Shown: piece after piece, positions 1-64,000 of the stretch
Numbering within the stretch: the first letter of the stretch is position 1
Layout: the number at the start of each line of letters is the position of its first letter
Source of the DNA: Tragulus kanchil
Taxonomy: Eukaryota > Chordata > Mammalia > Artiodactyla > Tragulidae
NCBI GenBank assembly: GCA_022376925.1
Contig: JAIOJX010000003.1
Location: forward strand, 33,800,874-33,864,873
Direction of reading: 5' to 3'
Length of the DNA: 64,000 bases
Position numbers and translations under genes: made by a program
The notes under the pieces: generated by a model
Databases searched by the model: none
The model's input: the letters and a program-made list of their open reading frames with translations, nothing else
Told to the model about the DNA's origin: nothing

Positions 1-278
1 AAAAAGAGGCACCAGGCTTCATTTGTTCAATAGTCTCTGGTCACTGTACTGCTTCACTGGCAACAACATAATACAACATTAACAATAAGGTCACCACATA
101 ACAAAGTTGCCTGATTTCAGTACTGAGGATAAAGGTCATTCAACATCAGAAGGGACAAAATGACGACAGGAATTTAGACAGAGTGACTTACCATATGCTG
201 CCTTCTGGAACTAGGGATAAATGTATACCCATTACCTGGCTTAAGATTCAAATTGGAGGCAGAAGTCAGGGTGATCAA

Positions 279-411
279 GGGACTTCCCTAGTGGTCCAGT
301 GGCTGAGATTCCAAACTTCCAATCCAGGTTTGATCCGTGGTTGGGTGACTGATATCCCAAGTGCCACAACTAAGACCCAGAGCAGTCACATAAATACAAT
401 TAAAAAAAAAA
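279..411 (+). mobile_element. Short CHR-type SINE (tRNA head plus short tail)
   Basis: It opens with the head GGGACTTCCCTAGTGGTCCA and has a degraded B box (GGTTTGATCC). It then reads CACAACTAAGACCCAGAGCA and ends in an A-run. This is the short tRNA-derived CHR-like layout common in ruminants and cetaceans. A longer CHR SINE follows in the same orientation. No clear target-site duplication is visible. Confidence 0.75.
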
Positions 412-417
412 AGATTC

Positions 418-778
418 AGGGCTTCCCTGGTGGCTCAGTGGTGAAGAGCTCACCTGCCGATGCAGGAGACATGGGTTCGATCCCTGAGCCGAGAAAATCC
501 CACATGCTGCGGAGCAACTAAGCCCATGAGCCATAACTATGGAGCCTGTGCTCTAGAGCCTCAGAGCCACAACTACTGAGCCCACGTGCCACAACTACTG
601 AAGCCCATGTGCCCTAGAGCCCAAGTTCCACACCAAGTGAAGTTATTTCAACCGGAAGCCTGCTCAACTCAACTAGAGAGTAGCCCCCACTCCCTGCAAC
701 TAGAGAAGAGCCTGTAGCAGCAGTGAAAACTCAGAATAGAGAAAAATAAATAAGTAAATAAATAAATATAAATTTAAA
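418..778 (+). mobile_element. Long CHR-type SINE
   Basis: The head is GGGCTTCCCTGGTGGCTCAG, with B box GGGTTCGATCC and then CCCACATGCTGCGGAGCAAC. The body has repeated CACAACTACTGA blocks. The tail is made of AAATAAATAAGTAAATAAAT-type repeats. The layout matches full-length CHR-2-like SINEs of Cetartiodactyla and is moderately diverged. Confidence 0.8.
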
Positions 779-1072
779 AAGAAATAGTCAAATTGGGGAG
801 AAAAACTAAGGATCTAACAAAGCCAATGTAAGCTCTGATCATTAAAAAAAACCGGGGAGCGTGGACAGTGATGGAATTCTCTTTATATCTGGAAGCTATA
901 TCCTAAAATAAAGTATTCATAATGTGTCCCACTTTACTTGTCAATAATACCTAGTTTGCCACGAAATATCTATGGATTATGCTTATAGAGAATGATTATT
1001 GAGAAATCTGATGTTAATTTTCCCAATAAGCATAAAGACATCAAGAGCAAATCCTCTTCTTTATCCAGTGTC

Positions 1073-1177
1073 TTAGTTTGTTTGGGCTGCTATGACAGAA
1101 CACCACAGATTGGGTGGTTTATAAACAATAGGAATCAATCTCTGCAGTGTGAGGGGTTGGAAGTCCAATGTCAGAGT
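1073..1177 (-). mobile_element. MLT1 LTR, part present in copy A
   Basis: The segment starting TTAGTTTGTTTGGGCTGC is the reverse complement of an MLT1 (ERVL-MaLR) LTR 3' end. It stops at the duplication junction. The same bases recur, with the rest of the LTR, in copy B. Confidence 0.75.
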
Positions 1178-1397
1178 ACTGAGAAAATAATACAACATTA
1201 ACAATAAGGTCACCACATAACAAAGTTGCCTGATTTCAGTACTGAGGATAAAGGTCATTCAACATCAGAAGGGACAAAATGACGACAGGAATTTAGACAG
1301 AGTGACTTACCATATGCTGCCTTCTGGAACTAGGGATAAATGTATACCCATTACCTGGCTTAAGATTCAAATTGGAGGCAGAAGTCAGGGTGATCAA

Positions 1398-1530
1398 GGG
1401 ACTTCCCTAGTGGTCCAGTGGCTGAGATTCCAAACTTCCAATCCAGGTTTGATCCGTGGTTGGGTGACTGATATCCCAAGTGCCACAACTAAGACCCAGA
1501 GCAGTCACATAAATACAATTAAAAAAAAAA
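1398..1530 (+). mobile_element. Short CHR-type SINE, duplicate
   Basis: This is the copy B rendering of the short SINE near 279, apparently identical to it. Confidence 0.75.
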
Positions 1531-1536
1531 AGATTC

Positions 1537-1896
1537 AGGGCTTCCCTGGTGGCTCAGTGGTGAAGAGCTCACCTGCCGATGCAGGAGACATGGGTTCGAT
1601 CCCTGAGCCGAGAAAATCCCACATGCTGCGGAGCAACTAAGCCCATGAGCCATAACTATGGAGCCTGTGCTCTAGAGCCTCAGAGCCACAACTACTGAGC
1701 CCACGTGCCACAACTACTGAAGCCCATGTGCCCTAGAGCCCAAGTTCCACACCAAGTGAAGTTATTTCAACCGGAAGCCTGCTCAACTCAACTAGAGAGT
1801 AGCCCCACTCCCTGCAACTAGAGAAGAGCCTGTAGCAGCAGTGAAAACTCAGAATAGAGAAAAATAAATAAGTAAATAAATAAATATAAATTTAAA
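1537..1896 (+). mobile_element. Long CHR-type SINE, duplicate
   Basis: This is the copy B rendering of the element near 418. It differs by one missing C in a homopolymer run, as a consensus error would. Confidence 0.8.
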
Positions 1897-2191
1897 AAGA
1901 AATAGTCAAATTGGGGAGAAAAACTAAGGATCTAACAAAGCCAATGTAAGCTCTGATCATTAAAAAAAACCGGGGAGCGTGGACAGTGATGGAATTCTCT
2001 TTATATCTGGAAGCTATATCCTAAAATAAAGTATTCATAATGTGTCCCACTTTACTTGTCAATAATACCTAGTTTGCCACGAAATATCTATGGATTATGC
2101 TTATAGAGAATGATTATTGAGAAATCTGATGTTAATTTTCCCAATAAGCATAAAGACATCAAGAGCAAATCCTCTTCTTTATCCAGTGTCT

Positions 2192-2548
2192 TAGTTTGTT
2201 TGGGCTGCTATGACAGAACACCACAGATTGGGTGGTTTATAAACAATAGGAATCAATCTCTCGCAGTGTGAGGGGTTGGAAGTCCAATGTCAGAGTGCAA
2301 CATGGTCTGGTTCTCGCCAAGTTACCTTTCTAGGTTTCTAACTGCAGACTTCTCATTTGTCCCCATGGGGCAGTAGGGCCAGTGAGGGATCTCTCGAGAG
2401 ACTCTTTTATAGAGACTTTAATTCCATTCATGAGAGCACCACCTCTGGACCTAATCACCTCCCAAAGATCCACCTTTTAATACCATCAACTAAGGCATTA
2501 GAGTATCAGCATTTGAATTTCTGGGACACAAACATTCACACCATATCA
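2192..2548 (-). mobile_element. MLT1-type LTR (ERVL-MaLR), antisense
   Basis: Read on the minus strand, the element runs from the TGATATGGTGTGAATGTTTG end through the conserved block GGAGGTGATTAGGTCC to the CAGCCCAAACAAACTAA end. These are hallmarks of MLT1 LTRs, ancient non-coding mammalian retrotransposon remnants. No internal MaLR sequence is seen, so it is a solo LTR. Confidence 0.82.
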
Positions 2549-2569
2549 TCCCCACACTGACTTTTAATA

Positions 2570-2859
2570 AGAAAAGCATTCGGGCTTTAACCACTGGTGG
2601 TGCAGTGGTTAAAGAGTCTGCCTTGCAGTGCAAGGGGCACCAGTTCGATCCCTGGCCCGGGAAGATCCCACATGCCGCAGAGCGACTGGACCAGTGTGTC
2701 CATTTATGAGCCAGCGCTCTGGAGAAAATGCACCCAGAGACAGTGCTCTGCAGTGAGCAACTGGAGGCCCACACATGCCAAAAAGCAAAAGATGGATAAA
2801 AAATAAATATAAATAAAAAAACAGGCATGATGGGGAAAAGAAAAAAAAAAGAAAAGCAT
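2570..2859 (+). mobile_element. CHR-derived SINE with GTGTCC body, with TSD
   Basis: The SINE lies between direct repeats AGAAAAGCAT at 2570-2579 and 2850-2859. Its head is eroded (TGGTGGTGCAGTGGTTAAAG) and its B box is CAGTTCGATCCC. The distinctive body has CTGGACCAGTGTGTCCA, GCGCTCTGGAG and GGAGGCCCACACATGCC. The tail is A-rich. It is an older member of the family abundant elsewhere here. Confidence 0.8.
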
Positions 2860-3185
2860 CCATGTTATAAACACACATATACAACATAAATATACCACAT
2901 AGAGTAGAAAACCAAATGCAATTTATTTTGGGTGTGAATGAGGCAGATGATTTGGTTCACTATAGGTCTCTGAAATTTGCTGGGAATCCAGTTGTTTGGA
3001 ATATAGAACAATGTCTGTTTTCATGGAGTCACAAACCTCTCACACTTGAAGGAACTTTCCACATTTCCCACCCAGACCTCCATTTTGAAACTATGGAGGC
3101 GGAGGGTCAGAGAGCTAATACAGCCTTAGTGTGCTATCTGCAAAGCCACCATTCCACCTTCAGCTTGCTTCAAATGTGGTAATTA
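2860..3185. other. No gene; unclassified sequence
   Basis: I see no gene. Around 3060-3120 there is faint similarity to an antisense MIR core (CTCCATTTTGAAAC...GGTCAGAGAG), too weak to call. Confidence 0.4.
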
Positions 3186-3706
3186 TCAGTTCAGTTCAGT
3201 GGCTCAGTCGTGTCTGACTCTTTGCAACTCCATAGACTGCAGCACGCCAGGCTTCTCTGTCCTTCACCATCTCCTAGAGTCTGCTCAAGCTCATGTCCAT
3301 TGACTCAGTCCATGCAACCATCTCATCCTCTGTCGCCCCCTTCTTCTTGGCCTTCGATCTTTACAGCATCAAGCTCTTTTCCAAACAGTTATGTCTTCAC
3401 ATCAGGTGGCCAAAGAATTAGAGCTTCAGCTTCAGCATCAGTCCTTCCAATGAATATTCAGGGTTGATTTTCTTCAGGATTGACTGGTTTGATTTCCTTG
3501 CTGTCCAAGGGACTCTCAAAAGCTTTCTCCAACACCACAGTTCAAAGGCATCAATTCTTTGGTGTTCAGCCTTCTTTATGGTCCAACATGCATGACTACT
3601 GGGAAAATCATATCTTTGACGATACACACTTTTGTTGACAAAGTGATGTCTCTGCTTTTGAATACGCTGTTTAGGTTTGTCATAGCTCTTCCAAAGAACA
3701 AGCGTC
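3186..3706 (-). mobile_element. BovB LINE 3' end (ORF2 C-terminus), antisense
   Basis: It starts with the reversed BovB 3' terminus (TTCAGTTCAGTGGCTCAGTC). Translated on the minus strand it gives the BovB C-terminal motifs LLRVPWTARKSNQSILK and NPEYSLEGLMLKLKL. The reading frame is interrupted, so it is a dead, 5'-truncated insertion of the ruminant RTE-type LINE. Confidence 0.85.
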
Positions 3707-4228
3707 TATATAAAACAATCCAAAGTACCCCACTGACTGTTCCCACCACATCCAGCCAGAAAGAGCCCTCTGAAACAGTGCAAATCAGAATAAACATTCA
3801 AAACTTTGACACATCAAGAACTCAACATGCCAGAATTTCTTTGGAAGAACTATTAGTCAAAAGTTTTGCCACAAAAGGATTCATTCTGATATAGCTGCTG
3901 ATCCTCTTAGAGGTTGCTGCTTTGGAACATGTAAAACATCTTCTTTATAAAACAAAATAAATGAGTTTTCCAAAAATACAGTCTTTGAAAACAGAGTAGG
4001 TACCTAGCCTCAGTTACATGTGTGCAAGCTTAAACCCCAAACAATGTCAACCCCATACATACATACATACATACATACATACATGTCTGATCATGTAAGG
4101 TTGGGATATAAGGTGACCTAAACACATAAAGCTAGCCCAAATCCCATCTCTGACCATGGGAAATGACCATGATTTCTGACACAATACGGCTGCACATACA
4201 TGCAGTACTCTCTAGCTGCACGTGATCA
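3707..4228. other. Unclassified sequence with a CATA microsatellite
   Basis: No gene is seen. A perfect (CATA)n run of about 31 bases lies at 4054-4084. The rest is unassigned. Confidence 0.5.
4054..4084. repeat. (CATA)n microsatellite
   Basis: About 7.5 uninterrupted units of the tetranucleotide CATA; a potential length-variable marker. Confidence 0.9.
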
Positions 4229-4405
4229 GGGCTTCCCCGGTTGCTCAGTGGTAAAGAATTCTCAGATGGAGGAGACTGGGTCAGGAAGATCCCTTAGAGG
4301 AGAGAAAGGCAACCCTTTCCAGTATTCTGACCTGGGAAATTCCATGGACTGAGAAGCCTGGTGGGGTGAAGTCCATGGGGTTATAAAGAGTCAACTGAGC
4401 ACTCA
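4229..4405 (+). mobile_element. Bov-tA SINE, degraded
   Basis: The head GGGCTTCCCCGGTTGCTCAG is followed by the BovB-derived body: CCATGGACTGAGAAGCCTGG, GTCCATGGGG and AAAGAGTCAACTGAGCA. Missing stretches and transitions mark it as old. Its 3' tail reappears at 5419-5450 because duplication 2 begins inside it. Confidence 0.78.
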
Positions 4406-4639
4406 TCTGCATGTCACCATTTAAATTCCAAGGAATAATATGAAAACTAGTTCCTTAATGACACTAGCCACAAGTGTTTAGTGGCTACCATACTGCGCAG
4501 CACTGATAAGAACATTTGCATCATACTGAAGACTCCACTGAATATCATTGCTCAAACAAAGATCCTTTTACTACTCTCCTTAAATGAATCTCCTTCATTT
4601 ACTTCGTGAATTAGCCACATCATTTTCTAATAGCTTTTG

Positions 4640-4790
4640 TCCCAACTGTGCTATATCTGAGCAATGAGGCTCCTGAGTAAGTCACTTAACCCGCTGAGCC
4701 AGTTTGCTTATCTTTAAAATCAGAATACTAATCCCTTCCCTGTTTGTCTCACAGGCTGCTCTGATGTTCAAAGGAAATGTCACTATACAA
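4640..4790 (+). mobile_element. MIR SINE
   Basis: The core AAGTCACTTAACCCGCTGAG followed by CAGTTTGCTTATCTTTAAAA matches the MIR consensus order (ACTTAACCTCTC, then CAGTTTCCTCATCTGTAAAA). It is a diverged ancient mammalian SINE in sense orientation. Confidence 0.65.
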
Positions 4791-4904
4791 AATGAAGGAT
4801 AGTTGTTTCCAAAGGCCCTTTTCCTTTCTTTCATTTTCTAGGGACTGCCAGAAAATAGGTGATACACCTTTTACACTTAAAATATGGAATAAATATTACA
4901 ATAT

Positions 4905-5080
4905 AGTGAGACTTCCTTGGTGATCCAATGACTAAGACTAACACTCCCAATGCAGGTGGTCCAAGTTTCATTGCTGGCCAGGGAACTAGATCCCACATAC
5001 TGCAACTAAGAGTTAGCACACCACAACTAAGACCCAGCACAGCCAAATAAATAACATAAATATGTCTATTCTAAAAAAAA
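4905..5080 (+). mobile_element. Short CHR-type SINE
   Basis: The head is GACTTCCTTGGTGATCCAAT. The middle is GGGAACTAGATCCCACATAC, and the end is AACTAAGACCCAGCACAGCC followed by AAATAAATAA. This is the standard layout of the short tRNA-derived class. Confidence 0.8.
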
Positions 5081-5223
5081 GCACAACATAAGGAAGATAG
5101 AGACTAAAAAAGACACAGAAGCTGGTTAGGCCTCCCAACTTAGCCACATCTTATTTTTTCGAGGCTAAATGATTGGGCTTCTGTTCTACATGAGTCATCA
5201 GAAAATAAGTAACAGCTCCAGGT

Positions 5224-5418
5224 TTCAAACTGTGGTGCTGGAGAAGACGCTTGAGATCTCTTGGACAGCAAGGAGTTCAAATCACTTAGTCCTAAAGGAA
5301 ATCAGCCCTGGATATTCATTGGAAGGACTGATGCTGAAGTTGAAGCTCAATATTTTGGCTCCCTGATGCAATGAGCCAACTCGCTGGAAAATACCCTGAT
5401 GATAGGAAAACTTGAAGG
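5224..5418 (+). mobile_element. BovB LINE 3' region, copy A fragment
   Basis: It translates to VVLEKTLEISWTARSSNHLV and then SPGYSLEGLMLKLKL, the BovB ORF2 C-terminal region. It is cut by the duplication 2 junction. Part of it occurs three times (5260-5418, 6307-6465, 7463-7621). Confidence 0.83.
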
Positions 5419-5685
5419 CCATGGGGTTATAAAGAGTCAACTGAGCACTCATCTGCATGTCACCATTTAAATTCCAAGGAATAATATGAAAACTAGTTCC
5501 TTAATGACACTAGCCACAAGTGTTTAGTGGCTACCATACTGCGCAGCACTGATAAGAACATTTGCATCATACTGAAGACTCCACTGAATATCATTGCTCA
5601 AACAAAGATCCTTTTACTACTCTCCTTAAATGAATCTCCTTCATTTACTTCGTGAATTAGCCACATCATTTTCTAATAGCTTTTG

Positions 5686-5836
5686 TCCCAACTGTGCTAT
5701 ATCTGAGCAATGAGGCTCCTGAGTAAGTCACTTAACCCGCTGAGCCAGTTTGCTTATCTTTAAAATCAGAATACTAATCCCTTCCCTGTTTGTCTCACAG
5801 GCTGCTCTGATGTTCAAAGGAAATGTCACTATACAA
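5686..5836 (+). mobile_element. MIR SINE, duplicate
   Basis: Copy B rendering of the MIR near 4640. Confidence 0.65.
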
Positions 5837-5950
5837 AATGAAGGATAGTTGTTTCCAAAGGCCCTTTTCCTTTCTTTCATTTTCTAGGGACTGCCAGAAA
5901 ATAGGTGATACACCTTTTACACTTAAAATATGGAATAAATATTACAATAT

Positions 5951-6126
5951 AGTGAGACTTCCTTGGTGATCCAATGACTAAGACTAACACTCCCAATGCA
6001 GGTGGTCCAAGTTTCATTGCTGGCCAGGGAACTAGATCCCACATACTGCAACTAAGAGTTAGCACACCACAACTAAGACCCAGCACAGCCAAATAAATAA
6101 CATAAATATGTATATTTTAAAAAATA
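5951..6126 (+). mobile_element. Short CHR-type SINE, duplicate
   Basis: Copy B rendering of the element near 4905. Its A-rich tail differs from copy A. Confidence 0.78.
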
Positions 6127-6269
6127 GCACAACATAAGGAAGATAGAGACTAAAAAAGACACAGAAGCTGGTTAGGCCTCCCAACTTAGCCACATCTTAT
6201 TTTTTCGAGGCTAAATGATTGGGCTTCTGTTCTACATGAGTCATCAGAAAATAAGTAACAGCTCCAGGT

Positions 6270-6608
6270 TTCAAACTGTGGTGCTGGAGAAGACGCTTGA
6301 GATCTCTTGGACAGCAAGGAGTTCAAATCACTTAGTCCTAAAGGAAATCAGCCCTGGATATTCATTGGAAGGACTGATGCTGAAGTTGAAGCTCCAATAT
6401 TTTGGCTCCCTGATGCAATGAGCCAACTCGCTGGAAAATACCCTGATGATAGGAAAACTTGAAGGCAAAAGGAGAAGGAGGTGGTCGAGGATAAGATGGT
6501 TAGATAGCATCACCAACGATGGGAGACAGTGAAGGACAGGGGAGCCTGACCTGCTGCAGCCCATGGGATCAAAAAGGGTTGAACACAACTTAGCAACTGA
6601 ACAACAAC
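6270..6608 (+). mobile_element. BovB LINE 3' end, sense
   Basis: It continues past the copy A fragment to the true 3' terminus: GGTTAGATAGCATCACCAAC, CCATGGGATCAAAAAGGGTT and ACTGAACAACAACC, the last being the BovB 3' end with its short ACA repeats. It is 5'-truncated and non-coding. Confidence 0.85.
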
Positions 6609-6704
6609 CAGTGGGTATAAGCACAGAAAGTATGTCCGTTGCTGTTATCTAGGAACAAAACTATTCAGTAGTATATTTATCAGCCTTTATAATTATGGTA
6701 ATAG

Positions 6705-6840
6705 TGGCTAACACTGTTGAAATCTGCTGCCATTTTGCTAAGTGCTTCATATATATCTCACCATATTTCACAGCAAACACATGCAATAAGTACTACTGTT
6801 ATTACCATTTTACATATCAGGAAACTAAGACTTAGAATTT
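6705..6840 (-). mobile_element. MIR SINE, antisense, split by a younger SINE
   Basis: CTAAGTGCTTCATATATATC and ACCATTTTACATATCAGGAA match the reversed MIR core (CCCATTTTACAGATGAGGAA). Its end is interrupted by the SINE inserted at 6841. Confidence 0.65.
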
Positions 6841-7125
6841 TTTTTGTTAATTTTGGCCTCTTTGATTGTTTTTTTATTGATTTATTCTCATCCATCTTTA
6901 TTCTTTGGCCTGTGTGGGCCTCCCATTACAGTGGTCTCTCTTGCGGCAGAGCACAGGCTCTGGGCACATGTGCTCCAGAGCGCTGGCTCGTAATTGGACA
7001 CACTGGTCCAGCTGCTCCACAGCACATGGGATCTTCCCCGGACAGGGATTGAACCAGTGCCCCTTGCACTGCAAGGTGAACTCTTTACCCACTGGACCAC
7101 CAGGGAAGCCCAAGACTTAGAATTT
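6827..7125 (-). mobile_element. CHR-derived SINE with GTGTCC body, antisense, with TSD
   Basis: Direct repeats AAGACTTAGAATTT flank it (6827-6840 and 7112-7125). On the minus strand it has the CHR head and the B box GGTTCAATCCC. The body has GACCAGTGTGTCCAATTACG and GGAGGCCCACACAGGCC, with a short A/T-rich tail. It lies inside an older MIR. Confidence 0.85.
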
Positions 7126-7159
7126 TAAGGAATTTATCACAAATGCCCTTTCCCTCACT

Positions 7160-7337
7160 TGACCCTGACCCCATGAACTGTAGCCCACCAGGCTCCTGTG
7201 TCCATGGATTTCTCCAGGCAAGAATACTGGAGTAGGTTGCCATTTCCTCCTCCAGGAGATCTTCCTGACCCAGGCATCAAACCTGGTCTTCTTCACTGAC
7301 AGATGGATTCTTTACACTGAGCCACCTGAGAAGCCCA
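7160..7337 (-). mobile_element. Bov-tA SINE, antisense
   Basis: On the plus strand it reads ACTGTAGCCCACCAGGCTCC, then GGTTGCCATTTCCTCCTCCA, and ends with the reversed tRNA head GAGCCACCTGAGAAGCCC. Confidence 0.85.
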
Positions 7338-7462
7338 TCCTATTTATGTATAGTCTCATCTTTTTTATTTTAATTTTCATTATATTAACATTATATTACT
7401 TTATTTTCTTTAAAGATTTTTGTTTCGATGTGGACCATTTTTAAAAATCTTTATTGAGTTGG

Positions 7463-7765
7463 TTGGACAGCAAGGAGTTCAAATCACTTAGTCCTAAAGG
7501 AAATCAGCCCTGGATATTCATTGGAAGGACTGATGCTGAAGTTGAAGCTCCAATATTTTGGCTCCCTGATGCAATGAGCCAACTCGCTGGAAAATACCCT
7601 GATGATAGGAAAACTTGAAGGCAAAAGGAGAAGGAGGTGGTCGAGGATAAGATGGTTAGATAGCATCACCAACGATGGGAGACAGTGAAGGACAGGGGAG
7701 CCTGACCTGCTGCAGCCCATGGGATCAAAAAGGGTTGAACACAACTTAGCAACTGAACAACAACC
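7463..7765 (+). mobile_element. BovB LINE 3' end, duplicate
   Basis: Copy B of the BovB 3' end near 6270, beginning abruptly at the junction. Confidence 0.85.
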
Positions 7766-7861
7766 AGTGGGTATAAGCACAGAAAGTATGTCCGTTGCTG
7801 TTATCTAGGAACAAAACTATTCAGTAGTATATTTATCAGCCTTTATAATTATGGTAATAGT

Positions 7862-7997
7862 GGCTAACACTGTTGAAATCTGCTGCCATTTTTGCTAAGT
7901 GCTTCATATATATCTCACCATATTTCACAGCAAACACATGCAATAAGTACTACTGTTATTACCATTTTACATATCAGGAAACTAAGACTTAGAATTT
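7862..7997 (-). mobile_element. MIR SINE, antisense, duplicate
   Basis: Copy B of the MIR near 6705. Confidence 0.62.
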
Positions 7998-8282
7998 TTT
8001 TTGTTAATTTTGGCCTCTTTGATTGTTTTTTTATTGATTTATTCTCATCCATCTTTATTCTTTGGCCTGTGTGGGCCTCCCATTACAGTGGTCTCTCTTG
8101 CGGCAGAGCACAGGCTCTGGGCACATGTGCTCCAGAGCGCTGGCTCGTAATTGGACACACTGGTCCAGCTGCTCCACAGCACATGGGATCTTCCCCGGAC
8201 AGGGATTGAACCAGTGCCCCTTGCACTGCAAGGTGAACTCTTTACCCACTGGACCACCAGGGAAGCCCAAGACTTAGAATTT
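7984..8282 (-). mobile_element. CHR-derived SINE, antisense, duplicate
   Basis: Copy B of the element at 6827, including both flanking AAGACTTAGAATTT repeats. Confidence 0.83.
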
Positions 8283-8317
8283 TAAGGAATTTATCACAAA
8301 TGCCCTTTCCCTCACTT

Positions 8318-8495
8318 GACCCTGACCCCATGAACTGTAGCCCACCAGGCTCCTGTGTCCATGGATTTCTCCAGGCAAGAATACTGGAGTAGGTTGCCAT
8401 TTCCTCCTCCAGGAGATCTTCCTGACCCAGGCATCAAACCTGGTCTTCTTCACTGACAGATGGATTCTTTACACTGAGCCACCTGAGAAGCCCAT
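8318..8495 (-). mobile_element. Bov-tA SINE, antisense, duplicate
   Basis: Copy B of the Bov-tA near 7160. Confidence 0.83.
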
Positions 8496-8594
8496 CCTAT
8501 TTATGTATAGTCTCATCTTTTTTATTTTAATTTTCATTATATTAACATTATATTACTTTATTTTCTTTAAAGATTTTTGTTTCGATGTGGACCA

Positions 8595-8762
8595 TTTTTA
8601 AAAATCTTTATTGAGTTGGTTACAGTATTGCCTCTGTTTTTATATTTTGTGTTTTTTTGGCTGTGAGGCATGTGGGATTTTAGCTCCCTAACCAGGAATT
8701 GAACCTACACCCCCTGCATTGAAAAACACAGTTTTAGCCACTGGACTTCCAGAAAAATCCCC
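8595..8762 (-). mobile_element. Short CHR-type SINE, antisense, diverged
   Basis: It reads GGCTGTGAGGCATGTGGGAT, then AACCAGGAATTGAACCTACA, and ends with the reversed head CCACTGGACTTCCAGAAAAA. The preceding T-rich stretch is its reversed tail. Confidence 0.75.
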
Positions 8763-8879
8763 TCATCTTAACTTATAACATCTGCAACAATCCTATTTCC
8801 AAATAAGAGCACAGTTTGAGATATTGGGGGTTAGAACTTACACATATGACTTTTGGGGGGGTCCAGAATTTAACCTATC

Positions 8880-9240
8880 ATGGGGCTATTATAAACAATA
8901 CTGCAGAAAATACATTTGCATGTATTTTAATCAATATATATAATCATTTCTGATGTGTATATTCCTACAAGTGGACAGGCTGGGTTATACAGTGTGCCTT
9001 TGTTCAGCTACAGATACTGCCAGACCCTTTTCCCTGTCATTGGTGATTGGTGCAGTTGCACTGCAGCTCCTAAACATTTGGCGTCTTCTGTCTTTTTTAT
9101 TTCAGCCATTATGATGGGACTCTAGTTACAGTTCTCTTCATTGTGATTTCAATTTAGATTTTCCTAGGGATTAGTATAGTTGAACTCCTTTTCATATCTT
9201 TATTGGCCATCTGGAGATCATCTTTGCTCATCTGTTCACC
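8880..9240 (+). mobile_element. Old L1 3'UTR fragment
   Basis: The order of motifs follows L1M 3'UTRs: GGGGCTATTATAAACAATAC, ACAAGTGGACAGGCTGGGTT, CAGCCATTATGATGGGACTC, TTCATTGTGATTTCAATTTA and CATATCTTTATTGGCCATCT. It is strongly diverged. It probably resumes after the SINE at 9520-9640. Confidence 0.72.
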
Positions 9241-9242
9241 TA

Positions 9243-9508
9243 TCTTTTTTTTGGCCACTTCTATTGGTCTTTCATTTATTCATTTTCATCTATCTTTGTT
9301 CTTTGGCCTGTGTGGGCCTCCCATCGCAGCAGCCTCTCTTGCTGCAGAGCACCTGCTCTGGGTGCACACACTCCAGAGCTCCAGCTTGGTAGTTGGACAC
9401 ATCGTTCCAGCCACTCCACGGCACATGGGATCCTCCCAGGCCAGGGATTGAACCGGCAACTCTTGCCCTGCAAGGTGGTGTCCTTACCCACTGGACCACC
9501 AGGGAAGC
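9243..9508 (-). mobile_element. CHR-derived SINE with GTGTCC body, antisense
   Basis: It starts with the reversed tail and GGCCACTTCTATTGGTCTTT, then GGGCCTCCCATCGCAGCAGC and TAGTTGGACACATCG. It ends with the reversed head GGACCACCAGGGAAGCC. Approximate flanking repeats CCTATC(A)TTTTTT support insertion into the L1 remnant. Confidence 0.83.
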
Positions 9509-9700
9509 CCTATCATTTTTTTTCAATTACCTGCATTTGTCTTGGATTTGCAACAACTAATTATTGTTCTTGAAATAATTGTTCCTTTGTCATATGACAC
9601 ATATGTGTATCCTTTTTCACTATTGCCAGTGTTAGGAACCAGGCTTAGGCAAGTGGACAGATCTATGTGATTTGCTTCACTTTCTGCCCTCTTCTCTTAC

Positions 9701-9932
9701 GCATGCATGCTAAGTCACTTCAGTCGTGTCTGACTCTTGCGACCCTATGGACTGTAGCCCACCAGGCTCCTCTGTCCATAGGATTGTCCAGGCAAGACTA
9801 CCAGGGTGGGTTGCCATTTCCTCCTCCAGAGGATCTTTCCAACCCAGGGATTGAACCCATGTCTCCTGTGTCTTTTGCATTAGCAGGCCGGGTCTTTGCC
9901 ACTAGCACCACCTGGGAAACCCACTGCTCCTA
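9701..9932 (-). mobile_element. Bov-tA SINE, antisense, full length
   Basis: Reversed 3' end CACTTCAGTCGTGTCTGACT, then GGACTGTAGCCCACCAGGCT, TTGCCATTTCCTCCTCCAGA and the reversed head CACCTGGGAAACCC. Confidence 0.88.
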
Positions 9933-9994
9933 TGCATGTATTCAAAATGCCAAAGGAGGGGGTGGGGGAAATCGTACTCTAAAAAGGGTCAGCA

Positions 9995-10060
9995 GGGACT
10001 TCCCTTGTGGTTCAGTGACTAAGACTCCACGTTCCCAATGCAGGGGGCCTTGTTCGAACC
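9995..10060 (+). mobile_element. Short CHR-type SINE, cut by junction
   Basis: Only the head (GGGACTTCCCTTGTGGTTCA) and B-box region are present before the jump back to copy B. Confidence 0.75.
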
Positions 10061-10332
10061 AAGTGGACAGGCTGGGTTATACAGTGTGCCTTTGTTCAGC
10101 TACAGATACTGCCAGACCCTTTTCCCTGTCATTGGTGATTGGTGCAGTTGCACTGCAGCTCCTAAACATTTGGCGTCTTCTGTCTTTTTTATTTCAGCCA
10201 TTATGATGGGACTCTAGTTACAGTTCTCTTCATTGTGATTTCAATTTAGATTTTCCTAGGGATTAGTATAGTTGAACTCCTTTTCATATCTTTATTGGCC
10301 ATCTGGAGATCATCTTTGCTCATCTGTTCACC
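10061..10332 (+). mobile_element. Old L1 3'UTR fragment, duplicate
   Basis: Copy B of part of the L1 remnant near 8969-9240. Confidence 0.7.
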
Positions 10333-10334
10333 TA

Positions 10335-10600
10335 TCTTTTTTTTGGCCACTTCTATTGGTCTTTCATTTATTCATTTTCATCTATCTTTGTTCTTTGGCC
10401 TGTGTGGGCCTCCCATCGCAGCAGCCTCTCTTGCTGCAGAGCACCTGCTCTGGGTGCACACACTCCAGAGCTCCAGCTTGGTAGTTGGACACATCGTTCC
10501 AGCCACTCCACGGCACATGGGATCCTCCCAGGCCAGGGATTGAACCGGCAACTCTTGCCCTGCAAGGTGGTGTCCTTACCCACTGGACCACCAGGGAAGC
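10335..10600 (-). mobile_element. CHR-derived SINE, antisense, duplicate
   Basis: Copy B of the SINE near 9243. Confidence 0.83.
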
Positions 10601-10792
10601 CCTATCATTTTTTTTCAATTACCTGCATTTGTCTTGGATTTGCAACAACTAATTATTGTTCTTGAAATAATTGTTCCTTTGTCATATGACACATATGTGT
10701 ATCCTTTTTCACTATTGCCAGTGTTAGGAACCAGGCTTAGGCAAGTGGACAGATCTATGTGATTTGCTTCACTTTCTGCCCTCTTCTCTTAC

Positions 10793-11024
10793 GCATGCAT
10801 GCTAAGTCACTTCAGTCGTGTCTGACTCTTGCGACCCTATGGACTGTAGCCCACCAGGCTCCTCTGTCCATAGGATTGTCCAGGCAAGACTACCAGGGTG
10901 GGTTGCCATTTCCTCCTCCAGAGGATCTTTCCAACCCAGGGATTGAACCCATGTCTCCTGTGTCTTTTGCATTAGCAGGCCGGGTCTTTGCCACTAGCAC
11001 CACCTGGGAAACCCACTGCTCCTA
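10793..11024 (-). mobile_element. Bov-tA SINE, antisense, duplicate
   Basis: Copy B of the Bov-tA near 9701. Confidence 0.86.
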
Positions 11025-11086
11025 TGCATGTATTCAAAATGCCAAAGGAGGGGGTGGGGGAAATCGTACTCTAAAAAGGGTCAGCA

Positions 11087-11249
11087 GGGACTTCCCTTGT
11101 GGTTCAGTGACTAAGACTCCACGTTCCCAATGCAGGGGGCCTTGTTCGAACCTTGGACACAGAACTAGGTCATACATGCCACAGCTAAGAGTGTGCATAC
11201 TGCAAATAAGACTTGGCACAGCCAAATAAAAAATAAACAAATAAATAAT
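11087..11249 (+). mobile_element. Short CHR-type SINE, complete
   Basis: This is the complete form of the element truncated at 10060. The head GGGACTTCCCTTGTGGTTCA leads through ACTAGGTCATACATGCCACA to GGCACAGCCAAATAAAAAAT and an A-rich tail. Confidence 0.8.
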
Positions 11250-11604
11250 TGGATTAGAAGGAACAAATTGGTGTAGGACTATCCATCAGCAACTGATCCA
11301 TTTGAATATATTTTTAAATCTGATCTTCAGTTTCAGAGAGTGAGAGTGTGCACATTTGCCCATGTGAGTATCACACTGCCCACCTCAGTGTCTATTCCTT
11401 TCAACATTCCCTTCAAAAGGCTTTAGCCAGGTGGCCTGCTCACCTCTCTTTTTCACACCTGTTTTACCAGACTTACTTCTCCTGCCCTCGGGCCCTGGCT
11501 CAGGAGGATAGAATGGGTCTACTTTCAATATCTAACATGGGACCATGCATAAAGTAGGCCCTCACTGTTGATTTATTAACTACAATTGATTGAAGCCTCC
11601 ATTT

Positions 11605-11802
11605 CAAGGCTAGGCTCAGAGAGTAAAAAATCCACCTCCAGTGCAGGAGACCTGGGTTCGATCCCTGGGTTGGGCAGATCCCTGGAGAAGGAAATGGCAA
11701 CCCACTCCAGTATTCCTGCCTAGAGAATCCCATGGACAGAGAAGCCTGGCAGCCTATAGTCCATGGGGTCACAAAGAGTCGGACACCACTGAGCAATTAA
11801 TA
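11605..11802 (+). mobile_element. Bov-tA SINE, head lost
   Basis: GGGTTCGATCCCTGGGTTGG, GGCAACCCACTCCAGTATTC and GTCACAAAGAGTCGGACACC are standard Bov-tA body blocks. The tRNA head is replaced by GCTAGGCTCAGAGAGTAAAA. Confidence 0.83.
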
Positions 11803-11930
11803 CTTTCTTCTATCAATAGATGCACAGCATCTGTTCTTAGGATGTTGTCTTATTTCTTAAAGATTTTTTAATATCAACAAAGAAATACTCTGAAAGGGAA
11901 CCAAAATATCATACTTTGTAAATGAGGTTT

Positions 11931-12008
11931 AAGAAATACCAAACAGGGCTTCCCTGGTGGCTCAGCTGGTAAAGAATCCAACTGTAATGCTGAAGAAATA
12001 CCAAACAG
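11931..12008 (+). mobile_element. 46-bp SINE head stub with perfect 16-bp TSD
   Basis: Two perfect AAGAAATACCAAACAG repeats (11931-11946 and 11993-12008) flank only 46 bases of Bov-tA tRNA head (GGCTTCCCTGGTGGCTCAGC and on). There is no body and no A-tail. The flanking repeats show a genuine insertion, but it is 3'-truncated, which is unusual for target-primed reverse transcription. Confidence 0.85.
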
Positions 12009-12199
12009 TTCTCTCTGAAAATTTCCCTGGTTTATCCTAGGTGTAAATAGAGCTAGGTCTGGCCACATAAATGACATTTCATTAATGATCTCCATCCCAT
12101 TTTCATTTATTATTCTAGATAAGAGCCTCTTATGATTTTCAACCTTGTCTTGTTTCTATAATGGGCTAGAACTCTACTAAAGGGCATTCATGAGTTGCT

Positions 12200-12333
12200 T
12201 CTAATTGGAGTAAAATATATATCATGTAAAATTTACCATTTATTTATTTTTAACGGAACAGTTGAGTAGCATTAATACAATCATACATTGTTGTGGCATA
12301 TAACCACCATTCATTTCCAGAAGGCCTTTAATC
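12200..12333 (+). mobile_element. Old L1 3'UTR, copy A part
   Basis: GTAAAATTTACCATTTATTT, ACAGTTGAGTAGCATTAATA and CACCATTCATTTCCAGAAGG follow the L1M 3'UTR order. The element continues only after copy B. Confidence 0.7.
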
Positions 12334-12712
12334 CCTAAAGCTAAGCCAAATTAAAAAAAAGGATTAGAAGGAACAAATTGGTGTAGGACTATCCATCAGC
12401 AACTGATCCATTTGAATATATTTTTAAATCTGATCTTCAGTTTCAGAGAGTGAGTGTGCACATTTGCCCATGTGAGTATCACACTGCCCACCTCAGTGTC
12501 TATTCCTTTCAACATTCCCTTCAAAAGGCTTTAGCCAGGTGGCCTGCTCACCTCTCTTTTTCACACCTGTTTTACCAGACTTACTTCTCCTGCCCTCGGG
12601 CCCTGGCTCAGGAGGATAGAATGGGTCTACTTTCAATATCTAACATGGGACCATGCATAAAGTAGGCCCTCACTGTTGATTTATTAACTACAATTGATTG
12701 AAGCCTCCATTT

Positions 12713-12910
12713 CAAGGCTAGGCTCAGAGAGTAAAAAATCCACCTCCAGTGCAGGAGACCTGGGTTCGATCCCTGGGTTGGGCAGATCCCTGGAGAAGGA
12801 AATGGCAACCCACTCCAGTATTCCTGCCTAGAGAATCCCATGGACAGAGAAGCCTGGCAGCCTATAGTCCATGGGGTCACAAAGAGTCGGACACCACTGA
12901 GCAATTAATA
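12713..12910 (+). mobile_element. Bov-tA SINE, duplicate
   Basis: Copy B of the element near 11605. Confidence 0.82.
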
Positions 12911-13038
12911 CTTTCTTCTATCAATAGATGCACAGCATCTGTTCTTAGGATGTTGTCTTATTTCTTAAAGATTTTTTAATATCAACAAAGAAATACTCTG
13001 AAAGGGAACCAAAATATCATACTTTGTAAATGAGGTTT

Positions 13039-13116
13039 AAGAAATACCAAACAGGGCTTCCCTGGTGGCTCAGCTGGTAAAGAATCCAACTGTAATGCTG
13101 AAGAAATACCAAACAG
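13039..13116 (+). mobile_element. 46-bp SINE stub with TSD, duplicate
   Basis: Copy B of the stub at 11931, with both 16-bp flanking repeats intact. Confidence 0.83.
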
Positions 13117-13309
13117 TTCTCTCTGAAAATTTCCCTGGTTTATCCTAGGTGTAAATAGAGCTAGGTCTGGCCACATAAATGACATTTCATTAATGATCTC
13201 CATCCCATTTTCATTTATTATTCTAGATAAGAGCCTCTTATGATTTTCAACCTTGTCTTGTTTCTATAATGGGCTAGAACTCTACTAAAGGGCATTCATG
13301 AGTTGCTTC

Positions 13310-13755
13310 TAATTGGAGTAAAATATATATCATGTAAAATTTACCATTTATTTATTTTTAACGGAACAGTTGAGTAGCATTAATACAATCATACATTGTT
13401 GTGGCATATAACCACCATTCATTTCCAGAAGGCCTTTATAATCCCAGGTGAAAACTCTGCCTATTAAACTCTAATGCCCCTTTCCCCTCCCCTGCTAGGC
13501 CCTAGCAACCGTCATTCTACTTCCTGTCTCTATTCAACTCTTTTGAGTACCTCCTACAGGTGGAATATACAATATTTGTCCTCTTGTGTCTGGTTTATTA
13601 CACTTGGCATAGTTTTCTCAGATGCATCCATGTTGTAGTATGTGTAAGAATTTCATTTCTTTTTTAAGGCTGAATAATAGTCCATTATATGTACATACCA
13701 CCCTATGTTTATCCATTTATTCATCCATAGATATTGGGTTATTTTGCCCTGGGTT
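13310..13755 (+). mobile_element. Old L1 3'UTR (L1M type)
   Basis: This is the uninterrupted version of the L1 tail. Motifs include CTATTCAACTCTTTTGAGTA, CAGATGCATCCATGTTGTAG, AAGGCTGAATAATAGTCCAT and CACCCTATGTTTATCCATTT. These are the classic 3'UTR blocks of ancient L1 families. Confidence 0.8.
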
Positions 13756-13869
13756 CTTTTATTTCATCTTCAGAATAAATACCCATGGTAGTCCCGAATG
13801 GGAAAGCTGGCGCTGTCACTTACACAAGAACTGAGTTGGCCACAGTGAATTTTCTATTTGCATATACAT

Positions 13870-14820
13870 TTTCTCATTTGTAAAATGTAAATTGAAATGA
13901 CACCTCACACTGGACTGGAGTGCCTGCCAGATAGTCCATGTTCACTGCATGGCAGCTGGTAACATAACGATCCATGTTGAGAGTAAGCAACTGAAAAGTC
14001 TGTTCCATACGTCTCAGGAGAAGTTCAGACTAATGTGGGCCATGCAGTCCCTCCTTCAGAAACAGGTCATCTTAGGTCATATGCCAATGGCATATCCAAG
14101 AGGTATTTTTGGCTTCTAAAATACTCAAATCAGTAGAGGAAGACGAAAATAACTTCTGAAACATGTAATTTTTTTTCTACCCACAAGCTATTTGCTAGCC
14201 TTAGAGAGGTTAAAATTTCAGTTCAAAGAGTTCCGTTTTAAGGACTACCGAAGACTTGTTTCCTTAGGGAAAATCTTCATTTTGTTTATCAGACAAATAA
14301 CTAAAATCATATCTTTAAGGAATGTGGACTTCATAACTTATTAGAAACAGGAGCATCTTTAGAGTCAACTAAGACTAATGCTCAGAGTGAGCATCTGGGA
14401 AAATACACAGCCAAAATTTTCAGGATAATTTGTAATAAACTTTCATAACAATCTTGATTTAGAGTTCCTCTAATACCAAGTATACATATTAACCATTAAG
14501 AAGCTTTCAGTACACTTTATAATTTTAGTAACTAAAATTTTTCCATGAACATTCTTCTTATTATAGAAAACTCGAACAAATAAAGAAGACAAAGTATTTA
14601 CTTCTGGTCTTTTTCCCTAAGCATAGTTTTTTAGAGGGACAAAAAGGAATGAACTTAGTGAGTGATTCTCTGTATGCAATTTTACATCCTTTTTGACTCA
14701 ACCTTGTAATACGATACCTTACATAGAATTTTTCCAAAGTGATGAGAAATTATGAACACATTTTTAACAACAAATTAATTATTCTTTCTTAATCCTTTTT
14801 TAGCCAAAATATTTCAAGAG
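13870..14820. other. Unclassified AT-rich sequence
   Basis: I find no gene, no clear repeat and no ORF of note in this stretch or in its duplicate at 15063-16013. Confidence 0.5.
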
Positions 14821-14831
14821 AGGAAATATAG

Positions 14832-14999
14832 CAAAGCAATTAAGAATATGAATGTTACACAAATTTCTGGGTTCAAATCCCAATCCCACAACTGTTAGCA
14901 TAAACTTGAGTAAGTCACTTCTTTGTATCTCAGTGTCTTCACTGAAAAATGCAAATATTAATAGTGTACCTGTTAAGCTTGGTGTAAGGATTACATGTG
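14832..14999 (+). mobile_element. MIR SINE, copy A
   Basis: GGGTTCAAATCCCAATCCCA (tRNA B box) is followed by AAGTCACTTCTTTGTATCTC and GTAAGGATTACATGTG, the MIR order in sense. It is cut by the junction. Confidence 0.75.
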
Positions 15000-16024
15000 A
15001 AAATTGTTACCTATACACAAGAACTGAGTTGGCCACAGTGAATTTTCTATTTGCATATACATTTTCTCATTTGTAAAATGTAAATTGAAATGACACCTCA
15101 CACTGGACTGGAGTGCCTGCCAGATAGTCCATGTTCACTGCATGGCAGCTGGTAACATAACGATCCATGTTGAGAGTAAGCAACTGAAAAGTCTGTTCCA
15201 TACGTCTCAGGAGAAGTTCAGACTAATGTGGGCCATGCAGTCCCTCCTTCAGAAACAGGTCATCTTAGGTCATATGCCAATGGCATATCCAAGAGGTATT
15301 TTTGGCTTCTAAAATACTCAAATCAGTAGAGGAAGACGAAAATAACTTCTGAAACATGTAATTTTTTTTCTACCCACAAGCTATTTGCTAGCCTTAGAGA
15401 GGTTAAAATTTCAGTTCAAAGAGTTCCGTTTTAAGGACTACCGAAGACTTGTTTCCTTAGGGAAAATCTTCATTTTGTTTATCAGACAAATAACTAAAAT
15501 CATATCTTTAAGGAATGTGGACTTCATAACTTATTAGAAACAGGAGCATCTTTAGAGTCAACTAAGACTAATGCTCAGAGTGAGCATCTGGGAAAATACA
15601 CAGCCAAAATTTTCAGGATAATTTGTAATAAACTTTCATAACAATCTTGATTTAGAGTTCCTCTAATACCAAGTATACATATTAACCATTAAGAAGCTTT
15701 CAGTACACTTTATAATTTTAGTAACTAAAATTTTTCCATGAACATTCTTCTTATTATAGAAAACTCGAACAAATAAAGAAGACAAAGTATTTACTTCTGG
15801 TCTTTTTCCCTAAGCATAGTTTTTTAGAGGGACAAAAAGGAATGAACTTAGTGAGTGATTCTCTGTATGCAATTTTACATCCTTTTTGACTCAACCTTGT
15901 AATACGATACCTTACATAGAATTTTTCCAAAGTGATGAGAAATTATGAACACATTTTTAACAACAAATTAATTATTCTTTCTTAATCCTTTTTTAGCCAA
16001 AATATTTCAAGAGAGGAAATATAG

Positions 16025-16205
16025 CAAAGCAATTAAGAATATGAATGTTACACAAATTTCTGGGTTCAAATCCCAATCCCACAACTGTTAGCATAAACTT
16101 GAGTAAGTCACTTCTTTGTATCTCAGTGTCTTCACTGAAAAATGCAAATATTAATAGTGTACCTGTTAAGCTTGGTGTAAGGATTACATGTGTTAATATT
16201 TAATC
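16025..16205 (+). mobile_element. MIR SINE, complete in copy B
   Basis: This copy continues to TGTTAATATTTAATCC, matching the MIR end (GAGTTAATACATG-like). Confidence 0.75.
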
Positions 16206-16887
16206 CATTGAATACATATAAAATACCTTAATAGTGCCTCATATATGCTAAGCCATCTATTAATATTACCTATGGTTAGCTATTACAAATCTTTAATATT
16301 GTATACTAAAAACTGAAATTATAAAACAAGAGAGATGTAATTGACTAAATTTAAAATCTGTAACATTATTTGTAGATTGTTTATACTGCTTTCTCAGCTT
16401 AAATTTTAACATCATCTATAAAGTATTTCAGAATAAGTATTGTCAGACTTCTAATCACCAATTTTAAATTTATGGACTAACTTTGTGATTGCTTTTCACT
16501 TGTCAAAGGGGTATACATCTTCACTGAAAAATACGAGTTGTCAGATCTTCTAGTGAAAAGCACTTAAAAATACAAGTGAAAATCAATAGAATTTAAATTT
16601 TAATTCTCCAGTGCCCACTAGTGACTTGGTCATGCCAGCCAGCTCAATAACCATATATATAGGGTTACTATATTAGAAAGAACTGATACAGAACTGATAT
16701 AGAACTTTCCATAATTGGAGAATGTTCTACTTGACAGAGCTGTGCTATGTCTTTTGGCAAAAGTAGTGTATGCATCTATTTATGAGTAAAGTGTTTTGTC
16801 CCAATTTTATTCAACTAATTATGCAACTTTTGGAAGTTAAAATTTTTCTAATATTCTACAAGCTAAATATCATTTGAGAACTACATC
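16206..16887. other. Unclassified AT-rich sequence
   Basis: No gene or recognisable repeat is seen. Confidence 0.5.
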
Positions 16888-17280
16888 AATTGTCTAGGGT
16901 AGGGCTTCCCTGGTGGTCCAGTGGGTAAGGACACCGCTTTGCAGTGCAAGGGGCGCCGGTTCGATCCCTGGCCTGGGAAGATCCCACGTGCCGCGGAGCA
17001 TCTGGACCGATGTGTCCAATTTACCCAGCCCGAGTTCTGGAGCGCATGCGCGCAGAACTGGCACTCTGCGACAACAGAGGCCACCGCGATGGGAGGCCCA
17101 CATGGGCCAAAGAACAGAGATGGATGAAAATGGACAAATGAAAGACCAATAGAAGTGGCCCGCCTGCTCCCCTCCCTCCCCACCCCATCCCCACCAAAAT
17201 AAATAAATAAATAAATCTTAAAAACAAACAAACAAAAAAAACCTTCCAAATTCATTTAAAAAAAAAAATTGTCTATGGTA
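16888..17280 (+). mobile_element. Young CHR-derived SINE with GTGTCC body and TSD
   Basis: Flanking repeats AATTGTCTAGGGTA and AATTGTCTATGGTA (13 of 14 match) bound a full element. The A box is TGGTCCAGTGGGTAAGGA and the B box CGGTTCGATCCC. The body has GACCGATGTGTCCAATTTAC, GCGATGGGAGGCCCACATGG and AGAAGTGGCCCGCC, then a C-rich stretch and an AAATAAATAAATAAAT tail. Its high GC content suggests recent activity. Confidence 0.9.
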
Positions 17281-17619
17281 AGATCAAACGCAAGAAAAGC
17301 AATATGTGAGTGTGATATACATGTTTTATTTCACTTCTTTATTTTCTGCATTAAGTGAACAGCTACTCTTACCATGCCTCTTTTAAAATACTTAATTTAC
17401 TGAATTAACCACGACTTAGAAAGACATTTTAGAAGGAAAAACTATAATTTTCTCAGAAATAGAGACACTAATACAACATACCTCCCAGAACTATCACTCA
17501 GTTTCAATAATTATCAACTAATGACCTATCTTTTTTCATCTATAACCTACCTGCTCTCATCCTCTACCTTCTACTGGCTGATTTTAGAGCAAATTTCAGA
17601 CATTATCTCATTTTTCTCT

Positions 17620-17797
17620 ATAAAGATTTTATTTTATTTGAAAATATTTATCTTTTGGCTGTAATGCATCTTAGCTGTGGCTCAAGGGATCTTTTACTCG
17701 CAGCACTCAGGATCTAGTTTCCCCTCCAGGGATCAAATCTGGAGTCTCTACATTAGGAACTCGAAGTCTCAATCACTGGTCCACCAGAGAAGTTCCT
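17620..17797 (-). mobile_element. CHR-type SINE, antisense, diverged
   Basis: TTTTGGCTGTAATGCATCTT, GATCTAGTTTCCCCTCCAGG and the reversed head ACTGGTCCACCAGAGAAGTT. Confidence 0.72.
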
Positions 17798-17835
17798 CTG
17801 TAAACAGTTTAATATGTATCTTTAAGAGATAAGAC

Positions 17836-17968
17836 CGTGGAGGAAGAAATGCCACCCCACACCAGTTTTCTTGCCTGAGAAATCCCATGGACACAGAAGC
17901 CTGGCAAGGCTACAGTCCATGTGGTCGCAAAGAGTCAGACATGACTGAGCAACTATAACAAACAAAAG
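17836..17968 (+). mobile_element. Bov-tA SINE, 5'-truncated
   Basis: Body blocks CCCATGGACACAGAAGCCTG and GTCGCAAAGAGTCAGACATG, then GACTGAGCAACTATAACAAA. Confidence 0.8.
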
Positions 17969-18072
17969 GTAAGCATAGGACTAATCTGGGATTATATATA
18001 CCTGGAAACAACAGAACTCTGTAAAAGCAAAAAGTAACGTGAAAATAATTGTTATTTAAAAAGAGATATATT

Positions 18073-18390
18073 GGGCTTCCCTGGTGGTCCAGTGGGTAAG
18101 GACACCGCCTTGCAGTGCAAGGGGCGCCGGTTCAATCCCTGGCCTAGGAAGATCCCATGTGCCGTGGAGTGGCTGGACCGATGTGTCCAATTACCGAGCC
18201 GGAGCTCTGGAGCGCATGCACCCAGAGCCGGCGCTCTGCAACAACAGAGGCCACTGCGATGGGAGGCCCACATGAGCCAAAGAACAAAGATGAATGAAAA
18301 TACATAAATGAAAAAGACCAATAGAAGTGGCCCGCCCGCCCCCCTCGCTCCCCAACCCACCCCCCCAAAAATAAATAAATAAATAAATGT
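18073..18390 (+). mobile_element. Young CHR-derived SINE with GTGTCC body
   Basis: It is near-identical in body to the element at 16888: GACCGATGTGTCCAATTACC, GAGCCGGCGCTCTGCAACAA and AGAAGTGGCCCGCC, with an AAATAAATAAATAAAT tail. Duplication 7 starts inside it at 18196. Confidence 0.88.
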
Positions 18391-18402
18391 AAGAGCTAAC
18401 AT

Positions 18403-18440
<38 letters not shown>
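18403..18440. repeat. (TA)n microsatellite
   Basis: A pure TA run of about 37 bases lies downstream of the SINE tail. The duplicate is shorter. Confidence 0.9.
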
Positions 18441-18443
<3 letters not shown>

Positions 18444-18514
18444 TTCAAATAAAACTTTTTCTGAATATTGAAAAAAAGGTAAGAAACCTTTCTGTTTATT
18501 TGTGGTATTTTGTT

Positions 18515-18625
18515 TTGTCTTTAATTTTTTCCATTGCATTGAGATCTAATTGACGTCCAATAAGGTATGCAGCTTAATGGCCTGGCTTACATATATGGTG
18601 AAATGATCACCACGGTAAATAAGAA
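18515..18625 (+). mobile_element. Old L1 3'UTR fragment
   Basis: TTGAGATCTAATTGACGTCC and GTGAAATGATCACCACGGTA resemble the L1ME/L1M block (GAGATATAATTGACATA...GAAATGATCACCACAATAAG). Confidence 0.6.
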
Positions 18626-18639
18626 TTCTTTTTCAAACA

Positions 18640-19030
18640 TAATCACAATATCCCTTGTCAAAGCTAAAAACAAAGAAGGCTAATAGCAATTTTTAATATA
18701 CTCAAATATAGTCATATAACAAAAACAAACAAAACAGGGCCAGTCACTTTTTCTGACTTTAAAAGCAAATTTCAAGGTTAGGAAGCACATGGGATATTGT
18801 CATCAATTCAAGGTCACTGATCATTTGGTGTCAGAAACATTATGGATCAATATTCAGGAAATGAGAACAGTATGTTTTACCCATTATATGCTGACGACAA
18901 CAACAAAAAGCTTCGTAAACAAACTAAAAAGTAACTGATGGAAATGAAAGTACTTTAGGCTATCCAATTATTCAAAATAGGCCAAATAATCCTAACAATG
19001 AAAACAAGTTACTACCTTACACCCATTAGG
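18640..19030. other. Unclassified sequence
   Basis: No gene or confident repeat is seen here or in its duplicate near 19767-20157. Confidence 0.45.
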
Positions 19031-19031
19031 A

Positions 19032-19145
19032 TCAGTTCAGTTCAGTTCAGTCGCTCAGTCCTGTCCAACTCTTTGCGGCCCCGTAGGCTGTGGCACGCCA
19101 GGCTTTGCTGTCCTTCGCCATCTCCCCGGGCTTGCTCAAACTCTT
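19032..19145 (-). mobile_element. BovB 3' end fragment, antisense
   Basis: TTCAGTTCAGTCGCTCAGTC, then GGCACGCCAGGCTTTGCTGT: the reversed BovB terminus, with only about 110 bases kept. Confidence 0.8.
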
Positions 19146-19157
19146 GCTGGGGTGGGG

Positions 19158-19300
19158 AATGGTTTCTCAGGTGGCTCAGTGGTAAAGAATCTGCCTGCAA
19201 TGCTGGAGACCCTGATCTGATCACTGAGTGGGAAAGATCCCCAAGAGAAGGCAATGGTAACCCACTCCAGTGTTCCTGCCTGGGAAATAGTGTGGGGCCG
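19158..19300 (+). mobile_element. Bov-tA SINE, cut by junction
   Basis: The head is TTTCTCAGGTGGCTCAGTGG. The body is GGTAACCCACTCCAGTGTTC. It stops at GGGGCCG and is completed only in copy B. Confidence 0.8.
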
Positions 19301-19339
19301 GGGCAGCCTGCATGAGCTCGGCGGCCTGCACACATTAAC

Positions 19340-19520
19340 GAGCCGGAGCTCTGGAGCGCATGCACCCAGAGCCGCGCCTGCAACAACAGAGGCCACTATG
19401 GGAGGCCCACAGGAGCCAAAGAACAAAGACAGATGAAAATAGAGAAATGAAAGACCAATAGAAGTGGCCCGCCCGCCCTCGCTCCCCAACCCACCCCGAA
19501 AATAAATAAATAAATAAATG
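19340..19520 (+). mobile_element. CHR-derived SINE 3' part, error-rich duplicate
   Basis: This is copy B of the element at 18196-18390. Several small deletions (GAGCCGCGCCTG for GAGCCGGCGCTCTG, CCACTATGGG for CCACTGCGATGGG) are concentrated here. Confidence 0.8.
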
Positions 19521-19533
19521 TAAGAGCTAACAT

Positions 19534-19567
<34 letters not shown>
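19534..19567. repeat. (TA)n microsatellite, duplicate
   Basis: A shorter version of the run near 18403. Confidence 0.88.
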
Positions 19568-19570
<3 letters not shown>

Positions 19571-19639
19571 TTCAAATAAAACTTTTTCTGAATATTGAAA
19601 AAAAGGTAAGAAACCTTTCTGTTTATTTGTGGTATTTTG

Positions 19640-19755
19640 TTTTGTCTTTAATTTTTTCCATTGCATTGAGATCTAATTGACGTCCAATAAGGTATGCAGC
19701 TTAATGGCCTGGCTTACATATATGGTGAAATGATCACCACGGTAAATAAGAATTC
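19640..19755 (+). mobile_element. Old L1 3'UTR fragment, duplicate
   Basis: Copy B of the fragment near 18515. Confidence 0.58.
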
Positions 19756-20158
19756 TTTTTCAAACATAATCACAATATCCCTTGTCAAAGCTAAAAACAA
19801 AGAAGGCTAATAGCAATTTTTAATATACTCAAATATAGTCATATAACAAAAACAAACAAAACAGGGCCAGTCACTTTTTCTGACTTTAAAAGCAAATTTC
19901 AAGGTTAGGAAGCACATGGGATATTGTCATCAATTCAAGGTCACTGATCATTTGGTGTCAGAAACATTATGGATCAATATTCAGGAAATGAGAACAGTAT
20001 GTTTTACCCATTATATGCTGACGACAACAACAAAAAGCTTCGTAAACAAACTAAAAAGTAACTGATGGAAATGAAAGTACTTTAGGCTATCCAATTATTC
20101 AAAATAGGCCAAATAATCCTAACAATGAAAACAAGTTACTACCTTACACCCATTAGGA

Positions 20159-20272
20159 TCAGTTCAGTTCAGTTCAGTCGCTCAGTCCTGTCCAACTCTT
20201 TGCGGCCCCGTAGGCTGTGGCACGCCAGGCTTTGCTGTCCTTCGCCATCTCCCCGGGCTTGCTCAAACTCTT
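20159..20272 (-). mobile_element. BovB 3' end fragment, duplicate
   Basis: Copy B of the fragment near 19032. Confidence 0.78.
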
Positions 20273-20284
20273 GCTGGGGTGGGG

Positions 20285-20470
20285 AATGGTTTCTCAGGTG
20301 GCTCAGTGGTAAAGAATCTGCCTGCAATGCTGGAGACCCTGATCTGATCACTGAGTGGGAAAGATCCCCAAGAGAAGGCAATGGTAACCCACTCCAGTGT
20401 TCCTGCCTGGGAAATAGTGTGGGGCCGCAAAAGAGTCAGACAGACCTGACTTAGCAACTTAACAACAACC
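20285..20470 (+). mobile_element. Bov-tA SINE, complete
   Basis: It continues through CAAAAGAGTCAGACAGACCT to CTTAGCAACTTAACAACAAC, the Bov-tA 3' end missing from copy A. Confidence 0.83.
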
Positions 20471-20491
20471 ATCAGGAAAAAAAACCCACAG

Positions 20492-20702
20492 AAACTTCCC
20501 TGGTGGTTCAGACCATAAACAATCTGCCTGCAGTGCGGGAGACTCAGGTTCAATCTCTGGGTTGAAGAGATTCCCTGGAGAAGGACATGGCCACCCACTC
20601 CTATTCATGCCTGGAGAACCCCATGGACAGAGAAGCCATGGGGCTACAGTCCATAAGGTCGCGTAGAGTCGGACACAACTGGCGATTCAGCACACGCCAC
20701 AC
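20492..20702 (+). mobile_element. Bov-tA SINE
   Basis: The head is AAACTTCCCTGGTGGTTCAG. The body blocks are CAGGTTCAATCTCTGGGTTG, CCCATGGACAGAGAAGCCAT and GTCGCGTAGAGTCGGACACA. Confidence 0.87.
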
Positions 20703-21161
20703 ACACAAAAATAAGACTGGAAAAACACAACACAACACACTACACTATGCTCTTTGTATAAAGGGTAAAACAAAACATATTAGTAAATATTTTGCATATG
20801 TATTTGAAAATCTACCATACACAAATACAGGAATGATTCCTATATATCTTACAGAAGGACAATATTATTCACATAGAAACTCATTTTTGCTCAGAATTTT
20901 GATAATTTCTACCTAATATGGAGAGCATAATCAATAGAAAGATATGTAGAAAAAAGACTGATGGTAAATTCGTGCACTGGTGAAAGAAAATAAGTTCTTT
21001 GACTCAGCTAAAACCTCCTACCCACAGGCCACAAGTAAGAAACAGAAAATGAACTGTGAAACATTCAACCAATTTAGCACAGAGATTCAGATACAGGGAG
21101 AATCCACAGTATGTGCTATCATTCAGATTAAGGTTGCTAGTTGGATTTACTGGATGCATTA
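20703..21161. other. Unclassified sequence
   Basis: A-rich at the start (a possible tail of the preceding SINE). No gene is seen. Confidence 0.45.
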
Positions 21162-21366
21162 GGACTTCCCTGGTGGCTCAGACAGTGAAGAATCCACCTG
21201 CAATGCAGGAGACCTGGGTATGATCCCTGGGTCAGAAAGATGCCCTGGAGAAGGGAATGGCTACCCACTCCGGTATCCTTGCCCAGTAAATCCCATGGAC
21301 AGCCTGGTGAGTTACAGTCAATGACGTCACAGAGCCAGACACGACTGAGTGACTAACACACTTTCG
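21162..21366 (+). mobile_element. Bov-tA SINE
   Basis: The head is GGACTTCCCTGGTGGCTCAG. The body is GGAGACCTGGGTATGATCCC and CCAGACACGACTGAGTGACT. Confidence 0.88.
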
Positions 21367-21571
21367 GGAAAGTTTGGTAGCCATTGTCAGATTCTGTAAT
21401 AAAGAGAAAGACAAGCAAAGGAAACATCAAAATATCAAGGGTATAGGAAAAACAAAATCAAATTAAGGAAAAAAACAAAACAGGGAACATAGCTGAATAC
21501 AGACTTAATTGGTCTTGATGTGCAAATTTGAGTTACACTCAATATTTTAACTTTTTCATAGCTATGGTGTT

Positions 21572-21921
21572 TTTTAAAATTTTATTTATTCATTTATTTT
21601 TGACCATTCTGGGTTTTCACTGCTGCCAGAGGCTCCTCTCTAGTTGCACGGAGTGGGGGCTTTTCTCTAGTTGAGGTGAGCAGTCTTCTTGTTGCGGTCA
21701 TTTCTCTTGTTGAACTCTAGGGCTCTAGGGCTCACAGGCTTCAGTAGTTGTGGCACATGTGCTCAACAGATGTGGCTCCGAGGCTCTAGAGCACAGGCTC
21801 AATAGTTGTGGCTCACGGGCTTAGTTGCTCCGCAGCATGTGGGATCTTCCCAGATCAGGGATCGAACCCGTGTCTCCTGCATTGGCAGGTGGATACTTTA
21901 CCACTGAGTTACCAAGGAAGC
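21572..21921 (-). mobile_element. Long CHR-type SINE, antisense
   Basis: The reversed tail TTTATTTATTCATTTATTTT is followed by GGCTCCTCTCTAGTTGCACG, CACAGGCTCAATAGTTGTGG, GGGATCTTCCCAGATCAGGG and the reversed head GAGTTACCAAGGAAGC. A full-length CHR-2-like copy. Confidence 0.83.
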
Positions 21922-22204
21922 ATAATATTTTAACTTTTTAAAGGCTGCAGGCATTCATAAAATGAACTAAAAGAAATCTATGATCCTGTTCACCTCTAAG
22001 TTTAATACTCTAAGCTTCAGCTGGCTTTTGAAATTTGAATTTGCATTCTAATTCTTCTTACCAGGGAAACAGCTTGTAGCTTTTAATATTTTTTATCTCA
22101 GTCCTTCAGGAGTTTATCCAGACATTCTTTGTTTTATGGAGTACACACAACAGTATTTTGTAGGTACTAAACAATAACAACAACAATATTTTATGACATT
22201 TTGG
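21922..22204. other. Unclassified sequence
   Basis: No gene or confident repeat is seen. Confidence 0.4.
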
Positions 22205-22412
22205 TGTACAGTGGAAGTCAATCAGTCATATCCAACTCTGTGCCCTCAAGACCATAGCTCCTTAGGCTCCTCTGTCCATGGAATTCTCCAAGCAAGAATA
22301 TTGGCATGGATAGCCACTCCTTTTTCCAGAGTATCTTCGGTCCAGGGATCACACCCAGATCTTCTGCACTGCAGGCAGATTCTTCACTGCCTGAGTCACC
22401 AGGGAAGCTATG
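22205..22412 (-). mobile_element. Bov-tA SINE, antisense, diverged
   Basis: CTTAGGCTCCTCTGTCCATG, GGATAGCCACTCCTTTTTCC and GAGTCACCAGGGAAGC in the reversed Bov-tA order. Confidence 0.83.
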
Positions 22413-22865
22413 GTCTATAATGAAATTCCCCCTAAAAAATCAGATACCTTGTCAGCCCTTAAGGAGCTTCGTATCCATAAAACAAAGGTGGAGAGGTGAG
22501 CAGGAAATTCTTTTACCTTAAAGGATAAGGAGGGGTGAGGTTAGAAAGTGGGCTTAAGATGTTTCTGGTAGGAGGAGTTTTGAAAGTGCACAAGTAAAAC
22601 CTGGGAAACAAGAATGCGCAGTGCCTGCAGATATTGTAGGTAGTTAAATATTCATGGAGAGAAGGATGGTGAGTGATTGGGTGGTAGGATTAGGAGCGGC
22701 CCTGTAATTAAGGACTCTGGCATGCTAAGGAACTGGGACTTTATCCTGAAGGCAAGGAGAAGTCAATTGAGCACTCCAATGAGGAGGAATGGGACAAGAT
22801 AAAGTATGAGTTTGCAATTAGTCTGAGGATTAGGTGGAAGTGTGTTCAGACAGTTAGATGCACGT
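22413..22865. other. Unclassified sequence
   Basis: No gene is seen. GGAACTGGGACTTTATCCTG and the flanking text resemble old interspersed mammalian repeats, but I cannot name a family. Confidence 0.4.
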
Positions 22866-23100
22866 AGGGCAACTGGAGCTCCACCTGTAGCTCATTCAGT
22901 AGAGAATCTGCATTGCAATGCAGGAGACCAGGGTTCGATTCCTGGATCAGGAAGATTGCCTGGAGAAGGAAATGGCAACCCGCTCCAGTATTCTTGCCTG
23001 GAGATTCTCCCATGGACAGAGGAGCCTGGCGGACTACTATCCTTGGGATCACAAGAGTCGGACACAATTTATAGACTAACTCACCACCAGGGCAACTGGA
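22866..23100 (+). mobile_element. Bov-tA SINE with 12-bp TSD
   Basis: Perfect AGGGCAACTGGA repeats at 22866-22877 and 23089-23100 flank a full element with AGGGTTCGATTCCTGGATCA, GGCAACCCGCTCCAGTATTC and ACAAGAGTCGGACACAATTT. Confidence 0.9.
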
Positions 23101-23790
23101 AGTGATTTTACAACTTCCTGGCAGAAGTTGTACTGCCCTGGACCAGAGCAGAGACAGTGGGCTCTCAGAAGCAAGGATAAAGCCCAGAGATACTGAGGAG
23201 GTAGAAATGTCTAAATGTGGTGAGGGTCCCACCCCAGGAAATTGCTTGGTTTGGAGAGGGATCCAGCAGGTAGTTCAGTAAAATTTCCCGGGTAATGCTC
23301 TTGCTTAGTCAGGTGTGAAGCCCACCAGTGCAGCGTGTCTCTGAAAGAGCTTGAAGATCAAGGAAAAGAGAAGAAGAGAGGATGGCAGGAGAGGGCCAAA
23401 GGGCGCTTTTGGTTCTTCAAGATCAGAGCTGTGACTGTTTACCTGCCAAAGAAAGAAAACCAGCGGGGAGGGGGAAGCTGGAGGTGTTGAGATCATAGCA
23501 TTCAGAAGCAGGGAAAGAAGTCTTAGTGGGAGCAGGATGTCAGTTCTGAGACCTGAACTGAAGAAGGAAGTGTAGAAACATAGGCACAGATAGCTGGGGA
23601 TGGAGGGAAAGGGAGAAGGTTGAGGGAATTCTTCCTTCTGCCCTTTGCCACACCCCTCCAACGCCCTCCGAAATCTGTCCATCCCAAACGGATGAGAGGG
23701 AACTGGTGAGAGAAAGATAAAGAAAGATCAAGAGCCCTATCCAGGGAAGACATTGTGTGTTTGTCCTGGTATCAGTGGACACACTGAGTT
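23101..23790. other. Unclassified sequence
   Basis: Relatively GC-balanced. A minus-strand ORF of 125 codons (23305-23682) has low-complexity Leu/Ser/Pro composition and no recognisable domain, so I do not call it a gene. Confidence 0.45.
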
Positions 23791-23914
23791 ATTTTCTTCC
23801 TGCCAGATTTAATAAATAAAAATACCAGCTGCCCAGTTAAATCTGAATTTCAGATAAATAATGGACAAGTTTTTCGTATGTCTCATGCAATATTTGGGAC
23901 ACACAAACTTACTT

Positions 23915-24292
23915 AAGATTATTCTCAGTGGGCTTCCCTGGTGGTCCAGTGGGTAAGGACACCGCCTTGCAGGGCAGGGGGCGCCGGTTTGATCCCTGGC
24001 CTGGGAAGATCCCACGTGCCGCGGAGCCGCTGGACCGATGTGTCCAATTACCGAGCTGGAGCTCTGGAGCGCATGCGCCCAGAGCCCGGTGCGCTGCAAC
24101 AACAGAGGCCACTGCGATGGGAGGCCCGCTCAGGCCAAAGAACAAAGATGGATGAAAATAGATAAATGAAAGACCAATAGAAGTGGCCCACCCACCCCCC
24201 TCCCTCCCCAACCCGCCCTCCGCCAAAAATAAATAAATAAATAAAGCTCATTGCCAATTATAAAAAAAAAAAAAAAAAAGATTATTCTCAGT
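23915..24292 (+). mobile_element. Young CHR-derived SINE with 15-bp TSD and long A-tail
   Basis: Perfect AAGATTATTCTCAGT repeats (23915-23929 and 24278-24292) flank it. It has an intact A box, B box (GGTTTGATCC), GACCGATGTGTCCAATTACC, a C-rich stretch and AAATAAATAAATAAA. An uninterrupted A-run of about 17 bases precedes the 3' repeat. This is the freshest-looking insertion in the window and a likely presence/absence polymorphism. Confidence 0.92.
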
Positions 24293-24800
24293 ACTAGGTT
24301 TACAAATACTTTAATTATTCATTGGTTTTAGAAAATTCAATTTGAACTGGCCACTCTGTGTATTACCTGGCAACCCTATCTGAGAGCCTGAAAAATCAGA
24401 TGTGAGGCTGATGACCTAATACTTAAAGTTAAGGCTGACCTCTTCCCTTGTTAATACTTTGTTTATAAGCATAACTTTGTCAGCAGCAGACAGGGCCACA
24501 AACAGTGCTCACAATGCAGCAACAACTATAAGCAAGACTGATCAGCATGTGACTGCTGACCTGTTTCTTTCCTACTTGCTTCTGATCCATTTCCAGAAAC
24601 ATCTCCCTTCACCTCTTAGCTCTGGGAATTAGTGTTTCCTGTCAAGTGAATCATCTGTTAGGTTTCCATTGTCCAAATTCGAAAAAAATTCAATCATTTT
24701 TCTTATGTTACCCCAAACCAGCTCCCTCACATTAACTAAAAGTAAGGTAACCAATTGTCCCAGTTTGCCCAGAGCTGAAGTTTCCCAGGACTTAGGATTC
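24293..24800. other. Unclassified sequence
   Basis: The SINE target on both sides (CCAGTTAAATCTGAATTTCA upstream and CTGGCAACCC downstream) resembles an old interspersed repeat that I cannot name. No gene is seen. Confidence 0.4.
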
Positions 24801-24801
24801 T

Positions 24802-25338
24802 CTGTTGTCGAAGGAGGAAAGGAACAGGCTACCCTGACTGAACTGACTCCATCTTGAGGAAGAGGATTCATTCTTACACTTTCAGTGAACTCTGGACTGT
24901 GTGTGGACTGTATAGCCATGGAGATGAAACATTAACTGTCAACTAGGCCTCCTGGGCTGACGAGAACCTGACCAGGGAGACCTTATATCCAAGCCTCCCT
25001 TTGGCCATGAAAATGAAACATCCGTCACAAGATAAATTACCATTTGTGATCTCAGTTAATCAACAAGCTAAGTGATATGCTTAGGTGATTTTCGATTGTA
25101 CCTTTGTGACGGCAACCAAATCATGGTTTTTCCTTTAATGTTTCCTAGAAAACCTCAGGTGTTTGGGATGTGGGTTTGTGCACGTAGGCTTTAGGTATAA
25201 ATGTTTGCCACAAGTTCTGCTCGGGGTCCTTGGCTAAAACGATGGCCTTAGACCCGCCGGTGTAACAAATGCCCTCCACTGTTTACTTTGTCACTCTGAG
25301 TGGTTTGTTTCCTGAAGCCTGGTTATAACATTGTAACA
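24802..25338 (+). mobile_element. Putative ERV solo LTR
   Basis: It begins TGTTGTCGAAGGAGG, with CTGACTCCATCTTGAGGAAG nearby. A TATA-like GGTATAAATG (about 25195) sits upstream of TCTGCTCGGGGTCCTTGGCT, an arrangement like U3/R/U5. It ends near ATTGTAACA. No target-site duplication, primer-binding site or internal gene is visible, so I call a solo LTR with limited certainty. The family is unknown. Confidence 0.45.
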
Positions 25339-25339
25339 C

Positions 25340-26010
25340 TGGAAATATCCCAGGCCAAGCAAGATCTGCCTTGACTACAGTAGATGCCTTTAAGGCAGTG
25401 ATGTCTCTATGTCAATTATGAGGCTTTAATTCTCATAGATAGGAGAACTGTAATTTTTCTCTTCAAAAAAAGTTATCTTCATTATTTAAATTCTCTCTTG
25501 TATATGAAAAGTAAGAATCGATAAGAAGAAAGGCACATTTTTATACACTATGCCATACTACATTTTTCAATGTCTTAAGAACTGTCCTATAGAGTTCTTA
25601 GAACATTCTTATGGAAAAACTACATCAATTATAAGATTATACTTTTTTCTAGGCTAATTAGTTGTGCTATTTTAAAATGATGGGTCAAGGAAAGAGTTGA
25701 TCTTTATATATAGGTTGATTTTATTCCTTATATACCAATTTGGAGATAACCTGCGATTCATGAATAATAAAGGATGACAAAATACATATCCATCCACATA
25801 TATGTATGTGTACATTTGTATACTACATGCACAGTACAAATGACTGACTACCTGTCTTCCTTTCAGAATTCAAAAATCTTAGTCTTGTACTTTGAAAAAA
25901 ATTACCCTCAACTTCAAGGAAATCTGCATATCTTTGTTGCAAGGCAAAACAATGACAATATAATTTTGGAGGTATGCTTAGATAATTAAACCTTCATTAT
26001 GATGGCAATG
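25340..26010. other. Unclassified AT-rich sequence
   Basis: No gene or recognised repeat is seen. It is duplicated at 26537-27206. Confidence 0.45.
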
Positions 26011-26020
26011 TGGGAAAGAA

Positions 26021-26536
26021 AACAGGCTACCCTGACTGAACTGACTCCATCTTGAGGAAGAGGATTCATTCTTACACTTTCAGTGAACTCTGGACTGTGT
26101 GTGGACTGTATAGCCATGGAGATGAAACATTAACTGTCAACTAGGCCTCCTGGGCTGACGAGAACCTGACCAGGGAGACCTTATATCCAAGCCTCCCTTT
26201 GGCCATGAAAATGAAACATCCGTCACAAGATAAATTACCATTTGTGATCTCAGTTAATCAACAAGCTAAGTGATATGCTTAGGTGATTTTCGATTGTACC
26301 TTTGTGACGGCAACCAAATCATGGTTTTTCCTTTAATGTTTCCTAGAAAACCTCAGGTGTTTGGGATGTGGGTTTGTGCACGTAGGCTTTAGGTATAAAT
26401 GTTTGCCACAAGTTCTGCTCGGGGTCCTTGGCTAAAACGATGGCCTTAGACCCGCCGGTGTAACAAATGCCCTCCACTGTTTACTTTGTCACTCTGAGTG
26501 GTTTGTTTCCTGAAGCCTGGTTATAACATTGTAACA
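26021..26536 (+). mobile_element. Putative ERV solo LTR, duplicate
   Basis: Copy B of the LTR-like sequence, lacking the first 21 bases. Confidence 0.43.
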
Positions 26537-27206
26537 CTGGAAATATCCCAGGCCAAGCAAGATCTGCCTTGACTACAGTAGATGCCTTTAAGGCAGTGAT
26601 GTCTCTATGTCAATTATGAGGCTTTAATTCTCATAGATAGGAGAACTGTAATTTTTCTCTTCAAAAAAAGTTATCTTCATTATTTAAATTCTCTCTTGTA
26701 TATGAAAAGTAAGAATCGATAAGAAGAAAGGCACATTTTATACACTATGCCATACTACATTTTCAATGTCTTAAGAACTGTCCTATAGAGTTCTTAGAAC
26801 ATTCTTATGGAAAAACTACATCAATTATAAGATTATACTTTTTTCTAGGCTAATTAGTTGTGCTATTTTAAAATGATGGGTCAAGGAAAGAGTTGATCTT
26901 TATATATAGGTTGATTTTATTCCTTATATACCAATTTGGAGATAACCTGCGATTCATGAATAATAAAGGATGACAAAATACATATCCATCCACATATATG
27001 TATGTGTACATTTGTATACTACATGCACAGTACAAATGACTGACTACCTGTCTTCCTTTCAGAATTCAAAAATCTTAGTCTTGTACTTTGAAAAAAATTA
27101 CCCTCAACTTCAAGGAAATCTGCATATCTTTGTTGCAAGGCAAAACAATGACAATATAATTTTGGAGGTATGCTTAGATAATTAAACCTTCATTATGATG
27201 GCAATG

Positions 27207-27650
27207 CTGGGATCCTGATTTACAGCTGTGGAAGAAACCAGCTGCCAAACCAATACCAATTCTCTTCTTACTTAATAACAAAACTTTGATTTTATTCCAA
27301 GTAGCAATATGACCAACTAAAGAAGTCCTTTCATAGCCCCCAACACAGCTAGACATGGAATTCAGAAAGAATTTCTAATAGAGGGATAACCAGCTTGCGT
27401 GCATCCTTCTTATTTTCTCTTGTTTGTTTTACTTCTTGTCTGGGACTCAAACAAGAAGTCACTGGAGCTTCGGCAGCCATCTTGGACCATGATAAAGCCT
27501 TGAAGAAAGAAGCCAGTTATAAAAGGTAAAGTAGGAATATAGGAATAGGCTGGGTCTTAGATGACTCTGGTCTTGTCCTATGCTATCTCGAGTATCCATC
27601 CTCAAAGTTCTCTTATCTGAAAGAAAAACAGTTAAAGGGTCTGTTATTTT
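27207..27650. other. Unclassified sequence
   Basis: No gene or confident repeat is seen. Confidence 0.4.
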
Positions 27651-27940
27651 GGAACTTCCCTGGTGGTCCAGTTGCTAAGAATGTGTTTGTCAATGCAGAG
27701 GACATGGATTCTATCCCAAGAAGATCCTATATGGTCTATCTGGTCCAAGAAGATTCTACATGCCACAGAGCAACTAAACCCATGCACCACAACTACTGAG
27801 CCCAGGCTCTGCAACAAGAGAAGCCACTGCAATAAGAAGCCCATGCACCACAACTAGAAAGTACCTATCAAAAAGTAGAGAAAGCTTTAGTGCAGCAACT
27901 AAGATCTAGAGCAACCAGAAATAAATTAAAAAAAAAAAAA
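27651..27940 (+). mobile_element. Long CHR-type SINE
   Basis: GGAACTTCCCTGGTGGTCCA, CTACATGCCACAGAGCAACT, GCACCACAACTACTGAGCCC and AGAAGCCACTGCAATAAGAA, ending in an A-run. The region after the B box holds a small internal duplication (CAAGAAGAT twice). Confidence 0.8.
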
Positions 27941-28039
27941 GAATGTGTTGATTTTGTTAATAGCTGCCAAATGTCAATCCCACATGATACAACTGTTATG
28001 AGAATATGAATAAAGGTGATGAAAACCCATGGGCAGAGG

Positions 28040-28255
28040 AGCCAGTAAAAGTTATTAAGTGCTTGTTATGTGCCAGTTTTTAGAATACTTACTAAACAGT
28101 ATCTCATTGAATCCTTATAAAAAACTCTGAAGTAGGTTTCATATATACTCCATTTTTCCTATGAAGAAACGGAGCTCAGGAATGTTAAGCAACTTGCCCA
28201 AGATCATGAACTAGAAAGTAGGCATATTGGAACTTGACCTGAGACAGGCTGAGCT
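28040..28255 (-). mobile_element. MIR SINE, antisense
   Basis: TTAAGTGCTTGTTATGTGCC, ATCTCATTGAATCCTTATAA, TATGAAGAAACGGAGCTCAG and GCAACTTGCCCAAGATCATG. This is a clear, fairly long MIR in reverse. Confidence 0.88.
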
Positions 28256-28281
28256 CTATCTCTAAATTTCCCAGAGGTAAT

Positions 28282-28460
28282 AGGAATGCAATTCTTTTTT
28301 TTTTTTTTAATGTTTATTTATATCTATTTGTCTGCATTGGGTTTCAGTTGTAGCATGTGGGCTCCAGTTCTCTGACCAGGGATTGAACTCGGGCCCCCTG
28401 CATTAGAAGCACAGAATCTTAGCCACTGGACCACCAGGGAATTCCCAGGAATGTAATTCT
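28282..28460 (-). mobile_element. Short CHR-type SINE, antisense, with TSD
   Basis: Flanking AGGAATGCAATTCT and AGGAATGTAATTCT (13 of 14 match). Inside are GTTGTAGCATGTGGGCTCCA, GACCAGGGATTGAACTCGGG and GGACCACCAGGGAATTCC. Confidence 0.88.
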
Positions 28461-28870
28461 GATAACAGAAAGTGAAGACTTATAATTTTAATAGATCAAT
28501 TATTCATTTCTTACTATTATTGAATATTTATCTTGAGTTTTGCTACTTAATAGAAGCTGAGCGAAATGAATGACGCATATCCCATCTTTATAGCTCCATG
28601 GCTGAAGGGAAAAGAATCTAATAAATATTATCTGTTTAATAATCTTTAGGAAATTATGCAACAAGGAAGGTTTACCTCCAGGGCCCTCACAATCCTCATA
28701 TGTTCTTTCCTTTCCTCTAGTTATCAGCAGGCCTGTTGCCTGATGATGAAATTCCAGAGACCTCTGTTTACGTCCACAGTCAACGTGTTTTTTAATAACT
28801 TGCACAGGGACACTATTTGAGTTAAGGACAAAACTAGTTGTGTACTACTCCAAGCAGCCCAACCTACAAT
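28461..28870. other. Unclassified sequence
   Basis: No gene is seen. It is duplicated at 29667-30076. Confidence 0.4.
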
Positions 28871-28893
28871 AACTCTGCACCCAAGGCAGACCA

Positions 28894-29146
28894 GTCAATG
28901 CAGAGGACATGGATTCTATCCCAAGAAGATCCTATATGGTCTATCTGGTCCAAGAAGATTCTACATGCCACAGAGCAACTAAACCCATGCACCACAACTA
29001 CTGAGCCCAGGCTCTGCAACAAGAGAAGCCACTGCAATAAGAAGCCCATGCACCACAACTAGAAAGTACCTATCAAAAAGTAGAGAAAGCTTTAGTGCAG
29101 CAACTAAGATCTAGAGCAACCAGAAATAAATTAAAAAAAAAAAAAG
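28894..29146 (+). mobile_element. Long CHR-type SINE, headless duplicate
   Basis: Copy B of the SINE near 27689-27940. Confidence 0.78.
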
Positions 29147-29245
29147 AATTTGTTTATTTTTGTTAATAGCTGCCAAATGTCAATCCCACATGATACAACT
29201 GTTATGAGAATATGAATAAAGGTGATGAAAACCCATGGGCAGAGG

Positions 29246-29461
29246 AGCCAGTAAAAGTTATTAAGTGCTTGTTATGTGCCAGTTTTTAGAATACTTACTA
29301 AACAGTATCTCATTGAATCCTTATAAAAAACTCTGAAGTAGGTTTCATATATACTCCATTTTTCCTATGAAGAAACGGAGCTCAGGAATGTTAAGCAACT
29401 TGCCCAAGATCATGAACTAGAAAGTAGGCATATTGGAACTTGACCTGAGACAGGCTGAGCT
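29246..29461 (-). mobile_element. MIR SINE, antisense, duplicate
   Basis: Copy B of the MIR near 28040. Confidence 0.86.
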
Positions 29462-29487
29462 CTATCTCTAAATTTCCCAGAGGTAAT

Positions 29488-29666
29488 AGGAATGCAATTC
29501 TTTTTTTTTTTTTTAATGTTTATTTATATCTATTTGTCTGCATTGGGTTTCAGTTGTAGCATGTGGGCTCCAGTTCTCTGACCAGGGATTGAACTCGGGC
29601 CCCCTGCATTAGAAGCACAGAATCTTAGCCACTGGACCACCAGGGAATTCCCAGGAATGTAATTCT
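29488..29666 (-). mobile_element. Short CHR-type SINE, antisense, duplicate
   Basis: Copy B of the SINE at 28282, with both flanking repeats. Confidence 0.86.
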
Positions 29667-30076
29667 GATAACAGAAAGTGAAGACTTATAATTTTAATAG
29701 ATCAATTATTCATTTCTTACTATTATTGAATATTTATCTTGAGTTTTGCTACTTAATAGAAGCTGAGCGAAATGAATGACGCATATCCCATCTTTATAGC
29801 TCCATGGCTGAAGGGAAAAGAATCTAATAAATATTATCTGTTTAATAATCTTTAGGAAATTATGCAACAAGGAAGGTTTACCTCCAGGGCCCTCACAATC
29901 CTCATATGTTCTTTCCTTTCCTCTAGTTATCAGCAGGCCTGTTGCCTGATGATGAAATTCCAGAGACCTCTGTTTACGTCCACAGTCAACGTGTTTTTTA
30001 ATAACTTGCACAGGGACACTATTTGAGTTAAGGACAAAACTAGTTGTGTACTACTCCAAGCAGCCCAACCTACAAT

Positions 30077-30449
30077 TTCCCACCAAAGCTCTCCCCAAAA
30101 GCACCCCAAAGCCTCTGTCCCAGTCATAAACTGATCTCAACCCAATAAGCTATGTCCCAAACAGCTTCCAATGTTTTGTAATTTAATCTTCTCCTTTCCA
30201 TTCAAGGTTTTTTAGCTGTCAAGGCAATGAAGCCCATAAACTAAGGTATGATAAAATTGGAAAACAGTCTTTGTTTCTGGTGTCCTCTCTTGTCAAGATT
30301 CGCTTGGGCACTCAAAGTCTTAATTCATACACATTCGTGTATGTATCTGTGTGAGAAAGAGAGAGGAGGAAGAAGAGGGAGACAAAGGGACAGGAGAGGG
30401 AGAAGAAGAGAAAGAGAGGAAGACATTTTAGTAAAGTAATAGCCAATTG
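30077..30449. other. Unclassified sequence with purine-rich tract
   Basis: No gene is seen. The stretch contains the GA-rich tract listed separately. Confidence 0.45.
30354..30425. repeat. GA-rich low-complexity tract
   Basis: About 70 bases of GAGAGAGGAGGAAGAAGAGG-like purine sequence, with few pyrimidines. Confidence 0.85.
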
Positions 30450-30626
30450 AAAGTATAGTCTCTTGGGGCTTCCCTGGTGGTCCAGTGGTTAAGAATTCAC
30501 CTTCCAATGCAGGGGATGCAGGTTCAGTCCCTGATCGGGGAACTAAAATACCACATGCTGCAACTAAGACCCAGCACAGCCAAATAAATAAATAAACACT
30601 TAAAAAAAAAAAAAGTATAGTCTCTT
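30450..30626 (+). mobile_element. Short CHR-type SINE with 15-bp TSD
   Basis: Perfect AAAGTATAGTCTCTT repeats (30450-30464 and 30612-30626) flank GGGGCTTCCCTGGTGGTCCA, CCTGATCGGGGAACTAAAAT, AACTAAGACCCAGCACAGCC and an A-run. A well-preserved insertion. Confidence 0.92.
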
Positions 30627-30660
30627 ACTATAATCCCTGGCCCATCTCCACTTTATTCCC

Positions 30661-31134
30661 CAGATGAAATTCTTTTTTGTTTTTAATTTTGACCTCTTTT
30701 ATTTTTTTTTCTTTTTTTAAATTTGGCCTTTTTTATTGGTTATTTATTTATTCTCATCCATCTTTATTCTTTGGCCTATGTGGGCCTCCTATTGCAGTGG
30801 CCTCTCTCCCCACTTTACCCATGAGTGCCCCTTGTACTGCAAGGCGGACTCTTTACCCACCAGGGAAGCCCCTATTGTTTTTTTAATATATTTATTTTCA
30901 TCTATCTTTATTCTTTGGCCTGTGTGGGCCTCCCATTGCAGTGGCCTCTCCTGTTGCAGAGCACTGGCTCTGGGCGCATGCACTGCAGAGCGCCAGCTCA
31001 TAGTTGGATACACCGGCCCAGCTCTGTGGCATGTGGGATTTTCCTGGGCCAGGAACTGAACCTATGCCCCTTGCACTCCAGGGCCGACTCTTTACCCACT
31101 GGAACAGCAGGAAAGCCCAGATGAAATTCTTTTT
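30661..31134 (-). mobile_element. Two antisense CHR-derived SINEs bounded by one TSD
   Basis: Direct repeats CAGATGAAATTCTTTTT (30661-30676 and 31118-31134) enclose two antisense SINEs, about 30700-30870 and 30875-31117. Each has GTGGGCCTCC and TCTTTACCCAC blocks and a reversed head. The first has lost its middle (GTGGCCTCTC runs into ACCCATGAGTGCCCCTTG). This suggests insertion of one SINE at the tail of another. Confidence 0.8.
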
Positions 31135-31540
31135 AATGCTTATACTTTTTTCTGGTGTATACCTCCATGTTACTAAATAATCTGTTTATACCAATATGTC
31201 TTATTTATCAATTTCTATTTTACTTTTAAATATCCTGTTATGGTAAATGGGAACTTACATTCTTAAATCACCAATCTCACTTGCCTTCTATCTGTCACTT
31301 TCCCAATGTACTTACACCACAATGTCAAGTTAAATCAATGCTCAGAGTTTATGTTTCTACGCCATGTAGATGTTGACACTTCAGAATCATGTTTTTTCCT
31401 GTTAAACACCATTTTTCCCAGCATTAATAACTGCCACATTTTGTCATTTATTAACATTAATAACTACCTGTCTCATGCTTCATCTTCTCTCTCAAATATT
31501 AGCATATTGCAAGTGCTCAAAAGTATCAGATACTATTTAT
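31135..31540. other. Unclassified AT-rich sequence
   Basis: No gene is seen. From 31384 on it is also present in the second copy of duplication 10. Confidence 0.4.
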
Positions 31541-31544
31541 TCTT

Positions 31545-32212
31545 TGAAAAAATATGTATTTATTCATGGCTGTGATGGGTCTTCATTGCTGTACAGGCTT
31601 TTTTCTAGTTGCGGCTAGCAGGGGCTACTGTCCAGTTGCAGTGCTTGGGTATCTCACTGCAGTGGTTTCTTTTGCTGCAGAGCCCACACTCTAGGGCAAG
31701 TGGACTCCGTAGCTGTGGCTCCCAGGCTCTAGAGCACAGGTTCTATAGTTGTGGCACATGGCCTTAGTTGCCCCACGGCATGTGGGATCTTCCCAGGTCA
31801 GGGACTGAACCAGTGTCCCTCGCATTGCAAGGCAGATTCTTTTTTTTTTTTTTTAAAGATTTATTTATTTATTTATTTTGGGCGGGGGTCGGGTTGGGGA
31901 GGGAGGGGAGCGGGCGGGCCACTTCTATTGGTCTTTCATTTCTCTATTTTCATCCGTCTTTGTTCTTTGGCTCCTGTGGGCCTCCCATCGCGGTGGCGTC
32001 TGTTGTTGCAGAGCGCCGGCTCTGGGCACATGCGCTCCAGAGCTCCGGCTCGGTAATTGGACACATCGGTCCAGCTGCTCCGCGGCACGTGGGATCTTCC
32101 CAGGCCAGGGATCGAACCGGCGCCCCTTGCACTGCAAGGCGGTGTCCTTACCCACTGGACCACCAGGGGAAGCCCTGCAAGGCAGATTCTTAACCATACC
32201 ATGGAAACCCTT
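31545..32212 (-). mobile_element. Long CHR-type SINE, antisense, split by nested SINE
   Basis: The outer element runs 31545-31841 and resumes at about 32192 for its last 20 bases. Blocks are TTTTTCTAGTTGCGGCTAGC, CACAGGTTCTATAGTTGTGG and GGGACTGAACCAGTGTCCCT. Confidence 0.83.
31826..32191 (-). mobile_element. Young CHR-derived SINE nested with 16-bp TSD, antisense
   Basis: Perfect TGCAAGGCAGATTCTT repeats (31826-31841 and 32176-32191) flank it. Inside are a T-run, TTTATTTATTTATTTATTTT, a G-rich stretch, GGCCACTTCTATTGGTCTTT, GGTAATTGGACACATCGGTC and the reversed head. It lies in the B-box region of an older CHR SINE, so the relative ages are clear. Confidence 0.92.
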
Positions 32213-32503
32213 AGATAATATTTTCACTGTGTGTGTTTTTTTTTTTTTCTCCAAGAGGCTCTGCCATCCTCTCTAATCTTGATTTATTGTTGGGTTTACA
32301 CACAGCTGTCATTCAGGATGCCCTTTCACTATTACTCTACTGGCCAGCTCCTTCGCCTCCTACTTGTGTTGGCTCCCTTCCTTTCTCTAGTCTCTGAAGC
32401 TTGTTGTCTTGGATCCTCCCTTGTCAGTATCTTCTCCAGTAGTTTCCTACAAAAGTTCCATTTTTGAATTCTAATGTGTCTATTCTTTATCTGCCTTCAT
32501 CAT

Positions 32504-32583
32504 GCTCACACTCAGTTGTTGAGTCATGTCTGAATCCTCTGTGAACCCATGGACTGTGGCCTTGTCTGTCCATGGGATTTCCC
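32504..32583 (-). mobile_element. Bov-tA SINE, antisense, cut by junction
   Basis: GAGTCATGTCTGAATCCTCT and CCATGGACTGTGGCCTTGTC are the reversed 3' part; the rest is missing. Confidence 0.75.
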
Positions 32584-32775
32584 CTAATGGTGACCCATTT
32601 AAATATCTGCCTTCGAATCATGTTTTTTCCTGTTAAACACCATTTTTCCCAGCATTAATAACTGCCACATTTTGTCATTTATTAACATTAATAACTACCT
32701 GTCTCATGCTTCATCTTCTCTCTCAAATATTAGCATATTGCAAGTGCTCAAAAGTATCAGATACTATTTATTCTT

Positions 32776-33443
32776 TGAAAAAATATGTATTTATTCATGG
32801 CTGTGATGGGTCTTCATTGCTGTACAGGCTTTTTTCTAGTTGCGGCTAGCAGGGGCTACTGTCCAGTTGCAGTGCTTGGGTATCTCACTGCAGTGGTTTC
32901 TTTTGCTGCAGAGCCCACACTCTAGGGCAAGTGGACTCCGTAGCTGTGGCTCCCAGGCTCTAGAGCACAGGTTCTATAGTTGTGGCACATGGCCTTAGTT
33001 GCCCCACGGCATGTGGGATCTTCCCAGGTCAGGGACTGAACCAGTGTCCCTCGCATTGCAAGGCAGATTCTTTTTTTTTTTTTTTAAAGATTTATTTATT
33101 TATTTATTTTGGGCGGGGGTCGGGTTGGGGAGAGAGGGGAGCAGGCGGGCCACTTCTATTGGTCTTTCATTTCTCTATTTTCATCCGTCTTTGTTCTTTG
33201 GCTCCTGTGGGCCTCCCATCGCGGTGGCGTCTGTTGTTGCAGAGCGCCGGCTCTGGGCACATGCGCTCCAGAGCTCCGGCTCGGTAATTGGACACATCGG
33301 TCCAGCTGCTCCGCGGCACGTGGGATCTTCCCAGGCCAGGGATCGAACCGGCGCCCCTTGCACTGCAAGGCGGTGTCCTTACCCACTGGACCACCAGGGG
33401 AAGCCCTGCAAGGCAGATTCTTAACCATACCATGGAAACCCTT
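32776..33443 (-). mobile_element. Long CHR-type SINE, antisense, duplicate
   Basis: Copy B of the split outer element near 31545. Confidence 0.82.
33057..33422 (-). mobile_element. Nested young SINE, duplicate
   Basis: Copy B of the nested element at 31826, with the same flanking repeats. Confidence 0.9.
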
Positions 33444-33734
33444 AGATAATATTTTCACTGTGTGTGTTTTTTTTTTTTTCTCCAAGAGGCTCTGCCATCC
33501 TCTCTAATCTTGATTTATTGTTGGGTTTACACACAGCTGTCATTCAGGATGCCCTTTCACTATTACTCTACTGGCCAGCTCCTTCGCCTCCTACTTGTGT
33601 TGGCTCCCTTCCTTTCTCTAGTCTCTGAAGCTTGTTGTCTTGGATCCTCCCTTGTCAGTATCTTCTCCAGTAGTTTCCTACAAAAGTTCCATTTTTGAAT
33701 TCTAATGTGTCTATTCTTTATCTGCCTTCATCAT

Positions 33735-33940
33735 GCTCACACTCAGTTGTTGAGTCATGTCTGAATCCTCTGTGAACCCATGGACTGTGGCCTTGTCTGT
33801 CCATGGGATTTCCCAGGCAAGACTGCTAGAGTGGGTGGCCATTTCGTCCTCCAGAGGATCTTCTTGACCCAGAGATCAAAGTCATGTCTCTTGTGTCTCC
33901 TGCATTGGCAGGCAGTTACTTTACCAGTGAGCCACCAGGG
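33735..33940 (-). mobile_element. Bov-tA SINE, antisense, complete
   Basis: The full form of the element cut at 32583. It adds GGGTGGCCATTTCGTCCTCC and the reversed head GAGCCACCAGGGG. Confidence 0.85.
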
Positions 33941-34476
33941 GTGGGGGTGGGGGTGCCCATCTACCCTCATAACTGATTATTAATTTGTCTGGGTGGAAAT
34001 CACTGTCTCACAAATGTTGGAAGAACGGCTTCCTTGTCCTTTAGGATGCCGGATAGCTGCTAACAAGTCTGATGTCTTGAGGTTCCAATTCTCCTGTATG
34101 TATACTGACTTTAAAGACACTTTAAAAAAGACATTCACCATTCCTCCATGCCTGGTGTTCTGAAATTTCATGACTATATGCCTTGGTTTGGATCTTCATT
34201 TATGTTGCTGATATTCAACGGGATTCTCTTAATCTGAAGACTCGTGGCCTAAATTCCAGAAAACTTGCTGTTCTTTTTTTCTCTAGCTTCTCTTTGTTCA
34301 GATACTCTTCTCGATCCTTAAGATCTATTACATTTTTTTCCTTTGTTCTTTTGTCATATTTTTTTATCTGGGAGATTTTCTTAAATTCATCTTTCATCTC
34401 TTTCAGCAAAGGTTTTATTTTTCATATTGTTAAATTTTTAAGAGCTCTTCTTGGCCCCCCTTCTTTCTTTTTTTTT
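33941..34476. other. Unclassified T-rich sequence
   Basis: No gene is seen. A 149-codon plus-strand ORF (34183-34632) runs from this T-rich sequence into the reversed SINE and has Phe/Ser-rich composition from T-runs, so it is spurious. The part from 34095 is duplicated from 35256. Confidence 0.45.
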
Positions 34477-34796
34477 TCCTTAAAGATTTATTTATTTATT
34501 TTGGTGGGGGGGGGGGGGGGAGGGAGGGGAGCAGGCGGGCCACTTCTATTGCTCTTTCATTTGTCCATTTTCATCCATCTTTGTTCTTTGGCTGGTGTGG
34601 GCCTCCCATCGCAGTGGCCTCTTCTGTTGTAGAGCACTGGCTCTGGGCGCATGCACTCCAGAGCTCCGGCTCGGGAATTGGACACATCCGTCCAGCCGCC
34701 ACGGCACGTGGGATCTTCCCAGGCCAGGGATCAAACTGGCACCCCTTGCACTGCAAGGCTGTGTCCTTACCCACTGGACCACCAGGGAAGCCCAGC
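34477..34796 (-). mobile_element. Young CHR-derived SINE, antisense
   Basis: TTAAAGATTTATTTATTTAT, a G-run, GGGCCACTTCTATTGCTCTT, TCGGGAATTGGACACATCCG and GGACCACCAGGGAAGCC. It lies in C/T-rich sequence, with a possible flanking repeat CCCCCCTT. Confidence 0.85.
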
Positions 34797-34802
34797 CCCC
34801 CC

Positions 34803-35068
34803 TTTTTTTAAATTTTAGCCTCTTTTATTGTTTTTTATTTATTTATTTTCATCCATCTTTATTCTTAGGCCTGTTTAGGCCTCTCATTGCAGTGACCTCT
34901 CTTGCTGCAGAGCACTGGCTCTGGCCACATGCACTACTGAGTGCTGGCTCATAACTGGACACACCGATCCAGCCGCTCTGCCATATGTGGTATCTTCCTG
35001 GGCCAGGGATCAAACCAGTGCCCCTTGCACAGCAAGGTGGACTCTCTACCCACTGGACCACCAGGGAA
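34803..35068 (-). mobile_element. Older CHR-derived SINE, antisense, adjacent
   Basis: TTTATTTATTTTCATCCATC, TAGGCCTGTTTAGGCCTCTC, CATAACTGGACACACCGATC and CACCAGGGAAGTCC. CCTTCTTT on both outer edges of the pair suggests that the younger SINE landed in the older one's tail or target. Confidence 0.82.
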
Positions 35069-35637
35069 GTCCTTCTTTGCCACTTTTCATTTCATTCTGT
35101 TTTTTAATTTTTACTGATGCTATATTTGGGGAGAGGTTAGGTATGTACCAGAATGTTTATATTTGGGCATCATCTGGAAGAGATGGTTGGCAGCCTTCTT
35201 TGGAGAAATATGAGGAACTAATATATTCCCCCGGATTAGCTGCTCCATGCCATTTTGTATGTATACTGACTTTAAAGACACTTTAAAAAAGACATTCACC
35301 ATTCCTCCATGCCTGGTGTTCTGAAATTTCATGACTATATGCCTTGGTTTGGATCTTCATTTATGTTGCTGATATTCAACGGGATTCTCTTAATCTGAAG
35401 ACTCGTGGCCTAAATTCCAGAAAACTTGCTGTTCTTTTTTTCTCTAGCTTCTCTTTGTTCAGATACTCTTCTCGATCCTTAAGATCTATTACATTTTTTT
35501 CCTTTGTTCTTTTGTCATATTTTTTTATCTGGGAGATTTTCTTAAATTCATCTTTCATCTCTTTCAGCAAAGGTTTTATTTTTCATATTGTTAAATTTTT
35601 AAGAGCTCTTCTTGGCCCCCCTTCTTTCTTTTTTTTT

Positions 35638-35957
35638 TCCTTAAAGATTTATTTATTTATTTTGGTGGGGGTTGGGTGTGGGGGGGGGGGTGCAGGCGGG
35701 CCACTTCTATTGCTCTTTCATTTGTCCATTTTCATCCATCTTTGTTCTTTGGCTGGTGTGGGCCTCCCATCGCAGTGGCCTCTTCTGTTGTAGAGCACTG
35801 GCTCTGGGCGCATGCACTCCAGAGCTCCGGCTCGGTAATTGGACACATCCGTCCAGCCGCTTACGGCACGTGGGATCTTCCCAGGCCAGGGATCAAACTG
35901 GCACCCCTTGCACTGCAAGGCTGTGTCCTTACCCACTGGACCACCAGGGAAGCCCAG
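35638..35957 (-). mobile_element. Young CHR-derived SINE, antisense, duplicate
   Basis: Copy B of the SINE near 34477, with a visibly different G/T-rich stretch and CCGCTTACGG in place of CCGCCACGG. Confidence 0.84.
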
Positions 35958-35965
35958 CCCCCCCT

Positions 35966-36232
35966 TTTTTTAAATTTTAGCCTCTTATTTTATTTTTTTA
36001 ATTTATTTATTTTCATCCATCTTTATTCTTAGGCCTGTTTAGGCCTCTCATTGCAGTGACCTCTCTTGCTGCAGAGCACTGGCTCTGGCCACATGCACTA
36101 CTGAGTGCTGGCTCATAACTGGACACACCGATCCAGCCGCTCTGCCATATGTGGTATCTTCCTGGGCCAGGGATCAAACCAGTGCCCCTTGCACAGCAAG
36201 GTGGACTCTCTACCCACTGGACCACCAGGGAA
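35966..36232 (-). mobile_element. Older CHR-derived SINE, antisense, duplicate
   Basis: Copy B of the SINE near 34803. Confidence 0.82.
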
Positions 36233-36391
36233 GTCCTTCTTTGCCACTTTTCATTTCATTCTGTTTTTTAATTTTTACTGATGCTATATTTGGGGAGAGG
36301 TTAGGTATGTACCAGAATGTTTATATTTGGGCATCATCTGGAAGAGATGGTTGGCAGCCTTCTTTGGAGAAATATGAGGAACTAATATATT

Positions 36392-36880
36392 AACATACTT
36401 TATAAGATCACCAGAAATGATGCAGGATCAGAATTCTTACTTCTAAAATAAAAGCTTAAAAAAAAACAAAGGAAAAAAAAAAAAAGAATTCTTACTTCTC
36501 AAAGTGGGTTCAAGACTGTTCTTATTTAGTCAATGGAACAAACATTTTAATATTCAGCTACAACTCAAAAGTATGAATTAGGTTACGGTAGGTATTAGAC
36601 AATCTAAAATGGACCAAGGCTGATTTCCAAAAAGACTTTTCTTATTTTAGGCATATTATATTAAACTCTCACCTATACTAAAAAAATCAATTTAGATTTC
36701 ATTTTTGTCTTCTAATTTTCTGGCTATAGGATTATTTAAGTTCAGAAGAAACTCGGACTACTTCAAAGATAATATTCACTCAGCTTTTAAAAATTTTGAT
36801 ATTATGCACAATAATAATTGAGGTCCACAGACTTTATCACAGAGAATTCTAGAGTTCACTTCCAGTAATGACTGACTGCA
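36392..36880. other. Unclassified AT-rich sequence
   Basis: No gene or confident repeat is seen. Confidence 0.4.
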
Positions 36881-37097
36881 TTGCGTGCTAAGCTGCTTCA
36901 GTGATGTCTGACTCTTTGGGACTCTACGGACTGTAGCCTGCCAGGTCCTTCTGTCCATAGGATTTTCCAGACAAGAAACTGCAGTGGGTTGCCATTTCCT
37001 ACTCCAGGGGATCTTCCCAACTCGGGGAATGAACCCACGTCTCTTCTGTCTCCTGCATTGGTGGGTTCTTTACCACTAGCGTCACCTGCGAAATCCA
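36881..37097 (-). mobile_element. Bov-tA SINE, antisense
   Basis: CTGCTTCAGTGATGTCTGAC, GGACTGTAGCCTGCCAGGTC, GGGTTGCCATTTCCTACTCC and the reversed head GTCACCTGCGAAATCC. Confidence 0.87.
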
Positions 37098-37692
37098 GCA
37101 CACAGAATTATTCCCCTCAATTTCTTTCTTGTTTATGACTTTTTCTCTTAACTAAGCTAAACTTATACTTTGTAGTTCTCTTCATTTTTTTTGTTTTTTA
37201 AAATCTTTCCTAAAAAAGATCAGTCAAGTAGCCAAAATCTATGCACTTTATCCAGCTGTCAAATTAGTGACAGATTTGTCTCTTTCTCTTTGTTTATCCT
37301 TCAAAAGGATCCAACTGTGGTAACCTCCTTTCGTGAAGTTCTACAATAGTCTGGGTGAGGACAAATGTCACAGCCTCACCCTGCCCTCCAGCTGGTTGGC
37401 CCACATTTCTCTAGAGGTGGAATTGCACTCAATATGAAAACAGGGGCAACAGGAATGTTGCTGAAGAAGGAGGGAGAAGCAGTCCAATCCTTTCTTTTGA
37501 AGGTGACGGAAGCTGGCATGTACTGATGGACAGACACAGATTTTCGACCTGTCTCTAGCAATGGCTGAGCCATTTCCTCTCTCTCAGAAAAAGTCACTGC
37601 CCTGAGGCCTAGCTGTTGCTAGGTGCTTGTTTCCTAAGTAGTAACACACTCCGCCTCCACTTCTCACACAGAGTTCTGGGGAAATGCCCCAA
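37098..37692. other. Unclassified sequence
   Basis: No gene is seen. It is duplicated at 38199-38793. Confidence 0.4.
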
Positions 37693-37982
37693 GGTATTAG
37701 ACAATCTAAAATGGACCAAGGCTGATTTCCAAAAAGACTTTTCTTATTTTAGGCATATTATATTAAACTCTCACCTATACTAAAAAAATCAATTTAGATT
37801 TCATTTTTGTCTTCTAATTTTCTGGCTATAGGATTATTTAAGTTCAGAAGAAACTCGGACTACTTCAAAGATAATATTCACTCAGCTTTTAAAAATTTTG
37901 ATATTATGCACAATAATAATTGAGGTCCACAGACTTTATCACAGAGAATTCTAGAGTTCACTTCCAGTAATGACTGACTGCA

Positions 37983-38198
37983 TTGCGTGCTAAGCTGCTT
38001 CAGTGATGTCTGACTCTTTGGGACTCTACGGACTGTAGCCTGCCAGGTCCTTCTGTCCATAGGATTTTCCAGACAAGAAACTGCAGTGGGTTGCCATTTC
38101 CTACTCCAGGGGATCTTCCCAACTCGGGGAATGAACCCACGTCTCTTCTGTCTCCTGCATTGGTGGGTTCTTTACCACTAGCGTCACCTCGAAATCCA
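37983..38198 (-). mobile_element. Bov-tA SINE, antisense, duplicate
   Basis: Copy B of the element near 36881, with one base missing near its head. Confidence 0.85.
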
Positions 38199-38942
38199 GC
38201 ACACAGAATTATTCCCCTCAATTTCTTTCTTGTTTATGACTTTTTCTCTTAACTAAGCTAAACTTATACTTTGTAGTTCTCTTCATTTTTTTTGTTTTTT
38301 AAAATCTTTCCTAAAAAAGATCAGTCAAGTAGCCAAAATCTATGCACTTTATCCAGCTGTCAAATTAGTGACAGATTTGTCTCTTTCTCTTTGTTTATCC
38401 TTCAAAAGGATCCAACTGTGGTAACCTCCTTTCGTGAAGTTCTACAATAGTCTGGGTGAGGACAAATGTCACAGCCTCACCCTGCCCTCCAGCTGGTTGG
38501 CCCACATTTCTCTAGAGGTGGAATTGCACTCAATATGAAAACAGGGGCAACAGGAATGTTGCTGAAGAAGGAGGGAGAAGCAGTCCAATCCTTTCTTTTG
38601 AAGGTGACGGAAGCTGGCATGTACTGATGGACAGACACAGATTTTCGACCTGTCTCTAGCAATGGCTGAGCCATTTCCTCTCTCTCAGAAAAAGTCACTG
38701 CCCTGAGGCCTAGCTGTTGCTAGGTGCTTGTTTCCTAAGTAGTAACACACTCCGCCTCCACTTCTCACACAGAGTTCTGGGGAAATGCCCCAATTTTCAG
38801 CTCTGCTGAGGTGGTTTGTGACTCATCCTCTTTTCTCTCTAGTAACCTTTTAGAGCAACAAGAATAACCCCTATTTTTATTTTATTATTCGTATGGTCAT
38901 GTTCTCTTGTAGGCCTCTTCTTATTTATTTGAACACAGGTAT

Positions 38943-39150
38943 GATTGGAAAAGACCTTGATGTTGGGGAAAATAGAAGGCAGAAGGAGAAAGGGACGACA
39001 GAGGACAAGACGGTTGGATGGCATCACTGAGTCAATGGACGTGAATTTGAGCAAGCTCTGGGAGATGGTGAAGGACACGGGCGCCTAGCATTCTTCTGTC
39101 CATGGGGTCACAAAGAGTCAGATATGACTGAAAGACTGAACTGAACTATG
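38943..39150 (+). mobile_element. BovB LINE 3' end, sense
   Basis: GATTGGAAAAGACCTTGATG, GGTTGGATGGCATCACTGAG, GTCACAAAGAGTCAGATATG and ACTGAAAGACTGAACTGAAC. The last 200 bases of BovB, including its terminal CTGAACTGAAC motif. Confidence 0.87.
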
Positions 39151-39699
39151 ATGAAGTCTAAGATTAATAACTATGTCTTGCATACCGATTATATAAAATG
39201 GGCTTTCTATTCTGCTTCCTAGATAAAATGTTTTATTTCCATTGGGGGAAAAAAGTCAGGAGGAGCTCATTTTCTATGGGATGGTGGAATACATTTCCCA
39301 TTAAATGCAATCAGTAATTGTCTAAAATAAGGTATAGAAATGCAATCCTTGACATTCTATTTAGGGTCTGTTTATTCAAAACTTTACATGCAGTATCTCT
39401 CCCAGAATGACAATGGTTACCAGTGCAGGCAAAATTCCAACATTTGACTTGTGCACAATACTGCAATCTCAAGTGATTTTTTAAAGCTATCTTAACTCAT
39501 CTCTTTGTTTCATTTTTTTGTTATAGTTTAGAACTGCTATGATAACTACATATCTTCACTTGTGAAAAAAAATAAAAACTTCTTTCTAATATTTCATGTT
39601 AGGGCTCTTGGAGTACTTGTTAACATTTTAACTTCCCTTAAAGTGAAGAAACCCCTGTAGATGGTCCATGGAAGATGTCTTTGTTGTACTTAATTCTGG
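39151..39699. other. Unclassified AT-rich sequence
   Basis: No gene is seen. It is duplicated at 40262-40809. Confidence 0.4.
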
Positions 39700-40053
39700 T
39701 CCTTTCTTTTGAAGGTGACGGAAGCTGGCATGTACTGATGGACAGACACAGATTTTCGACCTGTCTCTAGCAATGGCTGAGCCATTTCCTCTCTCTCAGA
39801 AAAAGTCACTGCCCTGAGGCCTAGCTGTTGCTAGGTGCTTGTTTCCTAAGTAGTAACACACTCCGCCTCCACTTCTCACACAGAGTTCTGGGGAAATGCC
39901 CCAATTTTCAGCTCTGCTGAGGTGGTTTGTGACTCATCCTCTTTTCTCTCTAGTAACCTTTTAGAGCAACAAGAATAACCCCTATTTTTATTTTATTATT
40001 CGTATGGTCATGTTCTCTTGTAGGCCTCTTCTTATTTATTTGAACACAGGTAT

Positions 40054-40261
40054 GATTGGAAAAGACCTTGATGTTGGGGAAAATAGAAGGCAGAAGGAGA
40101 AAGGGACGACAGAGGACAAGACGGTTGGATGGCATCACTGAGTCAATGGACGTGAATTTGAGCAAGCTCTGGGAGATGGTGAAGGACACGGGCGCCTAGC
40201 ATTCTTCTGTCCATGGGGTCACAAAGAGTCAGATATGACTGAAAGACTGAACTGAACTATG
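40054..40261 (+). mobile_element. BovB LINE 3' end, duplicate
   Basis: Copy B of the element near 38943. Confidence 0.86.
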
Positions 40262-40809
40262 ATGAAGTCTAAGATTAATAACTATGTCTTGCATACCGAT
40301 TATATAAAATGGGCTTTCTATTCTGCTTCCTAGATAAAATGTTTTATTTCCATTGGGGGAAAAAAGTCAGGAGGAGCTCATTTTCTATGGGATGGTGGAA
40401 TACATTTCCCATTAAATGCAATCAGTAATTGTCTAAAATAAGGTATAGAAATGCAATCCTTGACATTCTATTTAGGGTCTGTTTATTCAAAACTTTACAT
40501 GCAGTATCTCTCCCAGAATGACAATGGTTACCAGTGCAGGCAAAATTCCAACATTTGACTTGTGCACAATACTGCAATCTCAAGTGATTTTTTAAAGCTA
40601 TCTTAACTCATCTCTTTGTTTCATTTTTTTGTTATAGTTTAGAACTGCTATGATAACTACATATCTTCACTTGTGAAAAAAAATAAAAACTTCTTTCTAA
40701 TATTTCATGTTAGGGCTCTTGGAGTACTTGTTAACATTTTAACTTCCCTTAAAGTGAAGAAACCCCTGTAGATGGTCCATGGAAGATGTCTTTGTGTATG
40801 TACTTAATT

Positions 40810-41433
40810 CCTGTCACCAGCCCTTGAACCAACTGGATTCAGGAATTTTAAACAGCTCAAATTTTGTTGGAACATAAGGTGTGAAGGTGGGAACGGCAGG
40901 AGATGATGTAGGAGAGAGAGTGTTAAAGAGCTTACATTCTGTTATTTTAGAGTTTGTCGTAGGTCTGGAGAGAAAGGCTGAGCACAAGCTAATTTTAGGG
41001 AGTCTAAAATCTAATTTAGAGCTATTCTCCTAAATTAAAAAAAAACTATATTTCAAACAATTCAAAGAAAAGAAAGCATAAGGCTCCACTATAGTGCAAG
41101 AGGGTTTAAAACTCCAGAAATATATTTCTCACTATATAATTCAAATGGTACTAGTAATCACAGGGAGCAGATGCTGCCCGCTACAGTGTTATTGGTTTGG
41201 TATATTTGTGAGTGGGTAAAAGGGAAGATATCAAAAGAAACAATGAGATTCACACTGAATGTTTCTGTAATCTCACATTTAAATTTATGTGTATATATTT
41301 ATTTTATATACAAAAATTTTGTTTATAAATTTATTTATATATATATATGTGATTAGTGCAAATAAAAAGCATATAACTGTGAGCACTGTCAAATGGTAGA
41401 AATATGCCTCAAGAATAAACCAAGACTATTTTT
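40810..41433. other. Unclassified AT-rich sequence
   Basis: No gene is seen. A short TA-rich microsatellite lies near 41333-41349. Confidence 0.4.
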
Positions 41434-41469
41434 AAAATACCATACATAGCAAGTTGTGTATGGTATTTT
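41434..41469. repeat. Perfect 13-bp hairpin
   Basis: AAAATACCATACA (41434-41446) and TGTATGGTATTTT (41457-41469) are perfect reverse complements with a 10-base loop. The hairpin sits just left of the larger inverted repeat. Confidence 0.9.
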
Positions 41470-41475
41470 TTCCAT

Positions 41476-41632
41476 TTTTTTCCTTTCTGCCTCCTTCCTT
41501 CCCTCCCCTACCCCTTCCCTTCTTCCTTCTTCTTTTCTTTTTTTGGTGTTGTTATATTTGACCAAGAAGGGGGAAAAAAAATGAAGAAGGGATGGGGTGG
41601 GGGAGTGAAGGAAGGAAGCAGAAAGGAAAAAA
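41476..41632. repeat. 50-bp inverted repeat, pyrimidine arm and purine arm
   Basis: Left arm 41476-41525 is almost pure pyrimidine. Right arm 41583-41632 is almost pure purine. By eye they are reverse complements at 46 of 50 positions, with a 57-base spacer. Such an arrangement can extrude a cruciform. Purine-rich sequence continues to about 41740. Confidence 0.85.
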
Positions 41633-41999
41633 AAGAAATAGCTTTTTTCTTTTGTGGTCAGAGAGAGAGGGAAGAAAAGACAGAGAGAAGAGAAGGAAGG
41701 AGGGGAGGCAGGAAAAAGAGAAAAAAAAAAGGAGAAGCCAAGTTTCAACTCCAGGGCCTGCACTTGTGTGTGGTCAGTCTCCACCAGGCCTGCCACACCT
41801 CATGCTTGGTGGTGGTTGGTCATTGTTGCCCAGTGCTGATGAGACACTGTTGCCCTGAGCTGAATAAGCCTGAGTCATTTTCTTATACAACCTATGGACC
41901 AGGAGTAAGATGGTGTCTAGGACGCAGTAAAGACTGCACCTAGAACCTGAATGAGATGCATGTAATATAGTTTGCTTTAGACAGTTTCAGAAACCATGT
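41633..41999. other. Purine-rich tract, then unclassified sequence
   Basis: GA-rich to about 41740, then no recognised repeat. The overlapping ORFs of 88-135 codons here are Lys/Glu/Arg-rich or Ser/Phe-rich products of low complexity. Confidence 0.45.
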
Positions 42000-42245
42000 A
42001 ATTTAACTATAGGCCTTCCCTGGTGGCTCAGTGATAAAGAATCTGCCTGCCAATGCAGGAGATATGGGTCCGATCCCTGGGTTGGGAAGATCCCCCAGAG
42101 AAGGAAATGGCAACCCACTCCAGTATTCTTGCCTGGGAAATCCTATGGACACAGGAGCGTGACAGACTATAGTCCATGGGGTTGCAAAAGAGTCAACGTG
42201 ACTTAGTAACTAAACAACCCCAACAACAATAACAATTTAATTATC
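42000..42245 (+). mobile_element. Bov-tA SINE with approximate TSD
   Basis: AATTTAACTAT (42000-42010) and AATTTAATTAT (42235-42245) flank CTTCCCTGGTGGCTCAGTGA, GGTCCGATCCCTGGGTTGGG, GGCAACCCACTCCAGTATTC and CAAAAGAGTCAACGTGACTT, ending in CAACAACAATAAC. Confidence 0.9.
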
Positions 42246-43710
42246 CTAGAGTTTCCAGTGGGCATGATTTAAGTAAGAAGAGTAGCAGCAAATCTCAGTT
42301 TTATGAGATCTGAAATGTACTCATTTTGGGAGACACTATTTAAGACAAAATAAAAATAGAAACTGACAAACTAAAATTTCTATGGTCTTCTTCAAAGAGA
42401 ACTTATACAAGCAAGGGACTGTAAAGCTTAAGCTGCCTTTGCTCCAAAAATGGACTTTCTTTGATGTGGCGGGACCTTATCCTGGACAATCACAAAGCCA
42501 CTTCCAGTGCCCAAACACGTGTACTTTGCCAGTCTCAAGAAGCCACCTTCTATGCCCACCTGAGCCAAAGAATATGGAAAAATGATTTGAGTACAATTAT
42601 CTCCATTTTCCTCAGATGGTTATATAAGTAGAACCACTTCAGATGCGTAGAAGTTCGTTCATTGCATACAGTGGATGCCTTGCTGCAATATGGCCTAATT
42701 TGCTCATCAAAATGCTTGAGAAAGATCACTCTAACTTCTGATCTTCTTGTTTTCTTTACTGAAAGTGTATCACTGGAAGTTACACAATAAAATGTGTAAG
42801 ACCTGTATATCAGGGTGTGCCCTTTTATGACCATTTAAAGCCAATGTCTATAAGACTGAATCATTACTTTAGACCATGATCCCAGAAACAGGACTTACTC
42901 AGAGTGGACACAGACAGCCAGAGATGATCCTCTGGTTGTTATCAGGGGAGGAATATAAACCATTAGGGCCAAGAGGCGAAGATGAGGTCATAAACAGGAA
43001 GTGAGGAAAAACATCAGGAAACATGGTGGTCAGAAAGAGGTATCAGGTCTCAACAGGGAGGAAATGTTGTAACCCTGTTTCTAACTGGTGCTTCCCACAT
43101 GGTACAAACATGAGCTTGACAGGATGGGTCCGAAGTGAGAGCCAATAGCTAGTGATGTAAAGAAAGTATACTTCTCCTTTTCTGTGCTGTTCTAATATTT
43201 TCTCTCAGAGAGAACAAATTTGGGGTGGAAAAACATGAAATGAATATTAGTAAAAAAAAGAAAAATCCTACAATTAAAGATGCAGTTGCAAACAATATGT
43301 CAATAATCTACATGTGATAAAGTCTCCTAATTTAGGTAAATTCCGTATCAGTTGTGTGATATAAAGTATAGTTACAGATTAGCTGCGCCTGTGGGCGGAG
43401 GCATCTAGGAAGGATTCCCAGAAAAGGCATTGCTTAAGATGAATCTCAGGCACGAACGGAACATTACAAGTGGACAAGGCAGGGTAAGGAAGGCTACGTG
43501 GTATGAACAGGACCTTGCATGTGTACCTGTTGTGCTTGAGGGGCCAGGAAAGATGGATTCCGAGAAAGAGTAAAATAAAGATTACACAACGTTCAGAAGA
43601 GATTAGAAGATTATGCTACAAATTTCTTCAATGGTTGATCCCAAGGAGGATTTTAAATTGGATTATTAAATAATGCTTCCTGTCCTTCTGGTGTCACAAA
43701 TGGTTTTTTA
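42246..43710. other. Unclassified sequence
   Basis: No gene is found. The stretch CAGAAAAGGCATTGCTTAAG to GAGGGGCCAGGAAAGATGG (about 43420-43555) has the flavour of an old mammalian interspersed repeat, but I cannot assign it. Confidence 0.4.
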
Positions 43711-44839
43711 AAAGAATATGGAAAAATGATTTGAGTACAATTATCTCCATTTTCCTCAGATGGTTATATAAGTAGAACCACTTCAGATGCGTAGAAGTTC
43801 GTTCATTGCATACAGTGGATGCCTTGCTGCAATATGGCCTAATTTGCTCATCAAAATGCTTGAGAAAGATCACTCTAACTTCTGATCTTCTTGTTTTCTT
43901 TACTGAAAGTGTATCACTGGAAGTTACACAATAAAATGTGTAAGACCTGTATATCAGGGTGTGCCCTTTTATGACCATTTAAAGCCAATGTCTATAAGAC
44001 TGAATCATTACTTTAGACCATGATCCCAGAAACAGGACTTACTCAGAGTGGACACAGACAGCCAGAGATGATCCTCTGGTTGTTATCAGGGGAGGAATAT
44101 AAACCATTAGGGCCAAGAGGCGAAGATGAGGTCATAAACAGGAAGTGAGGAAAAACATCAGGAAACATGGTGGTCAGAAAGAGGTATCAGGTCTCAACAG
44201 GGAGGAAATGTTGTAACCCTGTTTCTAACTGGTGCTTCCCACATGGTACAAACATGAGCTTGACAGGATGGGTCCGAAGTGAGAGCCAATAGCTAGTGAT
44301 GTAAAGAAAGTATACTTCTCCTTTTCTGTGCTGTTCTAATATTTTCTCTCAGAGAGAACAAATTTGGGGTGGAAAAACATGAAATGAATATTAGTAAAAA
44401 AAAGAAAAATCCTACAATTAAAGATGCAGTTGCAAACAATATGTCAATAATCTACATGTGATAAAGTCTCCTAATTTAGGTAAATTCCGTATCAGTTGTG
44501 TGATATAAAGTATAGTTACAGATTAGCTGCGCCTGTGGGCGGAGGCATCTAGGAAGGATTCCCAGAAAAGGCATTGCTTAAGATGAATCTCAGGCACGAA
44601 CGGAACATTACAAGTGGACAAGGCAGGGTAAGGAAGGCTACGTGGTATGAACAGGACCTTGCATGTGTACCTGTTGTGCTTGAGGGGCCAGGAAAGATGG
44701 ATTCCGAGAAAGAGTAAAATAAAGATTACACAACGTTCAGAAGAGATTAGAAGATTATGCTACAAATTTCTTCAATGGTTGATCCCAAGGAGGATTTTAA
44801 ATTGGATTATTAAATAATGCTTCCTGTCCTTCTGGTGTC
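42567..44839. repeat. Tandem duplication 14 (unit 1144 bp)
   Basis: Copy A is 42567-43695 and copy B 43711-44839, with a constant shift of 1144 and a 15-base filler. No repeat element accounts for it. Confidence 0.94.
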
Positions 44840-45136
44840 CAGCATAGATTAACTTGAAAAGATCAATACATTCTAAACTCATCTCTCCAAATCCCATGGA
44901 TGCCATTCATTACTGGCAGTAGAGGAGCGCGCCTGTGTGCTTAAAAGATGGTGAGAGGCGGGAAGAAGGATGCAACTGACTGAGGAACTGCAATGAATTT
45001 AGTATAACCTGACTTTGGGGCTAAAGCAGGCAACGGGAAGGCTATGGCAATAGGAGATGTTTAAGCCAGACGATGAAGGGGAAGAAAAGAGGGGAAAAAA
45101 ATGTGCCCAGTTTCAAAAAAGTTAGAGAAGGATTCG

Positions 45137-45320
45137 GGCTTCCCAGATGACTCAGTGGTGAAGAATCTGCCTGCCAAGGCAGGAGACACAGGTTTGATCC
45201 TTGAGTTGGGAAGCTCCCCTGGAGAAGGAAATGGCAACCGGCTCCAATATTCTTGCCTGGGAAACTCCACAAAAAACTGACAGGCTACAGTCTGTAAGGG
45301 ACACGACTTAACAACTAAAC
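45137..45320 (+). mobile_element. Bov-tA SINE
   Basis: GGGCTTCCCAGATGACTCAG, ACAGGTTTGATCCTTGAGTT, GGCAACCGGCTCCAATATTC and a reduced 3' end GACACGACTTAACAACTAAA. Confidence 0.86.
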
Positions 45321-45477
45321 AACAACTAACATCAAGTATTGCAGGAACTAAAGGCAGAATGTGGTACCAAAAATATGAATCTCAGGATAATAATAGCAAG
45401 TGTAAACAGTTTGAGGTTAAATCAGAGGAAAGGGAGAGAAATATTATTAATAATAGGAGAAAACAGGAAGTCCTGAA

Positions 45478-45715
45478 TTGTTGTCCAATCGCTCAGTCAC
45501 GTTCGACTCTTTGCATGCACCCCATGGATGCAGCACCCCATGGATGCAGCACGAAAGGTTTCCTGTCCTTCACCATCTCCCAGAGTTTGCTCAAACTCAT
45601 GTCCATTGACCAGTGATGCCATCCAACCATCTCATCCTCTGTTGCCCCCTTCTTCTCCTGCCCTCAATCTTCCCCGGCATCAGGCTTTTTTCCCAAGTGG
45701 TTGCCTTAAAACATT
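45478..45715 (-). mobile_element. BovB 3' end, antisense, with internal 17-bp duplication
   Basis: TTGTCCAATCGCTCAGTCAC, CTTCACCATCTCCCAGAGTT and CCAACCATCTCATCCTCTGT. The unit CACCCCATGGATGCAG is repeated side by side near 45518-45551, a small private duplication inside the LINE. Confidence 0.84.
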
Positions 45716-45748
45716 GGTTCTTATCACCAGAGGAGCATCACATGGGAA
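45716..45748 (-). mobile_element. MER5A-like hAT, cut by junction
   Basis: Only the first about 33 bases of the element seen whole at 46806 are present. Confidence 0.55.
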
Positions 45749-46233
45749 CAGGACCTTGCATGTGTACCTGTTGTGCTTGAGGGGCCAGGAAAGATGGATT
45801 CCGAGAAAGAGTAAAATAAAGATTACACAACGTTCAGAAGAGATTAGAAGATTATGCTACAAATTTCTTCAATGGTTGATCCCAAGGAGGATTTTAAATT
45901 GGATTATTAAATAATGCTTCCTGTCCTTCTGGTGTCCAGCATAGATTAACTTGAAAAGATCAATACATTCTAAACTCATCTCTCCAAATCCCATGGATGC
46001 CATTCATTACTGGCAGTAGAGGAGCGCGCCTGTGTGCTTAAAAGATGGTGAGAGGCGGGAAGAAGGATGCAACTGACTGAGGAACTGCAATGAATTTAGT
46101 ATAACCTGACTTTGGGGCTAAAGCAGGCAACGGGAAGGCTATGGCAATAGGAGATGTTTAAGCCAGACGATGAAGGGGAAGAAAAGAGGGGAAAAAAATG
46201 TGCCCAGTTTCAAAAAAGTTAGAGAAGGATTCG

Positions 46234-46417
46234 GGCTTCCCAGATGACTCAGTGGTGAAGAATCTGCCTGCCAAGGCAGGAGACACAGGTTTGATCCTTG
46301 AGTTGGGAAGCTCCCCTGGAGAAGGAAATGGCAACCGGCTCCAATATTCTTGCCTGGGAAACTCCACAAAAAACTGACAGGCTACAGTCTGTAAGGGACA
46401 CGACTTAACAACTAAAC
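46234..46417 (+). mobile_element. Bov-tA SINE, duplicate
   Basis: Copy B of the element near 45137. Confidence 0.85.
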
Positions 46418-46574
46418 AACAACTAACATCAAGTATTGCAGGAACTAAAGGCAGAATGTGGTACCAAAAATATGAATCTCAGGATAATAATAGCAAGTGT
46501 AAACAGTTTGAGGTTAAATCAGAGGAAAGGGAGAGAAATATTATTAATAATAGGAGAAAACAGGAAGTCCTGAA

Positions 46575-46812
46575 TTGTTGTCCAATCGCTCAGTCACGTT
46601 CGACTCTTTGCATGCACCCCATGGATGCAGCACCCCATGGATGCAGCACGAAAGGTTTCCTGTCCTTCACCATCTCCCAGAGTTTGCTCAAACTCATGTC
46701 CATTGACCAGTGATGCCATCCAACCATCTCATCCTCTGTTGCCCCCTTCTTCTCCTGCCCTCAATCTTCCCCGGCATCAGGCTTTTTTCCCAAGTGGTTG
46801 CCTTAAAACATT
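46575..46812 (-). mobile_element. BovB 3' end, duplicate
   Basis: Copy B of the element near 45478, carrying the same internal duplication. Confidence 0.83.
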
Positions 46813-46970
46813 GGTTCTTATCACCAGAGGAGCATCACATGGGAATAAGGTAGAGATGCAGATCCCTAGACCTACTGAATCAGAAACTCAGACTGGGATC
46901 CAGCAATCTGTCTTTTGACAAACCCACTAGGTAATTCTGTAACCACTAAAACTTCAGACTTTTCAAACAC
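46806..46970 (-). mobile_element. MER5A-like hAT DNA transposon remnant
   Basis: GGAGCATCACATGGGAATAA, AGACCTACTGAATCAGAAAC, CCAGCAATCTGTCTTTTGAC and CCCACTAGGTAATTCTG follow the reversed MER5A (Charlie-type, non-autonomous) consensus order. No transposase sequence is present. Confidence 0.75.
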
Positions 46971-47063
46971 TTCTGTGGAATGTCAGCTACAGTTTGCCAT
47001 TTGTGTTCATGAGAGAAGGGAACTCAGCCTAACTCCAAAGGCCAGTTTCTGTCTTGAGTGTTA

Positions 47064-47390
47064 GATGTTAAAGGGTTTTATTTTTCCCATTAATTAATTT
47101 ATTTTTTAATTGAAAGATAATTGCTTTACAGAATTTCATTGTTTTCTCCCACCATCACCATGAATCAGTCATAGGTATACATATGTTCCCTCGCTCTTGA
47201 ACCTCCCTTCCATCTCTCTCCCCGTCCCACCCCTCCAGGTTGGTACAGAGCCCCTGTTTGAGTTCCCTGAGTTATGGACATGGTGTGGAGAGAGGGAGGA
47301 GAGGGCGTGATGTATGGAGAGAGTAATATGGAAACTTACTTTACCATATGTAGAATAGATAACCAATGGGAATTTGCTGGATGTTAAAGG
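47064..47390 (-). mobile_element. Ruminant L1 3' end with twin-priming inversion and TSD
   Basis: GATGTTAAAGG repeats (47064-47074 and 47380-47390) flank it. The part 47093-47272 is the reversed L1 3' terminus (TTTTTTAATTGAAAGATAAT, ATGAATCAGTCATAGGTATA, CCACCCCTCCAGGTTGGTAC). The adjoining 47273-47379 is the preceding L1 segment in the opposite orientation (GAGTAATATGGAAACTTACT, ACCATATGTAGAATAGATAA, GGGAATTTGCTG). On the minus strand the 5' part is inverted and the 3' part ends in an A-rich tail, the signature of twin priming. Confidence 0.83.
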
Positions 47391-48545
47391 TTTTTACTTA
47401 AACAAAAGTTACCCCCAAAGAAAAAAAAAGTTACCCCCAATTTTTGCATTGTGTTTCAGATTACAGGGATCAGTCACAAACTGTTTTGTTAAAAAGATTT
47501 GAGGCAGAGAAGAATGTCATTTTTTTTCTAACCACAGAGTTACAATGAGCTTTTTACAGTGCTGAAAATAAAAGACCTAAAAAGACAAAACTTAGTGAAC
47601 TTTCTGCTGACTCATTTGTTCCAACTGATAAAACTTATGAGCCATCATCAGTTTTCACTCTAGCTATTATATCATGATGGTAGGCAATTATTTACAACAA
47701 TGCTTCACAAAACATTAACACTTAGTCCAGCACAAAGGTGCTTATTGTGTATTTCATAATAGACAACATCAGGTTCCATAGCCTACCCTCTTCTTTTGGG
47801 CGACAGGAGCTGAAAGAACAGAAAGTCTCTGTAAAACAAAATGCAACCTGATTTAGGACATTTATTCTGATCCTAGTAAATCCAATAAGCAAAAGGCAAT
47901 ATACCTGATTAAAAAAAAAGTGATTTTCTTCTCAATGAGTTTATGAGTCAGAGTCTAGTTTATGAGTCTGTCTTCTAGGAGACAGAAAACACACCAATTA
48001 TTTAAACAGGAAAAGTTCAGTATGGAGAATTTTTAGATGGTAGAAGGTCATCTATAAAAATGAGTAAAAGGAGTCCAACAATGTCAGGTGCAAAAAAAAA
48101 AAAAACTAATATATGTAAGCTGTGAAAACAGACAGTAATGGAACTAAGATAGCTTCCCCTACCCCCTATTCCCCTCAACCCAGGCTAAGTTTTGAACCTT
48201 TTCAAAGAAAAAGCAAGCCTGCCAAGTAGTCCAAGAAGTTGTCAGGCTACAGGCTGGCACTGGTCTGTGGAAGAAGCCCACCACTGGCGGAGGTGGCCGG
48301 GGGCTGGAAGTGATACACCATTTGCCAGAAGGTGAAGGCAGGTCAGAGTGGAGGTGTTTCAGGCATCTGGTAGGGAGATCATGTCCTCAAAATAAGATTG
48401 GAGCTCCTCTGCACAGTAGACTACTAAATTGCTCTGAATAATCAAATCTGAGGACTGGAATCTGGAAAGTGTCTTCCTAAGGCTATTGCCTAGAAGGTCA
48501 CACCAGTGCCCACTGGCAAGGCCTAATATTCCCTTTGTTGTTCAT
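47391..48545. other. Unclassified AT-rich sequence
   Basis: No gene or confident repeat is seen. Most of it is duplicated from 48594. Confidence 0.4.
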
Positions 48546-49709
48546 TCAGTTCAGTTGCTCATGGACTGCAGCACGCCAGGCTTTCTTCTCCTAACAAACT
48601 GTTTTGTTAAAAGATTTGAGGCAGAGAAGAATGTCATTTTTTTTCTAACCACAGAGTTACAATGAGCTTTTTACAGTGCTGAAAATAAAAGACCTAAAAA
48701 GACAAAACTTAGTGAACTTTCTGCTGACTCATTTGTTCCAACTGATAAAACTTATGAGCCATCATCAGTTTTCACTCTAGCTATTATATCATGATGGTAG
48801 GCAATTATTTACAACAATGCTTCACAAAACATTAACACTTAGTCCAGCACAAAGGTGCTTATTGTGTATTTCATAATAGACAACATCAGGTTCCATAGCC
48901 TACCCTCTTCTTTTGGGCGACAGGAGCTGAAAGAACAGAAAGTCTCTGTAAAACAAAATGCAACCTGATTTAGGACATTTATTCTGATCCTAGTAAATCC
49001 AATAAGCAAAAGGCAATATACCTGATTAAAAAAGTGATTTTCTTCTCAATGAGTTTATGAGTCAGAGTCTAGTTTATGAGTCTGTCTTCTAGGAGACAGA
49101 AAACACACCAATTATTTAAACAGGAAAAGTTCAGTATGGAGAATTTTTAGATGGTAGAAGGTCATCTATAAAAATGAGTAAAAGGAGTCCAACAATGTCA
49201 GGTGCAAAAAAAAAAAAAACTAATATATGTAAGCTGTGAAAACAGACAGTAATGGAACTAAGATAGCTTCCCCTACCCCCTATTCCCCTCAACCCAGGCT
49301 AAGTTTTGAACCTTTTCAAAGAAAAAGCAAGCCTGCCAAGTAGTCCAAGAAGTTGTCAGGCTACAGGCTGGCACTGGTCTGTGGAAGAAGCCCACCACTG
49401 GCGGAGGTGGCCGGGGGCTGGAAGTGATACACCATTTGCCAGAAGGTGAAGGCAGGTCAGAGTGGAGGTGTTTCAGGCATCTGGTAGGGAGATCATGTCC
49501 TCAAAATAAGATTGGAGCTCCTCTGCACAGTAGACTACTAAATTGCTCTGAATAATCAAATCTGAGGACTGGAATCTGGAAAGTGTCTTCCTAAGGCTAT
49601 TGCCTAGAAGGTCACACCAGTGCCGCCCACTGGCAAGGCCTAATATTCCCTTTGTTGTTCATTCAGTTCAGTTGCTCATGGACTGCAGCACGCCAGGCTT
49701 TCTTCTCCT
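47476..49709. repeat. Tandem duplication 16 (unit about 1.12 kb)
   Basis: Copy A is 47476-48592 and copy B 48594-49709. The shift moves between 1118 and 1117, with homopolymer differences (AAAAAAAAA versus AAAAAA near 47911 and 49028) and CAGTGCCCACTGG versus CAGTGCCGCCCACTGG. Copy A ends inside a BovB fragment. Confidence 0.93.
48546..48592 (-). mobile_element. BovB 3' end, cut by junction
   Basis: TTCAGTTCAGTTGCTCATGG to CCAGGCTTTCTTCTCCT; the remaining LINE sequence appears after copy B. Confidence 0.8.
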
Positions 49710-50045
49710 CCACCATGGCCTGGAGCCTGCTCAAATCCATGTCCAGTGATTCAGTGATGCCATCCAACCATCTCATTTTCTGTTGCCCCGTCATTTTTCA
49801 TTGCTTTCTATTTTTCTCAACATCAGTGTCTTTTCTAGTGAGTCATCTCTTCGCATCAGGTGGCCAAAGTATTGGACCTTCAGCTTCAGCATCAGTCCTT
49901 CCAATGAATATTCAGGGTTGATTTCCTTTAGGATTGACTGGTCTGATCTCCTTGCAGTCCAAGGGACTCTCAAGAGCCTTCCCCAGCACCACCATTCAAA
50001 GGCATCAGTTTTTTGGCACTCAGCCTTCTTTATGCTCCAACTCTT
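49660..50045 (-). mobile_element. BovB LINE 3' end (ORF2 C-terminus), antisense
   Basis: The minus-strand translation includes MRVPWTARRSDQSILKEINP, then YSLEGLMLKLKVQYFGHLMR and DSLEKTLMLRKIE, the canonical BovB ORF2 C-terminal region. It is truncated at both ends, so non-functional. Confidence 0.9.
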
Positions 50046-50058
50046 ACATCATTTGCTG

Positions 50059-50228
50059 TTGCTGAGTCGCTAGGTCAGGTTTGACTCTTTGTGACCCCAT
50101 GGACTATATCCCTTAGGCTCCTCCATCCGTGGATTTCCCCAGGAAAGGATATTGGCATGGGTAGCCATTCCCTTCTCCAGGGGATCTTCTCAACCCCGGG
50201 ATGGAAACCAGGTGTCTCTCACTGCAGA
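50059..50228 (-). mobile_element. Bov-tA SINE, antisense, head lost
   Basis: GTTGCTGAGTCGCTAGGTCA, CTTTGTGACCCCATGGACTA, GGTAGCCATTCCCTTCTCCA and CAGGTGTCTCTCACTGCAGA. Confidence 0.84.
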
Positions 50229-50401
50229 CTAGAAAGGGAAACTGCTCCTGCTTCTGTCCCTTGATTCCTACTACCGTGTTGGGGGGCAGAGAGTACCATA
50301 CAAGTCTCTGATTCAAAGTATATAAATGTATTCCATAAGACAGACTACATATCTTTAAGGTAGTTTTTTTCTTCCAAACTAGAACTGTAGTTGAGTTTTT
50401 G

Positions 50402-50469
50402 TTGAGTTGGCCAAAATGTTCATTTGGAGTTTTCTGTAAAAACCCAAACAAACGTTTTGGCCAACTCAA
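50402..50469. mobile_element. Mariner-family MITE (BTMAR-like)
   Basis: The two ends TTGAGTTGGCCAAAATGTTC and AACGTTTTGGCCAACTCAA are inverted repeats around CATTTGGAGTTTTCTGTAAA, the layout of short ruminant mariner MITEs. A TA follows on the right. It occurs three times only through duplications 17 and 18. Confidence 0.85.
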
Positions 50470-50719
50470 TACATTTAGTAATCATGTAGGTCAACTGCTT
50501 CTAGGCCTCTGGATTCATACATTTTTTTCCTAAAAGAGAGGACTTTTCAATGTTTGTTTTTAGAGCAAATAGGGAAAATGGCTTAGATCAAGAGTGGCTT
50601 GAACCATAGTGGAATATTTGACAACTGGATCATGATATACTGATGAACCATTTAGGGAAATAAGGACTGAATGGATGGCTCAAAAAATGGAAACATGGAT
50701 ATAAATGATGTATTAATAC
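50470..50719. other. Unclassified sequence and junction filler
   Basis: No gene is seen. Confidence 0.4.
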
Positions 50720-50770
50720 AGAAGGTCACACCAGTGCCGCCCACTGGCAAGGCCTATTCCCTTTGTTGTT

Positions 50771-51156
50771 CATTCAGTTCAGTTGCTCATGGACTGCAGC
50801 ACGCCAGGCTTTCTTCTCCTCCACCATGGCCTGGAGCCTGCTCAAATCCATGTCCAGTGATTCAGTGATGCCATCCAACCATCTCATTTTCTGTTGCCCC
50901 GTCATTTTTCATTGCTTTCTATTTTTCTCAACATCAGTGTCTTTTCTAGTGAGTCATCTCTTCGCATCAGGTGGCCAAAGTATTGGACCTTCAGCTTCAG
51001 CATCAGTCCTTCCAATGAATATTCAGGGTTGATTTCCTTTAGGATTGACTGGTCTGATCTCCTTGCAGTCCAAGGGACTCTCAAGAGCCTTCCCCAGCAC
51101 CACCATTCAAAGGCATCAGTTTTTTGGCACTCAGCCTTCTTTATGCTCCAACTCTT
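50771..51156 (-). mobile_element. BovB LINE 3' end, duplicate
   Basis: Copy B of the LINE near 49660. Confidence 0.88.
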
Positions 51157-51169
51157 ACATCATTTGCTG

Positions 51170-51339
51170 TTGCTGAGTCGCTAGGTCAGGTTTGACTCTT
51201 TGTGACCCCATGGACTATATCCCTTAGGCTCCTCCATCCGTGGATTTCCCCAGGAAAGGATATTGGCATGGGTAGCCATTCCCTTCTCCAGGGGATCTTC
51301 TCAACCCCGGGATGGAAACCAGGTGTCTCTCACTGCAGA
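51170..51339 (-). mobile_element. Bov-tA SINE, duplicate
   Basis: Copy B of the element near 50059. Confidence 0.83.
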
Positions 51340-51512
51340 CTAGAAAGGGAAACTGCTCCTGCTTCTGTCCCTTGATTCCTACTACCGTGTTGGGGGGCAG
51401 AGAGTACCATACAAGTCTCTGATTCAAAGTATATAAATGTATTCCATAAGACAGACTACATATCTTTAAGGTAGTTTTTTTCTTCCAAACTAGAACTGTA
51501 GTTGAGTTTTTG

Positions 51513-51580
51513 TTGAGTTGGCCAAAATGTTCATTTGGAGTTTTCTGTAAAAACCCAAACAAACGTTTTGGCCAACTCAA
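51513..51580. mobile_element. Mariner-family MITE, duplicate
   Basis: Second rendering of the MITE at 50402. Confidence 0.84.
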
Positions 51581-52040
51581 TACATTTAGTAATCATGTAG
51601 GTCAACTGCTTCTAGGCCTCTGGATTCATACATTTTTTTCCTAAAAGAGAGGACTTTTCAATGTTTGTTTTTAGAGCAAATAGGGAAAATGGCTTAGATC
51701 AAGAGTGGCTTGAACCATAGTGGAATATTTGACAACTGGATCATGATATACTGATGAACCATTTAGGGAAATAAGGACTGAATGGATGGCTCAGATTGGA
51801 AAATAACTGAATATCCATTCTCAAAAGAATCATGGGCCACTGTCACCTGAGAGGGACATGGCTAGTGTATTAATACAGAAGGGTGTTCTTGACTCACTTC
51901 TGTATCACACTGTATCACAGAAGTGGCAAGGTCATGATACGATTGATGTTGAGGGCATACTCTTCAAATCTATGATGAAACAAAATGAGAAGGAATATAG
52001 GATAAATTGAATGAGTTAGGACATTAAAATATTTAGACCT
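51581..52040. other. Unclassified sequence
   Basis: No gene is seen. Near 51882-51926 the words GAAGGGTGTT and CTGTATCACA-type short repeats occur. Confidence 0.4.
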
Positions 52041-52148
52041 TAATTTGAGACTTAATTCAACAAGATTAAATATAAGATTATTATTAAGTACAAGATTAAA
52101 TACATATAATACCTTAAATTTGAGACTTAATTCAACAAGATTAAATAA
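52041..52148. repeat. Degenerate AT-rich tandem repeat
   Basis: TTTGAGACTTAATTCAACAA then GATTAAATA occurs at 52044 and again 75 bases later. Shorter ACAAGATTAAATA units lie between. The duplicate is at 53176-53283. Confidence 0.7.
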
Positions 52149-52159
52149 GCTTTTACATT

Positions 52160-52427
52160 TTTTTTTAAATTTTGGCCTATTTTATTGTTTTGTTTTATTT
52201 TTCATCTATCTTTATTGTTTGGCCTGTATGGGCCTCCCATTAGAGTGGCCTCTCTTGTCTCAGAGCATCAGCTCTGGGCACATACGCTTATGAGCACTGG
52301 CTCTGTAATTGGACATACTGGTCCAGTAGCTCCACGGTACATGGGATTTTCCCAGGCCAGGGACCGAACCGGTGGCCCTCGCACTGCAAGGCAGACTCTA
52401 TACCCACTGGACCACCAGGGAAGCCCT
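52160..52427 (-). mobile_element. CHR-derived SINE with GTGTCC body, antisense
   Basis: TTTTGGCCTATTTTATTGTT, GTATGGGCCTCCCATTAGAG, GTAATTGGACATACTGGTCC and GGACCACCAGGGAAGCCC. Confidence 0.84.
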
Positions 52428-52647
52428 ATATTTATATATATATACTTTTTTTTAATTTTGGCATTCTTTATTGTTTTTTTTTGAATGATTTTTAAATTTT
52501 AACATTACTTTTTCTTTTTACAGAGTTTTGTTGTTTACAGATATGGATAAAATAACAATCTTTAGTGGGCTTTTATTCATTTATTTTTATCCATCATTTT
52601 GGCCCCAATTCTTTATGTGGGCTTATTTGAACTGTAGTTGAGTTTTG

Positions 52648-52715
52648 TTGAGTTGGCCAAAATGTTCATTTGGAGTTTTCTGTAAAAACCCAAACAAACG
52701 TTTTGGCCAACTCAA
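52648..52715. mobile_element. Mariner-family MITE, third rendering
   Basis: It lies just inside the second copy of duplication 18. Confidence 0.83.
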
Positions 52716-53294
52716 TACATTTAGTAATCATGTAGGTCAACTGCTTCTAGGCCTCTGGATTCATACATTTTTTTCCTAAAAGAGAGGACTTTTCAATGTT
52801 TGTTTTTAGAGCAAATAGGGAAAATGGCTTAGATCAAGAGTGGCTTGAACCATAGTGGAATATTTGACAACTGGATCATGATATACTGATGAACCATTTA
52901 GGGAAATAAGGACTGAATGGATGGCTCAGATTGGAAAATAACTGAATATCCATTCTCAAAAGAATCATGGGCCACTGTCACCTGAGAGGGACATGGCTAG
53001 TGTATTAATACAGAAGGGTGTTCTTGACTCACTTCTGTATCACACTGTATCACAGAAGTGGCAAGGTCATGATACGATTGATGTTGAGGGCATACTCTTC
53101 AAATCTATGATGAAACAAAATGAGAAGGAATATAGGATAAATTGAATGAGTTAGGACATTAAAATATTTAGACCTTAATTTGAGACTTAATTCAACAAGA
53201 TTAAATATAAGATTATTATTAAGTACAAGATTAAATACATATAATACCTTAAATTTGAGACTTAATTCAACAAGATTAAATAAGCTTTTACATT

Positions 53295-53563
53295 TTTTTT
53301 TAAATTTTGGCCTATTTTATTGTTTTGTTTTATTTTTCATCTATCTTTATTGTTTGGCCTGTATGGGCCTCCCATTAGAGTGGCCTCTCTTGTCTCAGAG
53401 CATCAGCTCTGGGCACATACGCTTATGAGCACTGGCTCTGTAATTGGACATACTGGTCCAGTAGCTCCACGGTACATGGGATTTTCCCAGGCCAGGGACC
53501 GAACCGGTGGCCCTCGCACTGCAAGGCAGACTCTATACCCACTGGACCACCAGGGAAGCCCTA
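53295..53563 (-). mobile_element. CHR-derived SINE, antisense, duplicate
   Basis: Copy B of the element near 52160. Confidence 0.83.
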
Positions 53564-53702
53564 TATTTATATATATATACTTTTTTTTAATTTTGGCATT
53601 CTTTATTGTTTTTTTTTGAATGATTTTTAAATTTTAACATTACTTTTTCTTTTTACAGAGTTTTGTTGTTTACAGATATGGATAAAAATAACAATCTTTA
53701 GT

Positions 53703-53930
53703 GGGCTTTTTTATTCATTTATTTTTATCCATCTTTATTGCTCAGCCTGCATGGGCCTCTCATTGTAGTGGCCTCTCTCGTGGCAGAGCACCGGCTCTGG
53801 GTGTGTGCCCAGAGCGCCGGCTCCCAATTGGACACACTGGTCCATGGATCTTCCCAGGCCAGGGATCGAACTGGTACCCCTTGTACTGCAAGGTGGACCC
53901 TCTACCCACAGGGCCACCAGGGAAGCCCAA
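53703..53930 (-). mobile_element. CHR-derived SINE with GTGTCC body, antisense
   Basis: TTATTCATTTATTTTTATCC, CATGGGCCTCTCATTGTAGT, CCCAATTGGACACACTGGTC, a short internal deletion (GTCCATGGATCTTCCC), then GGGCCACCAGGGAAGCCC. Its first 30 bases also occur at 52567-52595. Confidence 0.83.
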
Positions 53931-53949
53931 TCCTGCATTTCTGATACTA

Positions 53950-54596
53950 AAGTTTATATAGAAAAACAAACAGGCAAGAGTAGCCAAGAAAACACTGAAA
54001 ATGAAAATAGTACCAGGGAACTAACCCTACCAGATATTAAAACATAGTACCTACAGATCCTCTATAATTAAAACAGTGTGGTACTGGTCCATAAACAGAC
54101 AAACAAGCCAGTGAAAGAAGGGAATGGCTGCCTACTCCAGTTTTCTTACTTGGAGAATTCCATGGACAGAAGAGCCTTGCAGGCTACACAGTCCATGGGG
54201 TCACAAAGAGTCGGACATGACTGAGCAACTTTCACAGCCTGAATTAGATCCAATTATATATGAAAATTTAGTACACAAGAGAGGTGACTATTTAAATGGC
54301 TGGATTAAAGACAGACTTTTAGTACACGGTGCTGGGACAACTGGGTAGCCATTTGTAGAAAGATAAAGTTGTATTAATATCTCACACCATACACAAAAAT
54401 AAGCTCCAAGTGAATTAGGAATTTACATGTAAATTAAAAAAACCTGCAAGTACTAACAGAAAAATAGATGAAGTCCTCTTCAATCTCCATGTAATGAAAA
54501 TTTCTAACCATGACTCAAAATTCAGAAGCAATAAGAAAATAATAAATTTGACTAATTAAATTTTAAATTTTTGTATGACAAGAAAATCATAAAAAA
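53950..54596 (+). mobile_element. Old L1 ORF2 3' remnant, split by Bov-tA
   Basis: AAACAGTGTGGTACTGGTCC and CATAAACAGACAAACAAGCC are the well-known L1 ORF2 end region. After the SINE come GGTGCTGGGACAACTGGGTA, ATCTCACACCATACACAAAA and TTTTTGTATGACAAGAAAAT. Frames are broken throughout. Confidence 0.78.
54108..54236 (+). mobile_element. Bov-tA SINE, 5'-truncated
   Basis: GGGAATGGCTGCCTACTCCA, CCATGGACAGAAGAGCCTTG and GTCACAAAGAGTCGGACATG, inserted in the L1 remnant. Confidence 0.84.
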
Positions 54597-54953
54597 AATT
54601 AAAGTATACTAGATAGCTAGTGTCATTGTGCTAAGGGAATAGGAGTGCTTACAATGGCTTGGGGGCGAAGGTCTGGAGCGGTGGGATGGGGGAACCTGGG
54701 GGGATGGGGACCATGGATATGCATATGACTGATCTGGGAACATATATGTCTGTGAACAAGGGAATAGGAGTGCTTACAATGGCTTGGGGCAAAGGTCTGG
54801 AGCGGTGGGATGGGGGGAACTGGGGGGGTGGGGACCATGGATATGCATATGACTGATCTGGGAACATACATGTCTGTGAACAACAAAACTCTGTAAAACC
54901 TTTAAAATAAAGAATAATAATTAAAAAAAAATGGGGGGGAATTAAAGTATACT
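54597..54953 (+). mobile_element. L1-like 3' end insertion with 14-bp TSD and internal 125-bp tandem repeat
   Basis: Perfect AATTAAAGTATACT repeats (54597-54610 and 54940-54953) flank it. Inside are two head-to-tail 125-bp units (54635-54759, 54760-54884), each holding a G-rich block and GGGGACCATGGATATGCATA. The end is CAACAAAACTCTGTAAAACC, AATAAAG and an A-run. It parallels the ruminant L1 3' end (CAACAAAATTCTGTAAAGC), but the family is uncertain. Confidence 0.7.
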
Positions 54954-55037
54954 GACAAGTTGGGATAACTGTTGATGATACATGGTACAGACAAATGGGC
55001 TAATAATCTTAATATATGGCCTATCTTAAAATTGAGA

Positions 55038-55195
55038 GGCATTGGCTAAAGCAGTGCTTACTCAGATATTTACGGCATTAAATATTTATATTAGAAAGGA
55101 AGAATACCCTCAGATCAATAATGTATGTTTTGAATTCAGGAACTAGCAAAACAAGAGAAAAAATAAAACCAAAGCAAGAAGAATATAGCTGATGA
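55038..55195 (+). mobile_element. Old L1 ORF2 middle fragment
   Basis: GGCTAAAGCAGTGCTTACTC, TACGGCATTAAATATTTATA and CAGATCAATAATGTATGTTT match the L1 ORF2 block (CTAAAGCAGTGCTTAGAGGG, TTATAGCATTAAATGC). It probably derives from a different L1 than the neighbour, because it is out of order. Confidence 0.72.
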
Positions 55196-55360
55196 CCACG
55201 ACTAGACTTTCATTGGTACACACAATTTTCCAAGTAGCTAGAAAAAAAGAGTGATTCTATAATGTATAATTCTTATTTTAATATAATTTAAGTACTTATT
55301 TTCACTTTCTCTTAGTATGTAAGCCAGAGTTGTAAATGTATAAGACTAATATAAAGGAGT

Positions 55361-55609
55361 ATTATGGGCCGAATCGCATCCCCCAATCCCATCACCCAAT
55401 TCTTAGCTGAAGTCCTAACCTCCAGTACCTTAGCATATTTGAAAATAGTGCCTTTCAAGGAGGTCATTAAGGTAGGATGAGGTGGGCACTTGATCCCACA
55501 TGACTGGATGTTAGATCCTAACAGGAAGAGACTGGGATATAGATATAGTAACAGAGGAAAGAGTCTGTGAAGACACAGTAAGATGGATGTCTGAAAGCCA
55601 AGAAGAGAG
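55361..55609 (+). mobile_element. MLT1 LTR, copy A part
   Basis: ATTATGGGCCGAATCGCATC, AATTCTTAGCTGAAGTCCTA and GTGTCTGAAAGCCAAGAAG-like text in MLT1 order. It is cut by the junction. Confidence 0.75.
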
Positions 55610-55758
55610 GCAAGTACTAACAGAAAAATAGATGAAGTCCTCTTCAATCTCCATGTAATGAAAATTTCTAACCATGACTCAAAATTCAGAAGCAATAAGA
55701 AAATAATAAATTTGACTAATTAAATTTTAAATTTTTGTATGACAAGAAAATCATAAAA

Positions 55759-56115
55759 AAATTAAAGTATACTAGATAGCTAGTGTCATTGTGCTAAGGG
55801 AATAGGAGTGCTTACAATGGCTTGGGGGCGAAGGTCTGGAGCGGTGGGATGGGGGAACCTGGGGGGATGGGGACCATGGATATGCATATGACTGATCTGG
55901 GAACATATATGTCTGTGAACAAGGGAATAGGAGTGCTTACAATGGCTTGGGGCAAAGGTCTGGAGGGGTGGGATGGGGGAATGGGGGAGCTGGGGACCAT
56001 GGATATGCATATGACTGATCTGGGAACATACATGTCTGTGAACAACAAAACTCTGTAAAACCTTTAAAATAAAGAATAATAATTAAAAAAAAATGGGGGG
56101 GAATTAAAGTATACT
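55759..56115 (+). mobile_element. L1-like 3' end insertion, duplicate
   Basis: Copy B of the insertion at 54597, again with both 125-bp units. Confidence 0.68.
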
Positions 56116-56200
56116 GACAAGTTGGGATAACTGTTGATGATACATGGTACAGACAAATGGGCTAATAATCTTAATATATGGCCTATCTTAAAATTGAGAG

Positions 56201-56358
56201 GCATTGGCTAAAGCAGTGCTTACTCAGATATTTACGGCATTAAATATTTATATTAGAAAGGAAGAATACCCTCAGATCAATAATGTATGTTTTGAATTCA
56301 GGAACTAGCAAAACAAGAGAAAAAATAAAACCAAAGCAAGAAGAATATAGCTGATGAC
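56201..56358 (+). mobile_element. Old L1 ORF2 fragment, duplicate
   Basis: Copy B of the fragment near 55038. Confidence 0.7.
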
Positions 56359-56521
56359 CACGACTAGACTTTCATTGGTACACACAATTTTCCAAGTAGC
56401 TAGAAAAAAAGAGTGATTCTATAATGTATAATTCTTATTTTAATATAATTTAAGTACTTATTTTCACTTTCTCTTAGTATGTAAGCCAGAGTTGTAAATG
56501 TATAAGACTAATATAAAGGAG

Positions 56522-56877
56522 TATTATGGGCCGAATCGCATCCCCCAATCCCATCACCCAATTCTTAGCTGAAGTCCTAACCTCCAGTACCTTAGCATAT
56601 TTGAAAATAGTGCCTTTCAAGGAGGTCATTAAGGTAGGATGAGGTGGGCACTTGATCCCACATGACTGGATGTTAGATCCTAACAGGAAGAGACTGGGAT
56701 ATAGATATAGTAACAGAGGAAAGAGTCTGTGAAGACACAGTAAGATGGATGTCTGAAAGCCAAGAAGAGAGGCCTGGAAAAAATCAGACTTGCTGACAAC
56801 TTGATCTTGGGCTTCCCAGCCTCCAGATCTGTAAGAAATAAATTTCTGCTGTTTAAGCCACTGAGGCTATGTTACTT
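56522..56877 (+). mobile_element. MLT1-type LTR (ERVL-MaLR), complete, sense
   Basis: It runs from TATTATGGGCCGAATCGC through GACTGGGATATAGATATAGT, TGATCTTGGGCTTCCCAGCC and TAAGAAATAAATTTCTGCTG to AAGCCACTGAGGCTATGTTA. The GAAATAAATTTCTG polyadenylation region is diagnostic. It is followed at once by an internal BovB fragment. Confidence 0.85.
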
Positions 56878-57110
56878 TTGCATCAGGTGGCCAAAGTATT
56901 GGAGCTTCAGTTTCGGCATCAGTCCTTCCAATGAATATTCAGGGTTGACTTCCTTGAGGATCTACTGGTTTGATCTCCTTGCAGTCCAAGGGACTCTCAA
57001 GAATTTTCTCCATCACCACAGTTCAAAAGCATCAATTCGTTGGCACCAAGGCTCCTATATGGTCCAACTCTCACATCCATACATGACTACTGGAGAAACC
57101 ATAGCAATAA
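56878..57110 (-). mobile_element. BovB ORF2 internal fragment, antisense
   Basis: CATCAGGTGGCCAAAGTATT, TCCTTCCAATGAATATTCAG and CTTGCAGTCCAAGGGACTCT; both LINE ends are missing. Confidence 0.86.
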
Positions 57111-57766
57111 CATGTAAATGCAGTTTAGGCATTTTTTTCTGCTCAACTGCACTTTCACAAGAAGCTGAAAAGCAAATAGTAAACTTTAGAGTACGTTTAA
57201 CAGAGAATGTCTTTAAGATCTCCAAATAGGTGCTCACCAACAACTGAATAATCACAGATGATCATTTGAGGCCAGGGGACTGGCAATGAGAGCTGAGTAG
57301 AGGCAGGATGCATGCACCCTGGAACTAGAGCCCCAACAATGGAGGTTTTACTCTTCTTACAAAACAGGAGCCACTCTTGTATTCACAATTGTTCTGAGGA
57401 GTAATTACAGGAAATCTTTTGTCAGTAAAATGTTTCAAAGCTTGCATACTGCCTTTTTTTCCCACTGGGGGAAAAAACTGTCTTAGTTGATACATGAAGA
57501 TGAGTTGATAAACGAGATCTTTGTCTGTTCTCTGCATTTTGGTACAAACTGTATAATCCATTCCCAACCCAAACATCCACATTACTCAATTCTATCACTG
57601 AATAATTGAAAATTAGCTCACATTTAGGCACTTACTACATCATCTTCTCATACATTCTTAATATTGCATTTCTAAGAAGCTGATAATGTACCTCCTTGCA
57701 TTAGAAATAAATAATCAAAGGTTGAACTTTGGGGCAGCTTTCCTTTCTTGGCTAAGATTGAGTTCA
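57111..57766. other. Unclassified sequence
   Basis: No gene is seen. It is duplicated at 58230-58899. Confidence 0.4.
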
Positions 57767-57771
57767 TTCTC

Positions 57772-57996
57772 TGATCCCACATGACTGGATGTTAGATCCT
57801 AACAGGAAGAGACTGGGATATAGATATAGTAACAGAGGAAAGAGTCTGTGAAGACACAGTAAGATGGATGTCTGAAAGCCAAGAAGAGAGGCCTGGAAAA
57901 AATCAGACTTGCTGACAACTTGATCTTGGGCTTCCCAGCCTCCAGATCTGTAAGAAATAAATTTCTGCTGTTTAAGCCACTGAGGCTATGTTACTT
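57772..57996 (+). mobile_element. MLT1 LTR 3' part, duplicate
   Basis: It begins mid-element at the junction (TGATCCCACATGACTGG). Confidence 0.78.
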
Positions 57997-58229
57997 TTGC
58001 ATCAGGTGGCCAAAGTATTGGAGCTTCAGTTTCGGCATCAGTCCTTCCAATGAATATTCAGGGTTGACTTCCTTGAGGATCTACTGGTTTGATCTCCTTG
58101 CAGTCCAAGGGACTCTCAAGAATTTTCTCCATCACCACAGTTCAAAAGCATCAATTCGTTGGCACCAAGGCTCCTATATGGTCCAACTCTCACATCCATA
58201 CATGACTACTGGAGAAACCATAGCAATAA
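57997..58229 (-). mobile_element. BovB ORF2 internal fragment, duplicate
   Basis: Copy B of the fragment near 56878. Confidence 0.84.
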
Positions 58230-58899
58230 CATGTAAATGCAGTTTAGGCATTTTTTTCTGCTCAACTGCACTTTCACAAGAAGCTGAAAAGCAAATAGTA
58301 AACTTTAGAGTACGTTTAACAGAGAATGTCTTTAAGATCTCCAAATAGGTGCTCACCAACAACTGAATAATCACAGATGATCATTTGAGGCCAGGGGACT
58401 GGCAATGAGAGCTGAGTAGAGGCAGGATGCATGCACCCCTGGAACTAGAGCCCCAACAATGGAGGTTTTACTCTTCTTACAAAACAGGAGCCACTCTTGT
58501 ATTCACAATTGTTCTGAGGAGTAATTACAGGAAATCTTTTGTCAGTAAAATGTTTCAAAGCTTGCATACTGCCTTTTTTTCCCACTGGGGGAAAAAACTG
58601 TCTTAGTTGATACATGAAGATGAGTTGATAAACGAGATCTTTGTCTGTTCTCTGCATTTTGGTACAAACTGTATAATCCATTCCCAACCCAAACATCCAC
58701 ATTACTCAATTCTATCACTGAATAATTGAAAATTAGCTCACATTTAGGCACTTACTACATCATCTTCTCATACATTCTTAATATTGCATTTCTAAGAAGC
58801 TGATAATGTACCTCCTTGCATTAGAAATAAATAATCAAAGGTGCTGAACTCTGGAGTTATGAGTTGTCAGCTTTCCTTTCTTGGCTAAGATTGAGTTCA

Positions 58900-59700
58900 C
58901 TACTTTGAACACTTGGGCCAGTGGCTAGGGTTAAAGATGGCCCACCTTCTGCTGAACACTGAATAATCACATGTGGAAAGCTCACTCTGGGACTGAATTC
59001 ATTTTATCGGAAAGGGAGAGAGGAAAATTTACAGACAGACACAGCTTTAGTGCTTGCTAGGAAAGACTGCCAACACATAGTCATTGCTAAAAACTATCTG
59101 AAGCTTTCTCAGGCTTGGTCTGTAACTTTAACGATTAATATTAAGCAGATTAACTTCATTCATTCAGTCAGGCAGTCCACAGAGATTTGCTGAAGGCCTA
59201 CTCTAAGATGCTAATGTCAGATTCCCTAGAAGTAAAGCCTGAGAGGGAGATTCTCACTGAAATGACTAGTTGAGAGAGTGATCTCAGGACAGTGGGGGTG
59301 AGAGAGGCACGTTAGTACAGGGGTGAGAGCTTAGCAAGGATGCAGTCTCACTGGGGAAGTAGCCTCAGCTGAGTCTTACAGAAAATTCTGGTCTCATCTT
59401 TGGGGAAGAAGGCCAAGTTTTGTGCCTCTTGTCAGACAGTTATTGGATGGGAGCTGTATTCCGCAGGGTGTGGCGGCTCCAGTCTCCTGCTTCTCTGAAG
59501 GGGAGAGACCAGTTCTCTTGAAGACAGCTTGAGTTACTAACAAGAGATACTCAGAACCACTAAGGGATGGACAGATCAGCTAAATCAAAGCAGCGCGGCG
59601 GGTCACCAACTTCGACCAGTAGAAATGATCTTGACTTAACAAATTTCTGAAAATTTAAAGGTAGAAGTATCTTAGCCATTGGCTAACAAATTACCACTCA
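58900..59700. other. Unclassified single-copy sequence
   Basis: One of the few stretches outside the duplications. No gene, promoter or recognised repeat is found. Confidence 0.45.
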
Positions 59701-59868
59701 TTCTTCCCTGATGGCTCCTACCTGCAATGCAGGAGACGTGGGTTCGATCTTTGGGTTGGGAAGATCCCCTGGAGAAAGGAAAGGCTACCCTCTCCAGTAC
59801 TCTTGCTGGAGAATTCCATAGCTTGTTCATAGGTCGCAAAGAGTCAAACAACTTCACTTTCACTTTCC
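59701..59868 (+). mobile_element. Bov-tA SINE, diverged
   Basis: ATTCTTCCCTGATGGCTCCT, GTGGGTTCGATCTTTGGGTT, GATCCCCTGGAGAAAGGAAA and GGTCGCAAAGAGTCAAACAA. A short deletion removes part of the head. Confidence 0.84.
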
Positions 59869-60031
59869 GAATAAGGAGAACGGAGGTTCAAAGACCATCT
59901 TAGAAGTACCAAATTTCACTTAACATGGATTAAAGCACAGATCCAACTTCAAGCAGTTTAACTTTCATTATATCCCAGTTCCTAATTCCAGAAATGCTAT
60001 TTTTGATTTAATATATAGGTAGCAGAAAACT

Positions 60032-60160
60032 CCCAAGAGGAGGAAATGGCAACCCACTCCAATATTCTTCTTGGAGAATTCCATGAACAGAGGAGCCTGG
60101 TTGGCTACAGTCCACGGGGTCGCAGAGAGTTCAATGTGACTGAGCAACTTCACATAGAAC
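60032..60160 (+). mobile_element. Bov-tA SINE, 5'-truncated
   Basis: GGAAATGGCAACCCACTCCA, GAACAGAGGAGCCTGGTTGG and GTCGCAGAGAGTTCAATGTG. Its last part recurs at 61224 because duplication 21 starts inside it. Confidence 0.83.
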
Positions 60161-62335
60161 AACAGAAAACTCATCTCTAATCTTTTTATTCCAGAGAACA
60201 AAAGGAGTTGATAACACACTTTGGAGCAAAATGAGTTTTGTAATGGGAAAGAATTAAATGCTCAAGAACAAATAATTGGACTTCTCCTGCTTGCAAAGAG
60301 TTTAAGATGAATTCAACATCTAAATTTAGATGAAAACTTAAAAAATAAAAATAAAAAGGCAGCCTCAAACTGGAGATAAGAATAAAAAAACAAAAGATCA
60401 ATTTTTTCCTATCACAAGTGATGAGGCATAAAAACCCCAGGCTGGAACAATGCCTAGAAATGAAAGAGCAGAAAGAGATGCCTCATCATTGGATTTTTTT
60501 AAATAGCGTTAAGTATTCTGACCACATTTTATGAGGAAGAGCCTTGAAAGAAAGTGAGAGTTAAAGTTCTATTTTTGAGTCTTCCGACTTAACATAGACA
60601 AGACCAGGAACTTTCCTTTTCTCTTAAAACATCCTGTCTTTATAAATATATTTATGCTGTCTTTAGCTGTTATGTAACTGCACCAAATAGTCAAAATGTG
60701 AGGAATATAAATTCCATTTACTTTATCTGTTTATATTAAGACTTCTGTACCTGGAGTTCTTGGATGCTAAACTCTCATGGATAGAATTCAGAGGGTTGTT
60801 GAACTTGATGGGTAAAAAATTTATATCTTTATTTTCAGTAGTATTTAACTGAAATTTAGAAAGTCCTCTGGGCATGAACAATGGCACAAATCTTAGTTCC
60901 TGTGACCTTATGACCAATAGAAATTGCAGAGACTTTCAAATCACAGTGTAGTTGTTGCATGTATCTCAAAATACCATTTTATGCTCATCACTCCCTCAGA
61001 AATGCTGCAGTATTAGCTCTCAGCCTCCCTTTACCACAGACACCCTTGCAATTCAGCCGGCCAACTGCAAAGCAACTCTGACCCTCCATATGGTGAAGTT
61101 GTGTAGCCTCATAATAGACATTTAACTCAAAGAGTTTTAGAGACTTTTGATATTCTTTGAGAGAACCTATCCATTCCTTGTTAAGCAAGTAATCGAAACT
61201 TTAATAAGTTTGAATATATTTCCGGGTCGCAGAGAGTTCAATGTGACTGAGCAACTTCACATAGAACAACAGAAAACTCATCTCTAATCTTTTTATTCCA
61301 GAGAACAAAAGGAGTTGATAACACACTTTGGAGCAAAATGAGTTTTGTAATGGGAAAGAATTAAATGCTCAAGAACAAATAATTGGACTTCTCCTGCTTG
61401 CAAAGAGTTTAAGATGAATTCAACATCTAAATTTAGATGAAAACTTAAAAAATAAAAATAAAAAGGCAGCCTCAAACTGGAGATAAGAATAAAAAAACAA
61501 AAGATCAATTTTTTCCTATCACAAGTGATGAGGCATAAAAACCCCAGGCTGGAACAATGCCTAGAAATGAAAGAGCAGAAAGAGATGCCTCATCATTGGA
61601 TTTTTTTAAATAGCGTTAAGTATTCTGACCACATTTTATGAGGAAGAGCCTTGAAAGAAAGTGAGAGTTAAAGTTCTATTTTTGAGTCTTCCGACTTAAC
61701 ATAGACAAGACCAGGAACTTTCCTTTTCTCTTAAAACATCCTGTCTTTATAAATATATTTATGCTGTCTTTAGCTGTTATGTAACTGCACCAAATAGTCA
61801 AAATGTGAGGAATATAAATTCCATTTACTTTATCTGTTTATATTAAGACTTCTGTACCTGGAGTTCTTGGATGCTAAACTCTCATGGATAGAATTCAGAG
61901 GGTTGTTGAACTTGATGGGTAAAAAATTTATATCTTTATTTTCAGTAGTATTTAACTGAAATTTAGAAAGTCCTCTGGGCATGAACACTGGCAAAAATCT
62001 TAGTTCCTGTGACCTTATGACCAATAGAAATTGCAGAGACTTTCAAATCACAGTGTAGTTGTTGCATGTATCTCAAAATACCATTTTATGCTCATCACTC
62101 CCTCAGAAATGCTGCAGTATTAGCTCTCAGCCTCCCTTTACCACAGACACCCTTGCAATTCAGCCGGCCAACTGCAAAGCAACTCTGACCCTCCATATGG
62201 TGAAGTTGTGTAGCCTCATAATAGACATTTAACTCAAAGAGTTTTAGAGACTTTTGATATTCTTTGAGAGAACCTATCCATTCCTTGTTAAGCAAGTAAT
62301 CGAAACTTTAATAAGTTTATGAAAATATATTTCCG
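60117..62335. repeat. Tandem duplication 21 (unit 1107 bp)
   Basis: Copy A is 60117-61223 and copy B 61224-62335, abutting at a shared CCGGGTCGC. Near the end, copy A has TTTGAATATATTTCCG where copy B has TTTATGAAAATATATTTCCG. Internal differences lie at 60885-60895 versus 61992-62002. Confidence 0.93.
60161..61223. other. Unclassified AT-rich sequence
   Basis: No gene or confident repeat is seen. It is duplicated at 61268-62335. Confidence 0.4.
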
Positions 62336-64000
62336 TGAACCTGGACTGTTAGCACTCAAAGCCAAAAAACAAAAACTGGATGTCATTGGACATGTATATT
62401 GCTCTATCAAAGAAAATGTATCCTTATTTATGCTAAGTAACAACAGCCTTCACACTGATAATTGTTGTAAAAATAAAATTTAAATTTGAGTTGCCTATAT
62501 TTTGAATCTATAGCTACTTAGCATATTTTTAAAGCTCATATAATTTTACAGTATAAAAATACTATATTTTTCAATATAATTGATTTTCTCTGAAATTTTA
62601 TTACTCAAAACATTTATTTTCACTTAATTTAAAAACTGTTTCTTGAAACTACCAGGACCCAGCCATTGCTAGGGACAAAATAAAGAATATCTCTATCTTA
62701 TGCTTAACAACAACAAATTTTTAACATACGTAAGCTATTCAGTGCTAATACAAATGTCTGCTTCAATCACAAAGATGAAAATCAATGTACATCTCTTTTC
62801 AAATCCTGTTGTTCCTGAATTACTCTTTACCTCACTCCTGGTCTTAACATCAGAGAAGTTTTAATGTCTCACTTGGCCACACACAGGCACTGGTCCACAC
62901 CTACTGACCTTACTTAGACACGGAGTAACCTATCAGATGAAAGGGGGAATCGATCTCACAATTTAAAAATGCAAACTACATAAGAAGTCCTGATTACATT
63001 TGAATTTAAAAATGTCATTCTCTTTTTTCAAACTCTAAACTTTTTATTTTGTACTGGGATAGGGGCTCGGGATGAACACTCAAATCTTAGTTCCTGTGAC
63101 CTTATGACCAATGTGCAGAGACTTTCAAATCACAGTGTAGTTGTTGCATGTATCTCAAAATACCATTTTATGCTCATCACTCCCTCAGAAATGCTGCAGT
63201 ATTAGCTCTCAGCCTCCCTTTACCACCGACACCCTTGCAATTCAGCCAACTGCAAAGCAACTCTGACCCTCCATATGGTGAAGTTGTGTAGCCTCATAAT
63301 AGACATTTAACTCAAAGAGTTTTAGAGACTTTTGATATTCTTTGAGAGAACCTATCCATTCCTTGTTAAGCAAGTAATCGAAACTTTAATAAGTTTATGA
63401 AAATATATTTCCGTGAACCTGGACTGTTAGCACTCAAAGCCAAAAAACAAAAACTGGATGTCATTGGACATGTATATTGCTCTATCAAAGAAAATGTATC
63501 CTTATTTATGCTAAGTAACAACAGCCTTCACACTGATAATTGTTGTAAAAATAAAATTTAAATTTGAGTTGCCTATATTTTGAATCTATAGCTACTTAGC
63601 ATATTTTTAAAGCTCATATAATTTTACAGTATAAAAATACTATATTTTTCAATATAATTGATTTTCTCTGAAATTTTATTACTCAAAACATTTATTTTCA
63701 CTTAATTTAAAAACTGTTTCTTGAAACTACCAGGACCCAGCCATTGCTAGGGACAAAATAAAGAATATCTCTATCTTATGCTTAACAACAACAAATTTTT
63801 AACATCGTAAGCTATTCAGTGCTAATACAAATGTCTGCTTCAATCACAAAGATGAAAATCAATGTACATCTCTTTTCAAATCCTGTTGTTCCTGAATTAC
63901 TCTTTACCTCACTCCTGGTCTTAACATCAGAGAAGTTTTAATGTCTCACTTGGCCACACACAGGCACTGGTCCACACCTACTGACCTTACTTAGACACGG
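61978..64000. repeat. Tandem duplication 22 (unit about 1.08 kb, cut by window edge)
   Basis: Copy A is 61978-62923 or longer; copy B starts about 63071 and continues past the window end. The shift falls from 1087 to 1077 as copy B loses small pieces in its first 200 bases (CCAATGTGCAGAG for CCAATAGAAATTGCAGAG; CAGCCAACTGC for CAGCCGGCCAACTGC). 60880-61223, 61978-62335 and 63071-63412 form a triplet. Confidence 0.9.
62336..63070. other. Unclassified AT-rich sequence
   Basis: No gene or recognised repeat is seen. Most of it repeats at 63413-64000. Confidence 0.4.

Follow-up and report, generated by a model that had tools for sequence, protein, structure and literature searches.

Adjacent 1.1-kb duplications recurring across the Tragulus kanchil genome assembly are very probably an assembly error

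Direct, adjacent duplications of about 1.1 kb recur in the genome assembly of Tragulus kanchil (GCA_022376925.1; 3.167 Gb, 32 contigs), and our sequence analysis suggests that they are almost certainly an assembly error and not biology.

Duplicated pairs in the window

Self-comparison of the window, the whole 64,000-nt stretch analysed (contig JAIOJX010000003.1, positions 33,800,874 to 33,864,873), identified 22 adjacent direct pairs, 21 complete and one cut at the right end, with a 23rd pair spanning the left edge and reaching positions 1-254. The pairs are listed below; identities for pairs 1 to 22 are from self-comparison.

1..254, +, pair 0, right part of second copy; starts before window; period 1149; in stretch L008 608-1754 and 1757-2902, 99.9%
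65..2296, +, pair 1, copies 65-1177 and 1184-2296, 99.7%
4367..6466, +, pair 2, copies 4367-5419 and 5413-6466, 99.5%
6307..8621, +, pair 3, copies 6307-7464 and 7463-8621, 99.9%
8968..11152, +, pair 4, copies 8968-10060 and 10060-11152, 100%
11238..13438, +, pair 5, copies 11238-12330 and 12347-13438, 99.5%
13821..16192, +, pair 6, copies 13821-14999 and 15014-16192, 100%
18190..20427, +, pair 7, copies 18190-19300 and 19334-20427, 97.8%
24816..27212, +, pair 8, copies 24816-26015 and 26013-27212, 99.6%
27689..30076, +, pair 9, copies 27689-28870 and 28894-30076, 99.7%
31379..33814, +, pair 10, copies 31379-32583 and 32611-33814, 99.8%
34095..36391, +, pair 11, copies 34095-35227 and 35256-36391, 98.7%
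36590..38793, +, pair 12, copies 36590-37692 and 37692-38793, 99.9%
38589..40810, +, pair 13, copies 38589-39696 and 39700-40810, 99.7%
42567..44839, +, pair 14, copies 42567-43695 and 43711-44839, 100%
44649..46845, +, pair 15, copies 44649-45748 and 45746-46845, 100%
47476..49709, +, pair 16, copies 47476-48592 and 48594-49709, 99.4%
49606..51793, +, pair 17, copies 49606-50682 and 50720-51793, 99.7%
51493..53740, +, pair 18, copies 51493-52601 and 52629-53740, 99.5%
54446..56773, +, pair 19, copies 54446-55611 and 55610-56773, 99.5%
56653..58899, +, pair 20, copies 56653-57766 and 57772-58899, 98.7%
60117..62335, +, pair 21, copies 60117-61224 and 61224-62335, 99.5%
61973..64000, +, pair 22, copies 61973-62923 (matched part) and 63066-64000; cut by window end; period 1093; 98.2%

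In the 21 complete pairs the period averages 1136 bp (sd 43, range 1046-1232), the first copy is 1053-1205 bp long and the spacer measures -7 to 37 bp; BLAST identity between copies was 97.75-100% over the 22 rows. Pieces separating complete pairs (n = 20) measured 1882-6682 bp, and extra-copy bases amounted to 24,602 of 64,000 (38%), leaving about 39.4 kb. These values agree with the first-pass annotation, which had reported the same 22 direct, adjacent and near-identical duplications of about 1.1 kb, with junctions 1.9-6.7 kb apart, about 25 kb of false sequence and about 39 kb remaining. At seven sites, self-matches offset by about 2.2 kb revealed stretches of 104-342 bp in three copies, owing to the very short piece that separates the two junctions.

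An 89%-identity match between 16902-17216 and 18073-18388 (offset 1171) was read as two interspersed repeats and left uncounted; other self-matches of 78-91% in the window were also taken as interspersed repeats and kept out of all counts. Pfam profiles gave no match at E ≤ 0.01 on eight open stretches of the window, chosen from a longer list.

Recurrence over the genome

All 20 random 10-kb stretches, sampled from 11 contigs, contained such duplications, as did four of six further 5-kb stretches, and at least one pair was present on each of the 16 large contigs (including C7, which carries RAG1). A fault that reaches across the genome, and is not confined to the window, is well supported. The 20 stretches held 59 pairs in 200 kb, approximately one per 3.4 kb, and 29.0% of their bases (95% CI 25.1-32.8%, by alignment) were extra copies.

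The window and the 20 stretches together gave 81 pairs, 13 of which were cut by a stretch end and were excluded from length, polarity and spacer counts. The remaining 68 (21 from the window and 47 random) form one size class, with periods of 1037-1232 bp in every case, and the second copy directly follows the first (spacers of -31 to 68 bp, median 5). One cut pair, in stretch L003, had a period of 1004 bp, below 1024. Pieces between complete pairs ranged from 1815 to 6682 bp (n = 47); when cut pairs were included (n = 60), the shortest was 1700 bp, and dropping 13 of these 60 lengths gave the minimum of 1815 bp.

Errors at piece ends and in spacers

Differences between copies pile up at both ends of the overlap: the two outermost tenths hold 98 and 176, compared with 8-37 in any inner tenth (68 pairs). 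Missing bases lay mostly on the terminal side, in whichever copy terminates at that point (67 versus 7 in the left tenth and 136 versus 9 in the right). Errors gather where piece 1 ends and where piece 2 starts, as expected for concatenated overlapping pieces. Counted per pair, this polarity was 17 versus 6 at the left end (P 0.035), weaker than the 27 versus 2 at the right end (P 1.6e-6).

Among 24 spacers tested, omitting those shorter than 15 bp or with too little flank, seven resemble error-rich continuations of the pieces, being similar to the sequence due to follow or precede (P ≤ 0.05 each; binomial P 1.3e-4). The remaining 17 showed no significant likeness to a continuation.

Conserved genes split by duplications

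The duplications occur independently of locus, including within single-copy coding exons. In a profile search, RAG1 on contig C7 matched profile positions 2-379, then 22-226 and then 223-632, around an internal repeat (period 1101, 99.6%), and its reading frame is broken. For APC, one domain was matched three times on contig C3, at spacings of 1111 and 1116 bp. Both families (2/2) are thus affected; the other APC-type match, on C26, is not split.

Probable concatenation of overlapping pieces

The first-pass annotation had proposed that overlapping fragments were joined end to end, and this is well supported by the single size class, the near-identity of the copies, the error-rich ends with their polarity, the noisy spacers, the recurrence in 20/20 random stretches and the RAG1 and APC repeats, all of which would arise because overlapping pieces were concatenated. 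Within the assembled sequence itself we found no evidence against an artefact. Two points of that proposal are refined: what was joined was most likely an assembler's consensus units below contig level and not finished contigs, and the fault spans the genome. In this reading the sequence consists of consensus pieces about 1.8-6.7 kb long that have about 1.1 kb in common at their ends, and every join would carry the shared stretch twice, the pieces having been abutted without merging.

We infer that the source was probably a wtdbg/wtdbg2 (Redbean)-like assembler whose stitching failed. Consensus in wtdbg2 is edge-wise, with 256-bp bins and with segments allowed to overlap by up to 256 bp. An assembler of this type makes each segment a graph vertex and computes consensus per edge (a segment, a gap and the next segment), after which neighbours must be stitched across their common segment; the segments into which it cuts reads are 1024 bp long (PMC7730629). 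If stitching failed, each join would repeat one segment plus a little slack. Shared ends made up of one 1024-bp segment and no more than about one further 256-bp bin would fit all 68 complete pairs; the cut pair at 1004 does not fit. None of the 47 pieces is shorter than 1792 bp, the minimum from two 1024-bp segments overlapping by 256 bp. Eleven of the 47 are shorter than twice 1024 bp, so a wtdbg origin requires overlapping segments.

The duplications resemble the wtdbg2/Redbean segment graph in that the overlap is roughly one segment, the pieces are at least roughly two segments long and their ends are error-rich. They depart from it in that a 256-bp step was undetected in 45 junction distances, or in 35 without cut pairs (for the 35, R at 256 was 0.18 and 0.24, and the 95% maxima under the null were 0.44 and 0.45), although per-read bin-phase scatter could hide such a step. 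A further departure is that, in PMC7730629, Redbean genome sizes from real reads did not differ significantly from the references; Redbean assemblies of simulated reads of mediocre quality exceeded reference size according to the same benchmark. In a toy overlap model with 16 settings, only depths of 3-5 with raw reads longer than the consensus came near the mean of 1109, with sd 46-57, wider than the observed 32.

Some other program could have left an artefact of the same kind, by chunked polishing or correction with overlaps of about 1 kb, or as a gap filler or hybrid scaffolder leaving overlaps. We regard this as unlikely, though credible: all the evidence for an artefact suits any method that concatenates overlapping pieces, and the 256-bp spacing is undetected, but chunked polishing should give a fixed piece length, unlike the wide range of the 47 pieces, and ordinary contig overlaps should vary widely in length, unlike the 68 periods. 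Such a program shares the artefact reading and competes only with the named kind of assembler.

Retention of both haplotypes side by side, that is, false duplication from heterozygosity, is very improbable. The 2.5 interior differences per kb between copies would, in our judgement, be plausible heterozygosity, but haplotypic copies would have no fixed length, 27 of the 68 pairs have no interior difference and seven are letter-identical, the differences heap at piece ends with polarity, and two haplotypes cannot place a stretch three times. Genuine tandem duplication in units of about 1.1 kb at many places in the genome, which would likewise give direct, head-to-tail, adjacent and near-identical copies, is more improbable still, given the density and single length of the pairs genome-wide, losses specific to termini where equal accuracy at both copy ends would be expected, and the splitting of conserved genes, which would leave RAG1 frame-broken and APC altered.

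Comparison with reported false duplications and consequences

As with long-read false duplications of haplotype or sequencing-error origin, a single genomic sequence is written twice. Those in most human assemblies of PMC9668749 amount to 0.3-2.3% by k-mer counts, unlike the approximately 29% extra-copy bases found here by alignment, which are of one length and directly adjacent. A literature search of titles and abstract openings found no report of unmerged segment overlaps, and the available passages of PMC9668749, PMC12037172, PMC9915519 and PMC9902641 do not describe a failure mode with unstitched segments.

If the whole assembly resembles the sampled stretches (29%, 25.1-32.8%), false sequence would total about 0.92 Gb (0.79-1.04 Gb), leaving 2.1-2.4 Gb. 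We lean slightly towards about 0.9 Gb of this 3.17-Gb chromosome-scale mammalian assembly stemming from one failure mode for which we found no report, in which fixed-segment consensus pieces were never stitched. With RAG1 seemingly duplicated inside and broken in frame, and with one APC domain showing up three times, this assembly would be an unreliable basis for gene models, for estimates of copy number and genome size, for the dating of repeats and for whole-genome alignments. Other assemblies made likewise may carry duplications from unstitched pieces. Detection is simple, since comparing a genome with itself for directly adjacent repeats of period 1.03-1.25 kb would expose the fault elsewhere.

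Tandem 1.1-kb duplications in the window

Self-comparison and alignment of the copies confirmed the 22 adjacent direct duplications that the first-pass annotation had described in the window, 21 of them complete and one cut by the window end.

G000:C32:33800874-33864873, the window (G000, the Tragulus kanchil assembly)

Complete pairs had periods (offsets between copies) of 1046–1232 bp (mean 1136, sd 43). Their spacers ranged from −7 to 37 bp, and the 20 pieces between the pairs measured 1882–6682 bp. Extra copy accounts for 24,602 of the 64,000 bases, none of which is an N. An additional pair, of period 1149, enters from the left and ends at window position 254. Self-comparison also found 104–342 bp present three times at seven places, a consequence of the short piece separating two junctions. 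A tRNA-like match on the minus strand (32.5 bits, cut-off 29) occurs twice, at 28368–28440 and 29574–29646, because it lies inside pair 9. Both copies of pair 19 hold a 125-bp two-unit tandem repeat (95% alike; 54633–54883 and 55796–56045), which may be genuine.

Distribution across the assembly

The assembly comprises 3,167,203,957 bases in 32 contigs, and 16 contigs of 73–297 Mb total approximately 3.15 Gb; it therefore looks chromosome-scale. Repeat-derived peptides carrying SINE signatures suggest a ruminant. We sampled 20 random 10-kb stretches on 11 contigs, the first 20 of 60 places drawn across the 16 contigs, inside contig parts of then-known length. All 20 contained direct pairs of the 1.1-kb class, 59 in total; the 47 complete ones had periods of 1037–1176 (mean 1109, sd 32). 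Extra copy made up 58,066 of 200,000 bases (29.0%; bootstrap 95% interval 25.1–32.8%). In one stretch (L019, 9709–9844) a run of 136 N immediately precedes the second copy in a cut pair, where one overlap-bearing join may also carry a gap or withheld sequence.

Eight loci from the initial search (L001–L008) each showed a pair, complete in four, with periods of 1087–1149 except for a cut pair of 1004 in L003. Two of these loci, L001 and L008, overlap the window or lie next to it, and L004 overlaps L005. Pairs were also present in four of six further hand-picked 5-kb stretches. The pair-free ones were a stretch of contig C7 without any repeat and a satellite array on a 1.5-Mb contig (L034, G000:C9:1000000-1004999; tandem unit of about 365 bp, 78–86% identity at the offsets listed), with no near-identical 1.1-kb pair in L034. 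Extra bases in these six stretches (4,909 of 30,000, 16%) fell below the random 10-kb figure; frequent truncation of pairs in stretches of only 5 kb may be part of the reason. At least one pair was present on every one of the 16 large contigs, counting that of RAG1 on C7, indicating that the fault is genome-wide.

Mammals carry a single copy each of RAG1 and APC, and the regions searched fall within one long coding exon. The gene check covers these two families.

G000:C7:30136014-30138994 (L035, L036), RAG1 coding region, frame-broken and with a 1.1-kb direct repeat inside it
G000:C3:71384655-71387937 (L037 spans part), three matches to the APC basic domain

The RAG1 profile matched in three pieces (profile positions 2–379, 22–226 and 223–632), and the internal repeat has a period of 1101 and 99.6% identity. 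Were such a duplication real, RAG1 would be disabled. The three APC matches are spaced 1111 and 1116 bp apart, share positions 302–342 and contain no stops. A fourth, unsplit match on C26 is presumably APC2.

Polarity of differences between copies

If one piece ended and another started at each junction, the two copies should carry their consensus errors at opposite ends, the first on its right and the second on its left. With the overlap divided into tenths, the 68 complete pairs (75,469 alignment columns) showed 98, 26, 8, 37, 15, 13, 22, 8, 20 and 176 differences from left to right. Missing bases in the left tenth numbered 67 for the second copy and 7 for the first, and in the right tenth 136 for the first and 9 for the second; mid-overlap losses were even (47 versus 53). 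Rates per kb were 24–38 in the first 25 bp, 24–40 in the last 50 bp and 2–3.5 at 100 to 400 bp inside. These totals count long losses base by base, so per-pair figures are the fairer test: within 100 bp of each end, 17 of 23 pairs at the left had the loss on the terminal side (P = 0.035), as did 27 of 29 untied cases at the right (P = 1.6 × 10−6).

Among 24 spacers of 15 bp or more, seven resembled the expected following or preceding sequence (P ≤ 0.05 each; binomial P = 1.3 × 10−4), a likeness not found in the other 17. One 68-bp spacer scored 87, versus a mean of 36 at random places (P = 0.02). The end-crowded differences and the spacer likeness are the signature of consensus pieces whose ends are thin and error-rich, and we know of no biological duplication that gives such end-specific losses and spacer likeness. 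The duplications are almost certainly technical, and the earlier reading, that overlapping pieces were joined unmerged, is correct.

Probable source of the overlaps

An overlap that stays nearly fixed at slightly above 1 kb while piece length varies suggests an assembler working with fixed-length segments. Assemblers of the wtdbg/wtdbg2 type build consensus edge by edge, use 256-bp bins and allow adjacent segments an overlap of up to 256 bp. The stretch common to adjacent pieces would then be one segment with some slack, 1024 to about 1280 bp, and the shortest piece would be about 1.8 kb. All 68 complete pairs from the window and the random stretches have periods within 1037–1232, and the shortest of 47 pieces is 1815 bp. 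PMC7730629 gives 1024 bp as the length of the segments into which this type of program divides reads. The cut pair of period 1004 fits 1024-bp segments poorly, and we found no 256-bp steps in junction or piece distances. A toy overlap model approached the observed mean only at a depth of 3–5 combined with raw-read shrinkage, and its spread was then too large. On balance, an assembler of this type is the probable source.

Consequences for the assembly

As an artefact, the duplications have little biological interest but do carry practical weight for users of this assembly. A literature search of open-licence papers found no prior report of exactly this fault. PMC9668749 gives false duplication of 0.3–2.3% in most of its human assemblies. 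If the sampled share holds, approximately 0.92 Gb (0.79–1.04) of the assembly is false. The remaining 2.1–2.4 Gb is less than the size expected for a bovid, one such genome being reported at 2.96 Gb (PMC12239632); lost repeats are one possible reason for the shortfall.
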